From the NCBI GenBank assembly GCA_027310725.1, contig DAIDAG010000059.1, positions 1 through 64,000 of the forward strand: a DNA stretch of 64,000 nt, written 5' to 3'. A program made the position numbers and the translations under genes. Source of the DNA: Sideroxydans sp. (lineage in GTDB: Bacteria > Pseudomonadota > Gammaproteobacteria > Burkholderiales > Gallionellaceae). Below are positions 1 to 64,000 of the stretch, piece by piece; the first letter of the stretch is position 1; each line of letters begins with the position of its first letter. The notes beneath the pieces were generated by a model, which made no database searches, was not told the origin of the DNA, and saw nothing but the letters and a program-made list of their open reading frames with translations.

Positions 1-1
1 T

Positions 2-163
2 TCCACCGGCTCGCAAAGCAGCGGGGTGTTGATGTCCATGGCCAGGGCGGACGGCTTGATGGTGATCCCGTCAGACAGCACCGGGCTGGCAGAGGGCGAG
101 CAGGTCACTGTGCAATTGCTGGACGGCACAGTCTTTCAGGACGATATTGGATACAGGGAGTAA
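2..163 (+). CDS. moeA: MoeA C-terminus (molybdopterin molybdenumtransferase), partial
   Basis: An open frame runs from the window edge to TAA at 161-163 and encodes about 53 residues beginning STGSQSSGVLMSMARADG and ending in a small beta domain. This matches the last domain of MoeA, which inserts molybdate into adenylylated molybdopterin; in that family the TGSQ-S-G-L-S-M-A-NG segment is conserved. The gene stops 2 bases before mog, so the two are probably co-transcribed. Only the 3' end is visible, so the catalytic domain cannot be checked. Confidence 0.8.
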   Translation, partial: STGSQSSGVLMSMARADGLMVIPSDSTGLAEGEQVTVQLLDGTVFQDDIGYRE

Positions 164-165
164 GC

Positions 166-711
166 ATGAGCATCGCACGCATCGGTATTGTGACCATTTC
201 CGACCGCGCCAGTCGCGGCGAGTATGAAGACAAGGGAGGGCCGGCGATGCGGGCGTGGTTTACGCGCGTGTTGACCTGTCCGTGGGAAGCGGTGGCGAGG
301 GTGATACCCGATGAACAGGCGCTGATCGAGGCGACCCTCATCGAATTGAGCGATGTCGTTGGCTGCAGCCTCATCGTCACCACAGGCGGCACAGGCCCGG
401 CGTTGCGCGATGTGACGCCGGAAGCGACCGAGGCTGTTTGCGAAAAGATGCTGCCGGGTTTCGGTGAGCAAATGCGCGCGGCATCCCTGAAGTTCGTGCT
501 GACTGCCATCCTGTCGCGGCAGACGGCCGGTGTGCGTGGGAAGTGCCTTATTCTCAACCTGCCCGGAAAGCCTTCCTCGATAGACGATTGCCTGAATGCG
601 GTGTTTCCGGCTGTCCCCTATTGCATCGACCTGATCGAGGGGGCGTATCTGGAATCCGATCCCGAGCAGTGCAAGGTATTCCGTCCCGCGCACGCGGTGC
701 GTCAAAAGTAG
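166..711 (+). CDS. mog: Molybdopterin adenylyltransferase Mog
   Basis: 181 residues. Mog adenylylates molybdopterin before MoeA inserts molybdenum, in the cytoplasm. The protein starts with the typical IGIVTISDRASRGEYEDKGG segment and has the signature TTGGTGPALRDVTPEAT near residue 70, which forms the MPT-binding loop. LPGKPSSIDDCLNAV near the C-terminus is also typical of the MogA/MoaB fold. Length fits MogA (about 195). The ATG follows a gggag motif inside the moeA end. The position right behind moeA supports a cofactor operon. Confidence 0.93.
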   Translation: MSIARIGIVTISDRASRGEYEDKGGPAMRAWFTRVLTCPWEAVARVIPDEQALIEATLIELSDVVGCSLIVTTGGTGPALRDVTPEATEAVCEKMLPGFGEQMRAASLKFVLTAILSRQTAGVRGKCLILNLPGKPSSIDDCLNAVFPAVPYCIDLIEGAYLESDPEQCKVFRPAHAVRQK

Positions 712-713
712 GA

Positions 714-733
714 GGCGCCGGATATCCGGCGCC
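714..733. terminator. Perfect 20-bp palindrome between convergent genes
   Basis: The bases 714-733 form a perfect inverted repeat, two copies of ggcgccggat back to back with no loop. It lies just after the mog stop and before the end of the convergent gene at 778. A GC-rich hairpin between convergent genes fits a bidirectional terminator, but no clear T-run follows on the plus side, so this is only a candidate. Confidence 0.4.
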
Positions 734-777
734 GAAAGCCGGGAGCCAGAGTTGGCGAGATGCCCGGCGAAGCGTCC

Positions 778-1242
778 TTATTTTTTGTTGAAGTGGGCTT
801 TGAAGAAAGTTTGTATCGAATCAAACTTTTCGGGAGTAGGGAACTGGCCCTTGTGAAACACGAATTGCTGTTGCTTGCCAGCGCCATCCAGACCCGAAAT
901 GCCGAATGTCTTTCCCGAATAGTCGGGGAAGTAGCGCAAGTTCTTCACGAGATTAACCTGGGTACCGTTACGCTGGACCAGGCCAATGTTCTCGTCCGTT
1001 ACCTTGAGAGATATCGGTGCCGAGGGTAAAAGCATCAGCCGGGTTTTGAATACACGGTTAAACCCGGCGATAAAAAAGAAGCAGGTCAGGAAGAAGAACA
1101 GATAACCCATGTTGTGGTCATCGTCGTACCAGAAACCGGCAGCGATCGAGGCCAGCGCGACCACAGTTGGAATGTACAGCAACAGATCCCAAACCATTCC
1201 TTTGCGATCGGGTACCAAATCGAAATTCATTGTCTCCTTCAT
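778..1242 (-). CDS. Small membrane protein of unknown function
   Basis: 154 residues. Two membrane helices lie near residues 18-37 and 45-62, separated by a short acidic/histidine turn (WYDDDHNMGY), followed by about 90 soluble residues rich in beta-prone sequence that resemble the PH-like arrangement of small bacterial membrane proteins. I do not recognise the family. A second in-frame ATG at 1230 follows AAGGAG by three bases, so the true start may be there. It is last in the minus-strand run of oxidase-related genes, with 77 bases to the thioredoxin-like gene, so it may belong to that unit. Confidence 0.65.
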   Translation of the reverse strand: MKETMNFDLVPDRKGMVWDLLLYIPTVVALASIAAGFWYDDDHNMGYLFFFLTCFFFIAGFNRVFKTRLMLLPSAPISLKVTDENIGLVQRNGTQVNLVKNLRYFPDYSGKTFGISGLDGAGKQQQFVFHKGQFPTPEKFDSIQTFFKAHFNKK

Positions 1243-1319
1243 GAGCTGTCTACCGTATTCTGTTGATATTGTATTTGCAGTGGCTACCAGGTTCAGCTGA
1301 TTGCCTCACATGACAATTT

Positions 1320-1817
1320 TCAATTGATTGTTTTCAGTGCACTGTCCATTTCACCGAGCAGCATCCTGCCGGCTTGTTCAAACTGAACGACGCCATGCTT
1401 GTCGATGATAAAGGTCCAAGGGTCGCCCATGACTCTATACGCCTTATAGGCCTGGGGATTGGCATATTGGTCTATGTGGATAAATATGATTTTGTCCTGA
1501 TACTGATCCATCACGCCCTTCAGCATTTGAAGCTGCTGGTCGCAATTGGTACAGTGTCCTGGAGTGGCAAATTCCAATACGATAGGCTTGCCCGTCAGCA
1601 ACGCCTTATCAACCGAATATTGATACATGCGGGGATCCGGCTGGCGATAAGTGGTGACTTTGCTGAAGTTTCCGTCGGCATCCGCCAGGGTTTTGGTGGG
1701 CAAGCTCGGCGCATGCATCCCGACGGCGAAGCCGGCGGACAGATTCTGCTCGCAGCCGCTAACCGCGCCCACGAGAGCCAGTCCCAAGCTTGCCGACAGG
1801 AACTTCCGCATCTTCAT
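1320..1817 (-). CDS. Thioredoxin-like lipoprotein
   Basis: 165 residues. The ATG at 1817 overlaps the stop of the upstream gene as ATGA, which argues for translational coupling and against the longer start at 1832. The N-terminus is a lipoprotein signal with lipobox VSGC (Cys22), so it should sit on the periplasmic side. The remainder is a thioredoxin fold with a CTNC redox pair (Cys89, Cys92) after IVLEFATPGH and a C-terminal strand with a cis-Pro-like MGDPWTFIIDKHGV. Likely roles are disulfide reduction, heme c maturation or copper delivery for the neighbouring oxidase; the exact role is inference from context. Confidence 0.8.
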   Translation of the reverse strand: MKMRKFLSASLGLALVGAVSGCEQNLSAGFAVGMHAPSLPTKTLADADGNFSKVTTYRQPDPRMYQYSVDKALLTGKPIVLEFATPGHCTNCDQQLQMLKGVMDQYQDKIIFIHIDQYANPQAYKAYRVMGDPWTFIIDKHGVVQFEQAGRMLLGEMDSALKTIN

Positions 1818-2332
1818 AACGGCTTCTGCCACCCGACTTTGGTTGTTTTATACAAGTTGTAGCCCCAGATGATGTTTGCCGACAGTACTAGCATGCCAAA
1901 CATTCCGACGAAGGCCAGCAAATGGCTCACTACTTTTTCGGTGTTCTCTCCTGAGCCCAGTCCACCGATCAATCCGGCTGAAAGGAAGAACACCACCATT
2001 CCGATCAATCCGAAGTTATGCATCCAGAAGTGTATCTTTACGAGCCGTACGCTGTATATCTGGCGGCGGGAAACCGTAGGGACGACATAGTACAGAGCGG
2101 CGAAAATCGCCATTTCAACCCATCCCAGCAGGTTGATGTGGCCATGCGCCAGCGTGATCAGGCGACCGTGCGCACTATAGTCCACAAAATACCGGAAAGC
2201 CGGGACGCCGCCCATTACCGCTCCCCAGGTGAATCCGATGATGCTGTAAATAATGCACGCGTAGACGAACCATAAAAGGTATTTGTTAAAGTCTTCGAGT
2301 TGTGCGGCGCTGTGCTCAATGCTTTGCTTCAT
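1814..2332 (-). CDS. Stand-alone four-helix heme-copper oxidase subunit I-like protein
   Basis: 172 residues with four predicted helices. The second helix carries AHGHINLLGW and continues into ALYYVVP, and the third begins after QIYSVRLVKIHFW. This pattern matches helices I-IV of CcoN/NorB-type subunit I, where the helix II histidine binds low-spin heme b. The copper-site and helix X histidines of a full subunit are absent. Short proteins with this AHxHxNLLGW motif are widespread and usually annotated as cbb3 subunit I; no function is established that I know of. It overlaps the cytochrome gene upstream by 17 bases and the lipoprotein gene downstream by 4. A relative lies at 16571-17098. Confidence 0.75.
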   Translation of the reverse strand: MKQSIEHSAAQLEDFNKYLLWFVYACIIYSIIGFTWGAVMGGVPAFRYFVDYSAHGRLITLAHGHINLLGWVEMAIFAALYYVVPTVSRRQIYSVRLVKIHFWMHNFGLIGMVVFFLSAGLIGGLGSGENTEKVVSHLLAFVGMFGMLVLSANIIWGYNLYKTTKVGWQKPL

Positions 2333-2897
2333 GTTGTTCCTCTTGTGGTTTTGTTTTCATCCAGTCGCGAATGTCTTTGTACTGTGATCTCCACCCGTCC
2401 GGAGCCCACATATCCAGCATGGCATCGATAAAACTCGAATCGCCCTTCGGAGGTACAAATGATGAAGACGATCCCTGGTCGGATTTCAGTTCAGACAGGA
2501 AGACGGCCATGGTGTGCAATTCCGCATCCGGCAGCTCGGATACATAAGCGGCATCCTTTGGAGGCGCGCCATGATCCATGGTCTTCGAGCCGTAGACCTG
2601 TTCCGGTTTCTTAAGGAAAGAATAGAAGTAATCGACGTCATGCTTTGAACCCAGGCCATCCAGGCTGACACCCATGCTCGTACCGCTGCCGACCGCTCTA
2701 TGGCAGGTATAACAGTCTCTTTGCTGATATATCTGGTAGCCGCGCAAACCTTCATCTGAAAAAACGAAGTGAGTCAGAATAGGGAACAAAGGTTTGTCCG
2801 AGTTGCGTCTGATTGATTCCAGGACAGTAAAATTTATCACAGTAATAACGACCAGCAACGCAATTATCCCAAAAAGGATCTTTTCTCCCTTTTTCAT
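2316..2897 (-). CDS. Membrane-anchored monoheme cytochrome c
   Basis: 193 residues. An uncleaved signal anchor (MKKGEK followed by a hydrophobic stretch to about residue 25) is followed by a periplasmic domain with one CYTCH heme site at Cys62-His66. A later methionine-containing segment probably supplies the second ligand. The start follows GGAG at good spacing. Its N-terminus and the LDGLGS segment after the heme site resemble the protein at 8960-9442, so the two are probably paralogs. It is likely an electron donor or subunit for the neighbouring oxidase. A terminator-like hairpin lies between it and the upstream diheme cytochrome gene. Confidence 0.85.
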   Translation of the reverse strand: MKKGEKILFGIIALLVVITVINFTVLESIRRNSDKPLFPILTHFVFSDEGLRGYQIYQQRDCYTCHRAVGSGTSMGVSLDGLGSKHDVDYFYSFLKKPEQVYGSKTMDHGAPPKDAAYVSELPDAELHTMAVFLSELKSDQGSSSSFVPPKGDSSFIDAMLDMWAPDGWRSQYKDIRDWMKTKPQEEQHEAKH

Positions 2898-2957
2898 GTT
2901 TCTCCGATCTTGCCACTATTATGAATTCATGCAGTGCGTACTGGCCTGGCAGAAACT

Positions 2958-3000
2958 CTAAAAACAAAAAGATACTGACCAAATATATTAGATCAGTATC
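2958..3000 (-). terminator. Intrinsic terminator after the diheme cytochrome gene
   Basis: Read on the minus strand, an inverted repeat (gatactga / tcagtatc arms at 2971-3000) is followed directly by TTTTTGTTTTT. A second hairpin with 12 paired bases and one mismatch lies just before it at 3008-3036 (cttccag / ctggaag arms). Together they should stop or weaken transcription after the diheme cytochrome gene, so the genes downstream are either expressed at lower level or have their own promoter. Confidence 0.75.
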
Positions 3001-3057
3001 CATTTTACTTCCAGCGCCAAGAATTGGCACTGGAAGATGAATGCCTAACGTCGGGCG

Positions 3058-3846
3058 TTAGCGGACTACTTTAAGCTTTTCCAGAACCGTCTGATTGCCG
3101 ATTTCGGTTCCATCACCAACCGTGCTGTCAGGAGCCTGCGACAGGAAAGTGGCGACATCATTGATGTCGTCATCGGACAGGTTGTGGGCAACTTTCCGCA
3201 TTTGACCCATCGGATCGTTTGTGCGGGAGGCATCACGCCAGCTCGTTAACTGCGCAACCAGGTAGGTATATTTTTGCTGGCCGATCTTCGGATAAACCGG
3301 ATCGGCACCGCGGCCATTAAATCCGTGGCAGGACGTACAAGCGGACACTCTGTCCTTTTCCGCTACGCCCGGACCATTGCGACCATAACGAACAAGGATC
3401 GAGCCTTTGTAAGCCTCGCCGATCTTGGTTCCATCAGCTTTAAGCTGGTTCAGGTCGGAGAGCTCCGCATTCCTTGGGAAGCTGTTTTCATATGCAGCCA
3501 GATCGCGCCGGTCCTGCTCGCTGAGCGCTTTTGCGATGCCATTCATCTGTTGCATGATGTTATCAGTACGCTTGTCTTCCGCGAAATTCGTCAATTGTTT
3601 GACAATGTACACATATCCGATATTTGCGAGCCTAGGCGCTCTCATCGCATCTTGCCCCATCGCTTTATCGCCATGACATGTGGCGCAAGCAGGCACGCTC
3701 CCGTCGGGCTTGCCATTTTCGAAAATGCTTTTACCGTTGGTTAAATTCACACTTACGGTAGTACCCTCAGCCAAACTTGCACCTGAAAATGCCAGCATGG
3801 CGGCCGCCCCCAAACACGCCATTGCCAAATTCGATAATTTACGCAT
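3058..3846 (-). CDS. Periplasmic diheme cytochrome c (c4-like)
   Basis: 262 residues. The ATG at 3846 follows a strong G-rich ribosome site (gggggagg). A cleavable signal peptide ends near ASLA. Two cytochrome c domains follow, with CATCH at 54-58 and CTSCH at 170-174, each followed by GxxAMGQ or GFNGRGAD as in class I cytochromes of the c4/c553 type. Methionine ligands are plausible in the MGQMRK and MQQMNG regions. In ordinary cbb3 oxidases two hemes sit in CcoP; here no CcoP with hemes is found, so this protein may carry electrons to or within the oxidase. That role is inferred. Confidence 0.87.
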   Translation of the reverse strand: MRKLSNLAMACLGAAAMLAFSGASLAEGTTVSVNLTNGKSIFENGKPDGSVPACATCHGDKAMGQDAMRAPRLANIGYVYIVKQLTNFAEDKRTDNIMQQMNGIAKALSEQDRRDLAAYENSFPRNAELSDLNQLKADGTKIGEAYKGSILVRYGRNGPGVAEKDRVSACTSCHGFNGRGADPVYPKIGQQKYTYLVAQLTSWRDASRTNDPMGQMRKVAHNLSDDDINDVATFLSQAPDSTVGDGTEIGNQTVLEKLKVVR

Positions 3847-3945
3847 GTGCCTCCCCCTCAAATTATTAATTACCTGCAATTCACGCAGGACGATGCCATT
3901 TCATTCCTTAAATATATGTACAGCCGGATTCGAGCCCTGCTGATC

Positions 3946-4050
3946 TCAAGAATGCTTTTTCATCAGAATAAAAGCCAAGCCGAACAAAAACACGAAAATA
4001 CCTGCATACATAATAAGAACTTCGCTGGTTGTTACATCTGGCTCAAGCAT
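3946..4050 (-). CDS. Single-helix membrane microprotein, 34 residues
   Basis: A short frame encodes 34 residues starting MLEPDVTTSEVL and ending MKKHS, with one hydrophobic helix of about 20 residues (MYAGIFVFLFGLAF) and a basic C-terminus. AAGGAG lies 7 bases before the ATG. The gene leads the minus-strand cytochrome run and faces the phased repeats at 4173-4221. Its shape resembles CcoQ/CcoM/CydX-type accessory peptides that stabilise oxidases. The frame is short, so coding status rests on the ribosome site, the clean helix and the presence of three similar frames in this locus. Confidence 0.7.
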   Translation of the reverse strand: MLEPDVTTSEVLIMYAGIFVFLFGLAFILMKKHS

Positions 4051-4172
4051 GTGTATCTCCTTGATCAATCATGGTTATAAAAACATTCACACTAAAAAAT
4101 ATACCCTTTTAGACGGCACGATATTAGCACCAAGAAATCCACGAAGCAATAGTGTTATTGGCGTCTTCTTAC

Positions 4173-4221
4173 GTTAAATATGCGTTAAATTAACGTTAAA
4201 TTACAGTAAATCACGGTAAAT
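4173..4221. promoter_or_regulatory. Five helically phased TTAAAT-type direct repeats
   Basis: Three exact copies of GTTAAAT begin at 4173, 4184 and 4195, an 11-base period. They are followed by AGTAAAT and GGTAAAT ending at 4211 and 4221, a 10-base period. All five fall on one face of the helix. Response regulators of the OmpR/PhoB family bind 7-base direct repeats with 11-base spacing, so this looks like an operator for such a regulator. It ends 23 bases before the TTGACA at 4245 and could serve both divergent operons. No regulator gene of that family is in the window. Confidence 0.6.
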
Positions 4222-4244
4222 GCGCGGGAACAAGTACAATTCCC

Positions 4245-4275
4245 TTGACAAGTAGAGGGGATGGTAATTACCATC
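4245..4275 (+). promoter_or_regulatory. Candidate promoter with a 16-bp palindromic operator
   Basis: TTGACA at 4245-4250 matches the sigma-70 -35 consensus. The position expected for the -10 is covered by a perfect palindrome, GATGGTAATTACCATC, at 4260-4275. A dyad of this kind over the -10 is typical of a dimeric repressor site. The -10 itself is poor, which would also fit a promoter needing activation from the upstream phased repeats. A leader of about 165 bases without genes follows. Confidence 0.5.
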
Positions 4276-4439
4276 TGGAAAACAAAATTTGTATTAAGAA
4301 TTTGTTGTTCGCCGTGGCGTTTCAACTAATTGATTTTCAAGTTTAAAAGTAGTTTGAATGAATTTCGTTTGTGTCTGGGAATCATCGTGTGGCCGGTTTT
4401 TTGGTAAGTTTTGATTTTTTATAATTTTAAGGGGGGGTC

Positions 4440-4721
4440 ATGAGTACAAACAAAGAGCCTAAATCTCTATCCATTTGGCTGATTCTTGTAAGCGGGATGC
4501 TGACGGGGATGGGTAATGGCAGCGTTTTTGGCGCAACTTTAATGTGCCTGATGGGGCGTGGGGGATTTGGTAACTGGGGTGGATTTGCGTGGACGGCATA
4601 TGACCCATCTACTTTCACCGGATTTATCGATATTGCAATGATCGTTTTCGGAATCGCGTTTTGCGGGATCCTGTATGTTGGCTTGAATCGCCACTATAAA
4701 TTGGAGAGTGGGGCTGCCTAG
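4440..4721 (+). CDS. Small two-helix membrane protein of the oxidase operon
   Basis: 93 residues. Hydrophobic segments lie near residues 11-35 and 62-82, joined by a glycine/tryptophan-rich loop (GRGGFGNWGGFAW). It is the first gene of the plus-strand oxidase operon, behind a very G-rich ribosome site (aaggggggg). I do not recognise the family. Position and size suggest an accessory subunit or assembly factor for the oxidase. The minus-strand frame over the same bases has no ribosome site and is a shadow. Confidence 0.75.
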   Translation: MSTNKEPKSLSIWLILVSGMLTGMGNGSVFGATLMCLMGRGGFGNWGGFAWTAYDPSTFTGFIDIAMIVFGIAFCGILYVGLNRHYKLESGAA

Positions 4722-4778
4722 TCTTGGGCGCGGTCACTGTGCTTTCTGTAGAAATGTTAATTATTTGAGGGGTGTGCT

Positions 4779-4889
4779 ATGGCTTTAATTGCGGGTTCAC
4801 TGGGCGTGCTATTAGCGTTTTCGAGCATGTTGTTATCGTGGTACATACTTGTCCCACATGAAGATGACAGCAGTGGCGATAATCACTAA
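4779..4889 (+). CDS. Single-helix membrane microprotein, 36 residues
   Basis: The frame encodes MALIAGSLGVLLAFSSMLLS, then WYILVPHEDDSSGDNH: one helix and a short acidic tail. A gagggg ribosome site lies 7 bases upstream, similar to those of the neighbouring genes. It sits 24 bases before the catalytic subunit, where CcoQ-like or other small oxidase peptides are often found, though it has no clear sequence likeness to CcoQ. Too short for ordinary ORF calling. Confidence 0.72.
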   Translation: MALIAGSLGVLLAFSSMLLSWYILVPHEDDSSGDNH

Positions 4890-4913
4890 TTTTTCGAGTT
4901 GAGGGGGAGTAAC

Positions 4914-6320
4914 ATGTTTAAATATCTGTTTGCCAAAAACGAAGACATACCAGCCGGTTCGGCTGCGGTGTTCTTCGGGTTTTCAGCGATTATCTGGTTC
5001 GTGATCGGTACGGGACTGGGTTCATTTAATGCGGCAAAGCTTGCATTTCCGGATTTTGTGACCGGAAATATATATTTCGCCTTCGGTCATATGCGCCAAG
5101 TGCACGTGATGGCGGTGATCTTCGGCTGGATCTCCATGGCATTCGCCATGGCAATGATGTACATCACGCCGGCCTTGGGGAACACCAAGCTGTGGTCCGA
5201 AAAACTGGGTTTGTGGAACTGCTTGCTCTGGAACCTGGGATTGACGCTCGGGCTGACTGTTTTGTGGGCGGGTATCACTTCCGGACGTGAATATTCCGAC
5301 TTCCCGTGGCCTGTGGATTTGTATTTGGCTTTCTTCGTTTTCATCCCGCTTGCTGTCAACGTCTGGATGACGATTCTGAATCGCCGTACTCAGGGTATTT
5401 ACACGACAAACTGGTTCTTTGCGTCGGCCGTATTTATGGTGATCATCGTGTTCCTGGTGGGTAATTCTCCTGAATTTTTCCATCTGACCGGTCTTACCGA
5501 GGCCTATTTGACCTGGTGGTTCGCGCACAACGTTCTGGGGCTGTGGATCACTCCGGTAGCTGCCGCGATCGCTTATTACACCATTCCGAAAGTCACTGGA
5601 AATCCGCTGTATTCGCACCGCATTGGTCACTTGCACTTCTGGTCTGTGGTGGTGTTTTACTCCACGCCTGCTGCGCACCACCTGATGTCGGCGCCTTTGC
5701 CTGAATGGCTGAAGTCCTTCGCTTCTGTGGAGGGTGTGTTGATTCTGGTGCCCGCGATCGCCTTCGTATCGAACATCATGCTGACGATGAAGGGCAAGTG
5801 GCATATGTTCGTCGAGAACATTGAGGTGCGTTTCACCATCACTGGTTGCTTGATGGCTATTCCCCTGAACATGCAAGGTGGCTTCCAGCAAACTCGTGCG
5901 ATTAACTGGTACATCCACGGAACAGGCTGGATCGTCGCTCACGCACACTTGGCATTGCTCGGATTCTCTACCTTCCTGGAAGCCGCTGCGGTTTACCTGG
6001 GCTTGCAGACGATCATGAAACGCAAGCTGTACTCCCTGACGCTGGCCAATATGCACTTCTGGCTGTTGCTGATCGGTTTCACCATTTACTGGGTTTCCAT
6101 GACGATCGCCGGCCTGATTCAAGGCGCGGGCAAGATTTACGAAGTTCCGTATATCGACGTTGTGATCGCTGAGCACCCATACATGATCGCACGCTGGATC
6201 GGCGGCACCCTGGTATTCACTGGCAACATTCTGTGGCTGTACAACATGTGGATGACGGCGCGCAAGGGAACTGAAGTGCCGGAGGGCCGTATGCCGCATG
6301 AACTGGGATACGAGCGCTAA
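4914..6320 (+). CDS. ccoN: cbb3-type oxidase catalytic subunit I (CcoN-like)
   Basis: 468 residues, about 12 membrane helices. It reduces oxygen (or possibly NO) at a heme-copper centre in the inner membrane. The expected ligands are visible: His64 in helix II (RQVHVMAVIFGW) and His345 for heme b, His343 for the high-spin heme (VAHAHLALLG), and His205 (WWFAHN), His255 and His256 (PAAHHL) for copper. Tyr249, six residues before the HH pair, matches the cross-linked tyrosine of cbb3 enzymes. The ATG at 4914 follows gaggggg; the TTG at 4899 would overlap that site and was rejected. The sequence is clearly cbb3-like but unlike common CcoN in many loops, so it belongs to a divergent branch. Confidence 0.9.
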   Translation: MFKYLFAKNEDIPAGSAAVFFGFSAIIWFVIGTGLGSFNAAKLAFPDFVTGNIYFAFGHMRQVHVMAVIFGWISMAFAMAMMYITPALGNTKLWSEKLGLWNCLLWNLGLTLGLTVLWAGITSGREYSDFPWPVDLYLAFFVFIPLAVNVWMTILNRRTQGIYTTNWFFASAVFMVIIVFLVGNSPEFFHLTGLTEAYLTWWFAHNVLGLWITPVAAAIAYYTIPKVTGNPLYSHRIGHLHFWSVVVFYSTPAAHHLMSAPLPEWLKSFASVEGVLILVPAIAFVSNIMLTMKGKWHMFVENIEVRFTITGCLMAIPLNMQGGFQQTRAINWYIHGTGWIVAHAHLALLGFSTFLEAAAVYLGLQTIMKRKLYSLTLANMHFWLLLIGFTIYWVSMTIAGLIQGAGKIYEVPYIDVVIAEHPYMIARWIGGTLVFTGNILWLYNMWMTARKGTEVPEGRMPHELGYER

Positions 6321-6353
6321 TATTGGCCAGTGTAAAATTTAGGGAGAATAAGC

Positions 6354-7310
6354 ATGGCTGGATTTAGAGAATATAAAGTTGGAGCGAGGCTATTCGCCAT
6401 GGCGTTTGGCGGCTCGATGTGTATCACATTGTTGTTTCCGAGCATCAATATCGCTGCAGTGTCTTCAACCGATGTGGCGCTGTCGAAGCAACTGGCAGTG
6501 GGCCATGAAACGGGCTTCAATCTGGAAGATCCGTTTCTTCAGGGTAAGAACAAGCCTACTGTTGTCGCACTGAAGGCCGACCCGAAAACCGGTCAGCCGC
6601 TTGGAGAAGCAATGTCGGTGTTTGTATACCAGCCCGGAACGACGTTTCCTGCCGGTATCCTGCATCCGCGTATCCTGGGTCAGGGTATCGAGCAGTTGAG
6701 CGTGGAGCAAGGGCATATTACCGATGCGCAAAAGGCCTATGGTGCGGTCTTCACGGTCAGCAAGGGAACGTATCAGGGGAAAGAGTTCAGCTACATCGAC
6801 AATCTGACCGCTACCAAGGGTTGGATGCCGGCCGATGTGATGCACTCGGCCAAGGATGAGGATATTTCCCACGCAGGCGCCGGCAAGACGTACTTTGTGC
6901 GTGAAGGTTGCTGGTGGTGCCACACCCTGCTTCCGGAGCAAACACAGGACTGGCAGGTATTCGGTGCGCCCCCGATGCTGGGTGACTTCAACGGTGAATC
7001 GCCAACCGCGTTCGGTTCGGACCGCAAGGCTCCAGACTTGATGCACGTCGGTTCGCGCAACTCGTCCAAAGAATGGCTGATGATGCACTTCTTCAATCCT
7101 CGCCTGGTCCAGCCGCATTCAATCATGCCGCGCTTCGACTATCTGTGGGGTGAAAAGGATGCTTCCGGCAACAAGATCGATTACGACAAATGGCGCGCAG
7201 AGTATGACGAATATCGCGAGGGCAAGCGTGTATCGCCTCCGGATGTTCCTGCTTATGCCAGCGATTCTGAAATCCGCAGTCTGATTGACTTCATGCTGAG
7301 TCTGAAGTAA
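6354..7310 (+). CDS. ccoO: CcoO-like membrane-anchored monoheme cytochrome c
   Basis: 318 residues. One N-terminal helix (about residues 11-35) anchors a periplasmic domain. The heme site is REGCWWCH at 183-190, matching the REGCYNCH of CcoO but with two tryptophans between the cysteines. KAPDLMHVGSR and SIMPRF (Met258 as likely axial ligand) are also typical CcoO elements. CcoO is normally 200-240 residues; here about 130 residues are added between the anchor and the heme domain. It follows the catalytic subunit by 33 bases, as in ccoNO operons. The family call is firm; the purpose of the extra segment is unknown. Confidence 0.87.
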   Translation: MAGFREYKVGARLFAMAFGGSMCITLLFPSINIAAVSSTDVALSKQLAVGHETGFNLEDPFLQGKNKPTVVALKADPKTGQPLGEAMSVFVYQPGTTFPAGILHPRILGQGIEQLSVEQGHITDAQKAYGAVFTVSKGTYQGKEFSYIDNLTATKGWMPADVMHSAKDEDISHAGAGKTYFVREGCWWCHTLLPEQTQDWQVFGAPPMLGDFNGESPTAFGSDRKAPDLMHVGSRNSSKEWLMMHFFNPRLVQPHSIMPRFDYLWGEKDASGNKIDYDKWRAEYDEYREGKRVSPPDVPAYASDSEIRSLIDFMLSLK

Positions 7311-7325
7311 CGAGGAGGATATAAA

Positions 7326-7943
7326 ATGTCTTGGAATTTTAATAAGCCGCTGGTCACGATGTGCGATGCTGCGACGAATGAAGCCGATAAGATGCTTTGG
7401 GAAAAAGAAAATCTTGGTGGGATAACGGAAGACAACCATCGCATGCCCATGCCGGTGGTATTGCTGGTTGTTCTGACCGTTCTCACAGCATTCGCGGTCA
7501 CTTTCCCGTTGTGGGGTCAGCGTCCAAATGCAGCCATCTACGAGGGCTACGTGAAAGCGATGAACACTCCTGAAGTGCAGGCGATTCAGGATGATGAAGC
7601 TGCGATGAAAAAGATCGTTCAGATGAATCTGGGTGGTAAATATGACGAGTTGTTGGAGCGCCATCCTCTGGGCATGAATGATCTGCGCATCATCAAGCCA
7701 CAAATAGAAGCCTTGATGGCCAAGGGAGTGGATTTGCAGGAATACAATGTGGTGGGTGATCGAGTCGTCTTGGCAAACTTCGAGGGTAATGTCAAGGCTG
7801 ACGGAACTCCTGAAAGAAAGCAGCCGTGGTGGGACAGGGGCTATACCATCGATATTTTCTACGTAATGTATTTCTTTACGATGGTCATTGTTCTGATCAA
7901 GAGATTGCCGCCGTCAACCTGGCAGCCCAAGCATACTCATTGA
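7326..7943 (+). CDS. Heme-less two-helix oxidase subunit, CcoP-anchor-like
   Basis: 205 residues behind a perfect aggagg ribosome site. Helix 1 (about 42-60) follows a polar N-terminus with ITEDNHRMPMP, reminiscent of the segment before the CcoP anchor, and ends in FPLWGQRPN. A soluble loop of about 110 residues leads to helix 2 (DIFYVMYFFTMVIVL). There is no CXXCH, so it carries no heme c. The FPxWGxRP motif recurs in the protein at 15729-16157. By position it replaces CcoP in a ccoNOP-like order. Whether it is a subunit is inference. Confidence 0.72.
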   Translation: MSWNFNKPLVTMCDAATNEADKMLWEKENLGGITEDNHRMPMPVVLLVVLTVLTAFAVTFPLWGQRPNAAIYEGYVKAMNTPEVQAIQDDEAAMKKIVQMNLGGKYDELLERHPLGMNDLRIIKPQIEALMAKGVDLQEYNVVGDRVVLANFEGNVKADGTPERKQPWWDRGYTIDIFYVMYFFTMVIVLIKRLPPSTWQPKHTH

Positions 7944-7955
7944 TTTAAATGAAAG

Positions 7956-7983
7956 GGATTGGCCTGAAACTTCGGGCCAATCC
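7956..7983 (+). terminator. Hairpin after the core oxidase genes
   Basis: A 9-bp stem (ggattggcc / ggccaatcc) with a 10-base loop follows the stop of the two-helix protein by 12 bases. There is no T-run, so it may be a transcript-stabilising hairpin or a weak terminator separating the core oxidase genes from the later part of the locus. Confidence 0.5.
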
Positions 7984-8016
7984 GGTTAGCCTGCAAAATA
8001 TATAGGAGTAGTCATC

Positions 8017-8121
8017 ATGATAGAAGTCGATTTCGGTCCCGGAGTGCTTGGCGGGATAATATTGGTGGTATTTATAGCGCCGACGATCTACTCGTTCTTT
8101 ATTGATCGTATCAAAAAGTAG
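8017..8121 (+). CDS. Single-helix membrane microprotein, 34 residues
   Basis: The frame encodes 34 residues, MIEVDFGPGVLGG then a helix (IILVVFIAPTIYSFFI) and a basic end DRIKK. A taggag ribosome site lies 8 bases before the ATG. The acidic N-terminus and basic C-terminus suggest the C-terminus is in the cytoplasm. It stands alone between a hairpin and a structured intergenic stretch. It resembles the other microproteins of this locus in length and layout, not in exact sequence. Confidence 0.72.
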   Translation: MIEVDFGPGVLGGIILVVFIAPTIYSFFIDRIKK

Positions 8122-8350
8122 TCGAATACAGCTTCAGCCGGAATCAAATTCCGCAGCGCGGTTGAAGCTATTTTGATAGGATGCATGATGGTGCAAATGG
8201 CGCGCTCCGGTTGAATCGGGTGCCCCGCCTGAAATCAGGACAAAGCCATCCAATTCTGTTGAGATGAAAGTAAACCCGCTCAAATAATTGAGCGGTATGG
8301 AACCCCGGTCAATGCCGGGGTTTCTAATCAGTAGTTATCCCATTGGTGTA
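8122..8350 (+). other. Structured intergenic region with two hairpins
   Basis: No gene is seen here. It contains a perfect hairpin with arms ccgctcaa / ttgagcgg at 8276-8295 (loop ataa) and a second with arms aaccccgg / ccggggtt at 8301-8322 followed by a weak T-rich tail. The second resembles a terminator. The preceding 150 bases are rich in short complementary runs and could form a leader RNA, but I match them to no known riboswitch. Confidence 0.45.
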
Positions 8351-8360
8351 GGAGTCAACG

Positions 8361-8663
8361 ATTCAAATCTCCGATCTAAATTCTGCCATCCCCGCTATTT
8401 CGCAAATAAATCCAGAAATTTCTCCAAAACTTGACCTCAGTATCGAAGGGATGCGCAGTCAACAGTTTAGTGAGTGGATTTTCGTATTTTTGCTGATAAG
8501 CATCATTATCTTTTCGGGGATCGTCATTGCTTTTATGTTCAGCAAGAATCGACCGAAAGAGATGAAAGTGGGTGAACGATTCATGTTTACTGCAATAATA
8601 ATGGGTATAGTCGTTGCTGTGATTGTAGGCGCGGTGCAAATGCTGGGCGGCTATCTTTTCTGA
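8361..8663 (+). CDS. Two-helix membrane protein, probable ATT start
   Basis: The frame is open from 8352. The only ATG, at 8451, has gaaggg touching it and no spacing, so it is a poor start. A good GGAG at 8351-8354 is placed 6 bases before ATT at 8361, which would add 30 residues (starting QISDLNSAIPAIS after Met) and give 100 residues in all. ATT is a rare start known from genes such as infC. The protein has two helices (EWIFVFLLISIIIFSGIVIAF and FTAIIMGIVVAVIVGAV). Its function is unknown; context makes it an oxidase accessory protein. If ATT is wrong the gene is 8451-8663. Confidence 0.6.
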   Translation: MQISDLNSAIPAISQINPEISPKLDLSIEGMRSQQFSEWIFVFLLISIIIFSGIVIAFMFSKNRPKEMKVGERFMFTAIIMGIVVAVIVGAVQMLGGYLF

Positions 8664-8684
8664 ATATTTTGGTGGAGAAATCTA

Positions 8685-8963
8685 ATGGCTAATTTTATTG
8701 AAACTCTTCCCGATGGTTGGACCATATATCTGTGGTTGATTATTGGAGCAGTAATTATCCTGGCCGTCGTTTACTGGATACGTTGGGGCATAAAAAATGA
8801 GCAGTTTGATGAAGATATCAAATATGTGCTTTTCGACGAAAAAGATCGGGCCAAGATGGCTCCGGAGGAATTTGCAAAAAGCCAGTCTGTGATCAAATCC
8901 CAGATCGCAAGCCGCGATCGATTTTTGGCCGCAGATGCCGAGAAACGCAAGTCCGGGGCATGA
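8685..8963 (+). CDS. ccoS: CcoS-like oxidase assembly protein
   Basis: 92 residues. One membrane helix (about 14-33) is followed by WGIKNEQFDEDIKYVLFDEKD, which matches the conserved segment after the helix in CcoS (W-x5-GQFDD-x6-R-x-LFDD). CcoS is needed to insert cofactors into cbb3 oxidases. About 40 extra charged residues at the C-terminus are unusual for CcoS. It overlaps the next gene by four bases (ATGA). Confidence 0.72.
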   Translation: MANFIETLPDGWTIYLWLIIGAVIILAVVYWIRWGIKNEQFDEDIKYVLFDEKDRAKMAPEEFAKSQSVIKSQIASRDRFLAADAEKRKSGA

Positions 8964-9442
8964 AGCGCGGAGAAAAAGCCGTACTGGCCATTATTGGCCT
9001 GGTGTTAGCTGCCGGGCTGCTTAAATCCCTGCTGCAAGTTGAAGGTCAGCACGATCGGGACATCCCTTTCTATAGTACCGCAAGCGCCGACGTGGCCAGG
9101 AAAGCGACGGATATCTACCGCAGCAATAATTGCAAGGACTGCCATTCACTATGGACGCTGAAAGACGCATTGCAGTCGGTGCCGGCGCCCATGTTGGACG
9201 GAATCGGTTCATTACGCACAGAATCCTGGATCTACAATTATCTTTCATCTGCGGACCCGCAGTCAGTACTGCCCTCAAGACTGAAGAAGGAGTATCGGAT
9301 GCCTTCCTACTCGAAAATGCCTGATGAAGAGCGGCGCGTTCTATCAGAGTACTTGGCAAGTCTAAAGGTTAAAGACTGGTATCTGGAAGAGACAAAGAAA
9401 TCCGAGTACGAGAAATTGACCGGAACGGAGCCCCCAAAATGA
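8960..9442 (+). CDS. Membrane-anchored monoheme cytochrome c
   Basis: 160 residues. A signal anchor starting MKRGEK is followed by a periplasmic domain with a single CKDCH site at Cys58-His62. MLDGIGS and the YNYL segment after it parallel the cytochrome at 2316-2897. A methionine near PSYSKMPD is a candidate sixth ligand. It overlaps its neighbours by ATGA at both ends, so it is tightly coupled to the CcoS-like protein and the next membrane protein. Probably an electron-transfer subunit of the oxidase. Confidence 0.85.
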   Translation: MKRGEKAVLAIIGLVLAAGLLKSLLQVEGQHDRDIPFYSTASADVARKATDIYRSNNCKDCHSLWTLKDALQSVPAPMLDGIGSLRTESWIYNYLSSADPQSVLPSRLKKEYRMPSYSKMPDEERRVLSEYLASLKVKDWYLEETKKSEYEKLTGTEPPK

Positions 9443-9885
9443 AGCACAGATATCTAACGGGACTGGTTGCACTGCTGGCAGGCGTAGCGCTGAATCATTT
9501 GGGCGACAGGTTGCTGGGAGTAAAGTTGGAGCTGTTTTCCGGCTTGTCGACATTCAGTTTTGCCTGGGGAGTGGATTTGTTCGTATTGCCATTTTTTGTC
9601 GGTTTGGTCGTGTCATGGATATTCGGCATGGGTGGAAAATGGTTGTGCTATTTTCCACCGTTGATAGTGCGTAGCATAAGTTATGCGGAAATCTTGTATG
9701 TCACCGGCATTCCGCATGGAAGCATTTTGCACCCGATGGGTTGGTGGGGATTTTATGTGATCCTGGCGATGGAAGCTGCGGGCATAGGCGGAATAGTCGG
9801 GGAAGTCATGATCAAGAAAGTATATGGGCGATCGAAAGTGAAGGCCCCCGCGAGCAATCAGTCGGTCGCGGAAAGGAACTCCTGA
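9439..9885 (+). CDS. Membrane protein of unknown function in the oxidase operon
   Basis: 148 residues with about four hydrophobic segments. Recognisable features are ALNHLGDRLLG near the N-terminus and the loop GIPHGSILHPMGWWGFYV near residue 95, with histidines that could sit at the membrane face. I do not recognise a family. The start overlaps the preceding cytochrome stop (ATGA) and the stop overlaps the next start (TGATG), so it is translated as part of a coupled series. Confidence 0.7.
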   Translation: MKHRYLTGLVALLAGVALNHLGDRLLGVKLELFSGLSTFSFAWGVDLFVLPFFVGLVVSWIFGMGGKWLCYFPPLIVRSISYAEILYVTGIPHGSILHPMGWWGFYVILAMEAAGIGGIVGEVMIKKVYGRSKVKAPASNQSVAERNS

Positions 9886-10943
9886 TGTCAAAAATGGACA
9901 AAAAAATCATATTGAGTCCGGCGGAACAACTTCGAAGAAAGCGGTTTTTTGCAGCCACGATAATAACCTGCATAGCGTTGGTGGTTATCGGAGGGAGTTT
10001 GCATGTGGTCAAATTGGGGTCGATACGCATGGGGGAAATGCGGGCTTTGGCTACCTACAACCTTAAAGAAGAATCGACGAGGATACGTGCTGCCGGTGAA
10101 GACATTGCCCTGCACGAAGAAAACGAGAGCCGCAAGAACCAATCGGCAGGTTATACGGTGGCTGAGGCAGAGGCACTGTTGCCAAAAGAACAGTGGCAAG
10201 AGCTGGATAGCATGATAACGATTCCGGCCGGGAAATTTATGATGGGTACCAATCTGAAAAACGCGGATGCGGCTTCCCACCCTCAGCATACGGTCAATTT
10301 GGAAGCATTCCGGATTGATAAATATTTGGTTACCAACGCGCAATATGCAAGATTCATTGCGGCAACCGGACATCGCCCGCCATCAGACTGGAAAAACGGA
10401 AAAATTCAAGAAGGTACCCAGCAATATCCCGTTACGCTGGTCAATTGGTACGATGCCGCAGCCTATGCGAAATGGGCGGGAAAGCGTTTGCCGACAGAGG
10501 CAGAATGGGAAAAGGCGGCGCGGGGTACGGACGGCAGACGTTGGCCGTGGGGCAATGAAATGGATCCGGCCCGGTTGAATACTTACTACAACGTGGGCTC
10601 GGCGACCAATGTTACAACCTATTCCAATGGAGTGAGTCCGTATGGCGTATATGACATGGCCGGAAATGTAAACGAATGGGTAGAGGACGATTTCCTGCCG
10701 TACAAAGGAACGGATGCGGAAGCCGAGGTATTCAAGGGAAAAGTCGCCAAAGTCCAGAACGAGCAGGATCAGGCGATGAAAGTTGCCGATTTGGTGCCGG
10801 TAAACAAGTACTACAAAGTATTGCGCGGCGGCTCATGGAAGGGCGATCCATTTTCGACCGCGACATACCACAGAGACTATTCCTGGCCCAATTATGCCTC
10901 CGATTTTTATGGATTTCGCTGTGCATCGAGTGTGAAAAACTAA
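9885..10943 (+). CDS. Membrane-anchored formylglycine-generating-enzyme-like protein
   Basis: 352 residues. A short cytoplasmic N-terminus and one helix (about 20-40) precede a periplasmic FGE/SUMF1-type domain. Signature parts are IPAGKFMMGTN, HPQHTVNLEAFRIDKYLVTN, RLPTEAEWEKAARG, YGVYDMAGNVNEWVEDDF and VLRGGSWKGDP, ending FRCASS. In true FGEs a cysteine near the C-terminus is catalytic; many relatives lack catalysis and act as binding or assembly proteins (for example nitrous-oxide and nitrite reductase-linked forms). The domain call is firm. Its role in an oxidase operon, with no sulfatase nearby, is unknown. Confidence 0.85.
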   Translation: MSKMDKKIILSPAEQLRRKRFFAATIITCIALVVIGGSLHVVKLGSIRMGEMRALATYNLKEESTRIRAAGEDIALHEENESRKNQSAGYTVAEAEALLPKEQWQELDSMITIPAGKFMMGTNLKNADAASHPQHTVNLEAFRIDKYLVTNAQYARFIAATGHRPPSDWKNGKIQEGTQQYPVTLVNWYDAAAYAKWAGKRLPTEAEWEKAARGTDGRRWPWGNEMDPARLNTYYNVGSATNVTTYSNGVSPYGVYDMAGNVNEWVEDDFLPYKGTDAEAEVFKGKVAKVQNEQDQAMKVADLVPVNKYYKVLRGGSWKGDPFSTATYHRDYSWPNYASDFYGFRCASSVKN

Positions 10944-10962
10944 TTATATTCGAAGGTAAATC

Positions 10963-11211
10963 ATGAACCACACATGCATGAGAGCAGGCCTGATTCTTAC
11001 AGGGCTGGTTGTAACGCCGCTGGCACAAGCGGCGGTCGATAGCTACCGATTCGCACACGTTACTATTGCAACGCCCTGGTACATTTTCATCTTCCTTTTG
11101 ATGGGGATTTTTGCACCATTTGTACTAATGGCTGTGCTGGCGTGGCGAAATGCCATGCGAAAGACATCTAATGACGTTACGGAAGAAGGCCAGAAACCTT
11201 CGCATCAATAA
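10963..11211 (+). CDS. Small single-pass membrane protein
   Basis: 82 residues. A signal peptide ends near PLAQA, followed by VDSYRFAHVTIATPW, one membrane helix (YIFIFLLMGIFAPFVLMAVL) and a basic then acidic cytoplasmic tail. A gaaggt motif precedes the ATG. It is one of the small membrane proteins of unknown function of this locus and is likely co-transcribed with its neighbours. Confidence 0.68.
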   Translation: MNHTCMRAGLILTGLVVTPLAQAAVDSYRFAHVTIATPWYIFIFLLMGIFAPFVLMAVLAWRNAMRKTSNDVTEEGQKPSHQ

Positions 11212-11230
11212 CACATTCAATGAAAATCAT

Positions 11231-11608
11231 ATGACACTCTTCGGATTATCGATTACTCGAATCTTCCCGGTTTTGCTGGCCTTCCTGTTCTCAATCTCTT
11301 GTGCTCTTCCCGCGTATGCAGAAGAAGCTCCGCACGAAGGTGAAAGCGCTCAGATTTTGCAGTCCTTCAATAAACAACACAGGGAAACGGAACATGCAAA
11401 ATCAATCACCGACAAGGACAAGCAGCGCGTCATGTTTTTGTTGGGAGTGTCATTGCTGACCCTCGTTCTGATTACCGGGGGATTGGGGATCGCCATGGGG
11501 CTGTTCGGGAAATCAGTGTTCGTGGCACACATGATATTCGCCGGGCTCAGTATGACTCTGGCAGTGGTTCACGCGGTCGTGGCGTTAGTGTGGTTTTATC
11601 CCTTTTAG
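11231..11608 (+). CDS. Small membrane protein with histidine-bearing helices
   Basis: 125 residues from the ATG at 11231; the longer frame from 11150 overlaps the previous gene and lacks the signal peptide at its start. The signal peptide ends at AYA, followed by a charged region with several histidines and two helices (residues about 70-90 and 97-122). The last helix contains VAHMIFAGLSM and AVVHAVVALVW, whose spaced histidines could bind heme, but I cannot show that. Function unknown; oxidase context. Confidence 0.68.
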   Translation: MTLFGLSITRIFPVLLAFLFSISCALPAYAEEAPHEGESAQILQSFNKQHRETEHAKSITDKDKQRVMFLLGVSLLTLVLITGGLGIAMGLFGKSVFVAHMIFAGLSMTLAVVHAVVALVWFYPF

Positions 11609-11727
11609 AGATTTAACAGTCAGATTCTGTTTGTTGCTCTTACAAGATATTGCATTCTGATGTCCCCTCCCAAGCATCGACAAACGTCATTCCCGTCAAA
11701 GCCCAAGTAATTATTTCGAGTCTGCCG

Positions 11728-14367
11728 ATGCCACTGAACCAACCTTCAAACATCAATTCAGGAAGCGCGCACAAGGTATGGTGGCTGGTGGCTGTCCTGT
11801 ATTGTTTTTCGGGCCTGACAAGTCTTGCCTATGAAGTGCTCTGGTCGCGCATGTTGTCCATGCAATTCGGGGTGAGTATCTTCGGTGTGGTGCTGACTGT
11901 TGCGGCCTTCATGCTCGGATTGGGATCGGGTAGCCTGGCGGGAATCAAATGGGCAAAGCAAAGCAAAGAACCCATAACCATATTTGCGGTTCTTGAGATT
12001 GGGATCGCCATATATGCCCTTCTGCTTCCATTATTGCTCCGCTCATCAAACGGCTGGATGGAAGGGGTCGCAAGTCAGTTGACCTTGCTGCAGTGGTATC
12101 TGTTGCAGGGTGCCGGAGCATTTTGCCTGTTGCTTATTCCGGCATTCGCCATGGGAGCAGGCTTTGCGCTGGTACTGAAGACGGTTGAGCAAACGCCAAT
12201 TTCGCTGGGAAAGATCTACGGCCTGAATACGTTGGGAGGAGTTGCCGGGGCAATATTTCCGTTATGGAGTTTACCGGCAATCGGCTGGACCGATTCGGTG
12301 AGAATCATGGCGATGGTTGGTATGGGAGTCGGCATTTCGGCATTGGCTGTGTCTCGTTCTGTAAATCGGGCAAAACCGCTGCTTCAGGAAAAAGAGAATA
12401 GAAGCGAACGGCCGCCTATCTCTGCGCTGATGGTTTATGCAGGAATCGGAGCCGGGAGCATCATGCTTGAGATAGGCTGGGTGCGGCTATACGGCATGAT
12501 CATGCTGCGCACAGAATATGTGCTCGGTCTGATCCTGGCAGTGTTCCTCCTGGGGATCGCGCTGGGAAGCATGTTCCTGCCACGACTGAAAAAATACGGT
12601 CTGTCCGCTTTTATGCCGTTTGTAATCGGCGGGGGGGTGCTGTTGGGCTTATTGATGTTGCCTGCCACTTCTGCATGGATCGAGCAGAGCGATTTCAAAT
12701 CGTTTTTCTGGGCGACGACGTACCAGGCCCTGATCCTCGGAGTATTTACACTCCCGATCACATTGGCTCTGGGCGCTTGGCTGCCGCTGATGGCAAGCCG
12801 TTACGATGATGCAGAGTCCAGCGGTGTGTGGCTGTATGGGGCGAACTGTCTGGGTGGCAGTGCCGGGGCAGTAATTGCCTGTTTGATATTCATTCCTTTG
12901 CTAGGCAGTGTAGGGATGGTTGCCCTATGTGCAGTTGCGATAACGGCATTGGGCCTGATCTGGGTCAAGTCACGCTGGGCATGGCTCGGATTTGCCTTTA
13001 TGCTTGTGGCAGCATGGTCATTGCGCACCATGCCTCCTGTGCATGAGTTACTGCCCAGAATCGAAGCGGATAGCCGTAATCTCTACCTGTATGAAGATGC
13101 GATTTCATTGACCCATGTTGTCCAACAACCGGATGGGCAGCGGGTTTTGCTGAGCGATCTGCAGCGTATGGATGCATCTACCGACCCGAGTGCGGTAGAG
13201 ATACAGAAAGATCAGGCCAGGCTCGCATTGCTGCTGCATCCGGCACCCAAAAGTGTATTGTTCCTTGGATTGGGGACCGGGATTTCGGCGGCGGGATCGA
13301 AGCCGTTTCCAAGCCTGATTCGAAGTGCAGTGGAATTATCACAGGGCTCGATTAATTCGGCCAAGTACCTCTTCTCCCCAGTAAATGGCAATATTCTGGA
13401 TCAAGTGCAAATTCAAAGGGACGATGCCAGGCATTTCCTAAGCAGCACGCAACGTCACTACGATGTCATCGTCGGTGATTTGTTTCACCCGGATATTGCT
13501 GGAATGGGGTCGCTGCTCTCAGTGCAACAGTTTGAAAGAGCAAAAAATCGTTTGAACAGGGGCGGGGTATTTGTGCAATGGTTGGCCCTTAATCAGTTCG
13601 AGATAGAATCGCTCAAGGTGGTGCTGCGGAGCTTTCAGCACGTATATCCGAACGCTCAATTATTCATGGATGGCATGCACTTGGCTTTGGTCGGGCCAGA
13701 AAATGAATTTTCCGGAGCAAATGCGATATTGCAGAACTTGGAACGGATGAATCCGGCGGAACAAAGCCAGGCAACAGGAGCCGAAGGTGCATGGACCTGG
13801 ATAGGGCGATACTGGGGCCCAATAGATGAAATGAACGGACCGCTTCAGGACGAGTGGGAGCCGTATATAGAATATAAACTGCCTCGAGCCCGTTACGATG
13901 GCAATGTAAACCTCGCAAATTTGATGTTGTGGTTGTTACAGCGCCACCCGGAGCCTGAAGCTGCGATGCGGCTATTGGCTATCGATGCAAATGACAAGAG
14001 TAAATTCGGGCGAGACTATGTGGCGACCGAGCTTACAGTTCGTGCGTGGGTTCTATCCATTCAAGGTGATGCAGCAAAGGCGGGGAATCTGATTTGGTTG
14101 GCCTATCAGGCCAACCCCCGGGATCGCTGGATAGCAAATTCACTAGCTGATAGCATGTGGCAATCCCTCACACAGGCCAAGGATCATGGCCTGAGCGAAC
14201 GTGATGCCTTGCAGCGCATCATTAAGGTGTACCCAGACCATGTGGGTGCCTTGCGCGCCCTGTGGCATCTGGAATCAACGGAGGGTAAACCACAAGCCGC
14301 CGAGCAGTATCGTTCGCGTTTGCTTGCAAATTCGCCCCTGGACAGTGAAGCGAAATCAATTCAATGA
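11728..14367 (+). CDS. Fused polytopic membrane / spermidine-synthase-like protein
   Basis: About 879 residues from ATG 11728; a TTG at 11650 would add 26 polar residues. The first 450 residues hold about 12-14 membrane helices with FSGLTSLAYEVLWSRMLS and IMLEIGWVRLYG, the repeated SLxYExxW-R motif typical of fused transporter/spermidine synthases. A Rossmann-type aminopropyltransferase domain follows (VLFLGLGTG, then VQIQRDDARHFL and DVIVGDLFHPD). The last 150 residues look helical and repeat-like. Such fusions are common in proteobacteria, with uncertain substrates; polyamine synthesis is not shown. Its place between oxidase genes is striking. Confidence 0.78.
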   Translation: MPLNQPSNINSGSAHKVWWLVAVLYCFSGLTSLAYEVLWSRMLSMQFGVSIFGVVLTVAAFMLGLGSGSLAGIKWAKQSKEPITIFAVLEIGIAIYALLLPLLLRSSNGWMEGVASQLTLLQWYLLQGAGAFCLLLIPAFAMGAGFALVLKTVEQTPISLGKIYGLNTLGGVAGAIFPLWSLPAIGWTDSVRIMAMVGMGVGISALAVSRSVNRAKPLLQEKENRSERPPISALMVYAGIGAGSIMLEIGWVRLYGMIMLRTEYVLGLILAVFLLGIALGSMFLPRLKKYGLSAFMPFVIGGGVLLGLLMLPATSAWIEQSDFKSFFWATTYQALILGVFTLPITLALGAWLPLMASRYDDAESSGVWLYGANCLGGSAGAVIACLIFIPLLGSVGMVALCAVAITALGLIWVKSRWAWLGFAFMLVAAWSLRTMPPVHELLPRIEADSRNLYLYEDAISLTHVVQQPDGQRVLLSDLQRMDASTDPSAVEIQKDQARLALLLHPAPKSVLFLGLGTGISAAGSKPFPSLIRSAVELSQGSINSAKYLFSPVNGNILDQVQIQRDDARHFLSSTQRHYDVIVGDLFHPDIAGMGSLLSVQQFERAKNRLNRGGVFVQWLALNQFEIESLKVVLRSFQHVYPNAQLFMDGMHLALVGPENEFSGANAILQNLERMNPAEQSQATGAEGAWTWIGRYWGPIDEMNGPLQDEWEPYIEYKLPRARYDGNVNLANLMLWLLQRHPEPEAAMRLLAIDANDKSKFGRDYVATELTVRAWVLSIQGDAAKAGNLIWLAYQANPRDRWIANSLADSMWQSLTQAKDHGLSERDALQRIIKVYPDHVGALRALWHLESTEGKPQAAEQYRSRLLANSPLDSEAKSIQ

Positions 14368-14400
14368 GCTTCAAATTAAGTAGTTAATTAAGAGGTATAC

Positions 14401-15717
14401 ATGTCCTCCAGTATGAACAAAGTGCTATCCAGCATTCCGGTCAAAGTGATCGGTACCGGTATGAAAAAGCGAGCTGGCAATTACCAATGGAAGAGGCGCG
14501 CGATTCAGACGATCATTCTGGCTTTACTGGTGATCATCCCGGTATCCGGACTATTCCGGATTGACCCCGAAAATGGAGCGCTGGTTGTGCTGGGCTGGCA
14601 AATCTGGTTCGCCGATTTCTTTTTGATATCCGGCCTATGGATCATGATAGCCAGCGCATTGGTCGCGCTGTATTCCATTGCAGGAACGGTATTTTGCGGA
14701 TGGGCCTGCCCGCAAAATACCGTTGCTGAATGGGCAAATCACATGACGCATAAATTGCTTGGCAAGCGTGCCGAAGTCAGTTTGATCGGCGAAGCGCCGA
14801 AAGTGGCTGCTGCCAAAAACAAGGCGCTGAACTGGACGTTGCTGGCGCTTTCGTTTATAGGCGCAGCGATGTTTTTTGCGTTGTTGCCGTTATTGTATTT
14901 CTACCCGCCGGATGTGGTTTGGTCCTTTATGATTTTCAGAACAGACACGAGACTGGCCGGTTCCTTGTACTGGATATATTCAGTGTGGGTGATGATTATC
15001 CTGCTGGATATAGCGGTGCTCAGGCATTTCTGGTGCCGTTTTGCATGTGTCTACAGGGTTTGGCAACACTCGTTCAAAACCAAGGAGACCTTGCACGTGC
15101 TTTACGACGCCAGCCGGGCTGACGAATGCGAAAAATGCAATTACTGCGTGACGACTTGTTTTATCGAGTTGGATCCGCGCAAAACTGAAATTTATGACAG
15201 TTGCATAAATTGCGGTGATTGCATTGATGCCTGCAATAATTTACATGCAAAGAAGGGCGGAGTAGGCTTGCTACGGTTTGAGTTCGGGCAGCGAACAGCA
15301 GGCAAGGTTCAGAGGCTGCGGGACAACACGGTGTTGTTGCTAGCAAGATTCCGCTGGACTGCTCCCTTCGCGGCTCTGGGTATCGTCTTGTTTGCATGGG
15401 GTGTGTGGTCTTACCAGCCATATCACATAGCGGTAGGATATCTGCAGACGGCACACAATCAATCTGCACGCGATTACCGCATCGAGATATCGAGCAAACG
15501 TTATCGCCCATCCGAACTGAGCGTTGCGGTAGAAGGTTTGCCAGAGGGTGCATTTACCCTGAGCAAACCCAAAGTAATCATGGATACGGTCAGTAGAACA
15601 TCGGTGTTTCTTACGGTGTCACCTAAATTGGAGCGTGGCCTGCATCCTTTTGCGGTGGTGGTTCGCTCCACTGACGGCTGGATCGGACGTTTCAATCTGC
15701 AGCATTTTGTGGAATAG
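14401..15717 (+). CDS. ccoG: Cytochrome oxidase accessory protein CcoG
   Basis: 438 residues. CcoG/FixG is a membrane iron-sulfur protein that acts in copper handling during cbb3 assembly. About five helices carry the conserved FCGWACPQNTVAEW near residue 100. Two cysteine clusters follow: Cys243, 246, 249, 253 and Cys268, 271, 274, 278, typical for two [4Fe-4S] centres. The last 110 residues form the Ig-like FixG C-terminal domain. Length is slightly shorter than usual (about 460-480). No copper ATPase CcoI is present nearby. Confidence 0.92.
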   Translation: MSSSMNKVLSSIPVKVIGTGMKKRAGNYQWKRRAIQTIILALLVIIPVSGLFRIDPENGALVVLGWQIWFADFFLISGLWIMIASALVALYSIAGTVFCGWACPQNTVAEWANHMTHKLLGKRAEVSLIGEAPKVAAAKNKALNWTLLALSFIGAAMFFALLPLLYFYPPDVVWSFMIFRTDTRLAGSLYWIYSVWVMIILLDIAVLRHFWCRFACVYRVWQHSFKTKETLHVLYDASRADECEKCNYCVTTCFIELDPRKTEIYDSCINCGDCIDACNNLHAKKGGVGLLRFEFGQRTAGKVQRLRDNTVLLLARFRWTAPFAALGIVLFAWGVWSYQPYHIAVGYLQTAHNQSARDYRIEISSKRYRPSELSVAVEGLPEGAFTLSKPKVIMDTVSRTSVFLTVSPKLERGLHPFAVVVRSTDGWIGRFNLQHFVE

Positions 15718-15728
15718 GAGTACTAGTC

Positions 15729-16157
15729 ATGGAAAAAATGGACAAGAAATTGGAATTCTCGGATGAAAAGACGAAATGGGGTGAATTGCGCAAGGATAAT
15801 TTTGGCTACACATCCGATCAAGAACGATTGGAGAAACGAGGGCTGGAAGATTGGGAATTGGTAGAGAAGATTCCGGAATCCCAACAAAAAGTGCCATATT
15901 GGTTCATGGCCGTCGTGGTGATTGTATTGCTTGTAGGAGTTGGACTTAGCTTTCCATTCTGGGGGCTGCGACCAGGAGTGGTAGTCAACTGGGTTGATTG
16001 GGTAAAAGACCCCGGGTTCCTGGGTTCGCTTGTATATATCGCTGTAGCCGCAGCATTTGTATATTACATGGTGAATATGTACGGCTCCACAGTTGGAGGA
16101 AGGCTCGATTCAGATAAAGAAAAACAGAATGAAGAAAAGACCGAAGGGAAAAAGTAA
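15729..16157 (+). CDS. Heme-less two-helix protein related to the 7326-7943 product
   Basis: 142 residues behind a good aggag site. A charged N-terminus of about 55 residues leads to helix 1, which ends LSFPFWGLRPG, then VVVNWVDWVKD and helix 2 (VYIAVAAAFVYYMV), and a very charged tail rich in Lys/Glu. The FPxWGxRP motif and helix arrangement match the protein at 7326-7943, whose connecting loop is much longer. No heme motif is present. It could be a second version of the same anchor subunit or an assembly factor. Confidence 0.7.
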   Translation: MEKMDKKLEFSDEKTKWGELRKDNFGYTSDQERLEKRGLEDWELVEKIPESQQKVPYWFMAVVVIVLLVGVGLSFPFWGLRPGVVVNWVDWVKDPGFLGSLVYIAVAAAFVYYMVNMYGSTVGGRLDSDKEKQNEEKTEGKK

Positions 16158-16184
16158 GTTGACGAAGCGAATTACAACTAATTA

Positions 16185-16574
16185 ATGAAAAAGTTACTGT
16201 CAGTCTTATTGAGCTGCCTCATGATGAGTCTTGTTGCCTGTAGCGATGATGGCAAGCAGTTATCGATCGCTCCGCAGCATTGGAAAGAGGCAGATATTCG
16301 CATAGAGACCCATCCAAACCCGCCGTTAGCGGGAATGTCCGAAATTGTCGTTATTGTGACTGGTCCGCGCGGAAGGCCTGTCCAGGACTTGACGGTTTCC
16401 CTGCGCGGGAATGACTCGATGCAATGGGTACAGGCGATACAGGATGGAAATATTGGAGTGTATCGCCGTGCCATAGATATTGGCGAAGGTGAATCAATAG
16501 CACTTCAGGTGCAGTTACAGCAAGGCGTGGATAAAACAGTACTCCTATTCCCATTGAAGCTGGCAAAGAGCTAA
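16185..16574 (+). CDS. FixH/YtkA-like lipoprotein
   Basis: 129 residues. The N-terminus is a lipoprotein signal with lipobox LVAC. The rest is an all-beta domain (HPNPPLAGMSEIVVIVTGP, then VTGPRGRPVQDLTVSLRG) like the periplasmic fold of FixH/CcoH and YtkA proteins, which help cbb3 assembly or copper handling. True CcoH has a membrane helix instead of a lipid anchor, so this is a variant or a functional analogue. It ends the plus-strand operon; its stop codon overlaps that of the convergent gene. Confidence 0.68.
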   Translation: MKKLLSVLLSCLMMSLVACSDDGKQLSIAPQHWKEADIRIETHPNPPLAGMSEIVVIVTGPRGRPVQDLTVSLRGNDSMQWVQAIQDGNIGVYRRAIDIGEGESIALQVQLQQGVDKTVLLFPLKLAKS

Positions 16575-17098
16575 TGCAGCGAAGTTGTAAAGTCCTCTTT
16601 GGATACGGACGTAATTGTCAAAATCACATTTGCCAGATAGGTGCAAAAACCTATGGCCATTGTTGTGCCGGAAAGCGCCATGACTGGCCCATAAAAGCGG
16701 TGCACTGACGCCATGTCTCCTGGGGAGCTTATTAGCAGGCCTTCCCAAATGCCAAATACCATTTGTATTATGTAAAAGCTGTATACCCCAATGCTGACCC
16801 ACCAGAATGTATGCTGAACCAGTTTTATGGAATATATATTCTTTCCGGTAAAAATTGGCAACAGATAATATGTTACGCACATGGCAAGCAAAACTACGCC
16901 GCCAACCAAATTCATATGCGCATGGGCCAATGGGTCGATCATGTGACCGGGGCCGCCGTAAGGGCTGCCAATTGAGTCAAGCCACGCACGAACAGGTGGC
17001 ATGACTTGAAACATGCCGTGAATGGTGCCAATAAAAAAAGAAAGAGCAGAAAGCAGCAGAAATTTTAAAAGTTGCCGATGCAGAATGTTAGTGGTCAT
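16571..17098 (-). CDS. Second stand-alone four-helix oxidase subunit I-like protein
   Basis: 175 residues, four helices. Helix II carries LAHAHMNLVGG followed by TYYLLPIFTGKNIYSIKL, closely parallel to AHGHINLLGW...YYVVPTVSRRQIYSVRL of the protein at 1814-2332. It matches helices I-IV of heme-copper oxidase subunit I, with the low-spin heme ligand of helix II but none of the copper ligands. Paired use of two such proteins in one locus is unusual. It may form a dimeric heme b protein; that is inference. Confidence 0.73.
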   Translation of the reverse strand: MTTNILHRQLLKFLLLSALSFFIGTIHGMFQVMPPVRAWLDSIGSPYGGPGHMIDPLAHAHMNLVGGVVLLAMCVTYYLLPIFTGKNIYSIKLVQHTFWWVSIGVYSFYIIQMVFGIWEGLLISSPGDMASVHRFYGPVMALSGTTMAIGFCTYLANVILTITSVSKEDFTTSLH

Positions 17099-17175
17099 CG
17101 CAGGATGCTAATGTACATTTACGAGTCCTCGGACGACTTTGAACCGAATTGAAGAGGTATCTGGACGTGAGTGGA

Positions 17176-17226
17176 TTAAATAAAGCATCAGAAAATATCT
17201 GGTTATTCTCCAGAATTTTCTGATGC
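17176..17226 (-). terminator. Terminator of the 17268-17372 microprotein gene
   Basis: An inverted repeat with arms gcatcagaaaat / attttctgatgc plus an inner tctgg / ccaga pairing (17185-17226, one bulge) follows the microprotein stop by 41 bases. On the minus strand it is followed by TTTATTTAA. This would end the microprotein transcript before the oxidase-fragment gene. Confidence 0.7.
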
Positions 17227-17267
17227 AGTAGGAGCAACAATATTAATCAATATTGTCAGATTATTGG

Positions 17268-17372
17268 TTACTTCTTGTCGACGATGCGGTCAATACCCAT
17301 GCCGGCAAGATGAATCGCTACCGCGACACCCAAAGCAAAAATTGCAACTGGAACTAGAAGTTCAACTGGCAT
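17268..17372 (-). CDS. Single-helix membrane microprotein, 34 residues
   Basis: The frame encodes MPVELLVPVAIFALGVAVAI then HLAGMGIDRIVDKK: one helix with a histidine near its end and a basic tail. A gggggag ribosome site lies 7 bases upstream, the same kind used by the oxidase genes. The sequence resembles the first half of the 66-residue protein at 17518-17718 (MIVELLVFLLAAIFGLIITG). It has its own terminator, so it seems to be a real, separately expressed gene. Confidence 0.74.
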   Translation of the reverse strand: MPVELLVPVAIFALGVAVAIHLAGMGIDRIVDKK

Positions 17373-17517
17373 AGCACACTCCCCCATTAAAGATGTTTAA
17401 AGTATTCAAAATAAACAGCCAAGCTGCCTAATTTGAGTTCAAGTCTAGCGGAATACACTTACTCCTGCAACTCCTTGCAGTACATCCAAATGACTTCGAA
17501 ATTTATAACGAAAGCAA

Positions 17518-17718
17518 CTATTTTCTGCCTGCGCGCTTTGCAATCACATCCCATGCCATATACATAATTGCACAGGCAACCAAAAGACAGGCTATTCCAA
17601 TAATTTGATACTCGGCTTCTGTACTGACCAAGCCTCCAACAAACATATGTACCGCGAAGCCGGTGATAATCAACCCGAAAATCGCGGCAAGCAAGAAGAC
17701 CAATAACTCAACAATCAT
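17518..17718 (-). CDS. Small two-helix membrane protein
   Basis: 66 residues: helix 1 (about 3-27, containing FAVHMFVGG), a short polar turn STEAEYQ, helix 2 (IIGIACLLVACAIMYMAW) and a basic end. Its first half is similar to the nearby 34-residue microprotein. The ATG overlaps the stop of the upstream membrane protein gene (ATGA), so the two are coupled. Function unknown. Confidence 0.7.
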   Translation of the reverse strand: MIVELLVFLLAAIFGLIITGFAVHMFVGGLVSTEAEYQIIGIACLLVACAIMYMAWDVIAKRAGRK

Positions 17719-19169
17719 GATTTCTTGTCTGGAATCATATCGGTAGAAGGATGCTTGATTTGAACGATCACCCCGCCTAGCTGCAAAGCAAGGGTTTCGA
17801 CTTTGCCGGCATCCATCATGGCAATATTATGGGAGAGAGAGCTGTTTTTTGGATTGCGCGGATCGAATATCAAATAATCGATGCCTCGCAACATTGAAAA
17901 TAATGCCGCACTGTCCTGAGCATTTGGGGGGAGAGGGAGTGCATCGCATCTGCAAGCGAGCATGGTTAACCCCGGCCACTGACTCGCTACCCGCAGGGGC
18001 GTTTTTGGAGAAGGATTTTGATTGGAATCGCTATTTGAAAAGAGTCCACTATCTTCCGCTAGCGTCTTGATCAGAGTGTCCCGCGGTGACAGGTAATCCA
18101 TTGGCAATAATTGATAACTCTCCTTGTCTATCACCATGAACGTTGTAGAAATCACGACAGAAAGTAATAAAACCATTCCCTGTTGTGCCCAAAAACCTCT
18201 GTGCTGGCTTGATGATCTTTGCAGCAGAAGCGGAAAGCCCCAATACAGGCAGATTACCAGTGCAACTATTCCAAATATTTCATCCCCGGTTAGCAAGCCA
18301 ATTAGGAGTGCGAATAAGAGCGTTCGACCGAGAAAATCAGCCCAAAGATGGGCAGCTTGTTTCCAAATGACCGAGATTAAAACGAAGAGCATGCCAATGC
18401 CGCAAATCCAGTGGAAAGGGCCAAATGCCTCGCCAAGTGCCGGACCTAACAGAAGGGCTGATAAGCTCATGATTGGATTATTAAACCACTCAATATGGCT
18501 CCATCCTGAAGTGAGCGCTAGAGCCATTAATGTTGCAAATGCAATGCCAAAATAAAAATAGGTTCGATGTTTTTGGTCGATCGGATTTTTATACCAGGAC
18601 CATAGCAGTGCCAAAGGATAAGCAAGGCCCAGCGGATGAAGCGTGATGCTGACTAAGCATAATGAAATCTGTGCGAAATACATTCCTCCGAATGCTCGCT
18701 TTGATTCACGGTAGAGTTGATCAGACCAAGCGCCTAGTGCAAAGATAAGCAGTAAGTATGCCGCGACTGATATGGTGTCAATTTGACCGATCAGCAACGG
18801 GGAGATCAACAGCAACCCGGTGGCCAATAGTGCACTTTCACCGTATCCGCTTCGATGGCGCCAAGCGTGCAAAGCCCAAGCCGCGATTGCCATTATCAGC
18901 ATTGTCGTTATTTTTGCTGCGACTATGTTGCCTGTCCACAAAATGCCGGCAGGGGCAAGAAATATCGTACGAAAATCGGGGAAACCCAGAGTTAGAATCG
19001 GACTGACAACGTTGTCTGATACTGACCAGACTAGCAGTAAAGCATGGGCTGCACCTTCATCAATTCCATAAGATGTTTTGTGCAATAGCATGAAACTGAG
19101 TACCGCCCAAATTGAAAGGGCGAAATAAGCCAAATACTTGTTAGGGATTCGAAATAGCCAATTGTTCAT
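17715..19169 (-). CDS. Polytopic membrane protein of unknown function
   Basis: 484 residues with about 11 predicted helices and a soluble C-terminal part of about 110 residues (from KESYQLLPMDYLSPRD onward). An early SYGIDEGAAHALLLV segment places acidic residues on the first external loop, as in GT-C glycosyltransferase-like proteins, but I cannot confirm that family. The C-terminal domain has ASQWPGLTMLACRCDALPLP and IDYLIFDPRNPKNSS. It is coupled to the 66-residue protein. Base composition looks AT-richer than the pilus region; I have not measured it. Confidence 0.6.
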   Translation of the reverse strand: MNNWLFRIPNKYLAYFALSIWAVLSFMLLHKTSYGIDEGAAHALLLVWSVSDNVVSPILTLGFPDFRTIFLAPAGILWTGNIVAAKITTMLIMAIAAWALHAWRHRSGYGESALLATGLLLISPLLIGQIDTISVAAYLLLIFALGAWSDQLYRESKRAFGGMYFAQISLCLVSITLHPLGLAYPLALLWSWYKNPIDQKHRTYFYFGIAFATLMALALTSGWSHIEWFNNPIMSLSALLLGPALGEAFGPFHWICGIGMLFVLISVIWKQAAHLWADFLGRTLLFALLIGLLTGDEIFGIVALVICLYWGFPLLLQRSSSQHRGFWAQQGMVLLLSVVISTTFMVIDKESYQLLPMDYLSPRDTLIKTLAEDSGLFSNSDSNQNPSPKTPLRVASQWPGLTMLACRCDALPLPPNAQDSAALFSMLRGIDYLIFDPRNPKNSSLSHNIAMMDAGKVETLALQLGGVIVQIKHPSTDMIPDKKS

Positions 19170-19325
19170 CTTAGAATTTTTTTCCTCAAGGATTGTTTGA
19201 ATATGGCAATGCCAGTAAAACCTGGTCGCCCCAACTATACAGGGCTAAGCATTAATCGGGATTTTCGCATGAACGACAGGTAGTCGTTGACGACTTTTAT
19301 GACTTCGAAACAGGCTTCTTTAAAA

Positions 19326-19354
19326 TTGACAACTACTATCTCGAAGAATAATAT
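19326..19354 (+). promoter_or_regulatory. Sigma-70 promoter for the coiled-coil protein gene
   Basis: TTGACA at 19326-19331 is a perfect -35. With a 17-base spacer the -10 is taatat (19349-19354); the alternative aataat two bases earlier has a 15-base spacer. This would give a leader of about 80 bases before the ATG at 19440. The 19170-19325 stretch has no gene I can support. Confidence 0.5.
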
Positions 19355-19439
19355 GAAAACGTATCTCAGAAATAAATTTGGTTGACAGCAGGATTGTCGT
19401 TTTTCGTTATCAAACATATCACTACGAGGTACTAATCTT

Positions 19440-19670
19440 ATGGAAAAAAAATCCGACACCACAGCATTGAAGGCAAACCAACAGGCAAAGTTGAAAGAGT
19501 TGCAAATGCAACAGGCAAAACTCAAAGAGTTGCAGGTTGAGTTGGAAAGGATTAACGCTAAGATTAAAAACCACGAGAAGCTTTCAACTGAGGATACCAA
19601 ATTTATTGGGGATCTTGGCTGGCTCACTGCGTTGTCAGTCACCATAGCCAGTATAGCTGCCAGTCTTTAG
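19440..19670 (+). CDS. Small coiled-coil protein with C-terminal helix
   Basis: 76 residues. The first 45 form a lysine/glutamine/leucine-rich coiled coil with a direct repeat, QQAKLKELQ at about residues 14-22 and again at 24-32. The end (LTALSVTIASIAASL) is a short hydrophobic helix that could be a tail anchor. A gagg motif precedes the ATG by 10 bases. It has its own promoter and is followed by a strong terminator. I do not recognise the family. Confidence 0.6.
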   Translation: MEKKSDTTALKANQQAKLKELQMQQAKLKELQVELERINAKIKNHEKLSTEDTKFIGDLGWLTALSVTIASIAASL

Positions 19671-19751
19671 GGAAGATGTGCGGGGGCGGTTTGCGGTATG
19701 CATAAACTAGTATAAAGACCGAGAAAGCCGCTACGCTGAGAGCAAGTGGAA

Positions 19752-19780
19752 GGCCAGCTTAGTGCTGGCCTTTTGTTTTT
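19752..19780 (+). terminator. Strong intrinsic terminator
   Basis: A 7-bp GC-rich stem, ggccagc / gctggcc with a 5-base loop, is followed by ttttgttttt. It ends the transcript of the coiled-coil gene, or of a small RNA within 19671-19750 if one exists; I see no other gene there. Confidence 0.85.
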
Positions 19781-19887
19781 GGTATAGAGCAGCATCGGTG
19801 ATTGGTTTGTTGCATGTGCACATTGCATTTAGAATGCACGGGGTTTCAATTTGCCGCTTGCAAGCGGCTATCAGTGGAGTGCGGGGC

Positions 19888-20106
19888 ATGAGTCGCTTAT
19901 TGTTTTTGTTTGCTGTCATCATTGTGGTGTATCTTTTGCTGCGATCATATCGCAGGCAGTCGCCTCGGCAGGACGCCCCCGCTTCGGCTGAGGAGATGGT
20001 GCGCTGCGTAAAGTGTGGCGTTCATTTGCCTAAAAGCGAAAGTATTTTGGCGGGCGGCAATTTCTATTGCAGCGATGAGCACCGTCGCGAACATACCTCA
20101 AAGTAA
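19888..20106 (+). CDS. PP0621-like small zinc-ribbon membrane protein
   Basis: 72 residues from the ATG at 19888, which follows ggag by 8 bases. One N-terminal helix (LLFLFAVIIVVYLLL) is followed by a basic segment and a Cys-rich end: VRCVKCGVHLPKSE then FYCSDEHRREH, a CxxC...C...H pattern that could bind zinc. Small proteins of this type commonly precede pilS in betaproteobacteria. It stops 5 bases before pilS and is likely co-transcribed. Function unknown. Confidence 0.78.
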   Translation: MSRLLFLFAVIIVVYLLLRSYRRQSPRQDAPASAEEMVRCVKCGVHLPKSESILAGGNFYCSDEHRREHTSK

Positions 20107-20111
20107 CTCTA

Positions 20112-21737
20112 ATGCGGGATAGTCTATCCCTCACTGGCTTATTCCCAGCCCTGCAAACGGCGGCACCGCTATCGCAGGAAAGCCAGTGGCGCTCTATCAG
20201 TTTTTTCAATCTTTACCGCATGGTTCTCGGCGGGGTGCTGGTGCTTGTGCCGACGTTATTCGGCGAAATGTTCTCGCTGAATGTTAATGACCGAACCTGG
20301 TTCTTCTGGGTTGCTGTTGCCTATACCCTGCTGGTGTTGATTTCGGTGCTGACCGTTGCGTTGCGCAAGCCGCGGACTACGCTGCAACTGGCCTTTCAGA
20401 TATGCACGGACATCGCTGCCGTTGCATTATTGACATATTTTAGCGGCGGTGTGCAGAGCAATCTGGGTATGTTGTTACTGGTATCACTGGCTCTGGCCGG
20501 AATGATTGGCCGTGGCCGCATCACCTTGCTGTTTTCGGCACTTGCCAGTATTGCCATGCTGCTGGAGCATGGATACGCCGTATTGACTCGAGATGCGATC
20601 GGCGCGCAGTTCCTTCAGGTGGGAATCCTGAGTACATCGTATTTTGCGGTGGCTTGGTTGGCTCATACATTGTCAAAGTATGCCGTAGCTAGTGAGAAGC
20701 TGGCGTTGCGTCGCGGTGTGGATCTTTCCAACATGGCCGAAGCAAATCGCCTGATGATTCAGGATATGCCGGACGGGGTACTGGTGGTGGATGAGCGCGG
20801 GGTAGTGCGTCAATCAAATCCAGGCGCGGAAAGACTGTTGGGTTATGTGTTCCCGGCAGGCGTCAAAATTCAATTGGCAGAGTGCTCTCCTTTGCTGGAT
20901 GCGATGTTTGCCGCATGGCGCCAGAATAAGGCGCTTGGACATGAGGTATTGCGCTTGCCGGGGACTAATCATCCGGTGCGTGTACGCTTTTTGCCCGTAC
21001 AGCGCGAAGGTTTTTGGGGTGTAGTGGTAGTACTGGAAGATATGCAGCGGGTTCAAGAGCAGGCCCAACAGGTCAAGCTGGCTGCATTGGGAAGATTGAC
21101 CGCAAACATCGCGCATGAAGTGCGCAATCCCTTGTCATCCATCAGCTATGCGACCGAGTTGCTGCGGGAGCAGGAACACGACTCAAAGCAGGTGAGGTTG
21201 CTGCAGATCATTTTGGATAATACGATGCGCTTGAATCGCATCGTACAGGATGTGATGCAGGTCAACCGGCGAGATCGGCTGCGCCAGGAGAGCCTGAATT
21301 TGGCTGTACGTATAGATGAGGCTGTCGAAAATCTGTGCCAGGTCTCGCAGGTTTCGCGCTCGGTGTTCGCGTTGAGTATCGATCCGGCGTGCAAGGCGAA
21401 TTTTGATAGTGGGCATTTCGAACAGGTGCTTTGGAATCTGTGCCGCAACGCTTTGCGATACAGTCAGAAGCTGCCCGGTAGTGTTCGCCTGCGTGCATTT
21501 ACTGCCGACGATGGAAGGGTGACACTGGAAGTGTCCGATGACGGAGCAGGCGTGCCAGGCGACGCGGTGCAGAAATTGTTCGAACCGTTTTTTACGACGG
21601 ATGCCAGCGGGACGGGGTTGGGGCTGTATATCGCGCGCGAACTTTGTGAAGCAAACGGGGCAACGATTGAATATAAGCGAGCCATAGATGGCGGGGCGTG
21701 TTTTCGCATCATTTTCAGGAGCAACGATGAGCCTTAA
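20112..21737 (+). CDS. pilS: Sensor histidine kinase PilS
   Basis: 541 residues. Six membrane helices fill roughly residues 28-185, as in PilS. A PAS domain follows (MIQDMPDGVLVVDERGVVRQ), then the phospho-acceptor segment LTANIAHEVRNPLSSISYA and an ATPase domain with LWNLCRNALRYS, DDGAGVPGD and SGTGLGLYIARELCEANG. PilS controls pilin transcription through PilR. The stop lies 11 bases inside pilR, so the pair is coupled. Confidence 0.92.
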   Translation: MRDSLSLTGLFPALQTAAPLSQESQWRSISFFNLYRMVLGGVLVLVPTLFGEMFSLNVNDRTWFFWVAVAYTLLVLISVLTVALRKPRTTLQLAFQICTDIAAVALLTYFSGGVQSNLGMLLLVSLALAGMIGRGRITLLFSALASIAMLLEHGYAVLTRDAIGAQFLQVGILSTSYFAVAWLAHTLSKYAVASEKLALRRGVDLSNMAEANRLMIQDMPDGVLVVDERGVVRQSNPGAERLLGYVFPAGVKIQLAECSPLLDAMFAAWRQNKALGHEVLRLPGTNHPVRVRFLPVQREGFWGVVVVLEDMQRVQEQAQQVKLAALGRLTANIAHEVRNPLSSISYATELLREQEHDSKQVRLLQIILDNTMRLNRIVQDVMQVNRRDRLRQESLNLAVRIDEAVENLCQVSQVSRSVFALSIDPACKANFDSGHFEQVLWNLCRNALRYSQKLPGSVRLRAFTADDGRVTLEVSDDGAGVPGDAVQKLFEPFFTTDASGTGLGLYIARELCEANGATIEYKRAIDGGACFRIIFRSNDEP

Positions 21738-23088
21738 GGCAAAAACGATCCCGCGTGTGCTGGTTGTGGACGATGAAGCGGATATTCTGGAATTGCTGGA
21801 ACTGACGCTGGTACGCATGGGGTTGGAGGTGGTCCGTGCAAGCGGCGTGAAACAGGCCAGGGAACGCCTGGACACGGAAAGTTTTGACCTGTGTCTGACT
21901 GACATGCGCATGCCGGACGGTGAAGGGCTTGAGGTGGTGCGGTACATTGCCGAACGCAGTCTGGATGTGCCGGTTGCAGTGATTACTGCCCACGGCAATC
22001 TGGAGAATGCAGTGGCGGTCCTCAAGGCAGGGGCATTCGATTATCTGTCCAAGCCGGTAGCGCTGGACCAGTTGCGCACGCTGGTTACTTCAGCGCTCAG
22101 GTTGCCTGGGCCAAGCGAGTTCGAAAAGGGCGGGGAGAGCGTTTTGTTGGGAAATTCGCCCGCCATGGCGCAGATTCGCGGATTGATCAATCGTGTGGCG
22201 CGCAGTCAGGCGCCTGTGCATATCAGCGGCGAGTCCGGCAGCGGTAAGGAGCTGGCTGCGCGGCTGATCGTAGAGAAAAGTTCGCGGCACGGACAGCCTT
22301 TAATTGCGGTAAATTGCGGTGCAATTCCCGAAAACCTGATGGAGAGCGAGTTCTTTGGCTACCGCAAGGGTGCATTCACAGGTGCAGAAAAGGACAGGGA
22401 GGGATTTTTTCAGGCGGCAAATCAGGGAACCTTGCTGCTGGATGAGGTCGCTGACCTACCGATGGCGATGCAGGTCAAGCTGCTGCGGGCTATTCAGGAA
22501 AGGAAAGTGCGCCGTGTCGGTTCTACGCAGGAAGAGCCTGTGGATGTGCGTATTCTCAGCGCCACTCATCATGACCTGGCTGGTTGTGTGCAACAAGGCA
22601 GATTTCGACAAGATCTCTATTATCGTCTTAACGTCATTTCGTTGCATATGCCGTCATTGCGGGAGATGCGCGAGGATATACCGCAAATTGCTAACCAGAT
22701 TCTGGAACGCTTGCGCGGAAGCTCGACTGCCACATTCTCTGCGGAGGCATTGCACGAACTGGAAGGATATGACTTCCCGGGCAATGTGCGGGAGCTGGAA
22801 AATATCATTGAGCGGGCGTTGGCGTTGTGCCTGAATAACATCATTGCGCCTGCTGACTTGCAGTTGATGCCATTGCAGTCGGTACAGGGAGAGGCCAAGC
22901 CTGGTGGTGCCGGCAAGTACCCTTTGGCTGACTATCTGGATCGGATCGAGCGTGAAGCCATTCTGGAGGCCCTTCATCAAACTCATTTCAACCGCACAGC
23001 TGCAGCCAAGATACTGGGTGTGACATTTCGTGCGCTACGTTATCGCATGGAACGCCTATCCATCACAGATAAGGACGATATCGATTGA
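21727..23088 (+). CDS. pilR: Sigma-54 response regulator PilR
   Basis: 453 residues from ATG 21727 behind aggag. The receiver domain starts RVLVVDDEAD and has the phospho-acceptor in DLCLTDMRMPDG. The AAA+ domain shows HISGESGSGKELAA (Walker A), the sigma-54 contact GAFTGAEKDREGFF and LLLDEVADLP (Walker B). A Fis-type helix-turn-helix ends the protein (HFNRTAAAKILGVTFRALRY). It activates sigma-54 pilin promoters; no pilA lies in this window. Confidence 0.93.
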   Translation: MSLKAKTIPRVLVVDDEADILELLELTLVRMGLEVVRASGVKQARERLDTESFDLCLTDMRMPDGEGLEVVRYIAERSLDVPVAVITAHGNLENAVAVLKAGAFDYLSKPVALDQLRTLVTSALRLPGPSEFEKGGESVLLGNSPAMAQIRGLINRVARSQAPVHISGESGSGKELAARLIVEKSSRHGQPLIAVNCGAIPENLMESEFFGYRKGAFTGAEKDREGFFQAANQGTLLLDEVADLPMAMQVKLLRAIQERKVRRVGSTQEEPVDVRILSATHHDLAGCVQQGRFRQDLYYRLNVISLHMPSLREMREDIPQIANQILERLRGSSTATFSAEALHELEGYDFPGNVRELENIIERALALCLNNIIAPADLQLMPLQSVQGEAKPGGAGKYPLADYLDRIEREAILEALHQTHFNRTAAAKILGVTFRALRYRMERLSITDKDDID

Positions 23089-23621
23089 AACCGGATTCGC
23101 AAGGTTGGCTAAGCGGCGTAAGGCGAGTCGAGTCGCCAAATCGTGATGGTCGCCCCCCGCATACCCCCATCAATTTGCTGGTTATCCATAACATTAGTTT
23201 GCCACCCAATGAATATGGCGGGGATGCAATCAAAAGATTTTTCACTAACACACTAGACCATTCAGCGCATCCCTATTACGAGCAACTCAGGAATGTCAGG
23301 GTATCTTCCCATTTTTTGATTCAGCGCGACGGCCAGATTGTGCAGTTCGTTCCCTGTAACAAACGTGCATGGCATGCCGGCGTCTCAAATTGGCAAGGGC
23401 ATTCGCGTTGCAACGATTTTTCCATCGGCATTGAGCTGGAAGGTAGCGACTTCGAGTCATACACCGAGCGACAGTACGGAGCATTGGTGCGTCTGGTTCG
23501 GCGCCTCAAACGCAGGTATCCCATAGTCGACATTGTCGGTCATTCAGATATTGCACCTGATCGCAAGACGGATCCGGGACCTTTCTTCAATTGGGGGTGC
23601 TTCTCAGAAAGACAAAAATAA
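23085..23621 (+). CDS. ampD: 1,6-anhydro-N-acetylmuramyl-L-alanine amidase AmpD
   Basis: 178 residues. Cytoplasmic amidase in peptidoglycan recycling. The zinc ligands are visible: the His in LLVIHNISLPPNEYGG, and His and Asp in IVGHSDIAPDRKTDPGPFF. The middle contains FSIGIELEGSDF, typical of the amidase_2 family. The start is TTG at 23085, overlapping the pilR end, with aagga upstream; no ATG fits. Length agrees with AmpD (about 180). Confidence 0.92.
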   Translation: MKPDSQGWLSGVRRVESPNRDGRPPHTPINLLVIHNISLPPNEYGGDAIKRFFTNTLDHSAHPYYEQLRNVRVSSHFLIQRDGQIVQFVPCNKRAWHAGVSNWQGHSRCNDFSIGIELEGSDFESYTERQYGALVRLVRRLKRRYPIVDIVGHSDIAPDRKTDPGPFFNWGCFSERQK

Positions 23622-23704
23622 CCGCATTTCACGGATGCTCTGCTAAAGAAGAAAATAAAAAGGCATGAGTCGAAGGGGATTAAAGATATAGGCCAAAATT
23701 CTTC

Positions 23705-23770
23705 TTGCATAAATTTAGTGATGCACTAGAATTAGTACAAATTCGTAGGTCGTACCACTAGATGTAGTGG
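23705..23770 (+). promoter_or_regulatory. nrdAB promoter with a pair of NrdR-like boxes
   Basis: Two 16-base near-palindromes, GCACTAGAATTAGTAC (23723-23738) and CCACTAGATGTAGTGG (23755-23770), start 32 bases apart, about three helical turns. The NrdR consensus is acaCwAtATATwGtgt with paired sites at this spacing. A ttgcat / tagaat promoter with a 16-base spacer (23705-23732) puts the -10 inside the first box. This predicts repression of nrdAB by NrdR with ATP/dATP. The second box followed by tttttgtttt also looks like a terminator, but the pairing of boxes makes the operator reading better. Confidence 0.65.
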
Positions 23771-23836
23771 TTTTTGTTTTCTGGCTGGATTCGGCTGCTT
23801 TGGCCGGTTCCGGCTCAAGCACACAAGGGGAGTTGT

Positions 23837-26716
23837 ATGCTGCTTGCTTCAAATAATGTTTCCACGTCTGTTCCATCCATGCTTGCACATCAAGATTCCG
23901 CGTCTGTAGCTTCCCCCGATAGTTTGCCCTTGGACCAATACAAAGTTATCCGTCGCAATGGTTCCGTAGTTGCGTTCGAACCGGGCAAAATATCCATCGC
24001 CGTGACCAAGGCATTTCTTGCCGTGAACGGTGGCCAGGGTGCAGCGTCCGCGCGAGTACGCGAGCTGGTAGAGCAATTGACCGCGAATGTGGTGAATGCG
24101 CTGATCCGTCGCCAGCCTCACGGCGGAACCTTGCATATCGAGGATATTCAGGATCAGGTCGAATTGTCACTGATGCGTTCCGGCGAGCATGATGTGGCGC
24201 GCTCTTATGTGTTGTACCGCGAGCAACGCACTCAGGAGCGTTCAAAAAGCAAGAAAGATTCAGAGCCGGCGCATGTTCTGAATGTGAAAGACGGCGATAC
24301 GATCCGCCCGCTGGATGTGGATGCATTGATTGCGCAAATCAAGTCGGCCTGTGTGGGTCTGGGTTCTGACGTCGATGTGGAAAAGATACTCAAGCTCACT
24401 TTGAAAGACCTGTATGACGGCGTCGCAATCGAAGAGGTGCGCAAATGCGCCATTCTTTCCGCGCGCACGCTGATAGAGCAAGACCCTGCATACAGTTTTG
24501 TCACGGCACGTTTGCTGCTCAACAACATCTTTTGTGAGGTTCTTGGCGAAGAGGTGGTTCAGGCCGACATGGCGGCACGCTACGCAGAATATTTCCCGAA
24601 ATTCATCAAGAGAGGTATCGAAGCCGAGCTATTGAACGAAGAACTGGCGCACTTCGATCTGAACCGTCTGGGCAAAGCATTGGATTCAAGTCGCGACCTG
24701 CAGTTCAATTATCTTGGGCTGCAGACGTTATATGACCGTTATTTCCTGCATGTGAATGATGATCGCATCGAATTGCCGCAAGCATTTTTTATGCGGGTGG
24801 CGATGGGCTTGAGTCTGAATGAGGTCAATCGCGAAGAGCGCGCAATCGAGTTCTATTGCCTGCTGTCCAGCTTTGATTTCATGAGCTCCACGCCGACCCT
24901 GTTCAATTCGGGCACGCGTCGTTCCCAGCTGTCTTCCTGTTACCTGACAACGGTTGCGGACGATCTGGACGGAATCTACGAAGCACTGAAAGAAAATGCA
25001 TTGCTGTCCAAGTTCGCGGGAGGGTTGGGCAACGACTGGACCAATGTGCGCGCACTGGGTAGCCATATCAAGGGTACCAACGGCAAATCCCAAGGAGTGG
25101 TGCCTTTCCTGAAAGTGGTGAACGACACTGCCGTAGCGGTAAACCAGGGCGGCAAGCGCAAGGGGGCGGTGTGCGCCTATTTGGAGACTTGGCACCTTGA
25201 TATCGAAGAATTTCTGGAGTTGCGCAAAAATACAGGCGATGACCGCCGCCGCACGCACGACATGAATACGTCGAACTGGATTCCGGACCTGTTCATGAAG
25301 CGTGTGATGGAAGGGGCAGAATGGACGCTATTTTCGCCCTCGACTTGTCCCGACCTGCATGACAAGTTTGGCAAAGAGTTTGAAAAGGCCTATCTGGGAT
25401 ATGAATCCAAGGTCGCCAGCGGCGAACTGAAGTTGTACCGGAAAGTGCCTGCACAGTCGCTCTGGCGCAAGATGCTGACCATGCTGTTTGAAACGGGCCA
25501 TCCTTGGGTGACCTTCAAGGATCCATGCAATATCCGCAGCCCGCAGCAGCACGTCGGCGTCGTTCACAGCTCAAATCTGTGTACCGAGATCACGTTGAAC
25601 ACATCCGATAGTGAGATCGCGGTGTGCAATCTCGGTTCTGTCAATCTGGCGGCGCATCTATATCCCAAAGGACATGCCAAGGCAGGCCTGATCGATCATG
25701 ACAAGCTCAAGCGCACGGTAACGACGGCCATGCGCATGCTGGATAACGTGATCGACATCAATTACTACGCAGTGGCCAAAGCACGCAATTCCAATCTCAA
25801 GCACCGCCCTGTTGGGCTGGGCATCATGGGTTTTCAGGATTGCCTGCACGATTTGCGTATTCCTTACTCGTCCAATGCTGCAATGGAGTTTGCCGACCGT
25901 TCGATGGAGGCGGTTTGTTATTACGCCTACTGGGCTTCTACCGAACTGGCAGAAGAGCGCGGGCGTTACGCCAGCTATCGCGGCAGCCTGTGGGACAAGG
26001 GTATCCTGCCGCAAGACTCTCTGGAAATGCTGCGCGAACAGCGCGGCGGATACGTCGAAGTGGACATGTCGTCCAGTCTGGATTGGGATGCGCTGCGCGT
26101 CCGCATCAAGCAAAACGGCATGCGCAACTCGAATTGCGTCGCCATTGCCCCGACCGCGACCATTTCCAACATCATCGGCGTGTCGGCATGTATCGAGCCG
26201 ACTTACCAGAACATCTTCGTGAAATCGAATTTGTCCGGAGAATTCACCGTCATTAACGAGCATCTGGTGAATGATCTGAAGGCGCTTGGTTTATGGGATG
26301 AGGTGATGATTGCAGATCTCAAGTATTTCGACGGCAGTCTTGCCAAAATCGACCGCATACCGGCCGATTTGCGCGAGTTGTACGCTACGGCATTTGAAGT
26401 GGAGCCGACATGGCTGATCGAAGCAGCTTCGCGCCGCCAAAAATGGATAGACCAGGCTCAATCGCTCAATATTTACATGTCCGGTGTGTCGGGCCGGAAG
26501 CTGGATGAGACGTACAAACTGGCTTGGGTACGCGGTTTGAAGACTACTTACTACTTGCGCGCTTTGGGGGCGACGTCGGCAGAAAAATCCACCTCGCGCG
26601 CAGGTTCCCTGAACGCGGTATCGAGCAGCGGTACGGGCGGGATGTCCGCTGTGCCCGTTGTCGAAGAAGCGAAATTTTGCTCGATTGACAATCCTGAATG
26701 CGAGGCTTGTCAGTAA
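23837..26716 (+). CDS. nrdA: Class Ia ribonucleoside-diphosphate reductase large subunit
   Basis: 959 residues from ATG 23837 behind aagggga. Reduces ribonucleoside diphosphates with NrdB. Two N-terminal ATP-cone-like domains are visible (from YKVIRRNGSVVAFEPGKI and from VKDGDTIRPLDVDALIAQI), so activity should respond to ATP/dATP. The active-site pieces are present: Cys in RRSQLSSCYL, NLCTE, the second Cys in EIAVCNLGSVN, the YY pair in KTTYYLRALGAT, and the C-terminal CEACQ that exchanges electrons with thioredoxin. Length matches the long proteobacterial subfamily. Confidence 0.95.
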   Translation: MLLASNNVSTSVPSMLAHQDSASVASPDSLPLDQYKVIRRNGSVVAFEPGKISIAVTKAFLAVNGGQGAASARVRELVEQLTANVVNALIRRQPHGGTLHIEDIQDQVELSLMRSGEHDVARSYVLYREQRTQERSKSKKDSEPAHVLNVKDGDTIRPLDVDALIAQIKSACVGLGSDVDVEKILKLTLKDLYDGVAIEEVRKCAILSARTLIEQDPAYSFVTARLLLNNIFCEVLGEEVVQADMAARYAEYFPKFIKRGIEAELLNEELAHFDLNRLGKALDSSRDLQFNYLGLQTLYDRYFLHVNDDRIELPQAFFMRVAMGLSLNEVNREERAIEFYCLLSSFDFMSSTPTLFNSGTRRSQLSSCYLTTVADDLDGIYEALKENALLSKFAGGLGNDWTNVRALGSHIKGTNGKSQGVVPFLKVVNDTAVAVNQGGKRKGAVCAYLETWHLDIEEFLELRKNTGDDRRRTHDMNTSNWIPDLFMKRVMEGAEWTLFSPSTCPDLHDKFGKEFEKAYLGYESKVASGELKLYRKVPAQSLWRKMLTMLFETGHPWVTFKDPCNIRSPQQHVGVVHSSNLCTEITLNTSDSEIAVCNLGSVNLAAHLYPKGHAKAGLIDHDKLKRTVTTAMRMLDNVIDINYYAVAKARNSNLKHRPVGLGIMGFQDCLHDLRIPYSSNAAMEFADRSMEAVCYYAYWASTELAEERGRYASYRGSLWDKGILPQDSLEMLREQRGGYVEVDMSSSLDWDALRVRIKQNGMRNSNCVAIAPTATISNIIGVSACIEPTYQNIFVKSNLSGEFTVINEHLVNDLKALGLWDEVMIADLKYFDGSLAKIDRIPADLRELYATAFEVEPTWLIEAASRRQKWIDQAQSLNIYMSGVSGRKLDETYKLAWVRGLKTTYYLRALGATSAEKSTSRAGSLNAVSSSGTGGMSAVPVVEEAKFCSIDNPECEACQ

Positions 26717-26770
26717 GAATAACCTGTTCGCCGCAGAAAACGGCGAACGCTAAGTTGCAAAGGAACAGAA

Positions 26771-27913
26771 ATGCTGAATTTTGAAGACGACATGACACCA
26801 GCAACAGCTCCGGCCGGCGTGCGCATGGCATCTATGGGAATCGATGCCGCTTTGGATGCAAATGAGCAGACTTATACTATCGCATCGACCTCCACTGGCC
26901 GCATTCGTGTCGAAGACAAGCGCATCATCAATAGTAACGCTGATGTGAACCAGTTGGTGCCATTCAAGTACAAATGGGCGTGGGAGAAGTATCTGGCGGG
27001 TTGCGCCAACCATTGGATGCCGCAAGAAGTGAATATGTCGGCCGACATTGCTCTGTGGAAAACCCCCAATGGGCTGACTGATGATGAGCGTCGGTTGGTG
27101 ATGCGCAATCTGGGGTTCTTCAGCACAGCTGATAGTCTGGCTGCGAACAATATTGCGCTGGGTACCTACCGCCACATCACCAATCCGGAATGCCGCCAGT
27201 ATTTGCTGCGCCAGGCCTTCGAAGAGGCAATCCATACTCACGCCTACCAGTACATCGTGGAAAGCTTGGGATTGGACGAAGGTGAAGTGTTCAATATGTA
27301 CCATGAGGTGGGAAGTATTCGCGACAAGGATGAGTTTTTGCTGCCGTTTATCGATGTGTTGACCAATCCGGATTTCAAGACCGGCACCCCGGAGAACGAC
27401 CAGAAGTTGCTGCGTAGCCTGATCGTGTTCGCCTGCATCATGGAAGGCCTGTTCTTCTATGTTGGTTTTGTGCAGATTCTGGCGCTGGGCCGCCAGAACA
27501 AGATGACCGGTGCTGCAGAACAATACCAGTACATCCTGAGGGACGAATCCATGCATTTGAACTTCGGCGTGGATGTGATTAATCAAATCAAGCTGGAAAA
27601 CCCGCATCTTTGGACTCCGGCCTTTCGCGAAGAGGTGCGAGGCCTGATCCAGAAAGGCGTAGAACTGGAATATCGTTATGCAGAAGACACTATGCCGCGC
27701 GGCGTGTTGGGTCTGAACGCAGGGATGTTCAAGGAATATCTGCGCTTTATCGCGAACCGTCGTTGTCAGCAGATCGGTATTGACGTGTTATACCAGGGAG
27801 CGACCAACCCATTTCCATGGATGGCGGAAATGATTGACCTCAAAAAAGAGAAGAATTTCTTCGAGACTCGGGTGACCGAGTATCAGACAGGCGGCGCGTT
27901 GTCTTGGGATTAG
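26771..27913 (+). CDS. nrdB: Class Ia ribonucleoside-diphosphate reductase small subunit
   Basis: 380 residues. Supplies the tyrosyl radical for NrdA from a diiron site. The ligand helix [17 protein letters not shown] has Glu and His three apart and the radical Tyr four residues after the His, as in E. coli NrdB. A second ligand helix is in [12 protein letters not shown] and a third in [12 protein letters not shown]. The C-terminus [13 protein letters not shown] is the segment that docks into NrdA. It follows nrdA by 54 bases with aaagga before the ATG. Confidence 0.95.
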
Positions 27914-28027
27914 GTGGGTTTCTGTTTTCGCTCGCGGACATCAAGTCTTGTCTCGATGGGCAGATTGCATTGCTCAGAAGCGATTTTTGGTATTGATAGC
28001 AGTAAATAAAACTCGCGAAAACCAATG

Positions 28028-28066
28028 GCGGCTTGGCTTTAGATAGTCAAGCCGCTTTTGTTTTGG
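28028..28066 (+). terminator. Terminator of nrdAB
   Basis: An 8-bp stem (gcggcttg / caagccgc) with a 12-base loop is followed by ttttgtttt, about 115 bases after the nrdB stop. A typical intrinsic terminator. Confidence 0.8.
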
Positions 28067-28859
28067 CTTTGGGATATAAAACGGGGGATGTGGCGACTCA
28101 AATGAAAATAGATCAAGCTTGGAGGCGTCTGTGGGTCGGGGATGGATTTTCAAGGTAGAGGATTAAGCCAGTCTGATCTGGAAAAAAGGACATGTGAAAT
28201 TTTGGAGTGCGATGATTTGGAAAATCTGTAGAGAAAAATGATAAAAAAGTACAGAAAATTACAGTTAGATGTTGACATGGAGCACAAATCAGATAAAGTT
28301 GCAACCGCAAGATGTAGTGAAAAAATACATAACTGGCTACTAGGTATAGGGCCGAGTTGCAGTCAAAGGGGATATGGATTGAGCGTAATTGATATTCAAC
28401 AAGGAATAAACATCTAATGTTTCCTCTTGTGCTTATGGCGCAATTGAATAACGAGAAGCTATCTCAGGGGTTTTCCTCCCTCCAAAATTTCAGATTGTGG
28501 GCCCGGGTTCGCAAAGCTTTGGTTGCACAATCACTTCCACTGAACCTGATTAACAATCTTTTGCCATGACAGATATCCGCTTGATATTTACAAGTGGCTG
28601 TTCAGCTCAAATCAATTTCCCGGCTGTGCGTGGATGCCGGCCTGATAAGGCTTCGAAGGTGGATTTGTACATCTATCGAGATGGCGCAATCGGTCAAGAA
28701 TTTGCGGATATGGTGGTTTCCAATAAGCCCGCAGAGGGGATTGTGAGATCGTGAATGTTAACAAAGGCTGCTCCGGCAGCCTTTGTTGCAAGGGCTTCAG
28801 TCGCTCCGTTTGGTGGCGTGCTGGAGGTGTAGTCGTTGTCTAGTTGTATGTGTTTTTGT
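28067..28859. other. Intergenic stretch without a supported gene
   Basis: About 790 bases hold no convincing coding frame. A ttgaca / taaagt pair with 16-base spacing (28272-28299) could be a promoter. A 12-bp perfect hairpin (aacaaaggctgc / gcagcctttgtt, loop tccg, 28760-28787) may end a transcript, though it has no long T-run. A small RNA between the two is possible but unproven. The 62-codon frame at 28566 lacks a ribosome site. Confidence 0.4.
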
Positions 28860-28886
28860 TAACTTTCATCACTCAAGGAGGTTGAA

Positions 28887-29204
28887 ATGGCATCAGCAAA
28901 GAAAGCTAAACCCGCAGCAAAAAAGGCGGCTGCAAAGAAACCTGCAGCCAAAAAAGTAGCGGCCAAAAAAGTAGCAGCAAAGAAGCCCGCTGCTAAAAAG
29001 GCTGTAGCGAAGAAACCGGCAGCAAAGAAAGTCGCTGCCAAAAAGCCCGCAGCCAAAAAAGCCGCAGCGAAGAAGCCTGCCGCAGTTGTAGCCAAACCAG
29101 TTGCAGCTCCGGCGGCAACATCACTGGCTCCATCTGCACCGGCCCCGGTTCGCCCGGCTGCGACTTGGCCTTTCCCTACACCCGGCATCAGCAAGCCGAA
29201 CTAA
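28887..29204 (+). CDS. Histone H1-like lysine/alanine-rich protein
   Basis: 105 residues behind a perfect aaggagg site. The first 65 residues are tandem variants of AAKKPAAKK, a low-complexity basic stretch like the C-terminal tail of eukaryotic H1 and bacterial H1-like proteins (AlgP, HctB, BpH1). The last 40 residues are proline/alanine-rich and end TPGISKPN. It should bind DNA non-specifically and act on nucleoid structure. The repeat number may vary between strains because the DNA repeats are near-identical. Confidence 0.85.
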   Translation: MASAKKAKPAAKKAAAKKPAAKKVAAKKVAAKKPAAKKAVAKKPAAKKVAAKKPAAKKAAAKKPAAVVAKPVAAPAATSLAPSAPAPVRPAATWPFPTPGISKPN

Positions 29205-29626
29205 TGTGGTGGGAGGCTGTGAAGGCAGCCCCGATCAGGCAGTAGGACGGGGCTGATTCACGGTTGTTGGATAGCGAGCCGGACAGGCTTGGTGGTTTCT
29301 GTGCACTTGAAAAAGTGCAGGAGACTCTGTCTCCTCTAGGAAACGTTCATGGTTTTTGCTTGGCGTATCGTAGTTGGTCTGCGTACGCAAAGGCTCGCAC
29401 CGCAATCTGACGGCAAGATCGGTATTTTTTCCACGGATACTCTGGAGGGCTTGTTGCTTTCTATAGGATCGGGTGGTAATACTCATCCATAACGATGGGG
29501 GGTGTTGTCTTTTGGAGCAGCACACTTCCTTTCATTCAAGTCTTCATCTTGATGAAGACTTATCTTTATTGTTCCGGTGCAAGGCAATTTGCCAGCCGAC
29601 CGCGAACGCATGATAAATGCGACAGA
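29205..29626. other. Intergenic stretch with one hairpin
   Basis: After the H1-like gene an 8-bp hairpin (cagccccg / cggggctg, 29226-29255) could serve as a terminator although it has no T-run. The remaining 370 bases have only short frames in both strands without ribosome sites, and I support no gene there. Confidence 0.4.
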
Positions 29627-30337
29627 TCAAATTGCTTTCGCAATGAGCATAATGTTGCAAAACGGGGTGCCCCTGTGCATCGGAAGTTGCATAACAGTAA
29701 ACCCGTTGCGCGATATTATTCCAAGCCAGTCCTCTAGCGTGCGGCAGTAGATACGGTTCACGCGATGTCCCCGCAGGAAGAACACCGCACGATCTACCCA
29801 GTTGCTGTAATGGAATGGCAGACCCCCTGCAGAGTCTCCGATACGGGTGATGAAAGTGCCTCCTGCCGGCAGAGACGCGCGTATGCGGCGTAATACATCT
29901 TCCTGCGCCTCATAGCTGATGTAATGCAACACGTCGAGGATGACCACCACGTCGGATGTACAGAAATCGGTGCGGCAGATATCTCCAAGTGCGAATTCTG
30001 CACGCGTGCCGAGTGCGGCACGGGCTCTTTCCACGTCTTTGGACATCAATTCCAATCCCCAGATACTCTCTATTTTAGGTGCCGCAGGCCATTGAGCAGG
30101 CCAGTTGCCGGATTCGTACAGTGTCCTGGCTTCAAGCAGCCATGATGCGAGCAGACCTTGGCCGCAGCCGAGATCCATCAGCCGCTTGGCATCGGGTATC
30201 AATCCATGTGCAAGGAGTCCGAAGAATGCCGGATCGCCTTTAAGTTTGCCTTTGGCGAAATTCCATGCAAAAAAGCCCGCGGCTCGGTAAGGCTGCGAGG
30301 CTCTGGCGATCAATGTGCGACGAAAGTGTTCTGTCAT
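29627..30337 (-). CDS. Class I SAM-dependent methyltransferase
   Basis: 236 residues. Motif I is LMDLGCGQGLLASWLLEA near residue 52, followed by an acidic loop GLELMSKDVERARA and VVVILDVLHYIS, giving a complete Rossmann methyltransferase. The substrate is unknown. The start overlaps the stop of the polysaccharide deacetylase gene (ATGA), so it is translated second in that pair. Small operons of a deacetylase and a methyltransferase occur near lipid or polysaccharide export genes, but no such partner is present here. Confidence 0.83.
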   Translation of the reverse strand: MTEHFRRTLIARASQPYRAAGFFAWNFAKGKLKGDPAFFGLLAHGLIPDAKRLMDLGCGQGLLASWLLEARTLYESGNWPAQWPAAPKIESIWGLELMSKDVERARAALGTRAEFALGDICRTDFCTSDVVVILDVLHYISYEAQEDVLRRIRASLPAGGTFITRIGDSAGGLPFHYSNWVDRAVFFLRGHRVNRIYCRTLEDWLGIISRNGFTVMQLPMHRGTPFCNIMLIAKAI

Positions 30338-31143
30338 TTGATGGCTGAGCGAAGTGAGACGGAATGAAGATTCAGTTCTGCCAAACTATTCAGCAGGCGC
30401 GGCAATACATCAAGGATGACAGGTCTTCCTTCAGGGGTTGTGGCGGAATTTCCGTCATGCAGCAGCAAGATATCGCCGCAATCGAGGTTACGCACCAGGC
30501 TATTGAAAACCAGATCGGCATCGCTCACCCGGGTGTCGAACCCGCGCCTGGTCCAGCTGCACAGGCGGAGGCCCAGATGTGCAAGCACGGGATCAAGTTT
30601 ATAATTTCGCAAGCCCGCCGTTGCGCGAAAAAAATGTGGCTGCTGCCCGGTGATGTCGCGCAGCAGTATCTGGGCGCCGCGAACTTCACGAAGGATGCCC
30701 CAGGGGCCGAGCAACGAAAAATACCATTTGTGGGACAGGCTGTGATTCTCAATGGAGTGGCCGCGCCGAATAATCTCGCGGCACAATTCAGGATGGCGAG
30801 CGGCAAGTTTGCCGATACAAAAGAAAGTGGCCTTTGCTCCATGATGATCAAGAATATTTAACACTTGCGGGGTAACCTCAGGGTCAGGTCCATCGTCAAT
30901 GGTAATGGCGACTTCGCCGCGTTGTTCGGCATCAGGCGGCAAGCGAATGATATTCGGCCCCAGCAACGAGCTGCGCGGCAGCAGTCCGGCAATAGTGAGG
31001 ATCAAGTGATTGATTAAAACGATGCCTAGCGTCCATGGCCAGAGCCACGTTAGCCACAGGGTAAGGATTACGCAACTGGCAAGAACCAGTATGGAAAGCT
31101 TGATCGCGAGCGTCGGCATCCAGTTGTGGCAGGGAAAAAACAT
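30334..31143 (-). CDS. Polysaccharide deacetylase family protein (NodB domain)
   Basis: 269 residues. Two hydrophobic helices in the first 55 residues precede the NodB domain: VAITIDDGPDPEVTPQVL (catalytic Asp and metal Asp), KATFFCIGKLAARHP, and GHSIENHSLSHKW with the H-x3-H metal pair. RATAGLRNYKLDP and DILLLHDG supply the later motifs. It probably deacetylates an N-acetylated sugar at the periplasmic face; the substrate is unknown. Confidence 0.87.
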   Translation of the reverse strand: MFFPCHNWMPTLAIKLSILVLASCVILTLWLTWLWPWTLGIVLINHLILTIAGLLPRSSLLGPNIIRLPPDAEQRGEVAITIDDGPDPEVTPQVLNILDHHGAKATFFCIGKLAARHPELCREIIRRGHSIENHSLSHKWYFSLLGPWGILREVRGAQILLRDITGQQPHFFRATAGLRNYKLDPVLAHLGLRLCSWTRRGFDTRVSDADLVFNSLVRNLDCGDILLLHDGNSATTPEGRPVILDVLPRLLNSLAELNLHSVSLRSAIK

Positions 31144-31216
31144 CGTGACATTACATATTGGATTTTCGCAACATTATACAATGTCGCATTAAGTGTATAG
31201 ATGACAAGGAGTGACT

Positions 31217-32989
31217 GTGCAAGCAAGCAGGATATTTTGTGCAATTTCAATTATTGCCCTAAGCGCATGCAGCACACCTCCGCAAAAACCAACTGCCATC
31301 GTACATGGGGATTACTCTTATACCAGAGAGTACATCACCTGGCTGATCGAGCGCGAGATGGATGATGCCGATGTAACCGGTCTGAGCATCGCGCTTGTAG
31401 ATGACCAGCAAGTTGTGTGGGAGCAGGGATTCGGGTACGCCGACAAACAGGCAAACCTCAAGGCAACGCCGGACACGTTGTATCACCTGGGTTCCATCGC
31501 CAAGGTGTTCACAGCTACGGCAACGATGCAACTCGCGGAACAGGGAAAGCTGGACATCGACCAGCCGTTGCGGAGATATTTGCCGGAATTTTCAATCAAG
31601 AGCCGCGTCGACGACATCAACAAGATCACGCCGCGCAATATCATGACGCACCATTCCGGCCTGCCCTGCAACTGGGTACATGGCATGAGCGAACGAAATC
31701 CGGGCCCGTTCACCGAAGTAGTTACAGCAGTGAAAGATGAATACATGGCTTATCCGCCCGACTATGTGTTCGCTTATTCAAATCTCGGCGTGACGCTGCT
31801 TGGTGCAGGCATAGAGAAACAGAGCGGCGAATGTTATGCATGCTATATGAACAAGCATCTGCTGTTGCCGCTCGGCATGACCCATTCTGAATTTGCGTCG
31901 CGAATCCCCGGCAAAAGCTACGACAGGGGTAAAGAGATCGACGCCATACCATTGCGCGACCTGCCTTCCGGAGGTTTGATCTCGAGCGCCAGCGATATTG
32001 GGCATTTTATGCAGATGGTGTTCGCGGATGGCAAATATGACAGCAGGCAAATCGTGAAACCTGAATCGTTGCGGGAGATGTTCAGGGTGCAGAACGCGAA
32101 TGTGGAATTGGACTTCGATTTCAAGATGGGGCTGGGCTGGATGCTGAGCGGAATAGATGTGCCACGCGCCGGTACGGTGGCTAGTCATGGCGGCACCACG
32201 CTTAATTACCATAGTTTGATGGTGGTATTGCCCGAGCAAAAACTGGGTGTGGTGGTATTGTCCAATTCGGTGACGGCAGAGGCTATGGTCGGCAAAGTTG
32301 CAACCGAGACACTCAAGCTCGCGCTGGAAGCAAAACGCGGCATTACCCAACCTGTCAAAGAGACCAGGGAAGCAAAGGAAGTTCCACTTACCGAGGCAGA
32401 TGTTAGAGCCTACGACGGATATTTTGATACGCTGATCGGGCTTGTAAAGGTAAGCGCGAAATCCGGAGATCTTGTGGCTGAGGTTATGGGACAACAGCTG
32501 GAGTTGATACCTCGCGAAGAAAATCAATTCGGTGCCCGGTTCAGGCTGTTTGGTTTCATTCCCCTAAAGATCGGTGCGCTGGACGAATTGAATATTTCCC
32601 TGCACAGAATCGATGGGCATGATGTTCTGGCGTTGAAGAGCAACAATCAATCCATGCTGATCGGCGAAAAAATAGAACCGGTTGCCATTCCGCCGCGCAT
32701 GCTGGATTACGTCGGTGAATACGAGATCATCAATAAATATGACGGCCCTTTGCCGCAATCGGTGCGCATTCTGTATGAAGACGGCCTGCTCATCGGCGCA
32801 TTCACGTTCGCTGAAAAGCCGGGCTTTGTGTTCCGGGTTGCGTTCAAACCGGTCGGCGCAGACGAGCTTGTGACGGAAGGTTTGGGGCCGGGAAAGGGTG
32901 AGACGCTGCATCTGAAAAGGCTGGGAACAGAGCCTCATATATATTTTTCCGGTTTCGATCTGCGCAAGAAACCAGTCAACCATAGCTGA
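31217..32989 (+). CDS. Beta-lactamase/class C penicillin-binding-like serine hydrolase lipoprotein
   Basis: 590 residues. GTG 31217 lies 5 bases behind aaggag; the GTG at 31211 touches that site and is rejected. A lipoprotein signal with lipobox LSAC is followed by a beta-lactamase-family domain: SIAK serine motif near residue 93 (LGSIAKVFTATATMQL), YSNLG near residue 193 and SHGGTTLNY near 325. About 200 residues of C-terminal beta domains (two lipocalin-like repeats) follow, as in many esterase or peptidase relatives. Substrate unknown; it need not confer resistance. Confidence 0.87.
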   Translation: MQASRIFCAISIIALSACSTPPQKPTAIVHGDYSYTREYITWLIEREMDDADVTGLSIALVDDQQVVWEQGFGYADKQANLKATPDTLYHLGSIAKVFTATATMQLAEQGKLDIDQPLRRYLPEFSIKSRVDDINKITPRNIMTHHSGLPCNWVHGMSERNPGPFTEVVTAVKDEYMAYPPDYVFAYSNLGVTLLGAGIEKQSGECYACYMNKHLLLPLGMTHSEFASRIPGKSYDRGKEIDAIPLRDLPSGGLISSASDIGHFMQMVFADGKYDSRQIVKPESLREMFRVQNANVELDFDFKMGLGWMLSGIDVPRAGTVASHGGTTLNYHSLMVVLPEQKLGVVVLSNSVTAEAMVGKVATETLKLALEAKRGITQPVKETREAKEVPLTEADVRAYDGYFDTLIGLVKVSAKSGDLVAEVMGQQLELIPREENQFGARFRLFGFIPLKIGALDELNISLHRIDGHDVLALKSNNQSMLIGEKIEPVAIPPRMLDYVGEYEIINKYDGPLPQSVRILYEDGLLIGAFTFAEKPGFVFRVAFKPVGADELVTEGLGPGKGETLHLKRLGTEPHIYFSGFDLRKKPVNHS

Positions 32990-32990
32990 T

Positions 32991-33662
32991 ATGCGTCCGC
33001 CGGCAAACGCAATTTACGACATAGCACCGGTCGAATCGAATGAACATATTCTGCTATGCATGCTGCCGGGTGCCGGGAATACGCCCTGGCATCTGAAAGA
33101 GAATGGCTTTATTCAGGCGCTCCGGGATAGGAATCTGCCGGTTGATGTACTTGCCCTGGATACACATACCGATTTGTATCTTGATCGCGCTGGAATTGAA
33201 CAACTGCTTCATCAGACACTGGATGATGCTCGTTTGCATGGCTACCGTCGTATCTGGCTGCTGGGGATCTCGCTTGGCGGAACGGGCGCGATGATCTGCG
33301 CTACACAGCGCACGGCAGAAATCGAGGGTATGTTCCTGCTTGCGCCTTTTCTGGGAACTCGCGGAATTATCGCTGAAGTGGAGGCGGCAGGCGGCCTCGC
33401 CCACTGGGATGCCGGAGAGATTGGAGGCCGAGACCATGAACGTGCGCTACTCGAACAGATCCGGCGCAGTCCGATCGGGACGGGAAAATTTCCCGCCGTC
33501 TACCTGGGGTTTGGAAGTGAAGACCGGTATCGAGGGGCCGGTAATGTTCTGCGCAAACGCATCCCGCAACATTGCGTGACCGTCAAGTCCGGCGGGCACG
33601 ACTGGGAAACCTGGAAGGAGCTTTGGAACCTGATGCTGGATAAAAAGCCCTTCGCCGAGTAA
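32991..33662 (+). CDS. Alpha/beta hydrolase
   Basis: 223 residues. The nucleophile elbow is GISLGGTGAM near residue 94. HILLCMLPGAGNTPW near the N-terminus fits the oxyanion region, and SGGHDWETW near the C-terminus supplies the catalytic His, with an acid in GFGSEDRYRG. The gene follows the serine hydrolase by one base and is probably co-transcribed. Likely an esterase or thioesterase; the substrate cannot be told. Confidence 0.8.
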   Translation: MRPPANAIYDIAPVESNEHILLCMLPGAGNTPWHLKENGFIQALRDRNLPVDVLALDTHTDLYLDRAGIEQLLHQTLDDARLHGYRRIWLLGISLGGTGAMICATQRTAEIEGMFLLAPFLGTRGIIAEVEAAGGLAHWDAGEIGGRDHERALLEQIRRSPIGTGKFPAVYLGFGSEDRYRGAGNVLRKRIPQHCVTVKSGGHDWETWKELWNLMLDKKPFAE

Positions 33663-33750
33663 TGCAAGGCGCAAAGGTGAAAAATAAACTTTCATATTTA
33701 AAGGCCTGAGAGTAACCTTAATAAATTAAAGGTCTTTTTGGAGTGCAGGC

Positions 33751-34818
33751 ATGACCCGCTATTCCGTTCAACGCTTCAGGGCCGCTGTGTTGCACACGCA
33801 TCTGCGCATCGCGGCAATGATTTCTTTGCCATCTTCCCTATTGAATTATCTCCTCATCGAAACTCCAGATAGAGGGGCGGTGCTGTTTGCTTTTGCATTG
33901 TTTATTTTATGGCTGCAATGGCGAACGCGGCATCATGGCGATGACTCACTTCGTTACGCCGGATGGTTTGCGATGGCGATCCTGTGCGTAATGCTATACG
34001 GTGTAACCATCAGCAGCGAGCAAATGCATCTGGAGGTGTGGATGATGATATTCCCCATCGCTTTCGCACCCATCGTGGAGAAGCGCGAGCGCATCGTCTG
34101 GTTCATTGTGGGAGCAGTAAGTTTTGCGTCGGTCATGATGCTGCGCCACGATCCTCCCAATGCAGTTTCAGTCGCGATCTCAATTGCCGCCTATCTGATT
34201 TTGGGGTTCGTCACCCTGATGCTGGTGAGGCACAACGAAAAGAATATCGAACAGCTGGCGCACCTTTCAACTATCGACCCCCTTACCAAGGCTTATAACC
34301 GTGGCTATATGAAAGAGGTATTGGCGAGCGAAATCAATCGGTGCAGGCGCAGCGGCCTGCCGTTGACTATCATTATGCTGGATATAGACTATTTCAAGAT
34401 GTTCAACGATAACTATGGCCATTTGTTTGGCGATAGCGTGCTGGAACAAGTTGCAGATGCCCTCCAGCACGCGGCATTAAGAGCGGGAGATTATGTGTTT
34501 CGTTATGGAGGGGAAGAATTCTGTATCGTAACTTCTGGACTGGATCGGGAAGAGTCGGGACAGTTCGCTGAGAAATTGCGACAAGGAGTTTTTGCATTGG
34601 ACATCGAGAACCTGCAATCCCCGCATCAACGCCTGACAGCTTCTGCCGGCTTCTGGTGCGTTAGCGATTTGAGAGAGATTGTACCAAGCGCGCTGCTGCT
34701 GAATGCCGACAACGCACTATACCGGGCGAAGGATGCGGGGCGAAATACGGTGGTGGACTTTGACGCAATACCGGACTTTGAAATCGAAGCAAATCTGCCG
34801 CAGAGCGCGCCAGTCTGA
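33751..34818 (+). CDS. Membrane diguanylate cyclase
   Basis: 355 residues. About six helices in the first 160 residues form an unnamed sensor region, followed by a GGDEF domain: active site RYGGEEF at 251-257 and the inhibitory RxxD site RAGD at 244-247, five residues earlier. DIDYFKMFNDNYGH supplies the metal and substrate residues. It should make cyclic di-GMP with product feedback. The MSHA ATPase at 45174 has a c-di-GMP binding domain, so a functional link is possible, though not shown. A weak hairpin with cttttt precedes the gene. Confidence 0.9.
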   Translation: MTRYSVQRFRAAVLHTHLRIAAMISLPSSLLNYLLIETPDRGAVLFAFALFILWLQWRTRHHGDDSLRYAGWFAMAILCVMLYGVTISSEQMHLEVWMMIFPIAFAPIVEKRERIVWFIVGAVSFASVMMLRHDPPNAVSVAISIAAYLILGFVTLMLVRHNEKNIEQLAHLSTIDPLTKAYNRGYMKEVLASEINRCRRSGLPLTIIMLDIDYFKMFNDNYGHLFGDSVLEQVADALQHAALRAGDYVFRYGGEEFCIVTSGLDREESGQFAEKLRQGVFALDIENLQSPHQRLTASAGFWCVSDLREIVPSALLLNADNALYRAKDAGRNTVVDFDAIPDFEIEANLPQSAPV

Positions 34819-34846
34819 ATAGGTTGCCGGGGCGACCGCCTGGCTA

Positions 34847-35251
34847 TTACTTGAACTCGCGCAGTTCTTTCGGCGTGTCGTCATGATTGCCATGCGAATG
34901 GAGCTCATATGCTTTGACGAATATCTCTTGCGAGTTGTTCTTGGTTCTGGGTTCCGGAGTCTTGAGGTTGTGGTACTGCACGTCTTCGCAGTAATGGATC
35001 AGTTGATTCTTGATCTTATCGAGCAGATTGTATTCCAGTTGAAAACCTTCGCGGGTGAGCGCTTTTTCCAACGCTTCAAGAGAATAATGTTGAACGCTGT
35101 AGCGGATCAACAGGCTGTTCGGCTGCGAACCGATTTCAACGTGAAAATTCTCCAGCCCGATCAGCAAAAGGTAGGCCTGAAAAAGTTGGTTCGGCGGATC
35201 TTCACCAAAGATCAGCAGACGTTCCTTTTGCAGTTCGAACGGATTAATCAC
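34847..35251 (-). CDS. Conserved hypothetical protein downstream of ctpA
   Basis: 134 residues with a GTG start one base after the ctpA stop. Mixed alpha/beta sequence (GLENFHVEIGSQPNSLLIRY, then ALEKALTREGFQLEYN) suggests a small ferredoxin-like fold as in metal- or partner-binding domains. A histidine-rich tail (ELHSHGNHDD) is present. I do not recognise the family. Tight linkage to ctpA suggests a shared role in envelope processing. Confidence 0.65.
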   Translation of the reverse strand: MINPFELQKERLLIFGEDPPNQLFQAYLLLIGLENFHVEIGSQPNSLLIRYSVQHYSLEALEKALTREGFQLEYNLLDKIKNQLIHYCEDVQYHNLKTPEPRTKNNSQEIFVKAYELHSHGNHDDTPKELREFK

Positions 35252-35252
35252 G

Positions 35253-36647
35253 TTACTTCCCGCGCAGTATATTCAAGCCCTTAAGCAGATTCAGAGCCTG
35301 GTTCAACTGGTAGTCGTTCTTTGCGCCGAATTCGGCAACCTCGACTTTGCCGCCGTCGCCATCCTTGGTCTTTGAGTCGACCTTGTTCGTTTTTGTTGTC
35401 GATTCGCTCCTGTCCTCACCCTGGCTGTTGCTCAGGTGTTTGTCCAGATCGACCTCGCGCAGGCGGAACGCATTATCGAAACTGGCAGTTGCCGGGTCTT
35501 CGACCAAGATGTCGGGCACGATGCCCTTGGCCTGGATCGAGCGCCCGTTGGGAGTGAAATAGCGGGCGGTCGTGAGCTTGATTGCCGTATTGTTGCCCAG
35601 CGGCAGTATGGTTTGCACCGAGCCTTTACCGAACGATTGCGTACCCATGACCACGGCGCGCTTTTGATCCTGAAGCGCACCGGCGACGATCTCCGAGGCC
35701 GAAGCCGAGCCGCCGTTGACCAGCACGACCATTGGTACCTTCTTGAAAGAATCAGGCAGATCCTTCAAATAATCGTTCTTGCTGCTGCCGCGCAGATAAT
35801 TGTCAGGGTTGGCAGTGAGGCGCATCTTGGCATCTTCGGTGCGTCCTTCGGTATAGACGACCAGCGCGTCCTTCGGCAGAAACGCGGCGGAAACCCCGAC
35901 CGCGCTCGTCAGCAGGCCGCCCGGATCGTTACGCAGGTCGAGAACCAGCCCCTGCAGCGCGCCGTTGTTCTGCTTCTGCAGATTATTCAACGCTGTGGCG
36001 AGGTTCTCCCCCGTATGTTCCTGGAACTGGGTGATGCGCACGAAACCATACCCCGGTTCTTCTAGTTTGGATTTCACGCTCTGCACCTTGATGACGGCGC
36101 GTGTCACGCTGATTTGCAAAGGCTTGGGTTCATTCTTGCGCAGGATGGTGAGCACAATGACGCTGCCGGGCTTGCCGCGCATGCGTTTCACCGCGTCATT
36201 CAGGGTCAGGCCTTTCACCAGCGTATCGTCGAGCTTGATGATGAGGTCACCGCTCTTGACCCCGGCTGTAAAAGCGGGTGTGTCCTCGATCGGCGAGATC
36301 ACCTTGACCAGGCCGTCTTCCATGCCGACTTCAATGCCCAGTCCACCGAACTCGCCCTGCGTTCCGACCTGCAGTTCCTTGAAAGCATCGGCATCCAGAT
36401 AGGCGGAGTGCGGGTCGAGTCCGCTCAACATGCCGTTGATGGCTGAGGTGATCAGAGTTTTGTCGCTCACCGGCTCGACATAATCGCTCTTGATGCGGCC
36501 AAACACTTCGGAGAAGGCGCGCAACTCTTCGACCGGCAACGGCAGCTCGGTATCTTTATCCGCAACGGCGGAGAAATTCAGGCTGACCAGAATGCCCGCC
36601 ACCAGACCGATGACCACCAGACCATATTCCTTGAAGCGACGACTCAT
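35253..36647 (-). CDS. ctpA: Carboxyl-terminal processing protease CtpA (S41)
   Basis: 464 residues from ATG 36647, preceded by aagga. A signal peptide or anchor lies in GLVVIGLVAGILVSLNFSA. A PDZ domain (GEFGGLGIEVGMEDG to about residue 180) precedes the S41 protease domain. The catalytic serine is in GGSASASEIVAGAL and the lysine in GTQSFGKGSVQ. It processes or degrades periplasmic proteins. The EnvC-GpmI partners upstream are typical of betaproteobacteria. The last 40 residues before the end are charged and low-complexity. Confidence 0.92.
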   Translation of the reverse strand: MSRRFKEYGLVVIGLVAGILVSLNFSAVADKDTELPLPVEELRAFSEVFGRIKSDYVEPVSDKTLITSAINGMLSGLDPHSAYLDADAFKELQVGTQGEFGGLGIEVGMEDGLVKVISPIEDTPAFTAGVKSGDLIIKLDDTLVKGLTLNDAVKRMRGKPGSVIVLTILRKNEPKPLQISVTRAVIKVQSVKSKLEEPGYGFVRITQFQEHTGENLATALNNLQKQNNGALQGLVLDLRNDPGGLLTSAVGVSAAFLPKDALVVYTEGRTEDAKMRLTANPDNYLRGSSKNDYLKDLPDSFKKVPMVVLVNGGSASASEIVAGALQDQKRAVVMGTQSFGKGSVQTILPLGNNTAIKLTTARYFTPNGRSIQAKGIVPDILVEDPATASFDNAFRLREVDLDKHLSNSQGEDRSESTTKTNKVDSKTKDGDGGKVEVAEFGAKNDYQLNQALNLLKGLNILRGK

Positions 36648-36839
36648 TTGATTTTCCTTGTTAGCGACCTTGGTAAATATACCACCCTGGATGTTGAAGC
36701 TTGCTATGCCCGTTTCGCTCTCTCTGACTCTCTGTTGAAACAACTATCCATTCGACAAGGCTATCAAAAGAACGGTAGCCAAGTCGCTGGTTGTCCCCGC
36801 AACCGAGAGAAAGAATAAACGTGAAAGGCGCTCCCGACC

Positions 36840-37964
36840 TTAGTGCCTGACCCATTTGCCCGGGTCGAAGGGTTTGCCTTCAAAACGCAGTTCGAAGTAT
36901 AAACCGGAATCTGCGTTGCCGCCGGTGCTACCCGCGGAGGCAATAAGGTCACCGCCTCGCAGGCTGTCGCCTACCTGCTTGTAGAGCGTCTCGTTATTGC
37001 CGTACAGGCTCATGTAGCCTTGTCCGTGATCGATGATGAGGAGATTGCCGAAGCCGCGCAACCAGTCGGCGTACACCACACGACCGGCAGCCACTGCTTT
37101 GACCGGTTGGTTGGGGGGGGTGCGCAGGAACCAGCCGGTCCAGGCCATTGTGCTTTCCGGGCGCCGTGCGCCGAACTTGTTGGTCACTTTGCCTTTGACC
37201 GGTAATGCCAGTTTGCCTTTGAGCGACTTGAACGCAATATTGTCCGGCAGGGTGTCAGGCAAAACATGCGCGAGCTTCTCAACCAATTGCGACAGACGGG
37301 TTTCGTTGCGTTGCAAGCGGCCGATCTCACGACGCTGTTGCTTCATTTGCAGCGATATCTTGTTCAACATCTGCTGGCGCGCGCGCTTGTCCTGTTCCAG
37401 ATGCCGTCTTTGGTCCCGCTCTTCCGCTTGCAGCGAAGCGATTTCGTCGCTCTTTTGGCGCGCCTGATCAGTTACTGCCTGTAACCTTGCGCGTCCGCTG
37501 CGCAAGGACTGCAGGGTGGCAGCGCGGTTGCGCGCGATGTATTCGTAATAGCGCAACTCGCGCGCGATCTGGTTCGGATCGTCGTTGTTGAGCAGCAGCC
37601 TGAGATACTCCTGTTCGCCCCCATTCATATACTGCTGGTACAGCAAGCGTCCAAGCATGGCCTGCTGGCCTTGCAGCTCTCCGTCAATTGCCGAGGCGCG
37701 TTGCTGCAACTGCGTTAGTTCCCGGTTGGCGGATTGCTGCTGCAGTGCGAGCTCATGCAGTTTGCGGTTGCTGTTGCTGATGGCGCGCTCCGACTCGCGC
37801 AGGTTATCTGCCGCTTCGGCCTTGGATTCGTTGGATTTGTCAAAATCCTGCTGCAGGACGGAGATACGCTTGCGCAATTTTTCCAGATCATCCTGCTGCG
37901 TGGCTTGTGCTACCCCTGCGAGGAGCAGCATCGCCAGCAAAGCGAAGCGCGATAATACGGTCAC
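36840..37964 (-). CDS. envC: Murein hydrolase activator EnvC
   Basis: 374 residues. The start is GTG 37964, overlapping the gpmI stop (GTGA); the long N-terminal extension of the open frame lies inside gpmI and is a shadow. A signal peptide (ending VAQA) is followed by about 200 residues of coiled coil and a LytM domain. The active-site HxH is replaced by YFELR (GLYFELRFEG), so the domain should be catalytically dead, as in E. coli EnvC, which activates amidases at the septum. Confidence 0.9.
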   Translation of the reverse strand: MTVLSRFALLAMLLLAGVAQATQQDDLEKLRKRISVLQQDFDKSNESKAEAADNLRESERAISNSNRKLHELALQQQSANRELTQLQQRASAIDGELQGQQAMLGRLLYQQYMNGGEQEYLRLLLNNDDPNQIARELRYYEYIARNRAATLQSLRSGRARLQAVTDQARQKSDEIASLQAEERDQRRHLEQDKRARQQMLNKISLQMKQQRREIGRLQRNETRLSQLVEKLAHVLPDTLPDNIAFKSLKGKLALPVKGKVTNKFGARRPESTMAWTGWFLRTPPNQPVKAVAAGRVVYADWLRGFGNLLIIDHGQGYMSLYGNNETLYKQVGDSLRGGDLIASAGSTGGNADSGLYFELRFEGKPFDPGKWVRH

Positions 37965-39511
37965 AGAATATGGATGAGCGACTTGCCGGTCATTTCCGGC
38001 GGTTGTGGCAACCCCATCATCGCAAGCAACGTCGGAGCGACGTCTTGTAACGCGCCGATACCGGCCTCGGCGATGCTTGCCTTGCGCCCGATGTAGATAA
38101 AGGGAACCAGATTGAGCGTATGGGCAGTATGGGCTTGCTGTGTGGACAAGTCCCGCATCTGTTCGGCATTGCCGTGATCGGCCGTGATGAGTACCTCGCC
38201 GCCGCATTCCAGCATTGCCTTCACTACGCGCCCTATGCAGATGTCCAGCGCTTCCACCGCTTTCACTGCCGCTTCCAGGATGCCGCTGTGGCCGACCATA
38301 TCGCCGTTGGCATAGTTGCAGAGTATCGCTTGATATTGCCTGCTCCGGATTGCGGCTTCGAGTTTGTCGGTGACTTCGAACGCGCTCATTTCCGGTTTCA
38401 TGTCATAAGTGGCCACTTTGGGTGAGGGTACGAGTACGCGGTCTTCACCGGGGTAGGGTTGTTCCCTGCCGCCATTCATGAAGTAGGTGACATGCGCGTA
38501 TTTTTCCGTTTCGGCGATACGCAGTTGTTTCAAGCCCAGATTGGAAAGATATTCGCCGATACCGTTATGGATGGAATCGGCCGTGTAAGCACAGGGAAGA
38601 TGAAAATCCTCTCCGTAGCTGCTCAAAGTGGTGTAGTTCCCCAGTCTGGGGAGGCGAGTGCGGGCGAAGCCATCGAATTTGTCGTCAGTCAGCGCGCGGG
38701 TGATCTCTCGCGCACGGTCGGCACGGAAATTCATGAACACAACAGAATCCCCGTCCTGCATTACGGCGGGCTCGCCGATGATGGTCGCCTGCACGAACTC
38801 GTCGTTCTCGCCGCGCGCATAAGCCGCATCCAGGGCAGCCTGGGGAGTGGCAAACCCGAACGGCGCCTTGCCCAACGTGAGCATATCGTAGGCGATTTGC
38901 ACTCGTTCCCAGCGATTGTCGCGATCCATGACGAAGAAACGCCCTACGACGGTGGCGATACGTCCGGCGCCGAGCTGTGCGCATTTGTCTTGCAATGATT
39001 GCAGAGACTGGGCGGCGCTGCGGGGAGGGGTGTCTCGTCCGTCGAGGAACGCGTGGATGAAGATTTTTTTCAGCCCGGCGCGCACTGCCAGTTCCAGCAT
39101 GGCGTGTATGTGTGCCTCATGGCTATGCACCCCGCCGGGTGAGAGCAGGCCGAGTATGTGCAGGGCCGTTCCGCATCGCTTGGCTGACTCTACAGCTTGT
39201 ACAAGCGCGGGATTGGTGTAGAAGCTTCCGTTCTCTATGGCCAGATCGACTTTGGTCAGGTCCTGATATACCACGCGCCCGGCGCCGATATTCAAGTGAC
39301 CCACTTCGGAGTTACCCATCTGACCGGTAGGTAAACCGACGCGCAATTCGGATGCGTTGATCAGGGTGTGCGGATACTCACTCCATAATTTGTCCCAATT
39401 CGGCTTGCGCGCATCGGCAACCGCATTGAAATCGGGATCCTCGCGATAGCCGAAACCATCGAGGATGAGCAGAAGGACGGGGGTGATTGCTTGAGTCGAT
39501 TGTGCGGTCAT
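37961..39511 (-). CDS. gpmI: 2,3-bisphosphoglycerate-independent phosphoglycerate mutase
   Basis: 516 residues. Glycolytic interconversion of 3- and 2-phosphoglycerate using two manganese ions. LLLILDGFGYRED holds the first metal Asp, MGNSEVGHLNIGAGR the phosphoserine, and GEVLITADHGNAEQM the second metal cluster. HAFLDGRDTPPRSA and the RADRAREITRAL segment are also diagnostic. Length matches the family (about 510). Confidence 0.95.
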   Translation of the reverse strand: MTAQSTQAITPVLLLILDGFGYREDPDFNAVADARKPNWDKLWSEYPHTLINASELRVGLPTGQMGNSEVGHLNIGAGRVVYQDLTKVDLAIENGSFYTNPALVQAVESAKRCGTALHILGLLSPGGVHSHEAHIHAMLELAVRAGLKKIFIHAFLDGRDTPPRSAAQSLQSLQDKCAQLGAGRIATVVGRFFVMDRDNRWERVQIAYDMLTLGKAPFGFATPQAALDAAYARGENDEFVQATIIGEPAVMQDGDSVVFMNFRADRAREITRALTDDKFDGFARTRLPRLGNYTTLSSYGEDFHLPCAYTADSIHNGIGEYLSNLGLKQLRIAETEKYAHVTYFMNGGREQPYPGEDRVLVPSPKVATYDMKPEMSAFEVTDKLEAAIRSRQYQAILCNYANGDMVGHSGILEAAVKAVEALDICIGRVVKAMLECGGEVLITADHGNAEQMRDLSTQQAHTAHTLNLVPFIYIGRKASIAEAGIGALQDVAPTLLAMMGLPQPPEMTGKSLIHIL

Positions 39512-39652
39512 GCTGGCTTTTTTCTCACCAAGATATCAAAATATAAGTAGTTGCTGATTTAGCGCGCAATGAAGCTATAGTGCTGCGATGCAGGATTTTA
39601 GCTGATTTCGGGGCAAGACATGCCCCCACTTCCAAAGATGGCAGGCGAAACT

Positions 39653-39955
39653 ATGACAAACAAACTGATCGATAAAGATGAACATATCATGGAAGCATCG
39701 CTGGCGATCAAGGCTATCGCGCACCCGTTGCGTTTGAAGATTTTGTGCGTGCTTGCAGGCGACGAGTTAAGCGTGCAGGAGATCGTGGACAGCGTGGGCA
39801 CCACGCAGAGCAACATCTCGCAACATCTTGCAATCCTGCGTGATAAAGGCGTGCTGGCCACGCGCAAGGACGCCAATCGGGTGTTCTACCGCATAGGCGA
39901 TCCGCGCACACTCAAACTGGTGGGGATGATGCGTGATGTGTTCTGCTCGACTTGA
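39653..39955 (+). CDS. ArsR-family regulator, BigR/SqrR/YgaV-like sulfur sensor
   Basis: 100 residues from ATG 39653; an in-frame ATG at 39620 would add 11 residues. A winged helix has LSVQEIVDSVGTTQSNISQHLAILRDKG as recognition region. The two cysteines, Cys32 (RLKILCVLAG) and Cys98 (DVFCST), are 66 residues apart, the same spacing as Cys41/Cys107 of SqrR and the pair in BigR, which form a disulfide or polysulfide bond when sulfane sulfur is present. A DUF2892 gene follows, the kind of target such regulators control. Sensor role is inferred from this match. Confidence 0.78.
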   Translation: MTNKLIDKDEHIMEASLAIKAIAHPLRLKILCVLAGDELSVQEIVDSVGTTQSNISQHLAILRDKGVLATRKDANRVFYRIGDPRTLKLVGMMRDVFCST

Positions 39956-40057
39956 CGGGCTTGAGTGCTCCTCCGTCCGATACCGGCCAGGCGCTGTATC
40001 AAGCCGTGTTGTACATGAAATTCCAGTAAAATCCCTGACCTTTGAGGAGTTTTGAAA

Positions 40058-40267
40058 ATGAACGCTGAACGCATAGTCCGTATTGTCGCAGGCAGTTTCA
40101 TCCTGTTGTCATTGGCATTGGGTGTGGAAGTCAGTCCGTTGTTCGTCAGCAAATACTTTTTGCTGTTCACCGCTTTCGTCGGATTGAACCTGTTCCAGAG
40201 TGGTTTCACGCAGATATGCCCCTTGAATAGCATCCTTGCCCGCTTCGGTATCAAAGGCAGTTGCTAA
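40058..40267 (+). CDS. DUF2892 inner-membrane protein (YgaP membrane-domain-like)
   Basis: 69 residues from ATG 40058, with gaggag upstream. Two membrane helices (about 9-26 and 33-49) and the typical ending QSGFTQICPLNSILARFGIKG. In E. coli YgaP this domain is fused to a rhodanese; here a separate rhodanese lies at 42029. It overlaps the next gene's TTG start by 7 bases. Likely role in sulfane sulfur handling or thiocyanate/persulfide export; inferred. Confidence 0.8.
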   Translation: MNAERIVRIVAGSFILLSLALGVEVSPLFVSKYFLLFTAFVGLNLFQSGFTQICPLNSILARFGIKGSC

Positions 40268-42051
40268 ACAAACCTTCTTTCTTGTCATTCGGCCTTGCCC
40301 GCATCAGTCTGGCCTTCGTTGGCCTGATGTGGGTTTTGCCTTTTCTGTACTACAACCACGCTTATCCGATTACCACCTTCTATCAGGAGTGGGGGACAGG
40401 CTTGCTGGGTTTGTGTGCGATGCCGCTGTTGTTGACAACCGGCTATTGGCTAGCGCGCGAAGTGCCGCGCATCGTGATGTTGCCCATTGGGCTGATGCTG
40501 CTGTTGATGGTGCAGTACCTTGTGGGGCGCATAACTCACTTCGATCACTTGATGCTTCTGGCGTTGTACTTCATGTTTGCCGCAATGCTAATCATGCTGG
40601 GACAGCGTCTGAGGGTCGAGTTGGGATTGCCGGCCTTGGCGACAGCGCTGGCCGTATTCCTGCTGGTGGGAGCGGAACTGAATACGTTGGCTGGGATCCT
40701 GCAACATTACCGCTGGAATACGTTCCTTAACCCGGTCATTACTGCCAAGACATCTCACGCAGTGTACGGCAACCTGGCGCAGCCCAATCACTATGCCAAT
40801 TACATCGCTTTGGGCATGATCTCGCTGGGGTTGCTGTATGCAAGGTTTTCCATGCGCATTTGGCAAGTGGCACTGCTGGTGACCCCGATGCTGTTTGTCA
40901 TGGTGCTGTCCGGATCGCGCAGTTCCTGGCTGTATCTATTGTCCGCTGCCGGTTTGGCTTTCCTGTGGCAGCGGCGTGATCAGGCGCTACGACCATTGCT
41001 GTACTTCACTCTGCTACTGCTGTTGGCATTTGGGCTGATGCACTTCGTGGTGCAGATGCCCTGGCTGGAAGGTGCAACCGGCAGCATAACGACGACGGAG
41101 CGTCTGTTCGGGGATAATGCCAGTGGCGCTATCCGTTTGCACTTGTGGCGCGAGGCAGCACTGATTTTCGCTCAATTCCCGCTGCTGGGAGCAGGGTTCG
41201 GGCAGTTTGCTTTCGAGCATTTTCAGCTTGCAGCGGAATTGCGCAATCCGGCTCTGGTGGGCTTGTATAACAATGCGCACAATCTGGTGATGCAGATTGC
41301 GGCGGAAGCCGGATTGTCCGGAATAATAATTCTGTTGGCTACGCTGGGTATGTGGTTCTGGCAATCGGTGCGCGGAGCGCAATTCACGATTTATCACTGG
41401 TGGGGTTATGCCGTCCTGGCCGTATTGGGCATTCACAGCCTGCTTGAATACCCGCTGTGGTACCTGTATTTCATGGGGGTGGCCGCGATCATGCTGGGCA
41501 TGTTCGATACGACGATCTATCGTTTGGAGTTGCGCAATGCGGGGCGCGCATCTGTCGCCATCGTGCTGGTGTTGGGCGCGCTATCGTTGGCGCAGGTGTT
41601 CCTGGGATATAAACGACTGGAGAACGCACTGGTGATGCGCGGCAAGGCCGCCACCGATCGAAGCTTTATTCCGTTAGTACAAAGTGAATTAATGGCGGTT
41701 GACCAGTCTGCGTTACTGAGTTCCTATGCCGAGTTGTTCATTGCCAGTACGATGGAACTCAGTGCCGACCATCTGGAGCAGAAATTCGAACTGAATCAAC
41801 GCGCACTGCGTTTCATTCCGATCCCCCCTCTGGTTTATCATCAAGTTGCGTTGTTTGCACTCTCTGATCGTCCGGAGGACGCCAGGGCGCAATTGGAACG
41901 TGCCATCTGGTCTTACCCCCTGGATTACCCGTCGGCGCGCATCGAATTGGAAGAACTGGCGCGCAAGGACCCCGCGCATTTTTCCGCTCTGTTAGAATTC
42001 GCCACCCAAAAATACGAGGAGTACCGACGTGCTGCAATTCCTGCTAAATAA
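40261..42051 (+). CDS. PglL/O-antigen ligase family protein
   Basis: 596 residues, TTG start at 40261 overlapping the upstream stop. About 12 membrane helices. A large periplasmic loop before residue 340 carries LGAGFGQFAFEHFQLA and NNAHNLVMQIAAEAGLSG, the HNLxLQxxAExG pattern of the Wzy/WaaL/PglL superfamily. A soluble C-terminal domain of about 130 residues is typical of PglL-type pilin or protein O-oligosaccharyltransferases. With a pilus cluster nearby, pilin glycosylation is plausible, but ligation of O-antigen cannot be excluded. Confidence 0.82.
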   Translation: MLNKPSFLSFGLARISLAFVGLMWVLPFLYYNHAYPITTFYQEWGTGLLGLCAMPLLLTTGYWLAREVPRIVMLPIGLMLLLMVQYLVGRITHFDHLMLLALYFMFAAMLIMLGQRLRVELGLPALATALAVFLLVGAELNTLAGILQHYRWNTFLNPVITAKTSHAVYGNLAQPNHYANYIALGMISLGLLYARFSMRIWQVALLVTPMLFVMVLSGSRSSWLYLLSAAGLAFLWQRRDQALRPLLYFTLLLLLAFGLMHFVVQMPWLEGATGSITTTERLFGDNASGAIRLHLWREAALIFAQFPLLGAGFGQFAFEHFQLAAELRNPALVGLYNNAHNLVMQIAAEAGLSGIIILLATLGMWFWQSVRGAQFTIYHWWGYAVLAVLGIHSLLEYPLWYLYFMGVAAIMLGMFDTTIYRLELRNAGRASVAIVLVLGALSLAQVFLGYKRLENALVMRGKAATDRSFIPLVQSELMAVDQSALLSSYAELFIASTMELSADHLEQKFELNQRALRFIPIPPLVYHQVALFALSDRPEDARAQLERAIWSYPLDYPSARIELEELARKDPAHFSALLEFATQKYEEYRRAAIPAK

Positions 42052-42442
42052 CAGCTGGACAGTCCTGATCGCACTGTCCAGCGGAGCGATGCTGTTCTGG
42101 TCGTTCTTCGGCAACCGCTTGCGCGGTATAAAAGAGGTTGATCATTTGGCGGCAATGCAATTGATCAATCACAAGAACGCATTGGTTTTGGATGTGCGCG
42201 AACAAAACGAATATGATGCCGGTCATATTTTGAACAGCAAACTCATTCCGGTTGGCAAGCTTCTGGAACGGGCCGGTGAGCTGGAAAAATATCGCGAGCG
42301 CCCCATTGTTGCTGTGTGCCGCAGTGGCCAGCGTTCCGCTTCCGCCTGTGCAGTCCTGGGCAAGCAGGGATTTGCCCAGGTTCACAACCTGAACGGCGGC
42401 GTGATGGCCTGGCAAAAAGCCGGCCTGCCGTTGGAGAAATAA
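42029..42442 (+). CDS. Membrane-anchored rhodanese
   Basis: 137 residues, GTG start 42029 behind gaggag, 23 bases inside the previous gene. One N-terminal helix (WTVLIALSSGAMLFWSFFG) anchors a single rhodanese domain. The active-site loop is VCRSGQRSASA, with a persulfide-forming cysteine. LVLDVREQNEYDAGHI is the usual domain start. It transfers sulfane sulfur; the donor and acceptor are unknown. It overlaps grxC by TAATG. Confidence 0.88.
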   Translation: MLQFLLNNSWTVLIALSSGAMLFWSFFGNRLRGIKEVDHLAAMQLINHKNALVLDVREQNEYDAGHILNSKLIPVGKLLERAGELEKYRERPIVAVCRSGQRSASACAVLGKQGFAQVHNLNGGVMAWQKAGLPLEK

Positions 42443-42705
42443 TGGCCAAGATCGTCATGTATTGCACGGAAGTTTGTCCATATTGCGTGCGCGCCGAGCA
42501 GTTGTTGCGGCGCAAGGGAATTACGGATATCGAGAAGATACGCGTCGATCTGCAGCCCGAGATGATGGACGTTATGATTCGCAAGTCCGGACGCCGCACC
42601 GTGCCACAGATATTTATCAATGACGAACATGTCGGGGGATACGACGACATGGCAGCACTGGACCGGGCGGGTAAGCTGGACGCCATGTTGGCGCACAATC
42701 ATTAA
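42442..42705 (+). CDS. grxC: Glutaredoxin 3
   Basis: 87 residues. Thioredoxin fold with the dithiol CPYC motif at residues 12-15, TVPQIFINDEHVGGYDDMAAL with the cis-Pro and glutathione-binding residues. Size and motif match GrxC. It reduces protein disulfides or mixed disulfides with glutathione. The rhodanese-grxC-secB order is common in proteobacteria. Confidence 0.94.
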   Translation: MAKIVMYCTEVCPYCVRAEQLLRRKGITDIEKIRVDLQPEMMDVMIRKSGRRTVPQIFINDEHVGGYDDMAALDRAGKLDAMLAHNH

Positions 42706-42715
42706 GGGAAAAGCT

Positions 42716-43198
42716 ATGACCGAAGCAGCACAAACAAACATGCAGCCGATTTTCAATATCGAGAAACTGTACGTGAAGGATCTTTCCCTGGAGATACCCA
42801 ATGCTCCCGCGATATTTCTGGAGCGCGAGAATCCCCAGATCGACCTGCAATTGCAAACCCAGGCTGCACCTCTCGAAGAAGGCTTGTTCGATGTTACCGT
42901 AACTGTCACGGTGACAGCAAAACTGCCGGGAAAGGACAAGGTGCTGTTCCTGATCGAGGCCAAACAGGCGGGAATATTCCAGATACGAAATTTGCCCGCG
43001 GAAGATATGGAAACGGTGCTGGCGGTTGCCTGCCCCAATATCCTTTATCCCTATTTGCGCGAAGTGGTGTCGGACGTCGCGGTACGCGGCGGTTTTGCGC
43101 CGGTGCTGCTCAATCCGATCAACTTCGAAGGGATCTATCAGCAGCAGAAGCAGCAGTCACAAGCCGAAGGCCAGGCTGCCGAGGCGGTCAAGCACTGA
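42716..43198 (+). CDS. secB: Protein-export chaperone SecB
   Basis: 160 residues from ATG 42716 behind aaggga. Tetrameric chaperone that keeps preproteins unfolded and hands them to SecA. Recognisable segments are FNIEKLYVKDLSLEIPNAP, CPNILYPYLREVVSDVAVRG and FAPVLLNPINFEGIY, all conserved in SecB. The C-terminus is Gln/Glu/Ala rich. Its stop overlaps the next start (TGATG). Confidence 0.96.
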   Translation: MTEAAQTNMQPIFNIEKLYVKDLSLEIPNAPAIFLERENPQIDLQLQTQAAPLEEGLFDVTVTVTVTAKLPGKDKVLFLIEAKQAGIFQIRNLPAEDMETVLAVACPNILYPYLREVVSDVAVRGGFAPVLLNPINFEGIYQQQKQQSQAEGQAAEAVKH

Positions 43199-43632
43199 TG
43201 AGACGCCTGGCGACAGTGCTACTGTTGCTGGGCGTGAGCCATTCGGCTCACGCTTTCGACTTCGTTTCGGTTGCCGAACCGGCTATCCTGTACGACGCCA
43301 ATTCGCTGAAGGCCAAGAAGCTGTTCGTTGCCACGCGTTACCTCCCGCTGGAGCAGGTGGTAGTGCTGGACAACTGGGTCAAGGTTCGCGACAACTCGGG
43401 AAAACTGTTCTGGATCGAGAAGCGCCAATTGAGCAGTAAACGTTATGTCATGGTGACCGTGCCATCCACTACCGTGCGTCGCAACCCCGACAATAATGCC
43501 GAAGTGGTGTTCAAGGCCACACAGCAGCTCGGTCTGGAATGGCTGGGCAACACCGGTACGGGCTGGGTCAAAGTCCGCCACGCGGACGGCAGTACCGGTT
43601 ACCTGAAATCCAGCGACGTGTGGGGCGGCTGA
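43198..43632 (+). CDS. Secreted SH3-domain protein
   Basis: 144 residues. Signal peptide ending SAHA, then two SH3b-like repeats: FVSVAEPAILYDANSLKAKK to about residue 80, and VTVPSTTVRRNPDNNAEVVF to the end, with GTGWVKVRHADGSTGYL. Such proteins usually bind cell-wall or protein ligands in the periplasm. It is coupled to both secB and gpsA by overlapping start/stop codons; its function is unknown. Confidence 0.82.
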   Translation: MRRLATVLLLLGVSHSAHAFDFVSVAEPAILYDANSLKAKKLFVATRYLPLEQVVVLDNWVKVRDNSGKLFWIEKRQLSSKRYVMVTVPSTTVRRNPDNNAEVVFKATQQLGLEWLGNTGTGWVKVRHADGSTGYLKSSDVWGG

Positions 43633-44624
43633 TGAAAGTCGCAGTGTTGGGCTCAGGAGCTTGGGGAACCGCATTGGCGGTCAGTTTCGCCCCGCGCCAC
43701 CAGGTCACGCTGTGGGCGCGCGATGTCGAGCGAATAGAGGCTATGCGCGGCTCTCGCCAAAACCAGCGCTATCTGCCTGACGTCACCCTGCCTGTCGAGT
43801 TGAAGCTCTGCTCCGATCTGGAGGAAGCGCTGGCTGGCGTCCAGTTGATCATCGTGGCAGTTCCCGTTGCGGCGCTGCGCAGCACGTTGCAGCAGATCGC
43901 CAAGCTAACCGTGCCCGTTGCCGTGATATGGGTATGCAAAGGATTCGAGAGCGGCACTTCGCAGCTTCCCCATCAGATCGTCAGCGACACTTTGCCTGCT
44001 TCCTTTCCGCGCGGCGTGCTGTCCGGTCCCAGTTTCGCCCAGGAAGTGGCGCGCAGCCTGCCAACTGCACTGACCTTGGCCTCCGTCGACGGCGAGTTCG
44101 CGCAAACTACGGCGAAGGCACTGCACCATTCGCGTTTGCGCATCTACTCCAGCACCGATGTGGTGGGGGTCGAGATCGGCGGAGCGATCAAGAACGTGCT
44201 GGCCATCGCGGCAGGTATCTGCGACGGTATGCATATGGGCCTGAATGCGCGGGCAGCCTTGCTGACCCGCGGACTGGCCGAGATGACGCGGCTGGGTCTG
44301 CAGATGGGCGGTCACGCTGAAACATTGGGAGGGCTGTCTGGCGTGGGCGACCTGATTCTGACCTGTACTGGCGACCTTTCACGCAACCGTCAGGTCGGCA
44401 TGCTGTTGGCACAAGGCAAATCGCTGGCGACGATTCTCGATGAGTTGGGACATGTGGCGGAAGGTGTGTACACGGCACGCGAGGTACATCGCATCGCCGC
44501 GCAACACGGGGTAGAGATGCCGATCTGCGAGGCGGTATATCGCGTGCTGTATGAAGACCTTGCGGTGGACAAAGCAGTCGAGGCGCTGCTGAGCCGTCAG
44601 CCCGGCAGCGAATTCATGGGCTGA
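43632..44624 (+). CDS. gpsA: Glycerol-3-phosphate dehydrogenase [NAD(P)+]
   Basis: 330 residues. Makes sn-glycerol-3-phosphate for phospholipids. The start VAVLGSGAWGTALA is the nucleotide-binding GxGxxG loop, followed by WARD and the catalytic region GVEIGGAIKNVLAIAAGICDG with the conserved Lys. TCTGDLSRNRQVG and EGVYTAREV are family hallmarks. The last 28 bases overlap the convergent trmL. Confidence 0.96.
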   Translation: MKVAVLGSGAWGTALAVSFAPRHQVTLWARDVERIEAMRGSRQNQRYLPDVTLPVELKLCSDLEEALAGVQLIIVAVPVAALRSTLQQIAKLTVPVAVIWVCKGFESGTSQLPHQIVSDTLPASFPRGVLSGPSFAQEVARSLPTALTLASVDGEFAQTTAKALHHSRLRIYSSTDVVGVEIGGAIKNVLAIAAGICDGMHMGLNARAALLTRGLAEMTRLGLQMGGHAETLGGLSGVGDLILTCTGDLSRNRQVGMLLAQGKSLATILDELGHVAEGVYTAREVHRIAAQHGVEMPICEAVYRVLYEDLAVDKAVEALLSRQPGSEFMG

Positions 44625-45082
44625 CTGCCGGCAAAGCTGCATTGCCGCCAGGCTTCGAACACCACCACAGCCACCGTATTCGACAGGTTCAAACTGCGGT
44701 TATCAGGCAACATCGGCAAACGCAAGCGCCGCTCCGGCGCGATCGATTCCAATACCTCATTTGGCAGTCCGCGGCTTTCCGGCCCGAACAAAAAGGCGTC
44801 CCCTGCTTGATATTGCACCTCATGGTAGTGATGCGCCGCCTTGGTGGTAAAGGCGAACAGGCGTGCCCGCGGCAAGCTGCGCAAACAATCAGCAAGGCTG
44901 TCATGCACTTGCATTGACGCATATTCGTGATAATCCAGGCCGGCACGACGCAAATGCTTGTCGTCGAGTGTAAATCCCAGCGGGCGAATCAGGTGCAGGC
45001 GGGCACCGGTGTTCGCACACAAACGGATGATGTTGCCGGTGTTGGGCGGAATTTCTGGTTCGTACAAGATCACGTTAAACAT
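44597..45082 (-). CDS. trmL: tRNA (cytidine(34)-2'-O)-methyltransferase TrmL
   Basis: 161 residues. SPOUT methyltransferase acting on the wobble base of tRNALeu. MFNVILYEPEIPPNTGNIIR is the classic start, and FGPESRGLPNEVL and LPMLPDNRSLNLSNTVAVVV are the SAM-knot motifs. Size matches TrmL. The 3' end overlaps gpsA antisense by 28 bases. Confidence 0.94.
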   Translation of the reverse strand: MFNVILYEPEIPPNTGNIIRLCANTGARLHLIRPLGFTLDDKHLRRAGLDYHEYASMQVHDSLADCLRSLPRARLFAFTTKAAHHYHEVQYQAGDAFLFGPESRGLPNEVLESIAPERRLRLPMLPDNRSLNLSNTVAVVVFEAWRQCSFAGSQPMNSLPG

Positions 45083-45110
45083 GAAGAAAATGGCCAGAAG
45101 GCTTGTCAGT

Positions 45111-45149
45111 ACAGGGAAAAACGGCTAACTTCCGTCCCTGTTACCAGGG
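45111..45149 (+). promoter_or_regulatory. Mutually exclusive hairpins before mshE
   Basis: The bases acaggga at 45111-45117 pair with tccctgt at 45135-45141. The second arm could instead pair with cagggt just after it (ccctg / caggg, 45136-45149). The choice of pairing would change access to the mshE leader, whose ribosome site is aaggggga before ATG 45174. Only a structural possibility. Confidence 0.35.
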
Positions 45150-45173
45150 TCAGCATAGTCACAAGGGGGAATT

Positions 45174-46877
45174 ATGGCGCGTCCGGAGAAAATCCGCTTA
45201 GGCGATCTGCTGGTTCAGCAGAAACTCATTTCACTGGACCAGCTCCAGTTTGCATTGGAGCAGCAAAAGCGCAGCGGTCGCAAGCTTGGCCGCGTGCTGG
45301 TGGATAATGCTTTCGTCAGCGAAGACCAGATATCCGAAGGCATCGCCAAGCAGCTCAACATTCCCTTCATCAACCTCAAGTACTACAACGTCAATCTCGA
45401 GATCGTGCGCCGCCTGCCGGAGAACCAGGCACGCCGTTTCCGGGCGGTCGCGCTGGAAGAGCGCAACGGGGCGCTGCTGGTCGGCATGGCAGACCCGACA
45501 GACCTGTTCGCTTTTGACGAGATCGCTCGCCTGCTGAAGCGCGATATCGATGTTGCCGTTGTTACGGAAGGCCAGTTGCTGGAGACCATCGACCGCGTCT
45601 ATCGCCGCACCGAAGAGATCAGCGGTCTGGCGCGCGAGGTCTCGGAAGACCTTGGCGATAGCTACGTCGACTTCGGTACCTTGAGCGATTCTGTCGGACT
45701 CGAAGAAGCACCGGTCGTAAAACTGTTGCAGACCATGTTCGACGATGCGACCCAGGTGCGCGCTTCGGACATCCACATCGAACCGCAGGAATCGCGCTTG
45801 CAGATACGATTCCGCATCGACGGGGCGCTGCACCTGCAAACGGAGACCGACAGCAAGATTGCGAACGCCCTGGCCTTACGCCTCAAACTGATGTCCGGCC
45901 TGGATATTTCCGAAAAACGACTGCCGCAAGACGGCCGTTTCAACATGCGTGTTCGCGACCAGGCGATCGATGTGCGTATCTCTACCATGCCGACGCAATA
46001 CGGCGAATCGGTGGTGATGCGCCTGCTCAACCAGAGCGGCAGCTTCCTCACCCTGGACAAGCTGGGTATGCCGCCGGATATGCTCAAGCGCTTCCGCGAA
46101 ATCATCCAGCGCAGCAACGGCATGGTACTGGTCACCGGTCCGACCGGCAGCGGCAAGACCACCACGCTGTATGCCGGTCTGGCGGAGATCAACACCATCG
46201 ACCAGAAGATCATTACCGTGGAAGACCCGGTGGAATACCGCTTGCCCGGCATCAATCAGGTGCAGGTGAACGAGAAGATCGAACTGACTTTTTCGCGCGT
46301 GCTGCGTTCCGCCTTGCGCCAGGATCCGGACATCATCCTTGTCGGCGAAATGCGCGATGCCGAAACGGCACAGATCGGGATGCGCGCCGCGATGACGGGT
46401 CACCTGGTGTTGTCCACACTGCATACGCGCGATACCGCCGGTACCCTGTTCCGGCTGGTCGACATGGGCGCGCCGAAATACATGGTGGCCTCGTCGGTGC
46501 AGGCCGTGCTGGCGCAGCGCCTGCTGCGCCGCGTGTGCGAAAGTTGCAGCGAAAAACACATTCCTACGCCGCAAGAAGGCGAATGGCTGGAAGCGGAAGG
46601 CGTTGCCCGCGGCGACTGGGGTACGTTGCTGCATGGCCGCGGTTGCTCGCATTGCAACGGCACGGGTTATCACGGACGCATGGGTGTATACGAAATGCTG
46701 GAGATGGGACAGGCACTGGTCGAAGCCGCCGCACATGACGATAACTCGCACTTCATGCAAGTCGCGCGCGACCATCTGAAAGGCAAGACCCTGCTTGACG
46801 CTGCCTTGCGTGAAATGAAGCTGGGCCGTACCAGTGTGTCGGAAGTCATGCGCATCAGCAACCAAGTTGAAGACTGA
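45174..46877 (+). CDS. mshE: MSHA pilus assembly ATPase MshE
   Basis: 567 residues. Two MshEN-type repeats at the N-terminus (IRLGDLLVQQKLISLDQL at 7-24 and KLGRVLVDNAFVSEDQI at 37-53) fit the c-di-GMP binding domain. The GspE/PilB core has Walker A GPTGSGKT at 322-329, EDPVEYRLPGINQVQVN and an Asp box HTRDTAG. A CxxC-x(n)-CxxC zinc site is formed by CESC and CSHC near residues 455 and 493. It powers pilus extension in the cytoplasm. First gene of the cluster. Confidence 0.93.
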   Translation: MARPEKIRLGDLLVQQKLISLDQLQFALEQQKRSGRKLGRVLVDNAFVSEDQISEGIAKQLNIPFINLKYYNVNLEIVRRLPENQARRFRAVALEERNGALLVGMADPTDLFAFDEIARLLKRDIDVAVVTEGQLLETIDRVYRRTEEISGLAREVSEDLGDSYVDFGTLSDSVGLEEAPVVKLLQTMFDDATQVRASDIHIEPQESRLQIRFRIDGALHLQTETDSKIANALALRLKLMSGLDISEKRLPQDGRFNMRVRDQAIDVRISTMPTQYGESVVMRLLNQSGSFLTLDKLGMPPDMLKRFREIIQRSNGMVLVTGPTGSGKTTTLYAGLAEINTIDQKIITVEDPVEYRLPGINQVQVNEKIELTFSRVLRSALRQDPDIILVGEMRDAETAQIGMRAAMTGHLVLSTLHTRDTAGTLFRLVDMGAPKYMVASSVQAVLAQRLLRRVCESCSEKHIPTPQEGEWLEAEGVARGDWGTLLHGRGCSHCNGTGYHGRMGVYEMLEMGQALVEAAAHDDNSHFMQVARDHLKGKTLLDAALREMKLGRTSVSEVMRISNQVED

Positions 46878-48118
46878 TGCCGGTCTTCGCCTACAAAGGA
46901 AGAAGCAGCCGCGGCGACCTTGTGCAGGGTTCGCTGGAAGGGGCGGATAGCGGAGTCGTCGCCGACCAGTTGCTGAATACAGGCATCACACCGACCGACA
47001 TCAAGCTGACGTCCCAGGCCGTTCGCAGTACCAGCGGCGCTCAGATAAGCCTGTGGAACAGGCTTACGATGGAAAAGAAGGTCGACACACAGGAAGTGAT
47101 GTTGTTCAGTCGCCAGATGTATACCCTGCTCAAGGCGGGCGTGCCGATCATGCGCGCTTTGGCCGGACTGCAGGAATCCACGCAGAATCCCGCATTTGCC
47201 GCCATGCTGCAAGACCTGCGGGAAAGTCTCGACAGCGGACGCGAGCTTTCCACCGCGTTGCGCCGCCATCCAAAAGTGTTCTCCCCGTTTTATCTGAGCA
47301 TGGTGCAGGTCGGCGAAATGACCGGCATGCTGGACATCACCTTCCTGCGGCTGTATGAGCACCTTGAGTTTGAGAAAGACATGAAGGACCGCATCAAGGC
47401 GGCCTTGCGTTATCCCATGTTCGTGGTGATCGCGATGGCCATCGCGATCGTCATCGTCAACATCTTCGTCATTCCGGCTTTCGCCAAAGTATTTGAAGGT
47501 TTCCATGCCGAGCTGCCGCTGATGACGAGGATATTGATGGGCTTCTCCGGCTTCATGGTGCAGTCCTGGCCGATCCTGCTGGCGTTGCTGATCGGTGCGG
47601 TGGTCGCCTTTCGTTCCTGGGTCAATACCGTGGATGGCCGTTACAAATGGGATCGCTACAAGCTTCATCTTCCGATTGCGGGCAGGATCATCATGAAGGC
47701 GACACTGGCGCGTTTCGCTCGCAGCCTGGCGCTCTCGTTCAAGAGCGGCATCCCCATCGTGCAGGGCCTGAACTCGGTCGGGCTGGTGGTGGATAACGAA
47801 TTCATGCGCAGTCGTGTAGAGCAGATGCGCGACGGTGTGGAGCGCGGCGAGAGCATCCTGCGCACCGCGGCGGCAACCGGCGTGTTCAACCCGACCGTGT
47901 TGCAGATGATTGCGGTGGGTGAAGAAACGGGCGACATGGACGGCCTGATGTTCGAGATCGCGGGCATGTACGAGCGCGAAGTGGAATACGAGATCAAGAG
48001 TCTGAGCGCCAACATCGAACCCATCATGATCGTCTTGCTTGGCGGCATGGTTCTGGTTCTTGCGCTGGGCATCTTTTTGCCGATGTGGGATTTGGGCAAA
48101 GTGGCGCTGCACAGATGA
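46877..48118 (+). CDS. mshG: MSHA inner-membrane platform protein MshG (GspF/PilC family)
   Basis: 413 residues. Duplicated GspF domain with LFSRQMYTLLKAGVPIMRAL at about 73-92 and the second copy at FARSLALSFKSGIPIVQGL. Three helices, at about residues 175-195, 225-245 and 380-400. It sits in the inner membrane and couples the ATPase to pilin polymerisation. The start overlaps the mshE stop (ATGCC after TGATG) and the stop overlaps the next pilin start (ATGA). Confidence 0.92.
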   Translation: MPVFAYKGRSSRGDLVQGSLEGADSGVVADQLLNTGITPTDIKLTSQAVRSTSGAQISLWNRLTMEKKVDTQEVMLFSRQMYTLLKAGVPIMRALAGLQESTQNPAFAAMLQDLRESLDSGRELSTALRRHPKVFSPFYLSMVQVGEMTGMLDITFLRLYEHLEFEKDMKDRIKAALRYPMFVVIAMAIAIVIVNIFVIPAFAKVFEGFHAELPLMTRILMGFSGFMVQSWPILLALLIGAVVAFRSWVNTVDGRYKWDRYKLHLPIAGRIIMKATLARFARSLALSFKSGIPIVQGLNSVGLVVDNEFMRSRVEQMRDGVERGESILRTAAATGVFNPTVLQMIAVGEETGDMDGLMFEIAGMYEREVEYEIKSLSANIEPIMIVLLGGMVLVLALGIFLPMWDLGKVALHR

Positions 48119-48747
48119 GTAACGTCAGGATATGGGATTTGGGATTTGGGATATTGGGGTGTGCGCACGGTTCACAGGCTTTTGTTCGGTCTGCCATTCC
48201 AAACCCAAGATCCAAAATCCAGAATCCTGAATTCTCCAAAGGTTTCACCCTCCTCGAACTGATCGTTGTAATCAGCGTCGTCGCAATACTGGCAGGTTCG
48301 TTGTTGTCGCGAATTCCCTATTATCAGGAACAGGCGGAAAAGACGGTCGTGGAGCAGATGGCGGGGGCGATGCAAAGCGCCTTGATCATGCACTATGGTT
48401 CGCTGATGGCGCATGGAGCCGGGGCGGAGAAAGGGTTGAATGCTCTGGCCAACGACAATCCTATGGATTGGCTGCAGCAAAAGCCAAAGAATTACGCGGG
48501 CGAGTTCTTCGATCCGACACCGGCGACAGTATCGCCAGGACACTGGATGTTCGACCTGAAGTCGCATGAGCTGATCTATGTTCTGGATCGCAGTGACTAC
48601 TTCACCCCAGGCAAAGACGGGCAGAAGTGGATACGTTTTCACGTCAGGCTTGAGTATGAATCCCCTGTTGTTCGTACAGCCGGAGGCAAAAAAGAACTGG
48701 TCTCGACTTTGTTCGAGCCCACCGAGCCTTACCGCTGGTTTGATTGA
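48115..48747 (+). CDS. MSHA minor prepilin with an unusual 43-residue leader
   Basis: 210 residues. The class III signal is KGFTLLELIVVISVVAIL, with cleavage expected after Gly43. Prepilin leaders are normally 6-30 residues; this one is 43 and is encoded by GGGATTT-type repeats (DLGFGILG then IPNPRSKIQNPEF). The mature part is a minor pilin of about 167 residues with HWMFDLKSHELIYVLDRSDY. I take it for an MshB/MshF-like protein by position. The start is coupled to the mshG stop. Possibly the leader is not fully functional. Confidence 0.75.
   Translation: MSNVRIWDLGFGILGCAHGSQAFVRSAIPNPRSKIQNPEFSKGFTLLELIVVISVVAILAGSLLSRIPYYQEQAEKTVVEQMAGAMQSALIMHYGSLMAHGAGAEKGLNALANDNPMDWLQQKPKNYAGEFFDPTPATVSPGHWMFDLKSHELIYVLDRSDYFTPGKDGQKWIRFHVRLEYESPVVRTAGGKKELVSTLFEPTEPYRWFD
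48132..48233. repeat. Inverted array of TGGGATT-type heptads inside the prepilin leader
   Basis: The left arm has tatgggatttgggatttggg (48131-48150) continuing into atattgggg. The right arm (48196-48233) has ccaaaccc, gatccaaaatcc and agaatcctg, which are complements of the same unit. The two arms can pair imperfectly around a loop of about 35 bases. Heptanucleotide repeats of this sort occur widely in bacterial intergenic regions; here the copy lies inside a coding frame and keeps it open. Confidence 0.65.
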
Positions 48748-48756
48748 GAGGTGCCT

Positions 48757-49380
48757 GTGAGTCCCATCGTCGAAGCCCTGTTATTGCGCTCTGCCGCCTT
48801 GTTTCTGATGCTGGGCAGCCTTGCCGGTCTGATTGTTGGCGCGCTGTTGCTGTGGTCTCCGCATCGTTTACGCGTGACCGGCAGTTTCCTCAACCGCTGG
48901 GTGTCCACCCGTCATCTGGATCAAACGCTGGATCGCAGCGTAGCCATCGACCCGTGGTTCTATCGCCATCACCGAACCAGTGCCTGGTTGATTTTGCTGG
49001 CCTCCGCTTACATTATTTATTCATTTACCGTCGGACTGGATCGGGCAAGCGCCGTCATCGGACTTTCCAGGCGTTTCTATTTGCCGGAAGGTTTGGTCGG
49101 CGGATTGCTGGATGCAATGGTGTTGAGCGCCTTGCTGGGAACGTTGCTTGCCGTGTTCGTCAGCCTGTTTCTGTTGCTGCGCCCCAGCATGTTGCGCGAC
49201 TTCGAACAGGGCGCGAACCGTTGGATATCGTTACGTCGCGGGCTGAAGCCGTTGGAAGTACGGCGCGAAGGGCTGGATGAATTTGTATACAAATATGCTC
49301 GACAAGCCGGGATCCTGGTGGTGTTGGGCAGTCTTTATACGCTTGCGCTACTGACTTTCTGGTTTAGCCATTACCGCTGA
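48757..49380 (+). CDS. Membrane protein of unknown function in the MSHA cluster
   Basis: 207 residues from GTG 48757, which follows gagagg by 5 bases; another GTG at 48751 overlaps that site. Four hydrophobic segments (about 13-32, 70-90, 115-140, 183-203). RRFYLPEGLVGGLLDA and LRPSMLRDFEQGANRWIS are the clearest polar stretches. I do not recognise the family. It lies 9 bases after a minor pilin gene and before the major pilin. Confidence 0.7.
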   Translation: MSPIVEALLLRSAALFLMLGSLAGLIVGALLLWSPHRLRVTGSFLNRWVSTRHLDQTLDRSVAIDPWFYRHHRTSAWLILLASAYIIYSFTVGLDRASAVIGLSRRFYLPEGLVGGLLDAMVLSALLGTLLAVFVSLFLLLRPSMLRDFEQGANRWISLRRGLKPLEVRREGLDEFVYKYARQAGILVVLGSLYTLALLTFWFSHYR

Positions 49381-49569
49381 CCTTTTGTCGGTAATACTTT
49401 AACCGTTCATCCTAAGTCATTGCTGCAAGAACGATTTTGCTTGTATTCATGGAAGTTTTCCTCTAGATTGGCTGTGCAGCTGTTAAAACATGATGCTGCG
49501 GCATCGTGCAAAACAGGAGGAAGAGGCAAATCAAGGCTGCAGCCTTCAATACATGAGGAGAGGAATATT

Positions 49570-50031
49570 ATGAAAAAGCAACAAGGTTTTACACTGATCG
49601 AATTGATCGTGGTGATCGTCATTCTGGGTATCCTGGCGGCGACGGCATTGCCGAAATTCGCAGACTTGTCCAAGGATGCTCGCTATGCATCCGCACAGGG
49701 CGCATTGGGAGCAATCAATTCTGCGGCCAGCCTGGCGCACGCTCAGTGGCTGGTGGCAGGTTCCTCCACATTGGCGGCAATCACGATGGAAGGTGTCCAA
49801 GTTTCGCTGATAAATGGCTATCCCGATGCGACTCCCACTGGGATTGACACTGCTGCCGGTTTGCTGAACAGTGGTTCTTACACGATTGCGGGCGCAGGGC
49901 CTCGTACATTTACACCATTGGGGGTGACGAATGCTGCAACTTGCCAAGTTTCGTATACCCCGCCAGCGACACCTGGTTTTGCTCCGTCCATCGTGCTAAC
50001 TGCTCCAACTCAAGCAGCTGGTTGCAATTAA
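49570..50031 (+). CDS. mshA: MSHA major pilin MshA
   Basis: 153 residues from ATG 49570 behind gaggagagg. The leader is only six residues (MKKQQG) and is followed by FTLIELIVVIVILGILAATALP, a textbook type IV pilin start. The body has DARYASAQGALGAINSAASL, and two C-terminal cysteines (AATCQVSY, AAGCN) form the expected disulfide loop. A 190-base gap upstream and a strong terminator downstream suggest separate, high expression. Confidence 0.9.
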   Translation: MKKQQGFTLIELIVVIVILGILAATALPKFADLSKDARYASAQGALGAINSAASLAHAQWLVAGSSTLAAITMEGVQVSLINGYPDATPTGIDTAAGLLNSGSYTIAGAGPRTFTPLGVTNAATCQVSYTPPATPGFAPSIVLTAPTQAAGCN

Positions 50032-50088
50032 TCAGTTTGTCTGGTGTGCAATAAACACACTATCTTGCATGGCGGTTGTGATTGACAC

Positions 50089-50116
50089 AGGGAGGCTTCG
50101 GTCTCCCTTGTTTTTT
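50089..50116 (+). terminator. Strong UUCG-capped terminator after mshA
   Basis: The stem agggaggc / gtctccct closes a ttcg tetraloop and is followed by tgtttttt. Partial readthrough would give the minor pilin genes downstream lower expression than mshA, fitting their stoichiometry. Confidence 0.85.
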
Positions 50117-50180
50117 CTGCCATGAGGGTTTTGTTACACTGAAAGCCCGCGCAGATTCCTGGTTTGAAGGGTTGTTGAAT

Positions 50181-50732
50181 ATGCATCAGAGTCCGGAACA
50201 GGTCAGAGCAGTCACCCATGAGGCCAAAAAGTCGATCAGTGCCCAGGCCGAAGTGCGGCAATCAGGTGTACTTCTGAAAATTCATCGCGGTTTTACGCTT
50301 GTGGAATTGGTTGCCGTCATTGTTATTCTGGGCGTTATCGCAATGGTGGCTGCGCCGCGATTCTTTGATATCAATACTTACGACAACCGGGGTGTTCGCG
50401 ATCAGGTGATTTCCACTTTGCGTTATGCGCAAAAAGCGGCAATCGCGCAGCGGCGTTTCATCTGTGTGGTGATTTCAGGCAACGCGGTCACCCTGACTTA
50501 CGATACGACTCCCCCCAGTACAGTGCATGCGGCAGCAAGTTGTCCGGGCAATCCATTGACCAACCCTGCGACCGCGAGCGCGCCATATACGGTGTCCGCA
50601 TCCAATGGCGTGACTGTCACTGCGGCAACGTTCAACTTCGATGCATTGGGCAGGCCGAATGCACCGCAGAGCATCACGGTCGGCGGCAACGCGCCCATCA
50701 CGGTGGAAACGGAAACAGGCTATGTCCACTAA
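50181..50732 (+). CDS. MSHA minor prepilin MshC-like
   Basis: 183 residues from ATG 50181 (gaaggg upstream); a GTG further in would shorten the leader. The signal is HRGFTLVELVAVIVILGVIAMVAAPRFF, with about 38 residues before the cleavage glycine, longer than usual. The body has TLRYAQKAAIAQRRFICVVI, typical of MshC/GspH-type minor pilins. It ends in ITVETETGYVH and overlaps the next start by 11 bases. Confidence 0.8.
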   Translation: MHQSPEQVRAVTHEAKKSISAQAEVRQSGVLLKIHRGFTLVELVAVIVILGVIAMVAAPRFFDINTYDNRGVRDQVISTLRYAQKAAIAQRRFICVVISGNAVTLTYDTTPPSTVHAAASCPGNPLTNPATASAPYTVSASNGVTVTAATFNFDALGRPNAPQSITVGGNAPITVETETGYVH

Positions 50733-51213
50733 CAAAGAATTTCCAACGCAGCGCGGCGTCAGCCTCATCGAACTCATCATGTTCATCGTCATCATCAGCG
50801 TGGCGTTGGCGGGGATATTGCTGGTGATGGATCTGGTCACAAGGCACAGCGCCGATTCCCTCATCCGCAAGCAGGCACTGGCGGTCGCCGAATCGATGCT
50901 GGAAGAGATCAAGTTGCAGGCTTTGTCCGGCACGGCATGCGCAGGCACGCTGGGTGCGAATGCAGTGCGAGCCAACGTGAGTTCCGTATGCGATTACAAC
51001 GGCTACAGCACCACGAATGGCATACTGGATTTTTCCACCAATGCGGCCGTGCAGAATTTGAAGGCTTATAACATCGCCAATGTGTCCGTGACGCAAATCG
51101 CGACATTGGGCGGCACGCCCATCGCGGCGGGCAGTGGAGTGATGATCACCGTGACGGTCGCCGACCCGACAGGGGCGACGTTGGACGTGACGGGTTACAG
51201 GGCGGGAAACTGA
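50722..51213 (+). CDS. mshD: MSHA minor prepilin MshD-like
   Basis: 163 residues from ATG 50722. The signal RGVSLIELIMFIVIISVALAGILLVMD with a 12-residue leader is typical of MshD/PilV-type pilins. The middle has IRKQALAVAESMLEEIKLQA, the conserved helix of this group. Two cysteine-containing stretches, SGTACAG and SSVCDYNG, follow. It overlaps the previous stop and ends TGATG into the next gene. Confidence 0.85.
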   Translation: MSTNKEFPTQRGVSLIELIMFIVIISVALAGILLVMDLVTRHSADSLIRKQALAVAESMLEEIKLQALSGTACAGTLGANAVRANVSSVCDYNGYSTTNGILDFSTNAAVQNLKAYNIANVSVTQIATLGGTPIAAGSGVMITVTVADPTGATLDVTGYRAGN

Positions 51214-52091
51214 TGCGTTCTTACCCGAAATCGCATCGCGGCTTTACCCTGGTCGAGATGGTCGTGGTGATCGTGATTACCGGCATCATCGGCGGAATGG
51301 TCGCAGTATTCATTCGCGCACCGGTGCAGGGTTATGCGGACAGTGCACGCCGTGCCGAGATGACCGACATTGCGGATACCGCCTTGCGACGGATCGGGCG
51401 CGATCTGCGCACGGCCGTACCGAACAGCGTGCGCATACCGGTAGCTGCAGGCTCTACATATATCGAATTCATGCCGACCAAGGATGGCGGGCGTTATCGC
51501 GTGGATGCGACGGGCGGGGGAGGGGGGTGCGGAGCAGCGGGCGACGACCTTGACTTCACCGCACCGGATACGTGTTTCGAGATCGTCGGTTCTCCGATCA
51601 CTTTTGTGGCGGGAGACCAGATCGTAGTCGGCAGTACACAGTCGGACGGGAGCCTGCCGTACAAGTCGGCGGCAGCAGGAGGCGTGATGCGTCAGATTGC
51701 ATCTGGCGGTGTGGGGACGCAGCAGGTCGTGAAGATGACATCAACTGTGGCATTTCCCGCCTCGTCCGAACTGGACGGGCATCGCTTTGAAGTGGTGCCT
51801 GCGGATCAACAGGCGGTGACCTATGCCTGCACCGGAACGCTGGGGCCGCTCGACGCGAATGGGGATGGACAGGGCGCGCTTACGCGCTATTGGGCATATG
51901 GCTTTATTAATCCCCAGGCCGCGTCGCCGGGTGGTAGGAGCGCAATCCTTGCCGACAAGGTGAGTGCCTGCAACTTCGTGTACAACATCAGCAATGCGCG
52001 CGACAGCCTGGTGGCGATATCGCTGACCATCACCCGAGGCGGTGAAAGCGTGAATCTGTACCATGAGATACATGTGAACAACATACCGTGA
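51213..52091 (+). CDS. mshO: MSHA minor prepilin MshO-like (PilW/PulJ type)
   Basis: 292 residues. Leader of ten residues, then GFTLVEMVVVIVITGIIGGM. The region IRAPVQGYADSARRAEMTDI and DTALRRIGRDLRTAVPNSVR matches MshO. A glycine-rich loop (TGGGGGCGAAGDD) and the end VNLYHEIHVNNIP are characteristic. Length fits a PulJ/PilW-like subunit. Confidence 0.87.
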   Translation: MRSYPKSHRGFTLVEMVVVIVITGIIGGMVAVFIRAPVQGYADSARRAEMTDIADTALRRIGRDLRTAVPNSVRIPVAAGSTYIEFMPTKDGGRYRVDATGGGGGCGAAGDDLDFTAPDTCFEIVGSPITFVAGDQIVVGSTQSDGSLPYKSAAAGGVMRQIASGGVGTQQVVKMTSTVAFPASSELDGHRFEVVPADQQAVTYACTGTLGPLDANGDGQGALTRYWAYGFINPQAASPGGRSAILADKVSACNFVYNISNARDSLVAISLTITRGGESVNLYHEIHVNNIP

Positions 52092-52098
52092 GGAAGAA

Positions 52099-52536
52099 TT
52101 GAAAGTGAACAAGGCTCAGCGCGGTTTCAGTCTGGTCTCTGCCATATTCCTGCTGGTGGTGCTCGCTGTGCTGGGCGGAGCGATGGTCACGTTTTCGACG
52201 ACGCAAAACCAGACCCAGGCGATGGACGCGATGGGTTCGCGGGCCTACGAGGCGGCCAATGCCGGGATAGAGTGGGCGGCGTATAACATCGCGACGAGCC
52301 CCGGCGTGGCCAAGGCGGCCGCCCCGGTATTCGTGCCCGGTACCGGGACTGCGCTGGGCGGGAAGCTGGCGCCTTTTACCGTGAATGTGGGATACACCGC
52401 CGTCGCACACAGCGATGCAGCGATCGCCGGCGCGGTGGTGGGAAATGTGTGGACGTACGATATAGCAGCCAGCGCGGTATATGGTGTGCCGGGGACGCCG
52501 GATTATGTCGAGCGCGTTGTTAACGCGAAGATGTAA
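52099..52536 (+). CDS. mshP: MSHA biogenesis protein MshP-like
   Basis: 145 residues. The start is TTG 52099 (gagga 4 bases before) or GTG 52105. The signal RGFSLVSAIFLLVVLAVLGG lacks the Glu at position +5, as expected of MshP/PilX-type proteins. SRAYEAANAGIEWAAYNIA matches the family's helix. It is followed by a gap of 168 bases with a ggag-type site for the next gene. Confidence 0.82.
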   Translation: MKVNKAQRGFSLVSAIFLLVVLAVLGGAMVTFSTTQNQTQAMDAMGSRAYEAANAGIEWAAYNIATSPGVAKAAAPVFVPGTGTALGGKLAPFTVNVGYTAVAHSDAAIAGAVVGNVWTYDIAASAVYGVPGTPDYVERVVNAKM

Positions 52537-52704
52537 CTCATTTCTTGCCGCCAAGGCGATGACTGGATAATAACGAAACCGTGCGAAAGGAATAATGTTG
52601 TTTGGCTTGTTTTTTGGTGACGGCAGAGCATTGGAAACATCCAGCGGGTTAAGCTGCGTTAATCCACCATTCGCGACAACGTGGGATATCAAAGGAGCGA
52701 AAGA

Positions 52705-55700
52705 ATGAATCCCGTCCTGAATTGTAAGAATCGCCAGCTAACCACAGTCTTTTTGGGTGGACTGTTGAGCTTTCTGGTAATGATGACGCCGATTTTGGCG
52801 CATGCCGCGGTCCCGACCGTCACGACCAATCCCGCTACATCCGTGGCGGCTACGACGGCAACGGTCAATGGGACCGTTAATCCCAAAAACGGTTCTACTA
52901 CCGTCACGTTCGACTATGGGCTGACCACCAGTTATAGTATTGGTTCGGTTAACGCCACACCAAACACAATAGCTAGCGGCTCAGGTGCTACAGCAGTAAC
53001 TGCTGCACTAACAGGCCTGACTTGCAATACTACCTACCACTTCCGAGTTGTCGCTGTAAATGTCTCAGGTGCAACCAATGGAAGCGATCTTACTTTTACT
53101 ACCTTGGTCTGCCCAGTTCCGACTGTCACCAGCATCTCCCCGGTCAGCGGTCCGACTGCCGGTGGCACGGCAGTAACCATTACCGGCACCAACTTCATCG
53201 GTGCAACCAGCGTGACCATAGGCGGAGCTGCTGCCACCGGCGTGACGGTGGTGAATGCAACCACAATCACCGCCACGACACCGGCAGGAACGGTGGGTGC
53301 CAAAGACGTGGTAGTCACAACCACCGGTGGCTCAGGGACGGGAACCGGTTTGTACACCTATGTGGCAGCGCCTGCCGTCACCACCAATTCCGCTACTGCC
53401 CTGACGTCCTCAGGTGCGACGCTTAATGGAACTGTGAGCAGTAACGGAGCAAGCACCACTGTCACGTTTGACTATGGGTTGGACAATACCTATGGCAGTT
53501 CTGTTACAGCAACAGCCAGTCCGCTGGCGGCAGGGGCCACGAATTCGGCCGTTTCAGCAGCCATAACCGGATTGATATGCAACACGACTTATCACTTCCG
53601 TGTAAAAGGAGTGAACAGCGCAGGCACGGCCAATGGTAACGATCTCACTTTTTCCACCGCCCCGTGCCCGCCGCCGGTGGTGATCCTGGGGAAAACTGCC
53701 AGTACCTCCGCCGCGGCAATCGGCAGTTACGTCACATTCAACATCACCGCCACCAATCCCACCGCTTCGCCCTTGAACAATGTGGTGGTGACAGACGCCA
53801 TCCCGGCGGGCATGAATTACAGTAATTATGCGGCGACCTTGGGCACCGCGACTGTATCCGGGCAAGCGCTCACCTGGAACATTCCTTCCATTCCGGCCGG
53901 GGCCAGCGCGCAGTTGACCCTGGTGGTCCAACTGACCGTCAGCGGAACGTTTACCAATACTGTTTCGTCACCAGGGGCCACCAATGCCAGTACATCCATT
54001 CTGGTGTTGTCGGGCGCAATCACCCACTATCGCATGGATGAGGCGGCCGGCTCGTGGAACGGGACACCCGGGGAGGTGATAGACAGCGGAGGCAATGCAC
54101 TCAACGGGCAGCGCCTGACCACTTCCACACCGACCACGACCAACACAGTGGTGCCCAGCCCGACCATTGCATCCCAGCACTCGTCGGTGGTGGGGGATTT
54201 TTGCAACGCCGGCAAATTCGATGGTACCGCCGTCGTCAGGTCCGCAAGCAGCAGCTATTTCCAGTTCACCAACAAACTGTCGGCATCAGCCTGGATATAT
54301 CCGACCGCCTACCCGGGTGGCGACCTCTATTCGATCCTGTCCAACGATGTCAACTACGAGTTTCACCTCAATCCCGCCGGTAAGCTCTTCTGGTGGTGGA
54401 ACGTCTCGACATTGACTTCCGCAGCGACGATTCCCCTGAACCAGTGGACCCATATCGCCATCACCATGGATGCGTCGCTCGGCGCAAGTTCAAGGGAGCG
54501 CATCTACATCAACGGAGTACAGGATGCCAACACGAACAACTGGTCGGGCACTTTGCAGGTCAATTCCTGCCCGTTTTACATCGGCGGCGATATCAGCACC
54601 GGCAGCGGTTGCACGCTGCTGCCGGGACGAAACTTCCACGGCATGATCGACGAGGCCAAGATATACAATTACGAGCTGTCCGCAGCCGAAGTCCAGGCCG
54701 ACATGGACCTGGGACGCCTGTGCGGTGCAACCACTTTTGACCATATTCAAATCGAGCATGACGGTACGGCTTCCACCTGTTCGCCGAAAGTCGTCACAGT
54801 GAAAGCCTGTATGGATGCAACCTGCTCCTCGCTCTATCCGGGGACAGTGACGGTCAAACTTTCCCCGACCGGCTGGATTCCCGGCGATATCCTGACGATC
54901 AGCGGCGGCGTGGCCTCTGCAACGCTGAATAACACCAGCATCACTCCGCCCAGCGTGACTTTGGGAACGCTCAGTGTGAGCCCTGCAGCCGCAAACGTTA
55001 CCCGCTGTTTCAACGGATCGACGGAAACCTGCACACTGAGTGTCGCTTCGACCTCGTGCGCATTCGACGCTGTCGAAACCAACGCCAATCCGCACACGCA
55101 TCTGTATACCAAGCTCGCGGGCACACCCTTCAATGTCGATGTGCTGGCATTGAGCGGTCCCACTACAGTCAATACAGCCTACACCGGCACGGTAACCGTC
55201 GACCTTGTGGACACTTCGTCCGTGGCATGTTCTTCAAGCAGTACAGTCCTGAGTACGGCACAGCCTAACATCACTTTTGCGGCCGCCAACAAGGGGCGCT
55301 ATCCGGTTTCATTGACCTGCACAACCGCGGCACCGAATGTGCAGGTGCGCATCAAGACCGGCGCGTCTTCGTATGCCTGTTCGTACGACAAGTTTGCGGT
55401 ACGTCCCTCCGCGGTGGCATTGACCACGAATGCCAATGCGGCGGCACCCGGTGCTTCTGCCTTCCCCTCAATCCGGGCGGGGATGCCTTTCAACATCGGA
55501 GCCACGACCACACCAGCCGGTTACACTGGAGTACTCACGCTGGATTCAACCAGGTTGACAGCGCAACTGCCCAGCGCGTCGATCCAGCAAGGCGGAGGTG
55601 TGGTGGGCCTGCTTGCGCTGAGTTCTTCACTGCTGGCCAACACGCCGCAAAGTGGCAATGCCACTTACACCGAGGTGGGCTATCTGTATGCCAATGCGGG

Positions 55701-56763
55701 AACTTTCCGCGACAATATTTTCACCAGTGTGGATCAGAACAACCAGATTGCCGGATGCTCAACCACAAACCCGGAGAGCTGCGATTGCCTGCTGTCCGCG
55801 AACGCCACCAACCCGGGCGTGCCGGACAATCTATCGGACGTGCTCATCAACGGCCGTTATGGCTGCTACGTAGGCAACAAGACATCGGTTTCTTTTGGAC
55901 GCTTCATCCCGGAACATTTCAATACCGCAATCACCTCAGTGGCAGGCGTGCCCATGCCTTGCCCGATCAATTTGCCGACTGGTTTGAGTTGCCCGATCCA
56001 GTTCAATGGCTTCGTCTATTCAGGTCAGGCATTCACCGCTCAGGTAATGGCCCAAAATCTTGCAGACGGCACAACGCAAAACTACTATGCAAATTTTGCC
56101 AAGCCTGTCACGCTTTCCGCAGCGATGGCTCCGGGTGGTGCGACGGCGGTATCAGGATTGCTGACGAACAATACTATCGCTGCAAATACTTTCATCGCCG
56201 GTGTGGCCACCACAAATCCGCCAAATACGCCCATTTATACCTTCGCTTCTGCAACGACAGCGCCGACCAATATATATATACGCGCGACCGACGGGGACGG
56301 GGTAACTTCGCAACGTACCACCAATCCGACCGCGACTTCCATCGAAGGCGGCGTCATGGTGGTGAGCGGGCGGCTCAAGGTCTCCAATGCCTACGGTTCG
56401 GAATTGTTGCCGCTTACGCTGATGGCGACAGCACAGTATTACACCGCGACCGGATGGCTAAACAGCGTCACCGACAGTGTGACGAAACTGGCCATTGCCG
56501 GAAGTTACTCTGTTGTTCCGGCGGGTACGACCGCCGCCACGCCGACTCCGGCCACCAAGGTTTTGAACAGCGGAAGTCTGGCGATCAGGCTGGATAAACC
56601 AAGTGCCGGCCCGGGTACAGCGACGGTCGCTCCAACTATCGATCCTGTTTCCCCGGGGAATCCTCCCTTTACAACGGGTTTGGGGACGATCATTCCCGGT
56701 ATGGCGACGTTCGGTGTGTACAAGAACAATAATGGCTTTATCTACCGTCGGGAAAGTTATTGA
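52705..56763 (+). CDS. mshQ: Large MshQ-like secreted adhesin with lectin domain
   Basis: 1352 residues from ATG 52705 behind aaaggag. Signal peptide ending AHA. In order: a fibronectin-III-like unit (about 30-135), an IPT/TIG domain (SISPVSGPTAGGTAVTITG), a second fibronectin-like unit, a DUF11 repeat (VTFNITATNPTASPLNNVVV), a LamG/concanavalin-like lectin domain (HYRMDEAAGSW to NYELSAAEVQADMDLGR), and a DUF6701-like C-terminus. V. cholerae MshQ has a related arrangement. It probably sits at the pilus tip or surface and binds a sugar or cell-surface ligand. Confidence 0.85.
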   Translation: MNPVLNCKNRQLTTVFLGGLLSFLVMMTPILAHAAVPTVTTNPATSVAATTATVNGTVNPKNGSTTVTFDYGLTTSYSIGSVNATPNTIASGSGATAVTAALTGLTCNTTYHFRVVAVNVSGATNGSDLTFTTLVCPVPTVTSISPVSGPTAGGTAVTITGTNFIGATSVTIGGAAATGVTVVNATTITATTPAGTVGAKDVVVTTTGGSGTGTGLYTYVAAPAVTTNSATALTSSGATLNGTVSSNGASTTVTFDYGLDNTYGSSVTATASPLAAGATNSAVSAAITGLICNTTYHFRVKGVNSAGTANGNDLTFSTAPCPPPVVILGKTASTSAAAIGSYVTFNITATNPTASPLNNVVVTDAIPAGMNYSNYAATLGTATVSGQALTWNIPSIPAGASAQLTLVVQLTVSGTFTNTVSSPGATNASTSILVLSGAITHYRMDEAAGSWNGTPGEVIDSGGNALNGQRLTTSTPTTTNTVVPSPTIASQHSSVVGDFCNAGKFDGTAVVRSASSSYFQFTNKLSASAWIYPTAYPGGDLYSILSNDVNYEFHLNPAGKLFWWWNVSTLTSAATIPLNQWTHIAITMDASLGASSRERIYINGVQDANTNNWSGTLQVNSCPFYIGGDISTGSGCTLLPGRNFHGMIDEAKIYNYELSAAEVQADMDLGRLCGATTFDHIQIEHDGTASTCSPKVVTVKACMDATCSSLYPGTVTVKLSPTGWIPGDILTISGGVASATLNNTSITPPSVTLGTLSVSPAAANVTRCFNGSTETCTLSVASTSCAFDAVETNANPHTHLYTKLAGTPFNVDVLALSGPTTVNTAYTGTVTVDLVDTSSVACSSSSTVLSTAQPNITFAAANKGRYPVSLTCTTAAPNVQVRIKTGASSYACSYDKFAVRPSAVALTTNANAAAPGASAFPSIRAGMPFNIGATTTPAGYTGVLTLDSTRLTAQLPSASIQQGGGVVGLLALSSSLLANTPQSGNATYTEVGYLYANAGTFRDNIFTSVDQNNQIAGCSTTNPESCDCLLSANATNPGVPDNLSDVLINGRYGCYVGNKTSVSFGRFIPEHFNTAITSVAGVPMPCPINLPTGLSCPIQFNGFVYSGQAFTAQVMAQNLADGTTQNYYANFAKPVTLSAAMAPGGATAVSGLLTNNTIAANTFIAGVATTNPPNTPIYTFASATTAPTNIYIRATDGDGVTSQRTTNPTATSIEGGVMVVSGRLKVSNAYGSELLPLTLMATAQYYTATGWLNSVTDSVTKLAIAGSYSVVPAGTTAATPTPATKVLNSGSLAIRLDKPSAGPGTATVAPTIDPVSPGNPPFTTGLGTIIPGMATFGVYKNNNGFIYRRESY

Positions 56764-56884
56764 TGTCTGTTTTTTGACAGGCGGCGTGCCTGCCCGAAAT
56801 GGTCAGAACTGTCAGATTCGTTGGTTGATGTCGGGGTATGGACAGTCGGTGTTGGGTAAAGGGCAGTTCATGACAAAAAATCCC

Positions 56885-56911
56885 TTGACAGCAATAGGTT
56901 AGTAAACTAAC
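56885..56911 (+). promoter_or_regulatory. Candidate promoter/operator before mshI
   Basis: TTGACA at 56885-56890 is a good -35. A 14-bp palindrome gttagtaaactaac (56898-56911) covers the region where the -10 is expected, much as at the oxidase promoter. The rest of the 160-base gap after mshQ holds nothing I can name. Weak evidence. Confidence 0.35.
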
Positions 56912-56923
56912 TTCACGCCAATT

Positions 56924-57880
56924 ATGGAAATTCCGCAAATTTTTAAAGCTTTTCAGCGAAGTAGCCGCGATGGCGCATGGGTGGCTGTCGTGATCAGCAA
57001 GCGTGGCATCCATATTGCCCAGGCAAAGTATCTGGGTACTCGTCCGCAGGTGACGAAGTGTGCTTTTTATCCGCTCGCTGAAGTTTCGGCATCCGCGCTG
57101 GAAAAGGTACGCAAGGATGCCCATTTCGACAATTCCAGGTTCACCACGCTGCTTTCAGCCAGCGAATATCAATTGATGATGGTGGATGCGCCGAATGTTC
57201 CGGTCGACGAGTTGAAGACCGCGATACGCTGGAAGATCAAGGATGCGCTCAGTTACCATGTCGACGATGCAACCGTCGACGTGTTGCAGATACCGAGCAA
57301 CAAATACGGCAGCGATCGTCCGCAATCCCTCTATGCCGTCGCCGCATCCAACGAGACGATACGCAAGCGCATCGCTTTGTTCGAAAAAGCAAAGATCGAA
57401 CTGAGCGTGATCGATATTCCGGAAATGGCACAACGCAACATCGCGGCTTTGTTCGAGATGGAATCGCGCGGCCTGGCCATGCTGACGTTCGGGGACGAGG
57501 GAGGCATGCTCACCATCACTTGCGACGGCGAGTTGTTTCTGGCGCGCCGGATCGATATCTCGCTGGGACAGTTGCAGGATGCGGATGAAAACCTGCGCCA
57601 GCAATATCTGGATCGCGTGGAATTGGAAGTGCAGCGTTCGCTGGATTACTTCGATCGCCAGTTCCAGCACATTCCGGTGAGTCGCATATTGCTGTCCGCG
57701 CCGCAATCGTTAGGGCTGGACAAGCTGTTGACGAACAGCCTGGGCATGCCTGTGGAGATGCTGGATCTGGCGCAGGGGATGGATATCTTTGCCGTGCCTG
57801 AGCTGTCGGACAGCGAATTCGCCAGTTATGCCCTGCCCGTGTTGGGAGCCGCATTGCGCCAGGAAAAGAAGGCGCTATGA
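56924..57880 (+). CDS. mshI: MSHA biogenesis protein MshI (PilM-like)
   Basis: 318 residues. Actin-like PilM relative acting on the cytoplasmic side of the alignment complex. VAVVISKRGIHIAQAKY, MMVDAPNVPVDELKTAIRWK and DEGGMLTITCDGELFLARR are MshI-typical, as is VQRSLDYFDRQFQHIPV. The stop overlaps the next start (ATGA). Confidence 0.85.
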   Translation: MEIPQIFKAFQRSSRDGAWVAVVISKRGIHIAQAKYLGTRPQVTKCAFYPLAEVSASALEKVRKDAHFDNSRFTTLLSASEYQLMMVDAPNVPVDELKTAIRWKIKDALSYHVDDATVDVLQIPSNKYGSDRPQSLYAVAASNETIRKRIALFEKAKIELSVIDIPEMAQRNIAALFEMESRGLAMLTFGDEGGMLTITCDGELFLARRIDISLGQLQDADENLRQQYLDRVELEVQRSLDYFDRQFQHIPVSRILLSAPQSLGLDKLLTNSLGMPVEMLDLAQGMDIFAVPELSDSEFASYALPVLGAALRQEKKAL

Positions 57881-58506
57881 GTCAGCAGATCAACCTGTTC
57901 AATCCGATCTTCCTGAAACAGAAGAAATATTTTTCTGTGGTTGCCATGTCGCAGGCGCTGGGGTTGATCGTGTTGGGTTCGGCAGTGTTCTATGCTTACG
58001 CCGCTTATCAGGTTGCACAGCTGTCCAGGCAGGCAGAGGAATCGGCCAAACGTTATGCGGCAGAACAAGCCAGGTTGGCCAGCTATTCCAATGAGTTCTC
58101 ACTGCAGCGTTCAGGCCAGATGCTGGAAGATGAGTTGAAACAAGTTGAAGCGCAGGCGAGGGCGCAGGATGCGGTGCTGACAACCCTGAAGAGCGGTGTC
58201 ATTGGCAACACCGAAGGTTATTCGGAATATATGCGCGCCTTTGCGCGGCAGTCTATCAACGGGCTGTGGCTCACTGCGTTCGACATTGTCGGGGACGGGG
58301 CACAAATGAGCCTGAGCGGAGCGGTGGTGAATCCGCAACTGGTGCCTTCGTATATCCAGCGGCTGGGCAAGGAGAAGATCATGCGCGGCAAGACATTCTC
58401 AACGTTGCAGATGCAGCAGCCCAAGAAGGACGGAGACCGGCTCGTACCTCGCTATGTCGAATTCAACCTGCGTTCGATTGCATTATCCGAGGAATCGAAT
58501 AAATGA
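57877..58506 (+). CDS. MSHA biogenesis protein, PilN-like
   Basis: 209 residues. A short cytoplasmic N-terminus SQQINLFNPIFLKQKKYFS, the conserved INLF segment of PilN-type proteins, one helix (about 18-40) and a periplasmic coiled-coil then alpha/beta domain. It partners MshI and MshJ in the alignment complex. Coupled on both sides by ATGA overlaps. Confidence 0.83.
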   Translation: MSQQINLFNPIFLKQKKYFSVVAMSQALGLIVLGSAVFYAYAAYQVAQLSRQAEESAKRYAAEQARLASYSNEFSLQRSGQMLEDELKQVEAQARAQDAVLTTLKSGVIGNTEGYSEYMRAFARQSINGLWLTAFDIVGDGAQMSLSGAVVNPQLVPSYIQRLGKEKIMRGKTFSTLQMQQPKKDGDRLVPRYVEFNLRSIALSEESNK

Positions 58507-59180
58507 CCGTGCAGGCACAACTCGATAAGGCCGTTGCCAGAGTCGACGGCATGTCTCTGCGCGAACGCGCATTGATCTTTGCCGCCGCCGCATTCATGGT
58601 GGTTTCACTGATCGACTCCCTGCTCCTCGAACCGCTGTTGGCCAAACAGAAAATGCTTTCCGCCCAGGTCGTCCAGCAGCAGGAAAAGATGAAGGAGGTG
58701 CAATCCCGGATTGCCGCGCTGATACAAGCCAGGCAGGCGGATGCCAATTCACCCCAGCGCGAGCGCATTCGCATATTGCGCAGGCAGCTAGCCGACGGGG
58801 ATGCCTACCTGAAAGACCGGCGCGACAAGCTGGTGCCGCCGGAAAAGATGGCCCAATTGCTGGAGCAAGTACTTAACAAGAATGACCGCCTGAAGCTGGT
58901 TGCGCTCAATACCTTGCCTGTGAGCCTGTTGGTCGAGCCATCCCCGGATGCATCCGCCGGCCAAACGACGGGATTGGAAAGACAGTTATATAAACATGGC
59001 GTGAAGATCACCGTGCGCGGGAGCTATGCCGACTTGTTGCAGTATCTGACCGCTTTGGAGAAGCTGCCTACCCAGATGTATTGGGGAGTAGCGAAAATGG
59101 ATGTGGTGCAACACCCTACCGTGGAGTTGACCCTGACGCTATACACTCTCAGTTTGGACAAGACATGGCTACAGGTCTGA
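58503..59180 (+). CDS. mshJ: MSHA biogenesis protein MshJ (PilO-like)
   Basis: 225 residues. One helix (about 22-40) after VDGMSLRERALIFAAAA, a coiled coil to about residue 110, and a periplasmic domain ending YADLLQYLTALEKLPTQMYW and VELTLTLYTLSLDKTWL. This matches MshJ and PilO/GspM. It overlaps mshK by about 16 bases. Confidence 0.85.
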   Translation: MTVQAQLDKAVARVDGMSLRERALIFAAAAFMVVSLIDSLLLEPLLAKQKMLSAQVVQQQEKMKEVQSRIAALIQARQADANSPQRERIRILRRQLADGDAYLKDRRDKLVPPEKMAQLLEQVLNKNDRLKLVALNTLPVSLLVEPSPDASAGQTTGLERQLYKHGVKITVRGSYADLLQYLTALEKLPTQMYWGVAKMDVVQHPTVELTLTLYTLSLDKTWLQV

Positions 59181-59599
59181 GGATGCTGCTGTGTGTGTCG
59201 CTGCTGTGTGCGTCACTGGATGCCGCGGCAGAACTGTTGCCGGATCCGACGCGTCCTTCCATCGACCTGAACAGCAGCGGGGCGGGCAGTGCCGTGGGTA
59301 TTGCACCGGTCGAGGAGGTATCGCACGGATTGCAATCCATCATCATCTCGTCGCAATACCGTGCAGCGATCATTAACGGCGAGACGGTGAGCCTCGGCGG
59401 CAAGTCTGGAGATTCCAGGCTGGTCGAGGTGAGGGAGAGCAGTGTCGTGCTGCAGAATGCGCAGGGCCGGCGCGTGCTGGAATTGTTCCCCAAAGTGAAT
59501 ATCAAAAAGAATGGAGCGGCGCAGCAAGTGGGCGCTCCGCAAGATAATGCAATAGAGCAGACAAGTCTGCCGGAGAAGGCTGTAGGAGGAATTAAATGA
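59165..59599 (+). CDS. mshK: MSHA biogenesis protein MshK (PilP-like)
   Basis: 144 residues from ATG 59165, or 138 from ATG 59183; the signal peptide works from either. Signal ending AAA, then ELLPDPTRPS, the typical MshK start. The periplasmic part IIISSQYRAAIINGETVSLGG with a conserved INGETV loop fits the PilP/GspC homology fold that links the alignment complex to the secretin. The stop overlaps mshL (ATGA). Confidence 0.8.
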   Translation: MATGLRMLLCVSLLCASLDAAAELLPDPTRPSIDLNSSGAGSAVGIAPVEEVSHGLQSIIISSQYRAAIINGETVSLGGKSGDSRLVEVRESSVVLQNAQGRRVLELFPKVNIKKNGAAQQVGAPQDNAIEQTSLPEKAVGGIK

Positions 59600-61320
59600 A
59601 ACGAGTGTCAGTATTGCTGGCAGTGTTGCTGTTGTCTGCCTGCGCAACGGGCGGCAACCCCAAGAATGTGGCCGCAGAAAAGATCAATCAGGAGCTGGAT
59701 GCGGCCGTCGCTCCGCGCGAGGCGGCAAAACAGGAGGCGGTCAATCAGGCACTATTGCCGCCATTGGCGGTGGCAGCCCAATCCGACAACAAGCCACTGG
59801 AAACCAAATTCGATCTGGCGGTCAACAACACCCCGGCAAAGCAGGTGTTCATGGCGATCGTCTCGGGCACACGTTACAGCGTACTGGTGCATCCGGACGT
59901 GAGCGGGAATATTTCTCTGTCCCTGAAAGATGTGACCGTGTTCGACGCGCTGGAATCGATACGCGAGTTGTACGGCTATGAATACAAGGTGGACGGCACC
60001 CGTATCTACATCCAGCCGTTGACATTGCAGACACGGATTTTTCAGGTGAATTATCTGACCGGAAATCGCGCCGGGACCTCCTCGGTGCGCGTCACATCGA
60101 GTGCCCTGACCGATAGTTCTTCAACATCGTCAGCCGGCGGTGTCGGCGGCGGCACCAGTCAGAATATGAACCAGGGAACGACGATAGTCGGCGGTGGAGA
60201 AAACAAGAACCTGAAATTCGAGCGCGGCACCGACAACAGCAGCAAAGTCACCACCACGACGTCGACCGACTTCTGGAATGAATTGAGCCTGGCACTCAAG
60301 ACGATCGTGGGCGACGAGAAAGGCCGCAGCATTGTTATCAGTCCGATGTCGGGAGTGATTGTGATCCGTGCCATGCCGGACGAATTGCGGAGCGTCAGCG
60401 CATACCTCAAGGCTTCGCAGATATCCATTGAGCGCCAGGTGATCCTCGAGGCCAAGATCGTCGAAGTACAACTGAACGAATCTTTCCAGTCCGGCGTGAA
60501 CTGGGCGATATTCAAGAACGGACCGAATAGTCACTTGACCGCCGGGCAGGGCAGCCCCGGCAGTTCCCTGACTCCGCCCGGGACGGCATTGTCGAGCATC
60601 CCGCTCACGGCGACGGCTGGCTCATCGCTGCTCCCGACAGCGACTACGACATTGCCGGCAGGTGTGACTCCGGGAACAATGTTCGGCATGGCTTTCCAGA
60701 ACAGCAACTTTGCCTCTCTGCTGAATTTCCTGGAGACGCAAGGCGATGTGCATGTACTGTCCAGCCCGCGTATCGCCACCCTGAACAACCAGAAAGCCGT
60801 GCTGAAAGTCGGCACGGACGAGTTCTTCGTGACAGGGGTCACGGGCGGCATGGCATCGACGCAGCTGGTGCCGGGCATCCCGCCCACAGTCACGGTGCAG
60901 CCGTTCTTCTCCGGAATCGCTCTGGATGTGACGCCCCGCATCGACGAGAACAACGAGATCATCCTGCACGTGCATCCTTCGGTGAGTACGGTTTCGACCG
61001 TGAACAAGTTTGTGGATCTGGGTGTGCTGTTGGGAACCATGAACTTGCCGCTGGCATCGAGTTCGGTCTCGGAAACGGATAGCATCGTGCGTGCGCGCGA
61101 CGGACAGATCGTGGCCATCGGCGGTTTGATGCGCCAGGCAGAGACTAACGACAACTCCGGCATACCGGGGTTGCCGAAATCGATCTTCGGACAGACCAAT
61201 AGGACTACCGAGAAACGCGAACTGGTGATCCTGATCAAGCCGACCGTGGTGGATAGCGACAAGGACTGGTCGGACGACATCGCGCGCAGCCGCGACCGCA
61301 TCAACGGCATGTCCAAATAA
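59596..61320 (+). CDS. mshL: MSHA outer-membrane secretin MshL
   Basis: 574 residues. Lipoprotein signal with lipobox LSAC. Two N-domains (from FDLAVNNTPAKQVFMAIVSG) precede a Ser/Thr-rich linker (DSSSTSSAGGVGGGTSQ) and the secretin core: VHVLSSPRIATLNNQKAVLK, IDENNEIILHVHPSV and IVAIGGLMRQAETND. It forms the outer-membrane pore for the pilus. Confidence 0.93.
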   Translation: MKRVSVLLAVLLLSACATGGNPKNVAAEKINQELDAAVAPREAAKQEAVNQALLPPLAVAAQSDNKPLETKFDLAVNNTPAKQVFMAIVSGTRYSVLVHPDVSGNISLSLKDVTVFDALESIRELYGYEYKVDGTRIYIQPLTLQTRIFQVNYLTGNRAGTSSVRVTSSALTDSSSTSSAGGVGGGTSQNMNQGTTIVGGGENKNLKFERGTDNSSKVTTTTSTDFWNELSLALKTIVGDEKGRSIVISPMSGVIVIRAMPDELRSVSAYLKASQISIERQVILEAKIVEVQLNESFQSGVNWAIFKNGPNSHLTAGQGSPGSSLTPPGTALSSIPLTATAGSSLLPTATTTLPAGVTPGTMFGMAFQNSNFASLLNFLETQGDVHVLSSPRIATLNNQKAVLKVGTDEFFVTGVTGGMASTQLVPGIPPTVTVQPFFSGIALDVTPRIDENNEIILHVHPSVSTVSTVNKFVDLGVLLGTMNLPLASSSVSETDSIVRARDGQIVAIGGLMRQAETNDNSGIPGLPKSIFGQTNRTTEKRELVILIKPTVVDSDKDWSDDIARSRDRINGMSK

Positions 61321-61321
61321 T

Positions 61322-62278
61322 ATGTATCTTGCGCACTTCGGTCTGCGCGAATTACCGTTCTCGCTGACACCCGACACCAGCTTCTTCTTTGCCTGCACCA
61401 ATTATCAGGAAGGCCTGAACACACTGCTGGTGGCGGCACGCACCGGCGAAGGCTTCATCAAGATCGTGGGCGAGGTGGGTAACGGCAAGACCTTGTTGTG
61501 CCGAAAATTCATTGCCACGCTCAACAGCGACCGCGAAACCACCACGGCCATCGGAACCCAGGACGGCGGAGTCAGCGGACGCCATGCAGCGAAATTCATT
61601 ACTGCTTACATACCCAACCCCTATCTGGAGCCGCGCAGCCTTTTGCTGGCGCTGGCGGAAGAATTTCGCATTGAGGCAGATAACTCCTTCGACCAGCATC
61701 AGTTGCTGAAGGAGTTGACGCGTACCCTGCTCAATTTTGCACGCGATGGAAAGAGAGTCCTGGTGTGTCTGGATGAAGCGCAGGCGATGCCGCTGGAAAG
61801 CCTGGAAATGCTGCGCCTGCTCACCAATCTGGAGACCGAGAAGCGAAAGTTGATGCAGGTGGTGTTGTTCGGGCAGCCGGAACTGGACGAGCGCCTCAAG
61901 CAGAATTCGGTGCGACAGTTGCGCCAGCGCATCAGCTTTCAATATGAACTGCAGGGCTTGCACCGGGATGAAATGGATCGTTATCTGCGACATCGCCTCG
62001 CCGTGGCCGGTTTCAGGGGAGAGACGCTGTTCGGCCCGAGGGCGGTCAATCTGCTGCATCGGGTAACACACGGCACACCCAGACTGGTAAACATCATTGC
62101 GCACAAGGCGCTGCTGCTCGCCTATGCGGAAGGGCGCCAGCAGGTGCAGGCAAGGCATGTAAAAAAGGCCGCAGCCGATACGCCGGAATCGTACAGGGAC
62201 TGGATGATATGGGTCTGGTGGGGTGCTGCCGCGGTGGCGGCGTCTGCGATCGTCGCGCTGGGCGTGTGGCTGCAATGA
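61322..62278 (+). CDS. mshM: MSHA biogenesis ATPase MshM (ExeA-like)
   Basis: 318 residues. AAA ATPase with YLAHFGLRELPFSLTPDT at the start (typical ExeA/MshM), a Walker A variant VGEVGNGKTLLCRK near residue 48 and Walker B VLVCLDEAQAMP. One helix at the C-terminus (about 295-315) suggests attachment to the inner membrane. It probably helps secretin assembly or peptidoglycan passage. Stop overlaps mshN start (ATGA). Confidence 0.88.
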   Translation: MYLAHFGLRELPFSLTPDTSFFFACTNYQEGLNTLLVAARTGEGFIKIVGEVGNGKTLLCRKFIATLNSDRETTTAIGTQDGGVSGRHAAKFITAYIPNPYLEPRSLLLALAEEFRIEADNSFDQHQLLKELTRTLLNFARDGKRVLVCLDEAQAMPLESLEMLRLLTNLETEKRKLMQVVLFGQPELDERLKQNSVRQLRQRISFQYELQGLHRDEMDRYLRHRLAVAGFRGETLFGPRAVNLLHRVTHGTPRLVNIIAHKALLLAYAEGRQQVQARHVKKAAADTPESYRDWMIWVWWGAAAVAASAIVALGVWLQ

Positions 62279-63342
62279 GTCTCATCAATCAGGTATTGAA
62301 CGAACTCGAAAGTCGGGGCGCAACCGTGCCTTTGGGCGAACAAACGATACGTGCCGTTCCCCCGCGCAGGAAGTCGCACGCTGTGCGCTATGTACTTGTC
62401 GCTGTCGCGTTGGTGATCCTGCTGGTCGCAGGGAAGTGGTATCAGGGGCGCACAATGACTGTCGTGCACGAACAGCCTGTAGTGACAGCCATGCCGAAGG
62501 TGGTGGCGCTTCCGCCGGTCGCTCCGGCGTCGGCAATAGTTTCAGTACCCGTCGAGGCGACGAGCATGATGGCCGTGTCCGGCGTATCAGCGCCTGCCGC
62601 CGATTTGCATGGCAAGCCGGTCCTGGTAGTGAAGAGCGAAGAACAGCCTGTAACCGCGCCCGATGTGAAAAAGGCTGCGCGGCACAAATCGAGGCAAGCC
62701 GCGGATCGGACCGCGGATGACGCTGACGTCATGCCGGCAGAAAACTCTCCCGACCTGGAGCTCAAGAAGGTCAGTCCGCAGCAGCGGGCAGAGAACGAAT
62801 TTCGCAAAGCCAATCTGGCATTGCAGGAAGGGAGGACGAATGATGCGCTGGCCGGCTATGAAAGCGCGCTGCTCATCGACGCGTCGTATAAAGACGCGCG
62901 CAAAGCCTGGGTCTCCGTGTTGATCAGTCTGAAACGCAACGAAGACGCCGAACGCGTGCTGCAAAAGGGGTTGAAGCGCGACCCGCACGACGCTTCGTTT
63001 GCCATGCTGATGGCGCGTTTGCAGGTGGAGCGCGGCGCTATGCAGCTGGCCCTTGACACGTTGCAGAAGACGTTGCCCTATGCCGAGGATCAGGCCGATT
63101 ACCAGGCGTTTCTGGCAGCCCTGTTGCAGCGCCAGAACCTGCAGGAAGAAGCCGTTGCACATTATCAAGTCGCGCTGAAACTGGCACCCAATAACGGTAT
63201 CTGGCTGATGGGTCTGGGAATCTCGCTGCAGGCGCTAAAACGCAATGATGACGCCCGTAACGCCTATCAGCGCGCGTTGGCCTCGAATAGCCTGAGCGCC
63301 CAGTTGCAGGCGTTCGTGCAGAACAAACTCAAAGAACTTTGA
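62275..63342 (+). CDS. mshN: MSHA biogenesis TPR protein MshN
   Basis: 355 residues. MSLINQVLNELESRGA is the canonical MshN start. One helix (about 40-58), then a Pro/Val/Ala-rich linker and four or so TPR repeats (RAENEFRKANLALQEGRTND onward). The TPR region faces the periplasm. It closes the cluster and lies 2 bases from the convergent comF end. Confidence 0.87.
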   Translation: MSLINQVLNELESRGATVPLGEQTIRAVPPRRKSHAVRYVLVAVALVILLVAGKWYQGRTMTVVHEQPVVTAMPKVVALPPVAPASAIVSVPVEATSMMAVSGVSAPAADLHGKPVLVVKSEEQPVTAPDVKKAARHKSRQAADRTADDADVMPAENSPDLELKKVSPQQRAENEFRKANLALQEGRTNDALAGYESALLIDASYKDARKAWVSVLISLKRNEDAERVLQKGLKRDPHDASFAMLMARLQVERGAMQLALDTLQKTLPYAEDQADYQAFLAALLQRQNLQEEAVAHYQVALKLAPNNGIWLMGLGISLQALKRNDDARNAYQRALASNSLSAQLQAFVQNKLKEL

Positions 63343-63344
63343 AT

Positions 63345-64000
63345 TTAATGGTCGTGCGGCAATGTCCGTGCCACCACCCAGGCGCTCACTTCGCGTGCAC
63401 CGGCTTGCTTCAGTGCCTGTGCCAATTCACCGATCGAAGCGCCCGTCGTCATCACGTCGTCCACGATCGCCACATGTTTGCCGCGCACACCGGCGTCGGA
63501 CTTGCAGGTGAAGGCCTGGCGCATGTTCTTGTCTCGCTCTTTCCACGGCAGCGAGGATTGCGGCGGCGTGTTGCGCACCCTCTCGCAGGCATGCGCAAGC
63601 AGGGGGATGTCCAGCCGGCGCGAGATGCGGCGTGCCAGCAACATCGATTGGTTGAAGCCTCTTTCGCGCAATCGCACCGGATGCAGCGGCAAGGCAACCA
63701 GACAGTCCGGTGTGGCGGTTACCCGCTTGACCACGGCATCGGCAAGATAATTGACCAGTATCAGGCGATCACGAAACTTGAGCGACTGGATCAACTTGTC
63801 GAGCGGGAAGTTATAGCTGAATGCGGCCACGGTATGGTCGAAGGCTGGAGGTTGCTTCAAACATTCCCCGCATACATCGCCAGCCGGGGTGGGTAGGGCG
63901 CAAACCGGGCAGTGTTTTCCGGTCAGGCGCGGCAATTCGGCATCGCAAGCCGCGCAACACAGACCGCTCTGGCTGGGCGCGCCACAGAGCAGGCAGGGCT
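63345..64000 (-). CDS. ComF family protein, 5' end cut by window edge
   Basis: The frame runs off the window end without a start. The visible N-terminus contains PCLLCGAPSQSGLCCAACDA, a four-cysteine zinc finger, then LPRLTGKHCPVCALPTPAGD, a second. The phosphoribosyltransferase-like domain follows with VALPLHPVRLRERGFNQS and IVDDVMTTGASIGEL (PRPP loop). ComF proteins are linked to DNA uptake or to pimeloyl/biotin neighbours in other bacteria. About 218 residues are visible. Confidence 0.9.
   Translation of the reverse strand, partial: PCLLCGAPSQSGLCCAACDAELPRLTGKHCPVCALPTPAGDVCGECLKQPPAFDHTVAAFSYNFPLDKLIQSLKFRDRLILVNYLADAVVKRVTATPDCLVALPLHPVRLRERGFNQSMLLARRISRRLDIPLLAHACERVRNTPPQSSLPWKERDKNMRQAFTCKSDAGVRGKHVAIVDDVMTTGASIGELAQALKQAGAREVSAWVVARTLPHDH

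Follow-up and report, generated by a model that had tools for sequence, protein, structure and literature searches.

A divergent C-type heme-copper oxidase locus of Gallionellaceae with a conserved gene set and a heme-less CcoP-like protein family

The closest described relatives of the locus reported here are the cbb3-type oxidases (CcoNOQP; P. stutzeri, PDB 3mk7/5djq) and several divergent C-type forms. Under the term "distal cbb3" of Ducluzeau 2008, as cited in PMC7029218, PMC8788666 and PMC10734462, a second C-type form has been recognized in iron oxidizers, among Zetaproteobacteria, in which proximal and distal forms have been reported (PMC7029218), and Gallionellaceae. In S. lithotrophicus ES-1, the "distal" ccoNO genes were up on thiosulfate and the "proximal" ones up on Fe(II) (PMC8788666). 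In Ferrovum JA12, the cluster FERRO_02570/02560 has been described as encoding only subunits I and II, with subunit III missing, and co-localized cytochromes have been proposed as its stand-ins (PMC4725956). Such oxidases are already in print as cbb3-type. Fused CcoNO proteins (Nitrospina type, PMC3578206) are also divergent C-type oxidases.

Gene content and conservation of the locus

The locus spans positions 778-19169 of a window of 64,000 nucleotides from a Sideroxydans-like Gallionellaceae genome. It contains genes for an intact C-type subunit I and a CcoO-like subunit, together with about 20 others (Table 1). It shares with cbb3-type oxidases the CcoN fold, the six histidine ligands and the active-site tyrosine, the CcoO-like monoheme subunit and CcoG- and CcoS-like partners. 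Unlike CcoNOQP, it has no diheme CcoP and combines a heme-less FixP_N-like anchor with two anchored monoheme cytochromes, two four-helix CcoN-half proteins, a longer CcoO-like subunit and some 20 genes.

Table 1. Features of the oxidase locus, with their occurrence among the best 80 named loci
Coordinates	Strand	Feature	Match or remark	Loci
778..1242	-	two-helix membrane protein	no Pfam match	42/80
1320..1832	-	thioredoxin-fold lipoprotein with CxxC	AhpC-TSA 4.6e-6	42/80
1814..2332	-	four-helix CcoN C-terminal-half protein 1 (4TM_1)	PF00115 9e-16; helix-X double His kept	
2316..2897	-	cytA, membrane-anchored monoheme cytochrome c	Cytochrom_C 2.7e-7; bis-His predicted	
3058..3879	-	soluble diheme cytochrome c (c4/Cyc1-like)	two Cytochrom_C stretches, 1.8e-18; true start probably near 3846	40/80
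3946..4068	-	40-aa one-helix microprotein	chiefly Gallionellaceae/Nitrotoga	25/80
4440..4721	+	small membrane protein just upstream of ccoN		74/80
4899..6320	+	subunit I (CcoN-like), catalytic: heme b, heme b3, CuB	PF00115 5.7e-77	
6354..7310	+	subunit II (CcoO-like), one heme c (one CxxCH)	FixO 9.2e-17, over cut-off	
7326..7943	+	fpwg1, heme-less CcoP/FixP-like anchor, two TM helices	FPLWGQRP motif; FixP_N in relatives; hhalign	
8451..8663	+	two-helix microprotein		76/80
8685..8963	+	CcoS/FixS-like one-helix protein	FixS 5.9e-4, below cut-off	77/80
8960..9442	+	cytB, membrane-anchored monoheme cytochrome c	Cytochrom_C 1.8e-7; His/Met predicted	77/80
9439..9885	+	membrane protein, no role assigned		71/80
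9885..10943	+	membrane-anchored FGE/SUMF1-fold protein (fge)	PF03781 1.1e-55	72/80
10963..11211	+	one-helix small protein		68/80
11231..11608	+	small membrane protein		65/80
11650..14367	+	membrane protein fused to spermidine-synthase-like domain (spe)	PF01564 1.4e-6; true start probably near 11728	63/80
14401..15717	+	CcoG-like iron-sulfur protein	TIGR02745 4.9e-34, below curated cut-off	60/80
15729..16157	+	fpwg2, second FPxWG two-helix protein	fpwg1 paralogue	58/80
16185..16574	+	predicted lipoprotein ("fixH" slot)		57/80
16571..17098	-	four-helix CcoN C-terminal-half protein 2 (4TM_2)	PF00115 8.6e-10	
17518..17718	-	two-helix microprotein	adjoins diheme/cytA module in many relatives	36/80
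17715..19169	-	polytopic membrane protein, looser member	no Pfam match	37/80

Among the best 80 named loci, 63 hold both ends of the ccoN-to-spe block, and all 63 preserve its order, with at least 9 of the 11 core genes collinear. By this criterion the core is also preserved in 24 of 26 class-sample loci with both ends, and three Zetaproteobacterial loci contain the same genes as far as they are covered. Both content and order are largely preserved in Gammaproteobacteria (Gallionellaceae, Ferrovum, Nitrotoga and Chromatiales-like MAGs) and Zetaproteobacteria. About half of the best 80 named loci show no diheme/cytA/4TM_1/trx module, in part because contigs or fetched sequences end there; in Ferrovum P3G it is missing within 10 kb. 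Three loci (L088, L098 and L099) are rearranged, with the fge-to-fixH block out of reach. Most small ORFs are conserved in relatives and are therefore real genes. Collectively, the gene set exceeds chance. A preliminary description made from the window had proposed a distinct oxidase type of about 20 genes including several microproteins, and these data bear it out; the pattern named beforehand as speaking against a single system, ccoNO alone being kept and the other genes varying at random, was not seen.

Most of its gene assignments were likewise recovered, including the CcoG- and CcoS-like factors, for which both matches lie below cut-off. The FixH-like assignment found no support: Pfam gives no FixH match at 16185-16574 and the sequence resembles a lipoprotein. 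The thioredoxin-fold lipoprotein may be a copper or thiol assembly factor.

The CcoO-like subunit described there was confirmed by the FixO model, relative to which it carries about 125 extra residues N-side of the matched part. The TIGR00781 model matches at 8.9e-18, although its 64.8 bits fall short of the equivalog cut-off, 200.65. In its predicted model (pLDDT 76.5), the extra domain is confident and the heme part poor, and a PDB fold search with this model, extra domain included, gave no match.

The catalytic subunit and oxygen reduction

The catalytic subunit matches CcoN of PDB 3mk7 at 5.7e-67. The claim that its active site is intact holds across the family, as the six histidine ligands and Tyr251 (P. 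stutzeri numbering) are retained in 107/107 alignment rows, the sole gap being one X at His60. Four positions that are invariant in the canonical rows have changed: Y237 is His and Y317 Ala in all 107 rows, S240 is Gly in 106 and Ala in one, and E323 is replaced (E323Q) in 106 or 107. We take Y237, S240 and Y317 to be residues of the K-like proton path, and these replacements suggest that proton uptake may be altered. In the subunit I tree, the locus proteins form a separate deep clade (support 100/100) that includes neither canonical CcoN nor fused CcoNO. Against canonical CcoN from relatives, identity is 29-33%, and the score against the NCBIfam ccoN equivalog, 231.5 bits, falls short of the cut-off of 583.15. 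Fused CcoNO proteins (ORFs in genomes G011, G014, G022 and G282) share His237 and Gln323 with the locus clade in three Gallionellaceae rows, but differ by the fusion itself, a Gly203/Tyr208 signature, the retention of Y317 and S240, and their separate clade.

The two four-helix fragments of subunit I are also substantiated: 4TM_1 aligns with the CcoN C-terminus (hhalign 100), and short PF00115 matches, some below cut-off, occur twice per genome in 26/26 and 20/20 oxidase-bearing genomes. The pair is found even where it is unlinked to the locus.

In 10/10 Ca. Nitrotoga genomes (drafts, completeness not given) the locus protein is the only full-length PF00115 protein, and 21 of 26 gammaproteobacterial genomes, each at least 94% complete, have no full-length heme-copper oxidase besides it. 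When bd oxidase was also sought, as was alternative oxidase in all 10 Nitrotoga genomes and in 19 of the gammaproteobacterial ones, no other terminal oxidase was found in 7/10 and 18/26, respectively. As it is the sole recognizable oxidase in so many genomes, the enzyme very likely reduces O2. The genomes in which it is the only full-length heme-copper oxidase include ZN8, filed as Ca. Nitrotoga fabula, a species for which aerobic respiration through cytochrome c oxidase has been described (PMC6050957).

CcoP-like anchors and cytochromes

Inspection of ORFs and CxxCH motifs in the window located no diheme CcoP in the locus, in line with the preliminary description: CxxCH is confined to the CcoO-like subunit (one), cytA (one), cytB (one) and the soluble cytochrome (two, as had been noted). 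Both heme-less two-helix proteins reported there are present; what had been overlooked is that fpwg1 is a CcoP/FixP_N relative. FixP_N (PF14715) is detected at E<=1 in 27/35 fpwg1 family members, the window protein itself being below detection; it exceeds the cut-off at the fpwg1 position in six relatives and lies slightly below it in G168. As a CcoP relative, fpwg1 obtains an hhalign value of 50% vs <=3.8% for 15 other families. Its predicted model matched nothing in the PDB, CcoP included. By these profile comparisons, fpwg1 is assigned to a heme-less CcoP-like family. The second protein, fpwg2, is its paralogue (hhalign 93.6), with FixP_N in just 1/30 family members; once contaminating fpwg1 rows had been removed, no direct similarity of fpwg2 to CcoP was found (hhalign 3.3).

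The two anchored cytochromes are paralogous (hhalign 98.9), as had been suggested. His109 is found in 62/62 and Met107 in 13/62 members of the cytA family, and Met114 in 101/103 of the cytB family. Their heme domains resemble those of CcoP (hhalign 95 and 86.5, paralogues not yet separated).

A FixP_N search found no canonical CcoP in 32 genomes (10 Nitrotoga, Ferrovum P3G and 21 gammaproteobacterial), 31 of them without another full-length oxidase gene; the Ferrovum genomes are drafts, completeness not given. The six matches obtained there (five over cut-off) all fall within fpwg1, which in the remaining 26 is too diverged for FixP_N to detect. Canonical CcoP is present in 8/9 genomes carrying another full-length oxidase. 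A canonical cbb3 operon, with one canonical CcoP (G000:C46), is present in the window genome as well, so that a shared CcoP is possible there. On these comparisons, CcoP would have been replaced by small proteins rather than simply lost.

Proposed electron path and alternative readings

We consider it likely that the locus encodes a terminal O2-reducing C-family heme-copper oxidase with its own subunit plan; its electron order, donor, O2 affinity and subunit make-up are what we infer. The periplasmic diheme cytochrome would deliver electrons to the CcoO-like heme c, either directly or with cytA and cytB as intermediates; heme b of CcoN would receive them next, and O2 would be reduced to water at the heme b3-CuB site of that subunit. 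The diheme CcoP would be split: fpwg1, and perhaps fpwg2 too, would be the surviving relative of its anchor, devoid of hemes, and the heme count would be restored by two monoheme cytochromes, each with an anchor of its own, as 1+1+1 rather than 1+2. The four-helix CcoN-like proteins, the microproteins and the CcoG-, CcoS- and thioredoxin-like proteins may be accessory subunits or assembly factors.

The enzyme may favor electrons of lithotrophic origin that enter at cytochrome c. Among the carriers in the best 80 named loci are names of Fe(II) and nitrite oxidizers, and a RuBisCO family protein was found in 26/26 carriers examined vs 18/53 non-carriers (Fisher 2.8e-9, kinship ignored; the model, PF00016, also matches RuBisCO-like proteins). 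The other electron source initially envisaged fits both observations and is carried forward as a suggestion.

Among the other readings, the most serious, to which we give slightly less than even chances, is that the locus is simply the "distal cbb3" and calls for nothing more. The distal form probably overlaps the present clade: proximal and distal forms are reported from Zetaproteobacteria, the Zetaproteobacterial loci fetched comprise three of the present type and one with canonical CcoN, and a full-length match in a frame near 1000 aa was seen in 0/43 genomes. However, ES-1, reported with a distal cluster, is absent among the best 80 named loci, and the distal form is presented in the cited parts of that literature as two subunits with nearby cytochromes, or as region synteny, the heme-less CcoP, the 4TM pair and the set of about 20 genes not being described in them. 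The JA12 cluster is likened to the locus by description, and other Ferrovum genomes, P3G among them, hold the present locus (best 80 named loci); the heme-less anchor and other genes are not treated in the cited part of that report. If distal and present types are the same, the ES-1 expression pattern argues against an iron-specific role. It is also conceivable, at somewhat lower probability, that the small genes encode assembly factors only and that the mature enzyme consists of CcoN, CcoO and cytochromes. Oxidase genes are often adjoined by assembly genes, and CcoG-, CcoS- and thioredoxin-like genes lie in the locus; against this, a long extra-membrane domain and the CcoP anchor motif are conserved in fpwg1, and the 4TM pair is kept even where unlinked, features with which an assembly role is still compatible.

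An ordinary cbb3 oxidase with CcoP encoded elsewhere and hitch-hiking neighbors is very unlikely. CcoN and CcoO are indeed C-type homologues and the window genome does hold a canonical CcoP, but 10 Nitrotoga, one Ferrovum and 21 other genomes have no detectable one, which contradicts this reading in the single-oxidase genomes, gene order is retained across two classes, and the CcoN clade and residue set are distinct. Hardly any weight falls on a CcoN-derived NO reductase, NO dismutase or sensor. NO reductases share the superfamily, and the replacement of Y237, S240, Y317 and E323 would fit such a change of function. Nitric oxide reductases lack the active-site tyrosine and have a glutamate near the active site; the one NOR row compared has Ile at the tyrosine position and Glu at 215, whereas the locus clade has Tyr (107/107 rows) and Thr. 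Its status as the only full-length heme-copper oxidase in many genomes, Ca. Nitrotoga fabula (ZN8) included, also opposes this reading.

Beyond an oxidase with its own subunit plan, we propose only tentatively a separate C-type class whose complex would unite up to about 20 polypeptides, with a dismantled CcoP and a re-routed proton path, using electrons from Fe(II) or nitrite, and serving as main or sole oxidase in Ca. Nitrotoga and many lithoautotrophs. As part of this same tentative proposal, the diheme CcoP would have become a heme-less anchor plus exchangeable monoheme cytochromes, with high-potential inorganic donors entering at cytochrome c.

In the cited parts of the literature, homology is the basis on which the oxidases of these bacteria are called "cbb3, high affinity" and in places also credited with proton pumping. 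Should the electron-entry module and the proton path differ, neither high affinity nor pumping could be assumed for Ca. Nitrotoga, Zetaproteobacteria and Ferrovum. The energy balance of nitrite oxidation and of iron oxidation hinges on such properties, as every pumped proton counts. The locus supplies a candidate subunit list and a gene marker for these lithoautotrophs.

Subunit I and gene content of the locus

Encoded at 778-19169 of the window are an intact C-type subunit I, a CcoO-like subunit and about 20 further small or medium genes. When compared with the P. stutzeri cbb3 structure 3mk7, the CcoN profile gave 5.7e-67. As the preliminary description had claimed, the subunit I ligands are intact: the six histidines and the active-site Tyr251 (P. 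stutzeri numbering) are kept in 107/107 rows, one X at His60 apart, and the single NOR row compared has Ile in place of the active-site Tyr. This survey drew 107 rows, including 10 Nitrotoga and 3 Ferrovum rows, from 115 loci, 8 of which lack a full-length gene and some of which are the same contig twice.

Features of the locus and heme c motifs of the predicted genes
Feature	Coordinates	Heme c motifs
Thioredoxin-fold lipoprotein (trx)	1320-1832	0
4TM_1, like the C-terminal half of CcoN	1814-2332	0
cytA	2316-2897	1
Soluble diheme protein	3058-3879	2
Intact C-type subunit I (CcoN-like)	4899-6320	0
CcoO-like subunit	6354-7310	1
fpwg1, two-helix FPxWG protein	7326-7943	0
cytB	8960-9442	1
FGE-fold protein (fge)	9885-10943	0
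Spermidine-synthase-like fusion (spe)	11650-14367	0
fpwg2, two-helix FPxWG protein	15729-16157	0
Predicted lipoprotein labeled FixH	16185-16574	0
4TM_2, like the C-terminal half of CcoN	16571-17098	0
76-aa ORF adjoining the locus	19440-19670	

Six positions that are invariant among 19 canonical CcoN rows are replaced in this clade: Y237 by H (107 of the 107 rows), S240 by G (106, with A in one), Y317 by A (107) and, in 107/107 rows each, E323 by Q, E125 by D and T321 by N. In cbb3 oxidases, Y237, S240 and Y317 are members of the proton path. The computations establish the gene content and order, the conserved ligands, the FixP_N kinship described below and the oxidase census, whereas we infer the O2 activity, the electron order, the proton path and any donor specialisation of this oxidase. 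In the CcoN tree, which includes 13 members of the clade and three Zetaproteobacterial rows but none from Nitrotoga or Ferrovum, the clade stands apart from canonical CcoN and fused CcoNO with 100/100 support; another tree gave 99/96. The trees and the first residue table contained 13 of 19 intended clade members, the six filtered out including Nitrotoga and Ferrovum. A Zetaproteobacterial group scoring 210-218 bits with PF00115, the heme-copper oxidase subunit I family, was sampled through three loci (L190-L192), in which no ORF of at least 300 aa matches the clade profile at E 0.01.

A third C-type clade consists of CcoNO fusions roughly 1000 aa long, found in some Gallionellaceae and in genome G282 (loci L161, L162, L163 and L198). 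Its three Gallionellaceae rows carry the Gly203/Tyr208 signature described for Nitrospina (PMC3578206).

Regarding the accessory genes, the CcoG and CcoS labels proposed earlier are supported, at scores under the curated cut-offs, and the FixH label finds no support in Pfam. In cytA, His109 is invariant (62/62) and position 107 has no conserved Met; in cytB, Met114 is kept in 101/103. A bis-His heme is therefore predicted for cytA and a His/Met heme for cytB. Formylglycine-generating enzymes are expected to carry an active-site Cys pair, which is apparently missing from the FGE-fold protein; a role in sulfatase activation is therefore improbable. The adjoining 76-aa ORF is kept in 5 of the best 80 named loci and in three same-genus loci.

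The FPxWG proteins and the missing CcoP

The locus contains no CcoP gene with heme motifs; the same genome (3.03 Mb) also has a canonical cbb3 operon including CcoP on a different contig. When scanned singly, fpwg1 and fpwg2 of the window gave nothing useful in Pfam, nor did fpwg1 in NCBIfam, and family-wide scans were thus needed. FixP_N was then matched in 27/35 members of the fpwg1 family at E ≤1 (best 7.5e-5), other families appearing in at most 2 members each; the window's own fpwg1 has no FixP_N match at E ≤1. Aligned to canonical CcoP N-termini with hhalign, fpwg1 reached 50%, and none of 15 other locus families exceeded 3.8%. Judged from these profiles, the relatives of fpwg1 appear to carry the CcoP membrane anchor; CxxCH is absent from fpwg1, which may replace CcoP in the oxidase. 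Predicted structures of the CcoO-like subunit and fpwg1 had no PDB match.

In the cleaned sets, fpwg1 and fpwg2 align at 93.6 and are paralogues. The sets of fpwg2, 4TM and cytA used in the first profile comparison contained paralogues and were then cleaned, whereupon the candidate kinship of fpwg2 with CcoP was dropped, its value falling from 36% to 3.3%. Values for cytA and cytB against the CcoP heme domain come from the sets before cleaning only.

FixP_N was also searched genome-wide in 41 genomes. Among the 9 with another full-length heme-copper oxidase, four of which (G005, G007, G011, G014) are without this locus, canonical CcoP occurs in 8, and the ninth, G377, shows the fpwg1 match alone. 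The other 32 comprise 10 Nitrotoga, Ferrovum P3G, in which an additional full-length PF00115 protein is present, and 21 gammaproteobacteria with one full-length oxidase; this search found canonical CcoP in none of the 32. FixP_N was matched in six of them, always within fpwg1 and in five cases above the cut-off; the remaining 26 have no match. In G011, a 73-aa frame (C28:107920-108021) scores 24.7 bits with FixP_N, or 25.1 when neighbours are counted, which marginally exceeds the cut-off. It lies about 2 kb beyond that genome's fused CcoNO match and is perhaps another heme-less CcoP anchor.

Linkage, order and distribution of the gene set

The preliminary description viewed the locus as one system, a reading that would have given way to a mere ccoNO pair with random neighbours if relatives kept only these two genes. 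The gene set and its order are instead largely kept across relatives. Among the best 80 of 215 stretches matched by the CcoO-like alignment in 84,980 named genomes, ccoN, ccoO and fpwg1 are found in 80/80, ccoS and cytB in 77/80, a 70-aa microprotein in 76/80, the FGE-like gene in 72/80, ccoG in 60/80, fpwg2 in 58/80 and the diheme/cytA/4TM_1/trx module in 40-42/80, absences being partly due to the ends of contigs or of fetched stretches. Where both ccoN and spe are present, the core order (at least 9/11 genes) is kept in 63/63 named and 24/26 class-sample loci. Zetaproteobacterial loci L195-L197 have the same layout over the covered parts, with CcoN 76-77% identical. Against full linkage, Ferrovum P3G lacks the diheme/cytA/4TM_1/trx module inside 10 kb of ccoO. 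Rearrangements are seen in L088, L098 and L099, the fge-to-fixH block not being in reach. In these three loci, cytB and ccoS lie upstream of ccoN in inverted orientation, with the diheme module on the downstream side, so modules can move as blocks. Two PF00115 matches of the 4TM kind, linked or unlinked, occur in all carriers examined (20/20 and 26/26, sets sharing two genomes, G423 = G168 and G424 = G344, as their contig coordinates show), the second falling under the Pfam cut-off in G076, G111, G344/G424, G350 and G427; the pair thus seems obligatory. Collectively, the oxidase is a real, conserved and deeply diverged C-type enzyme with a distinct subunit plan.

Within the genus, 4/25 genomes, the window's own counted, have a ccoN of this type that is 96-100% identical. 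A search with the CcoN query also detected 4TM_1 in these four but in no genome of the remaining 21, some of them incomplete. G+C is 0.495 over 778-17098 and 0.443 over 17099-19700, compared with a higher 0.553 from 20100 on; together with the patchy presence in the genus, this low G+C makes horizontal gain of the locus possible. G024, a single contig carrying the locus, has canonical ccoN in two overlapping frames (C1:349417-350765), a broken gene or a sequencing error.

Relatives of fpwg1 were found in 33/369 genomes sampled from the class (24/272 genera) and in 44/78 Zetaproteobacterial genomes (E < 1e-30 in 40). The 33 are the window's own genome, 31 whose relatives are 43-61% identical across most of the protein, and one with a short fragment. 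A phylum-wide sample of 398 genomes gave 45 matches, the window's genome plus 44 with E-values identical to the Zetaproteobacterial set. The best 80 of the 215 named matches include Sideroxydans, Gallionella, Ferrovum (with F. myxofaciens P3G), ten Ca. Nitrotoga records, Nitrosomonadales, Chromatiales/Chromatiaceae MAGs, one Mariprofundaceae and many unplaced Proteobacteria MAGs; S. lithotrophicus ES-1 is not among these 80. G812 has two full-length subunit I matches scoring like this type, and in G813 fpwg1 is matched twice, as is subunit I at this level, with one of the subunit I matches incomplete; second copies of the oxidase are possible in both.

Terminal oxidases of the carriers and published relatives

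In 10/10 Ca. Nitrotoga genomes, PF00115 matches nothing besides ccoN of this type and two 4TM proteins, with bd oxidase in 1/10 (G409) and alternative oxidase (AOX, PF01786) in 2/10 (G412, G416). The gammaproteobacterial carriers examined number 26, each at least 94% complete; they are the 32 other-genome positives minus G116, G219, G231, G297, G326 and G358 (quality or short contigs). This ccoN is the sole full-length PF00115 gene in 21 of them; bd occurs in 4/26 (2 among the 21) and AOX in 1/19 tested, so that in 18/26 no further oxidase of the three types was found. The AOX search covered 10 Nitrotoga and 19 class genomes, and 14 control genomes gave no match, its sensitivity thus resting on 3 matches. 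The Zetaproteobacterial census covered 43/78 genomes. As an association marker, RuBisCO was taken in place of Cyc2 or NXR: the family, which includes RuBisCO-like proteins, occurs in 26/26 carriers versus 18/53 non-carriers (Fisher 2.8e-9, kinship ignored), the latter being 53 of 336 (G041-G100 minus carriers, G045 and G048).

In the passages of the literature compared (PMC6050957, PMC10734462, PMC3578206, PMC7029218, PMC5371394, PMC4725956, PMC8788666, PMC4643136, PMC5513912), neither the complete gene set nor a heme-less CcoP was found described, and such a description may still exist in print. In Ferrovum JA12, subunits I and II alone were reported, with neighbouring cytochromes proposed as subunit III substitutes (PMC4725956). 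Ca. Tenderia weakly expresses canonical ccoNOPQ and has "complex IV-2" among its top-expressed genes. Its diheme Cyc1 lies in a stretch sharing synteny with M. ferrooxydans, and it also has a bd oxidase and a fused CcoNO (PMC5371394); the like oxidase inventory of G282 suggests that this genome may be Ca. Tenderia.

Ca. Nitrotoga fabula is reported to oxidize nitrite aerobically with a "cbb3-type" oxidase (PMC6050957), which is probably an enzyme of this type, the genome searched being isolate ZN8, filed under that species name. Proximal and distal cbb3 have been distinguished in Zetaproteobacteria and ES-1 (PMC7029218, PMC8788666). Since the profile-matching subunits I of the fetched Zetaproteobacterial loci are three of this type and one canonical, "distal" may mean this clade. 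The distal genes of ES-1 are up on thiosulfate (PMC8788666), which, if the names agree, argues against an iron-only role.
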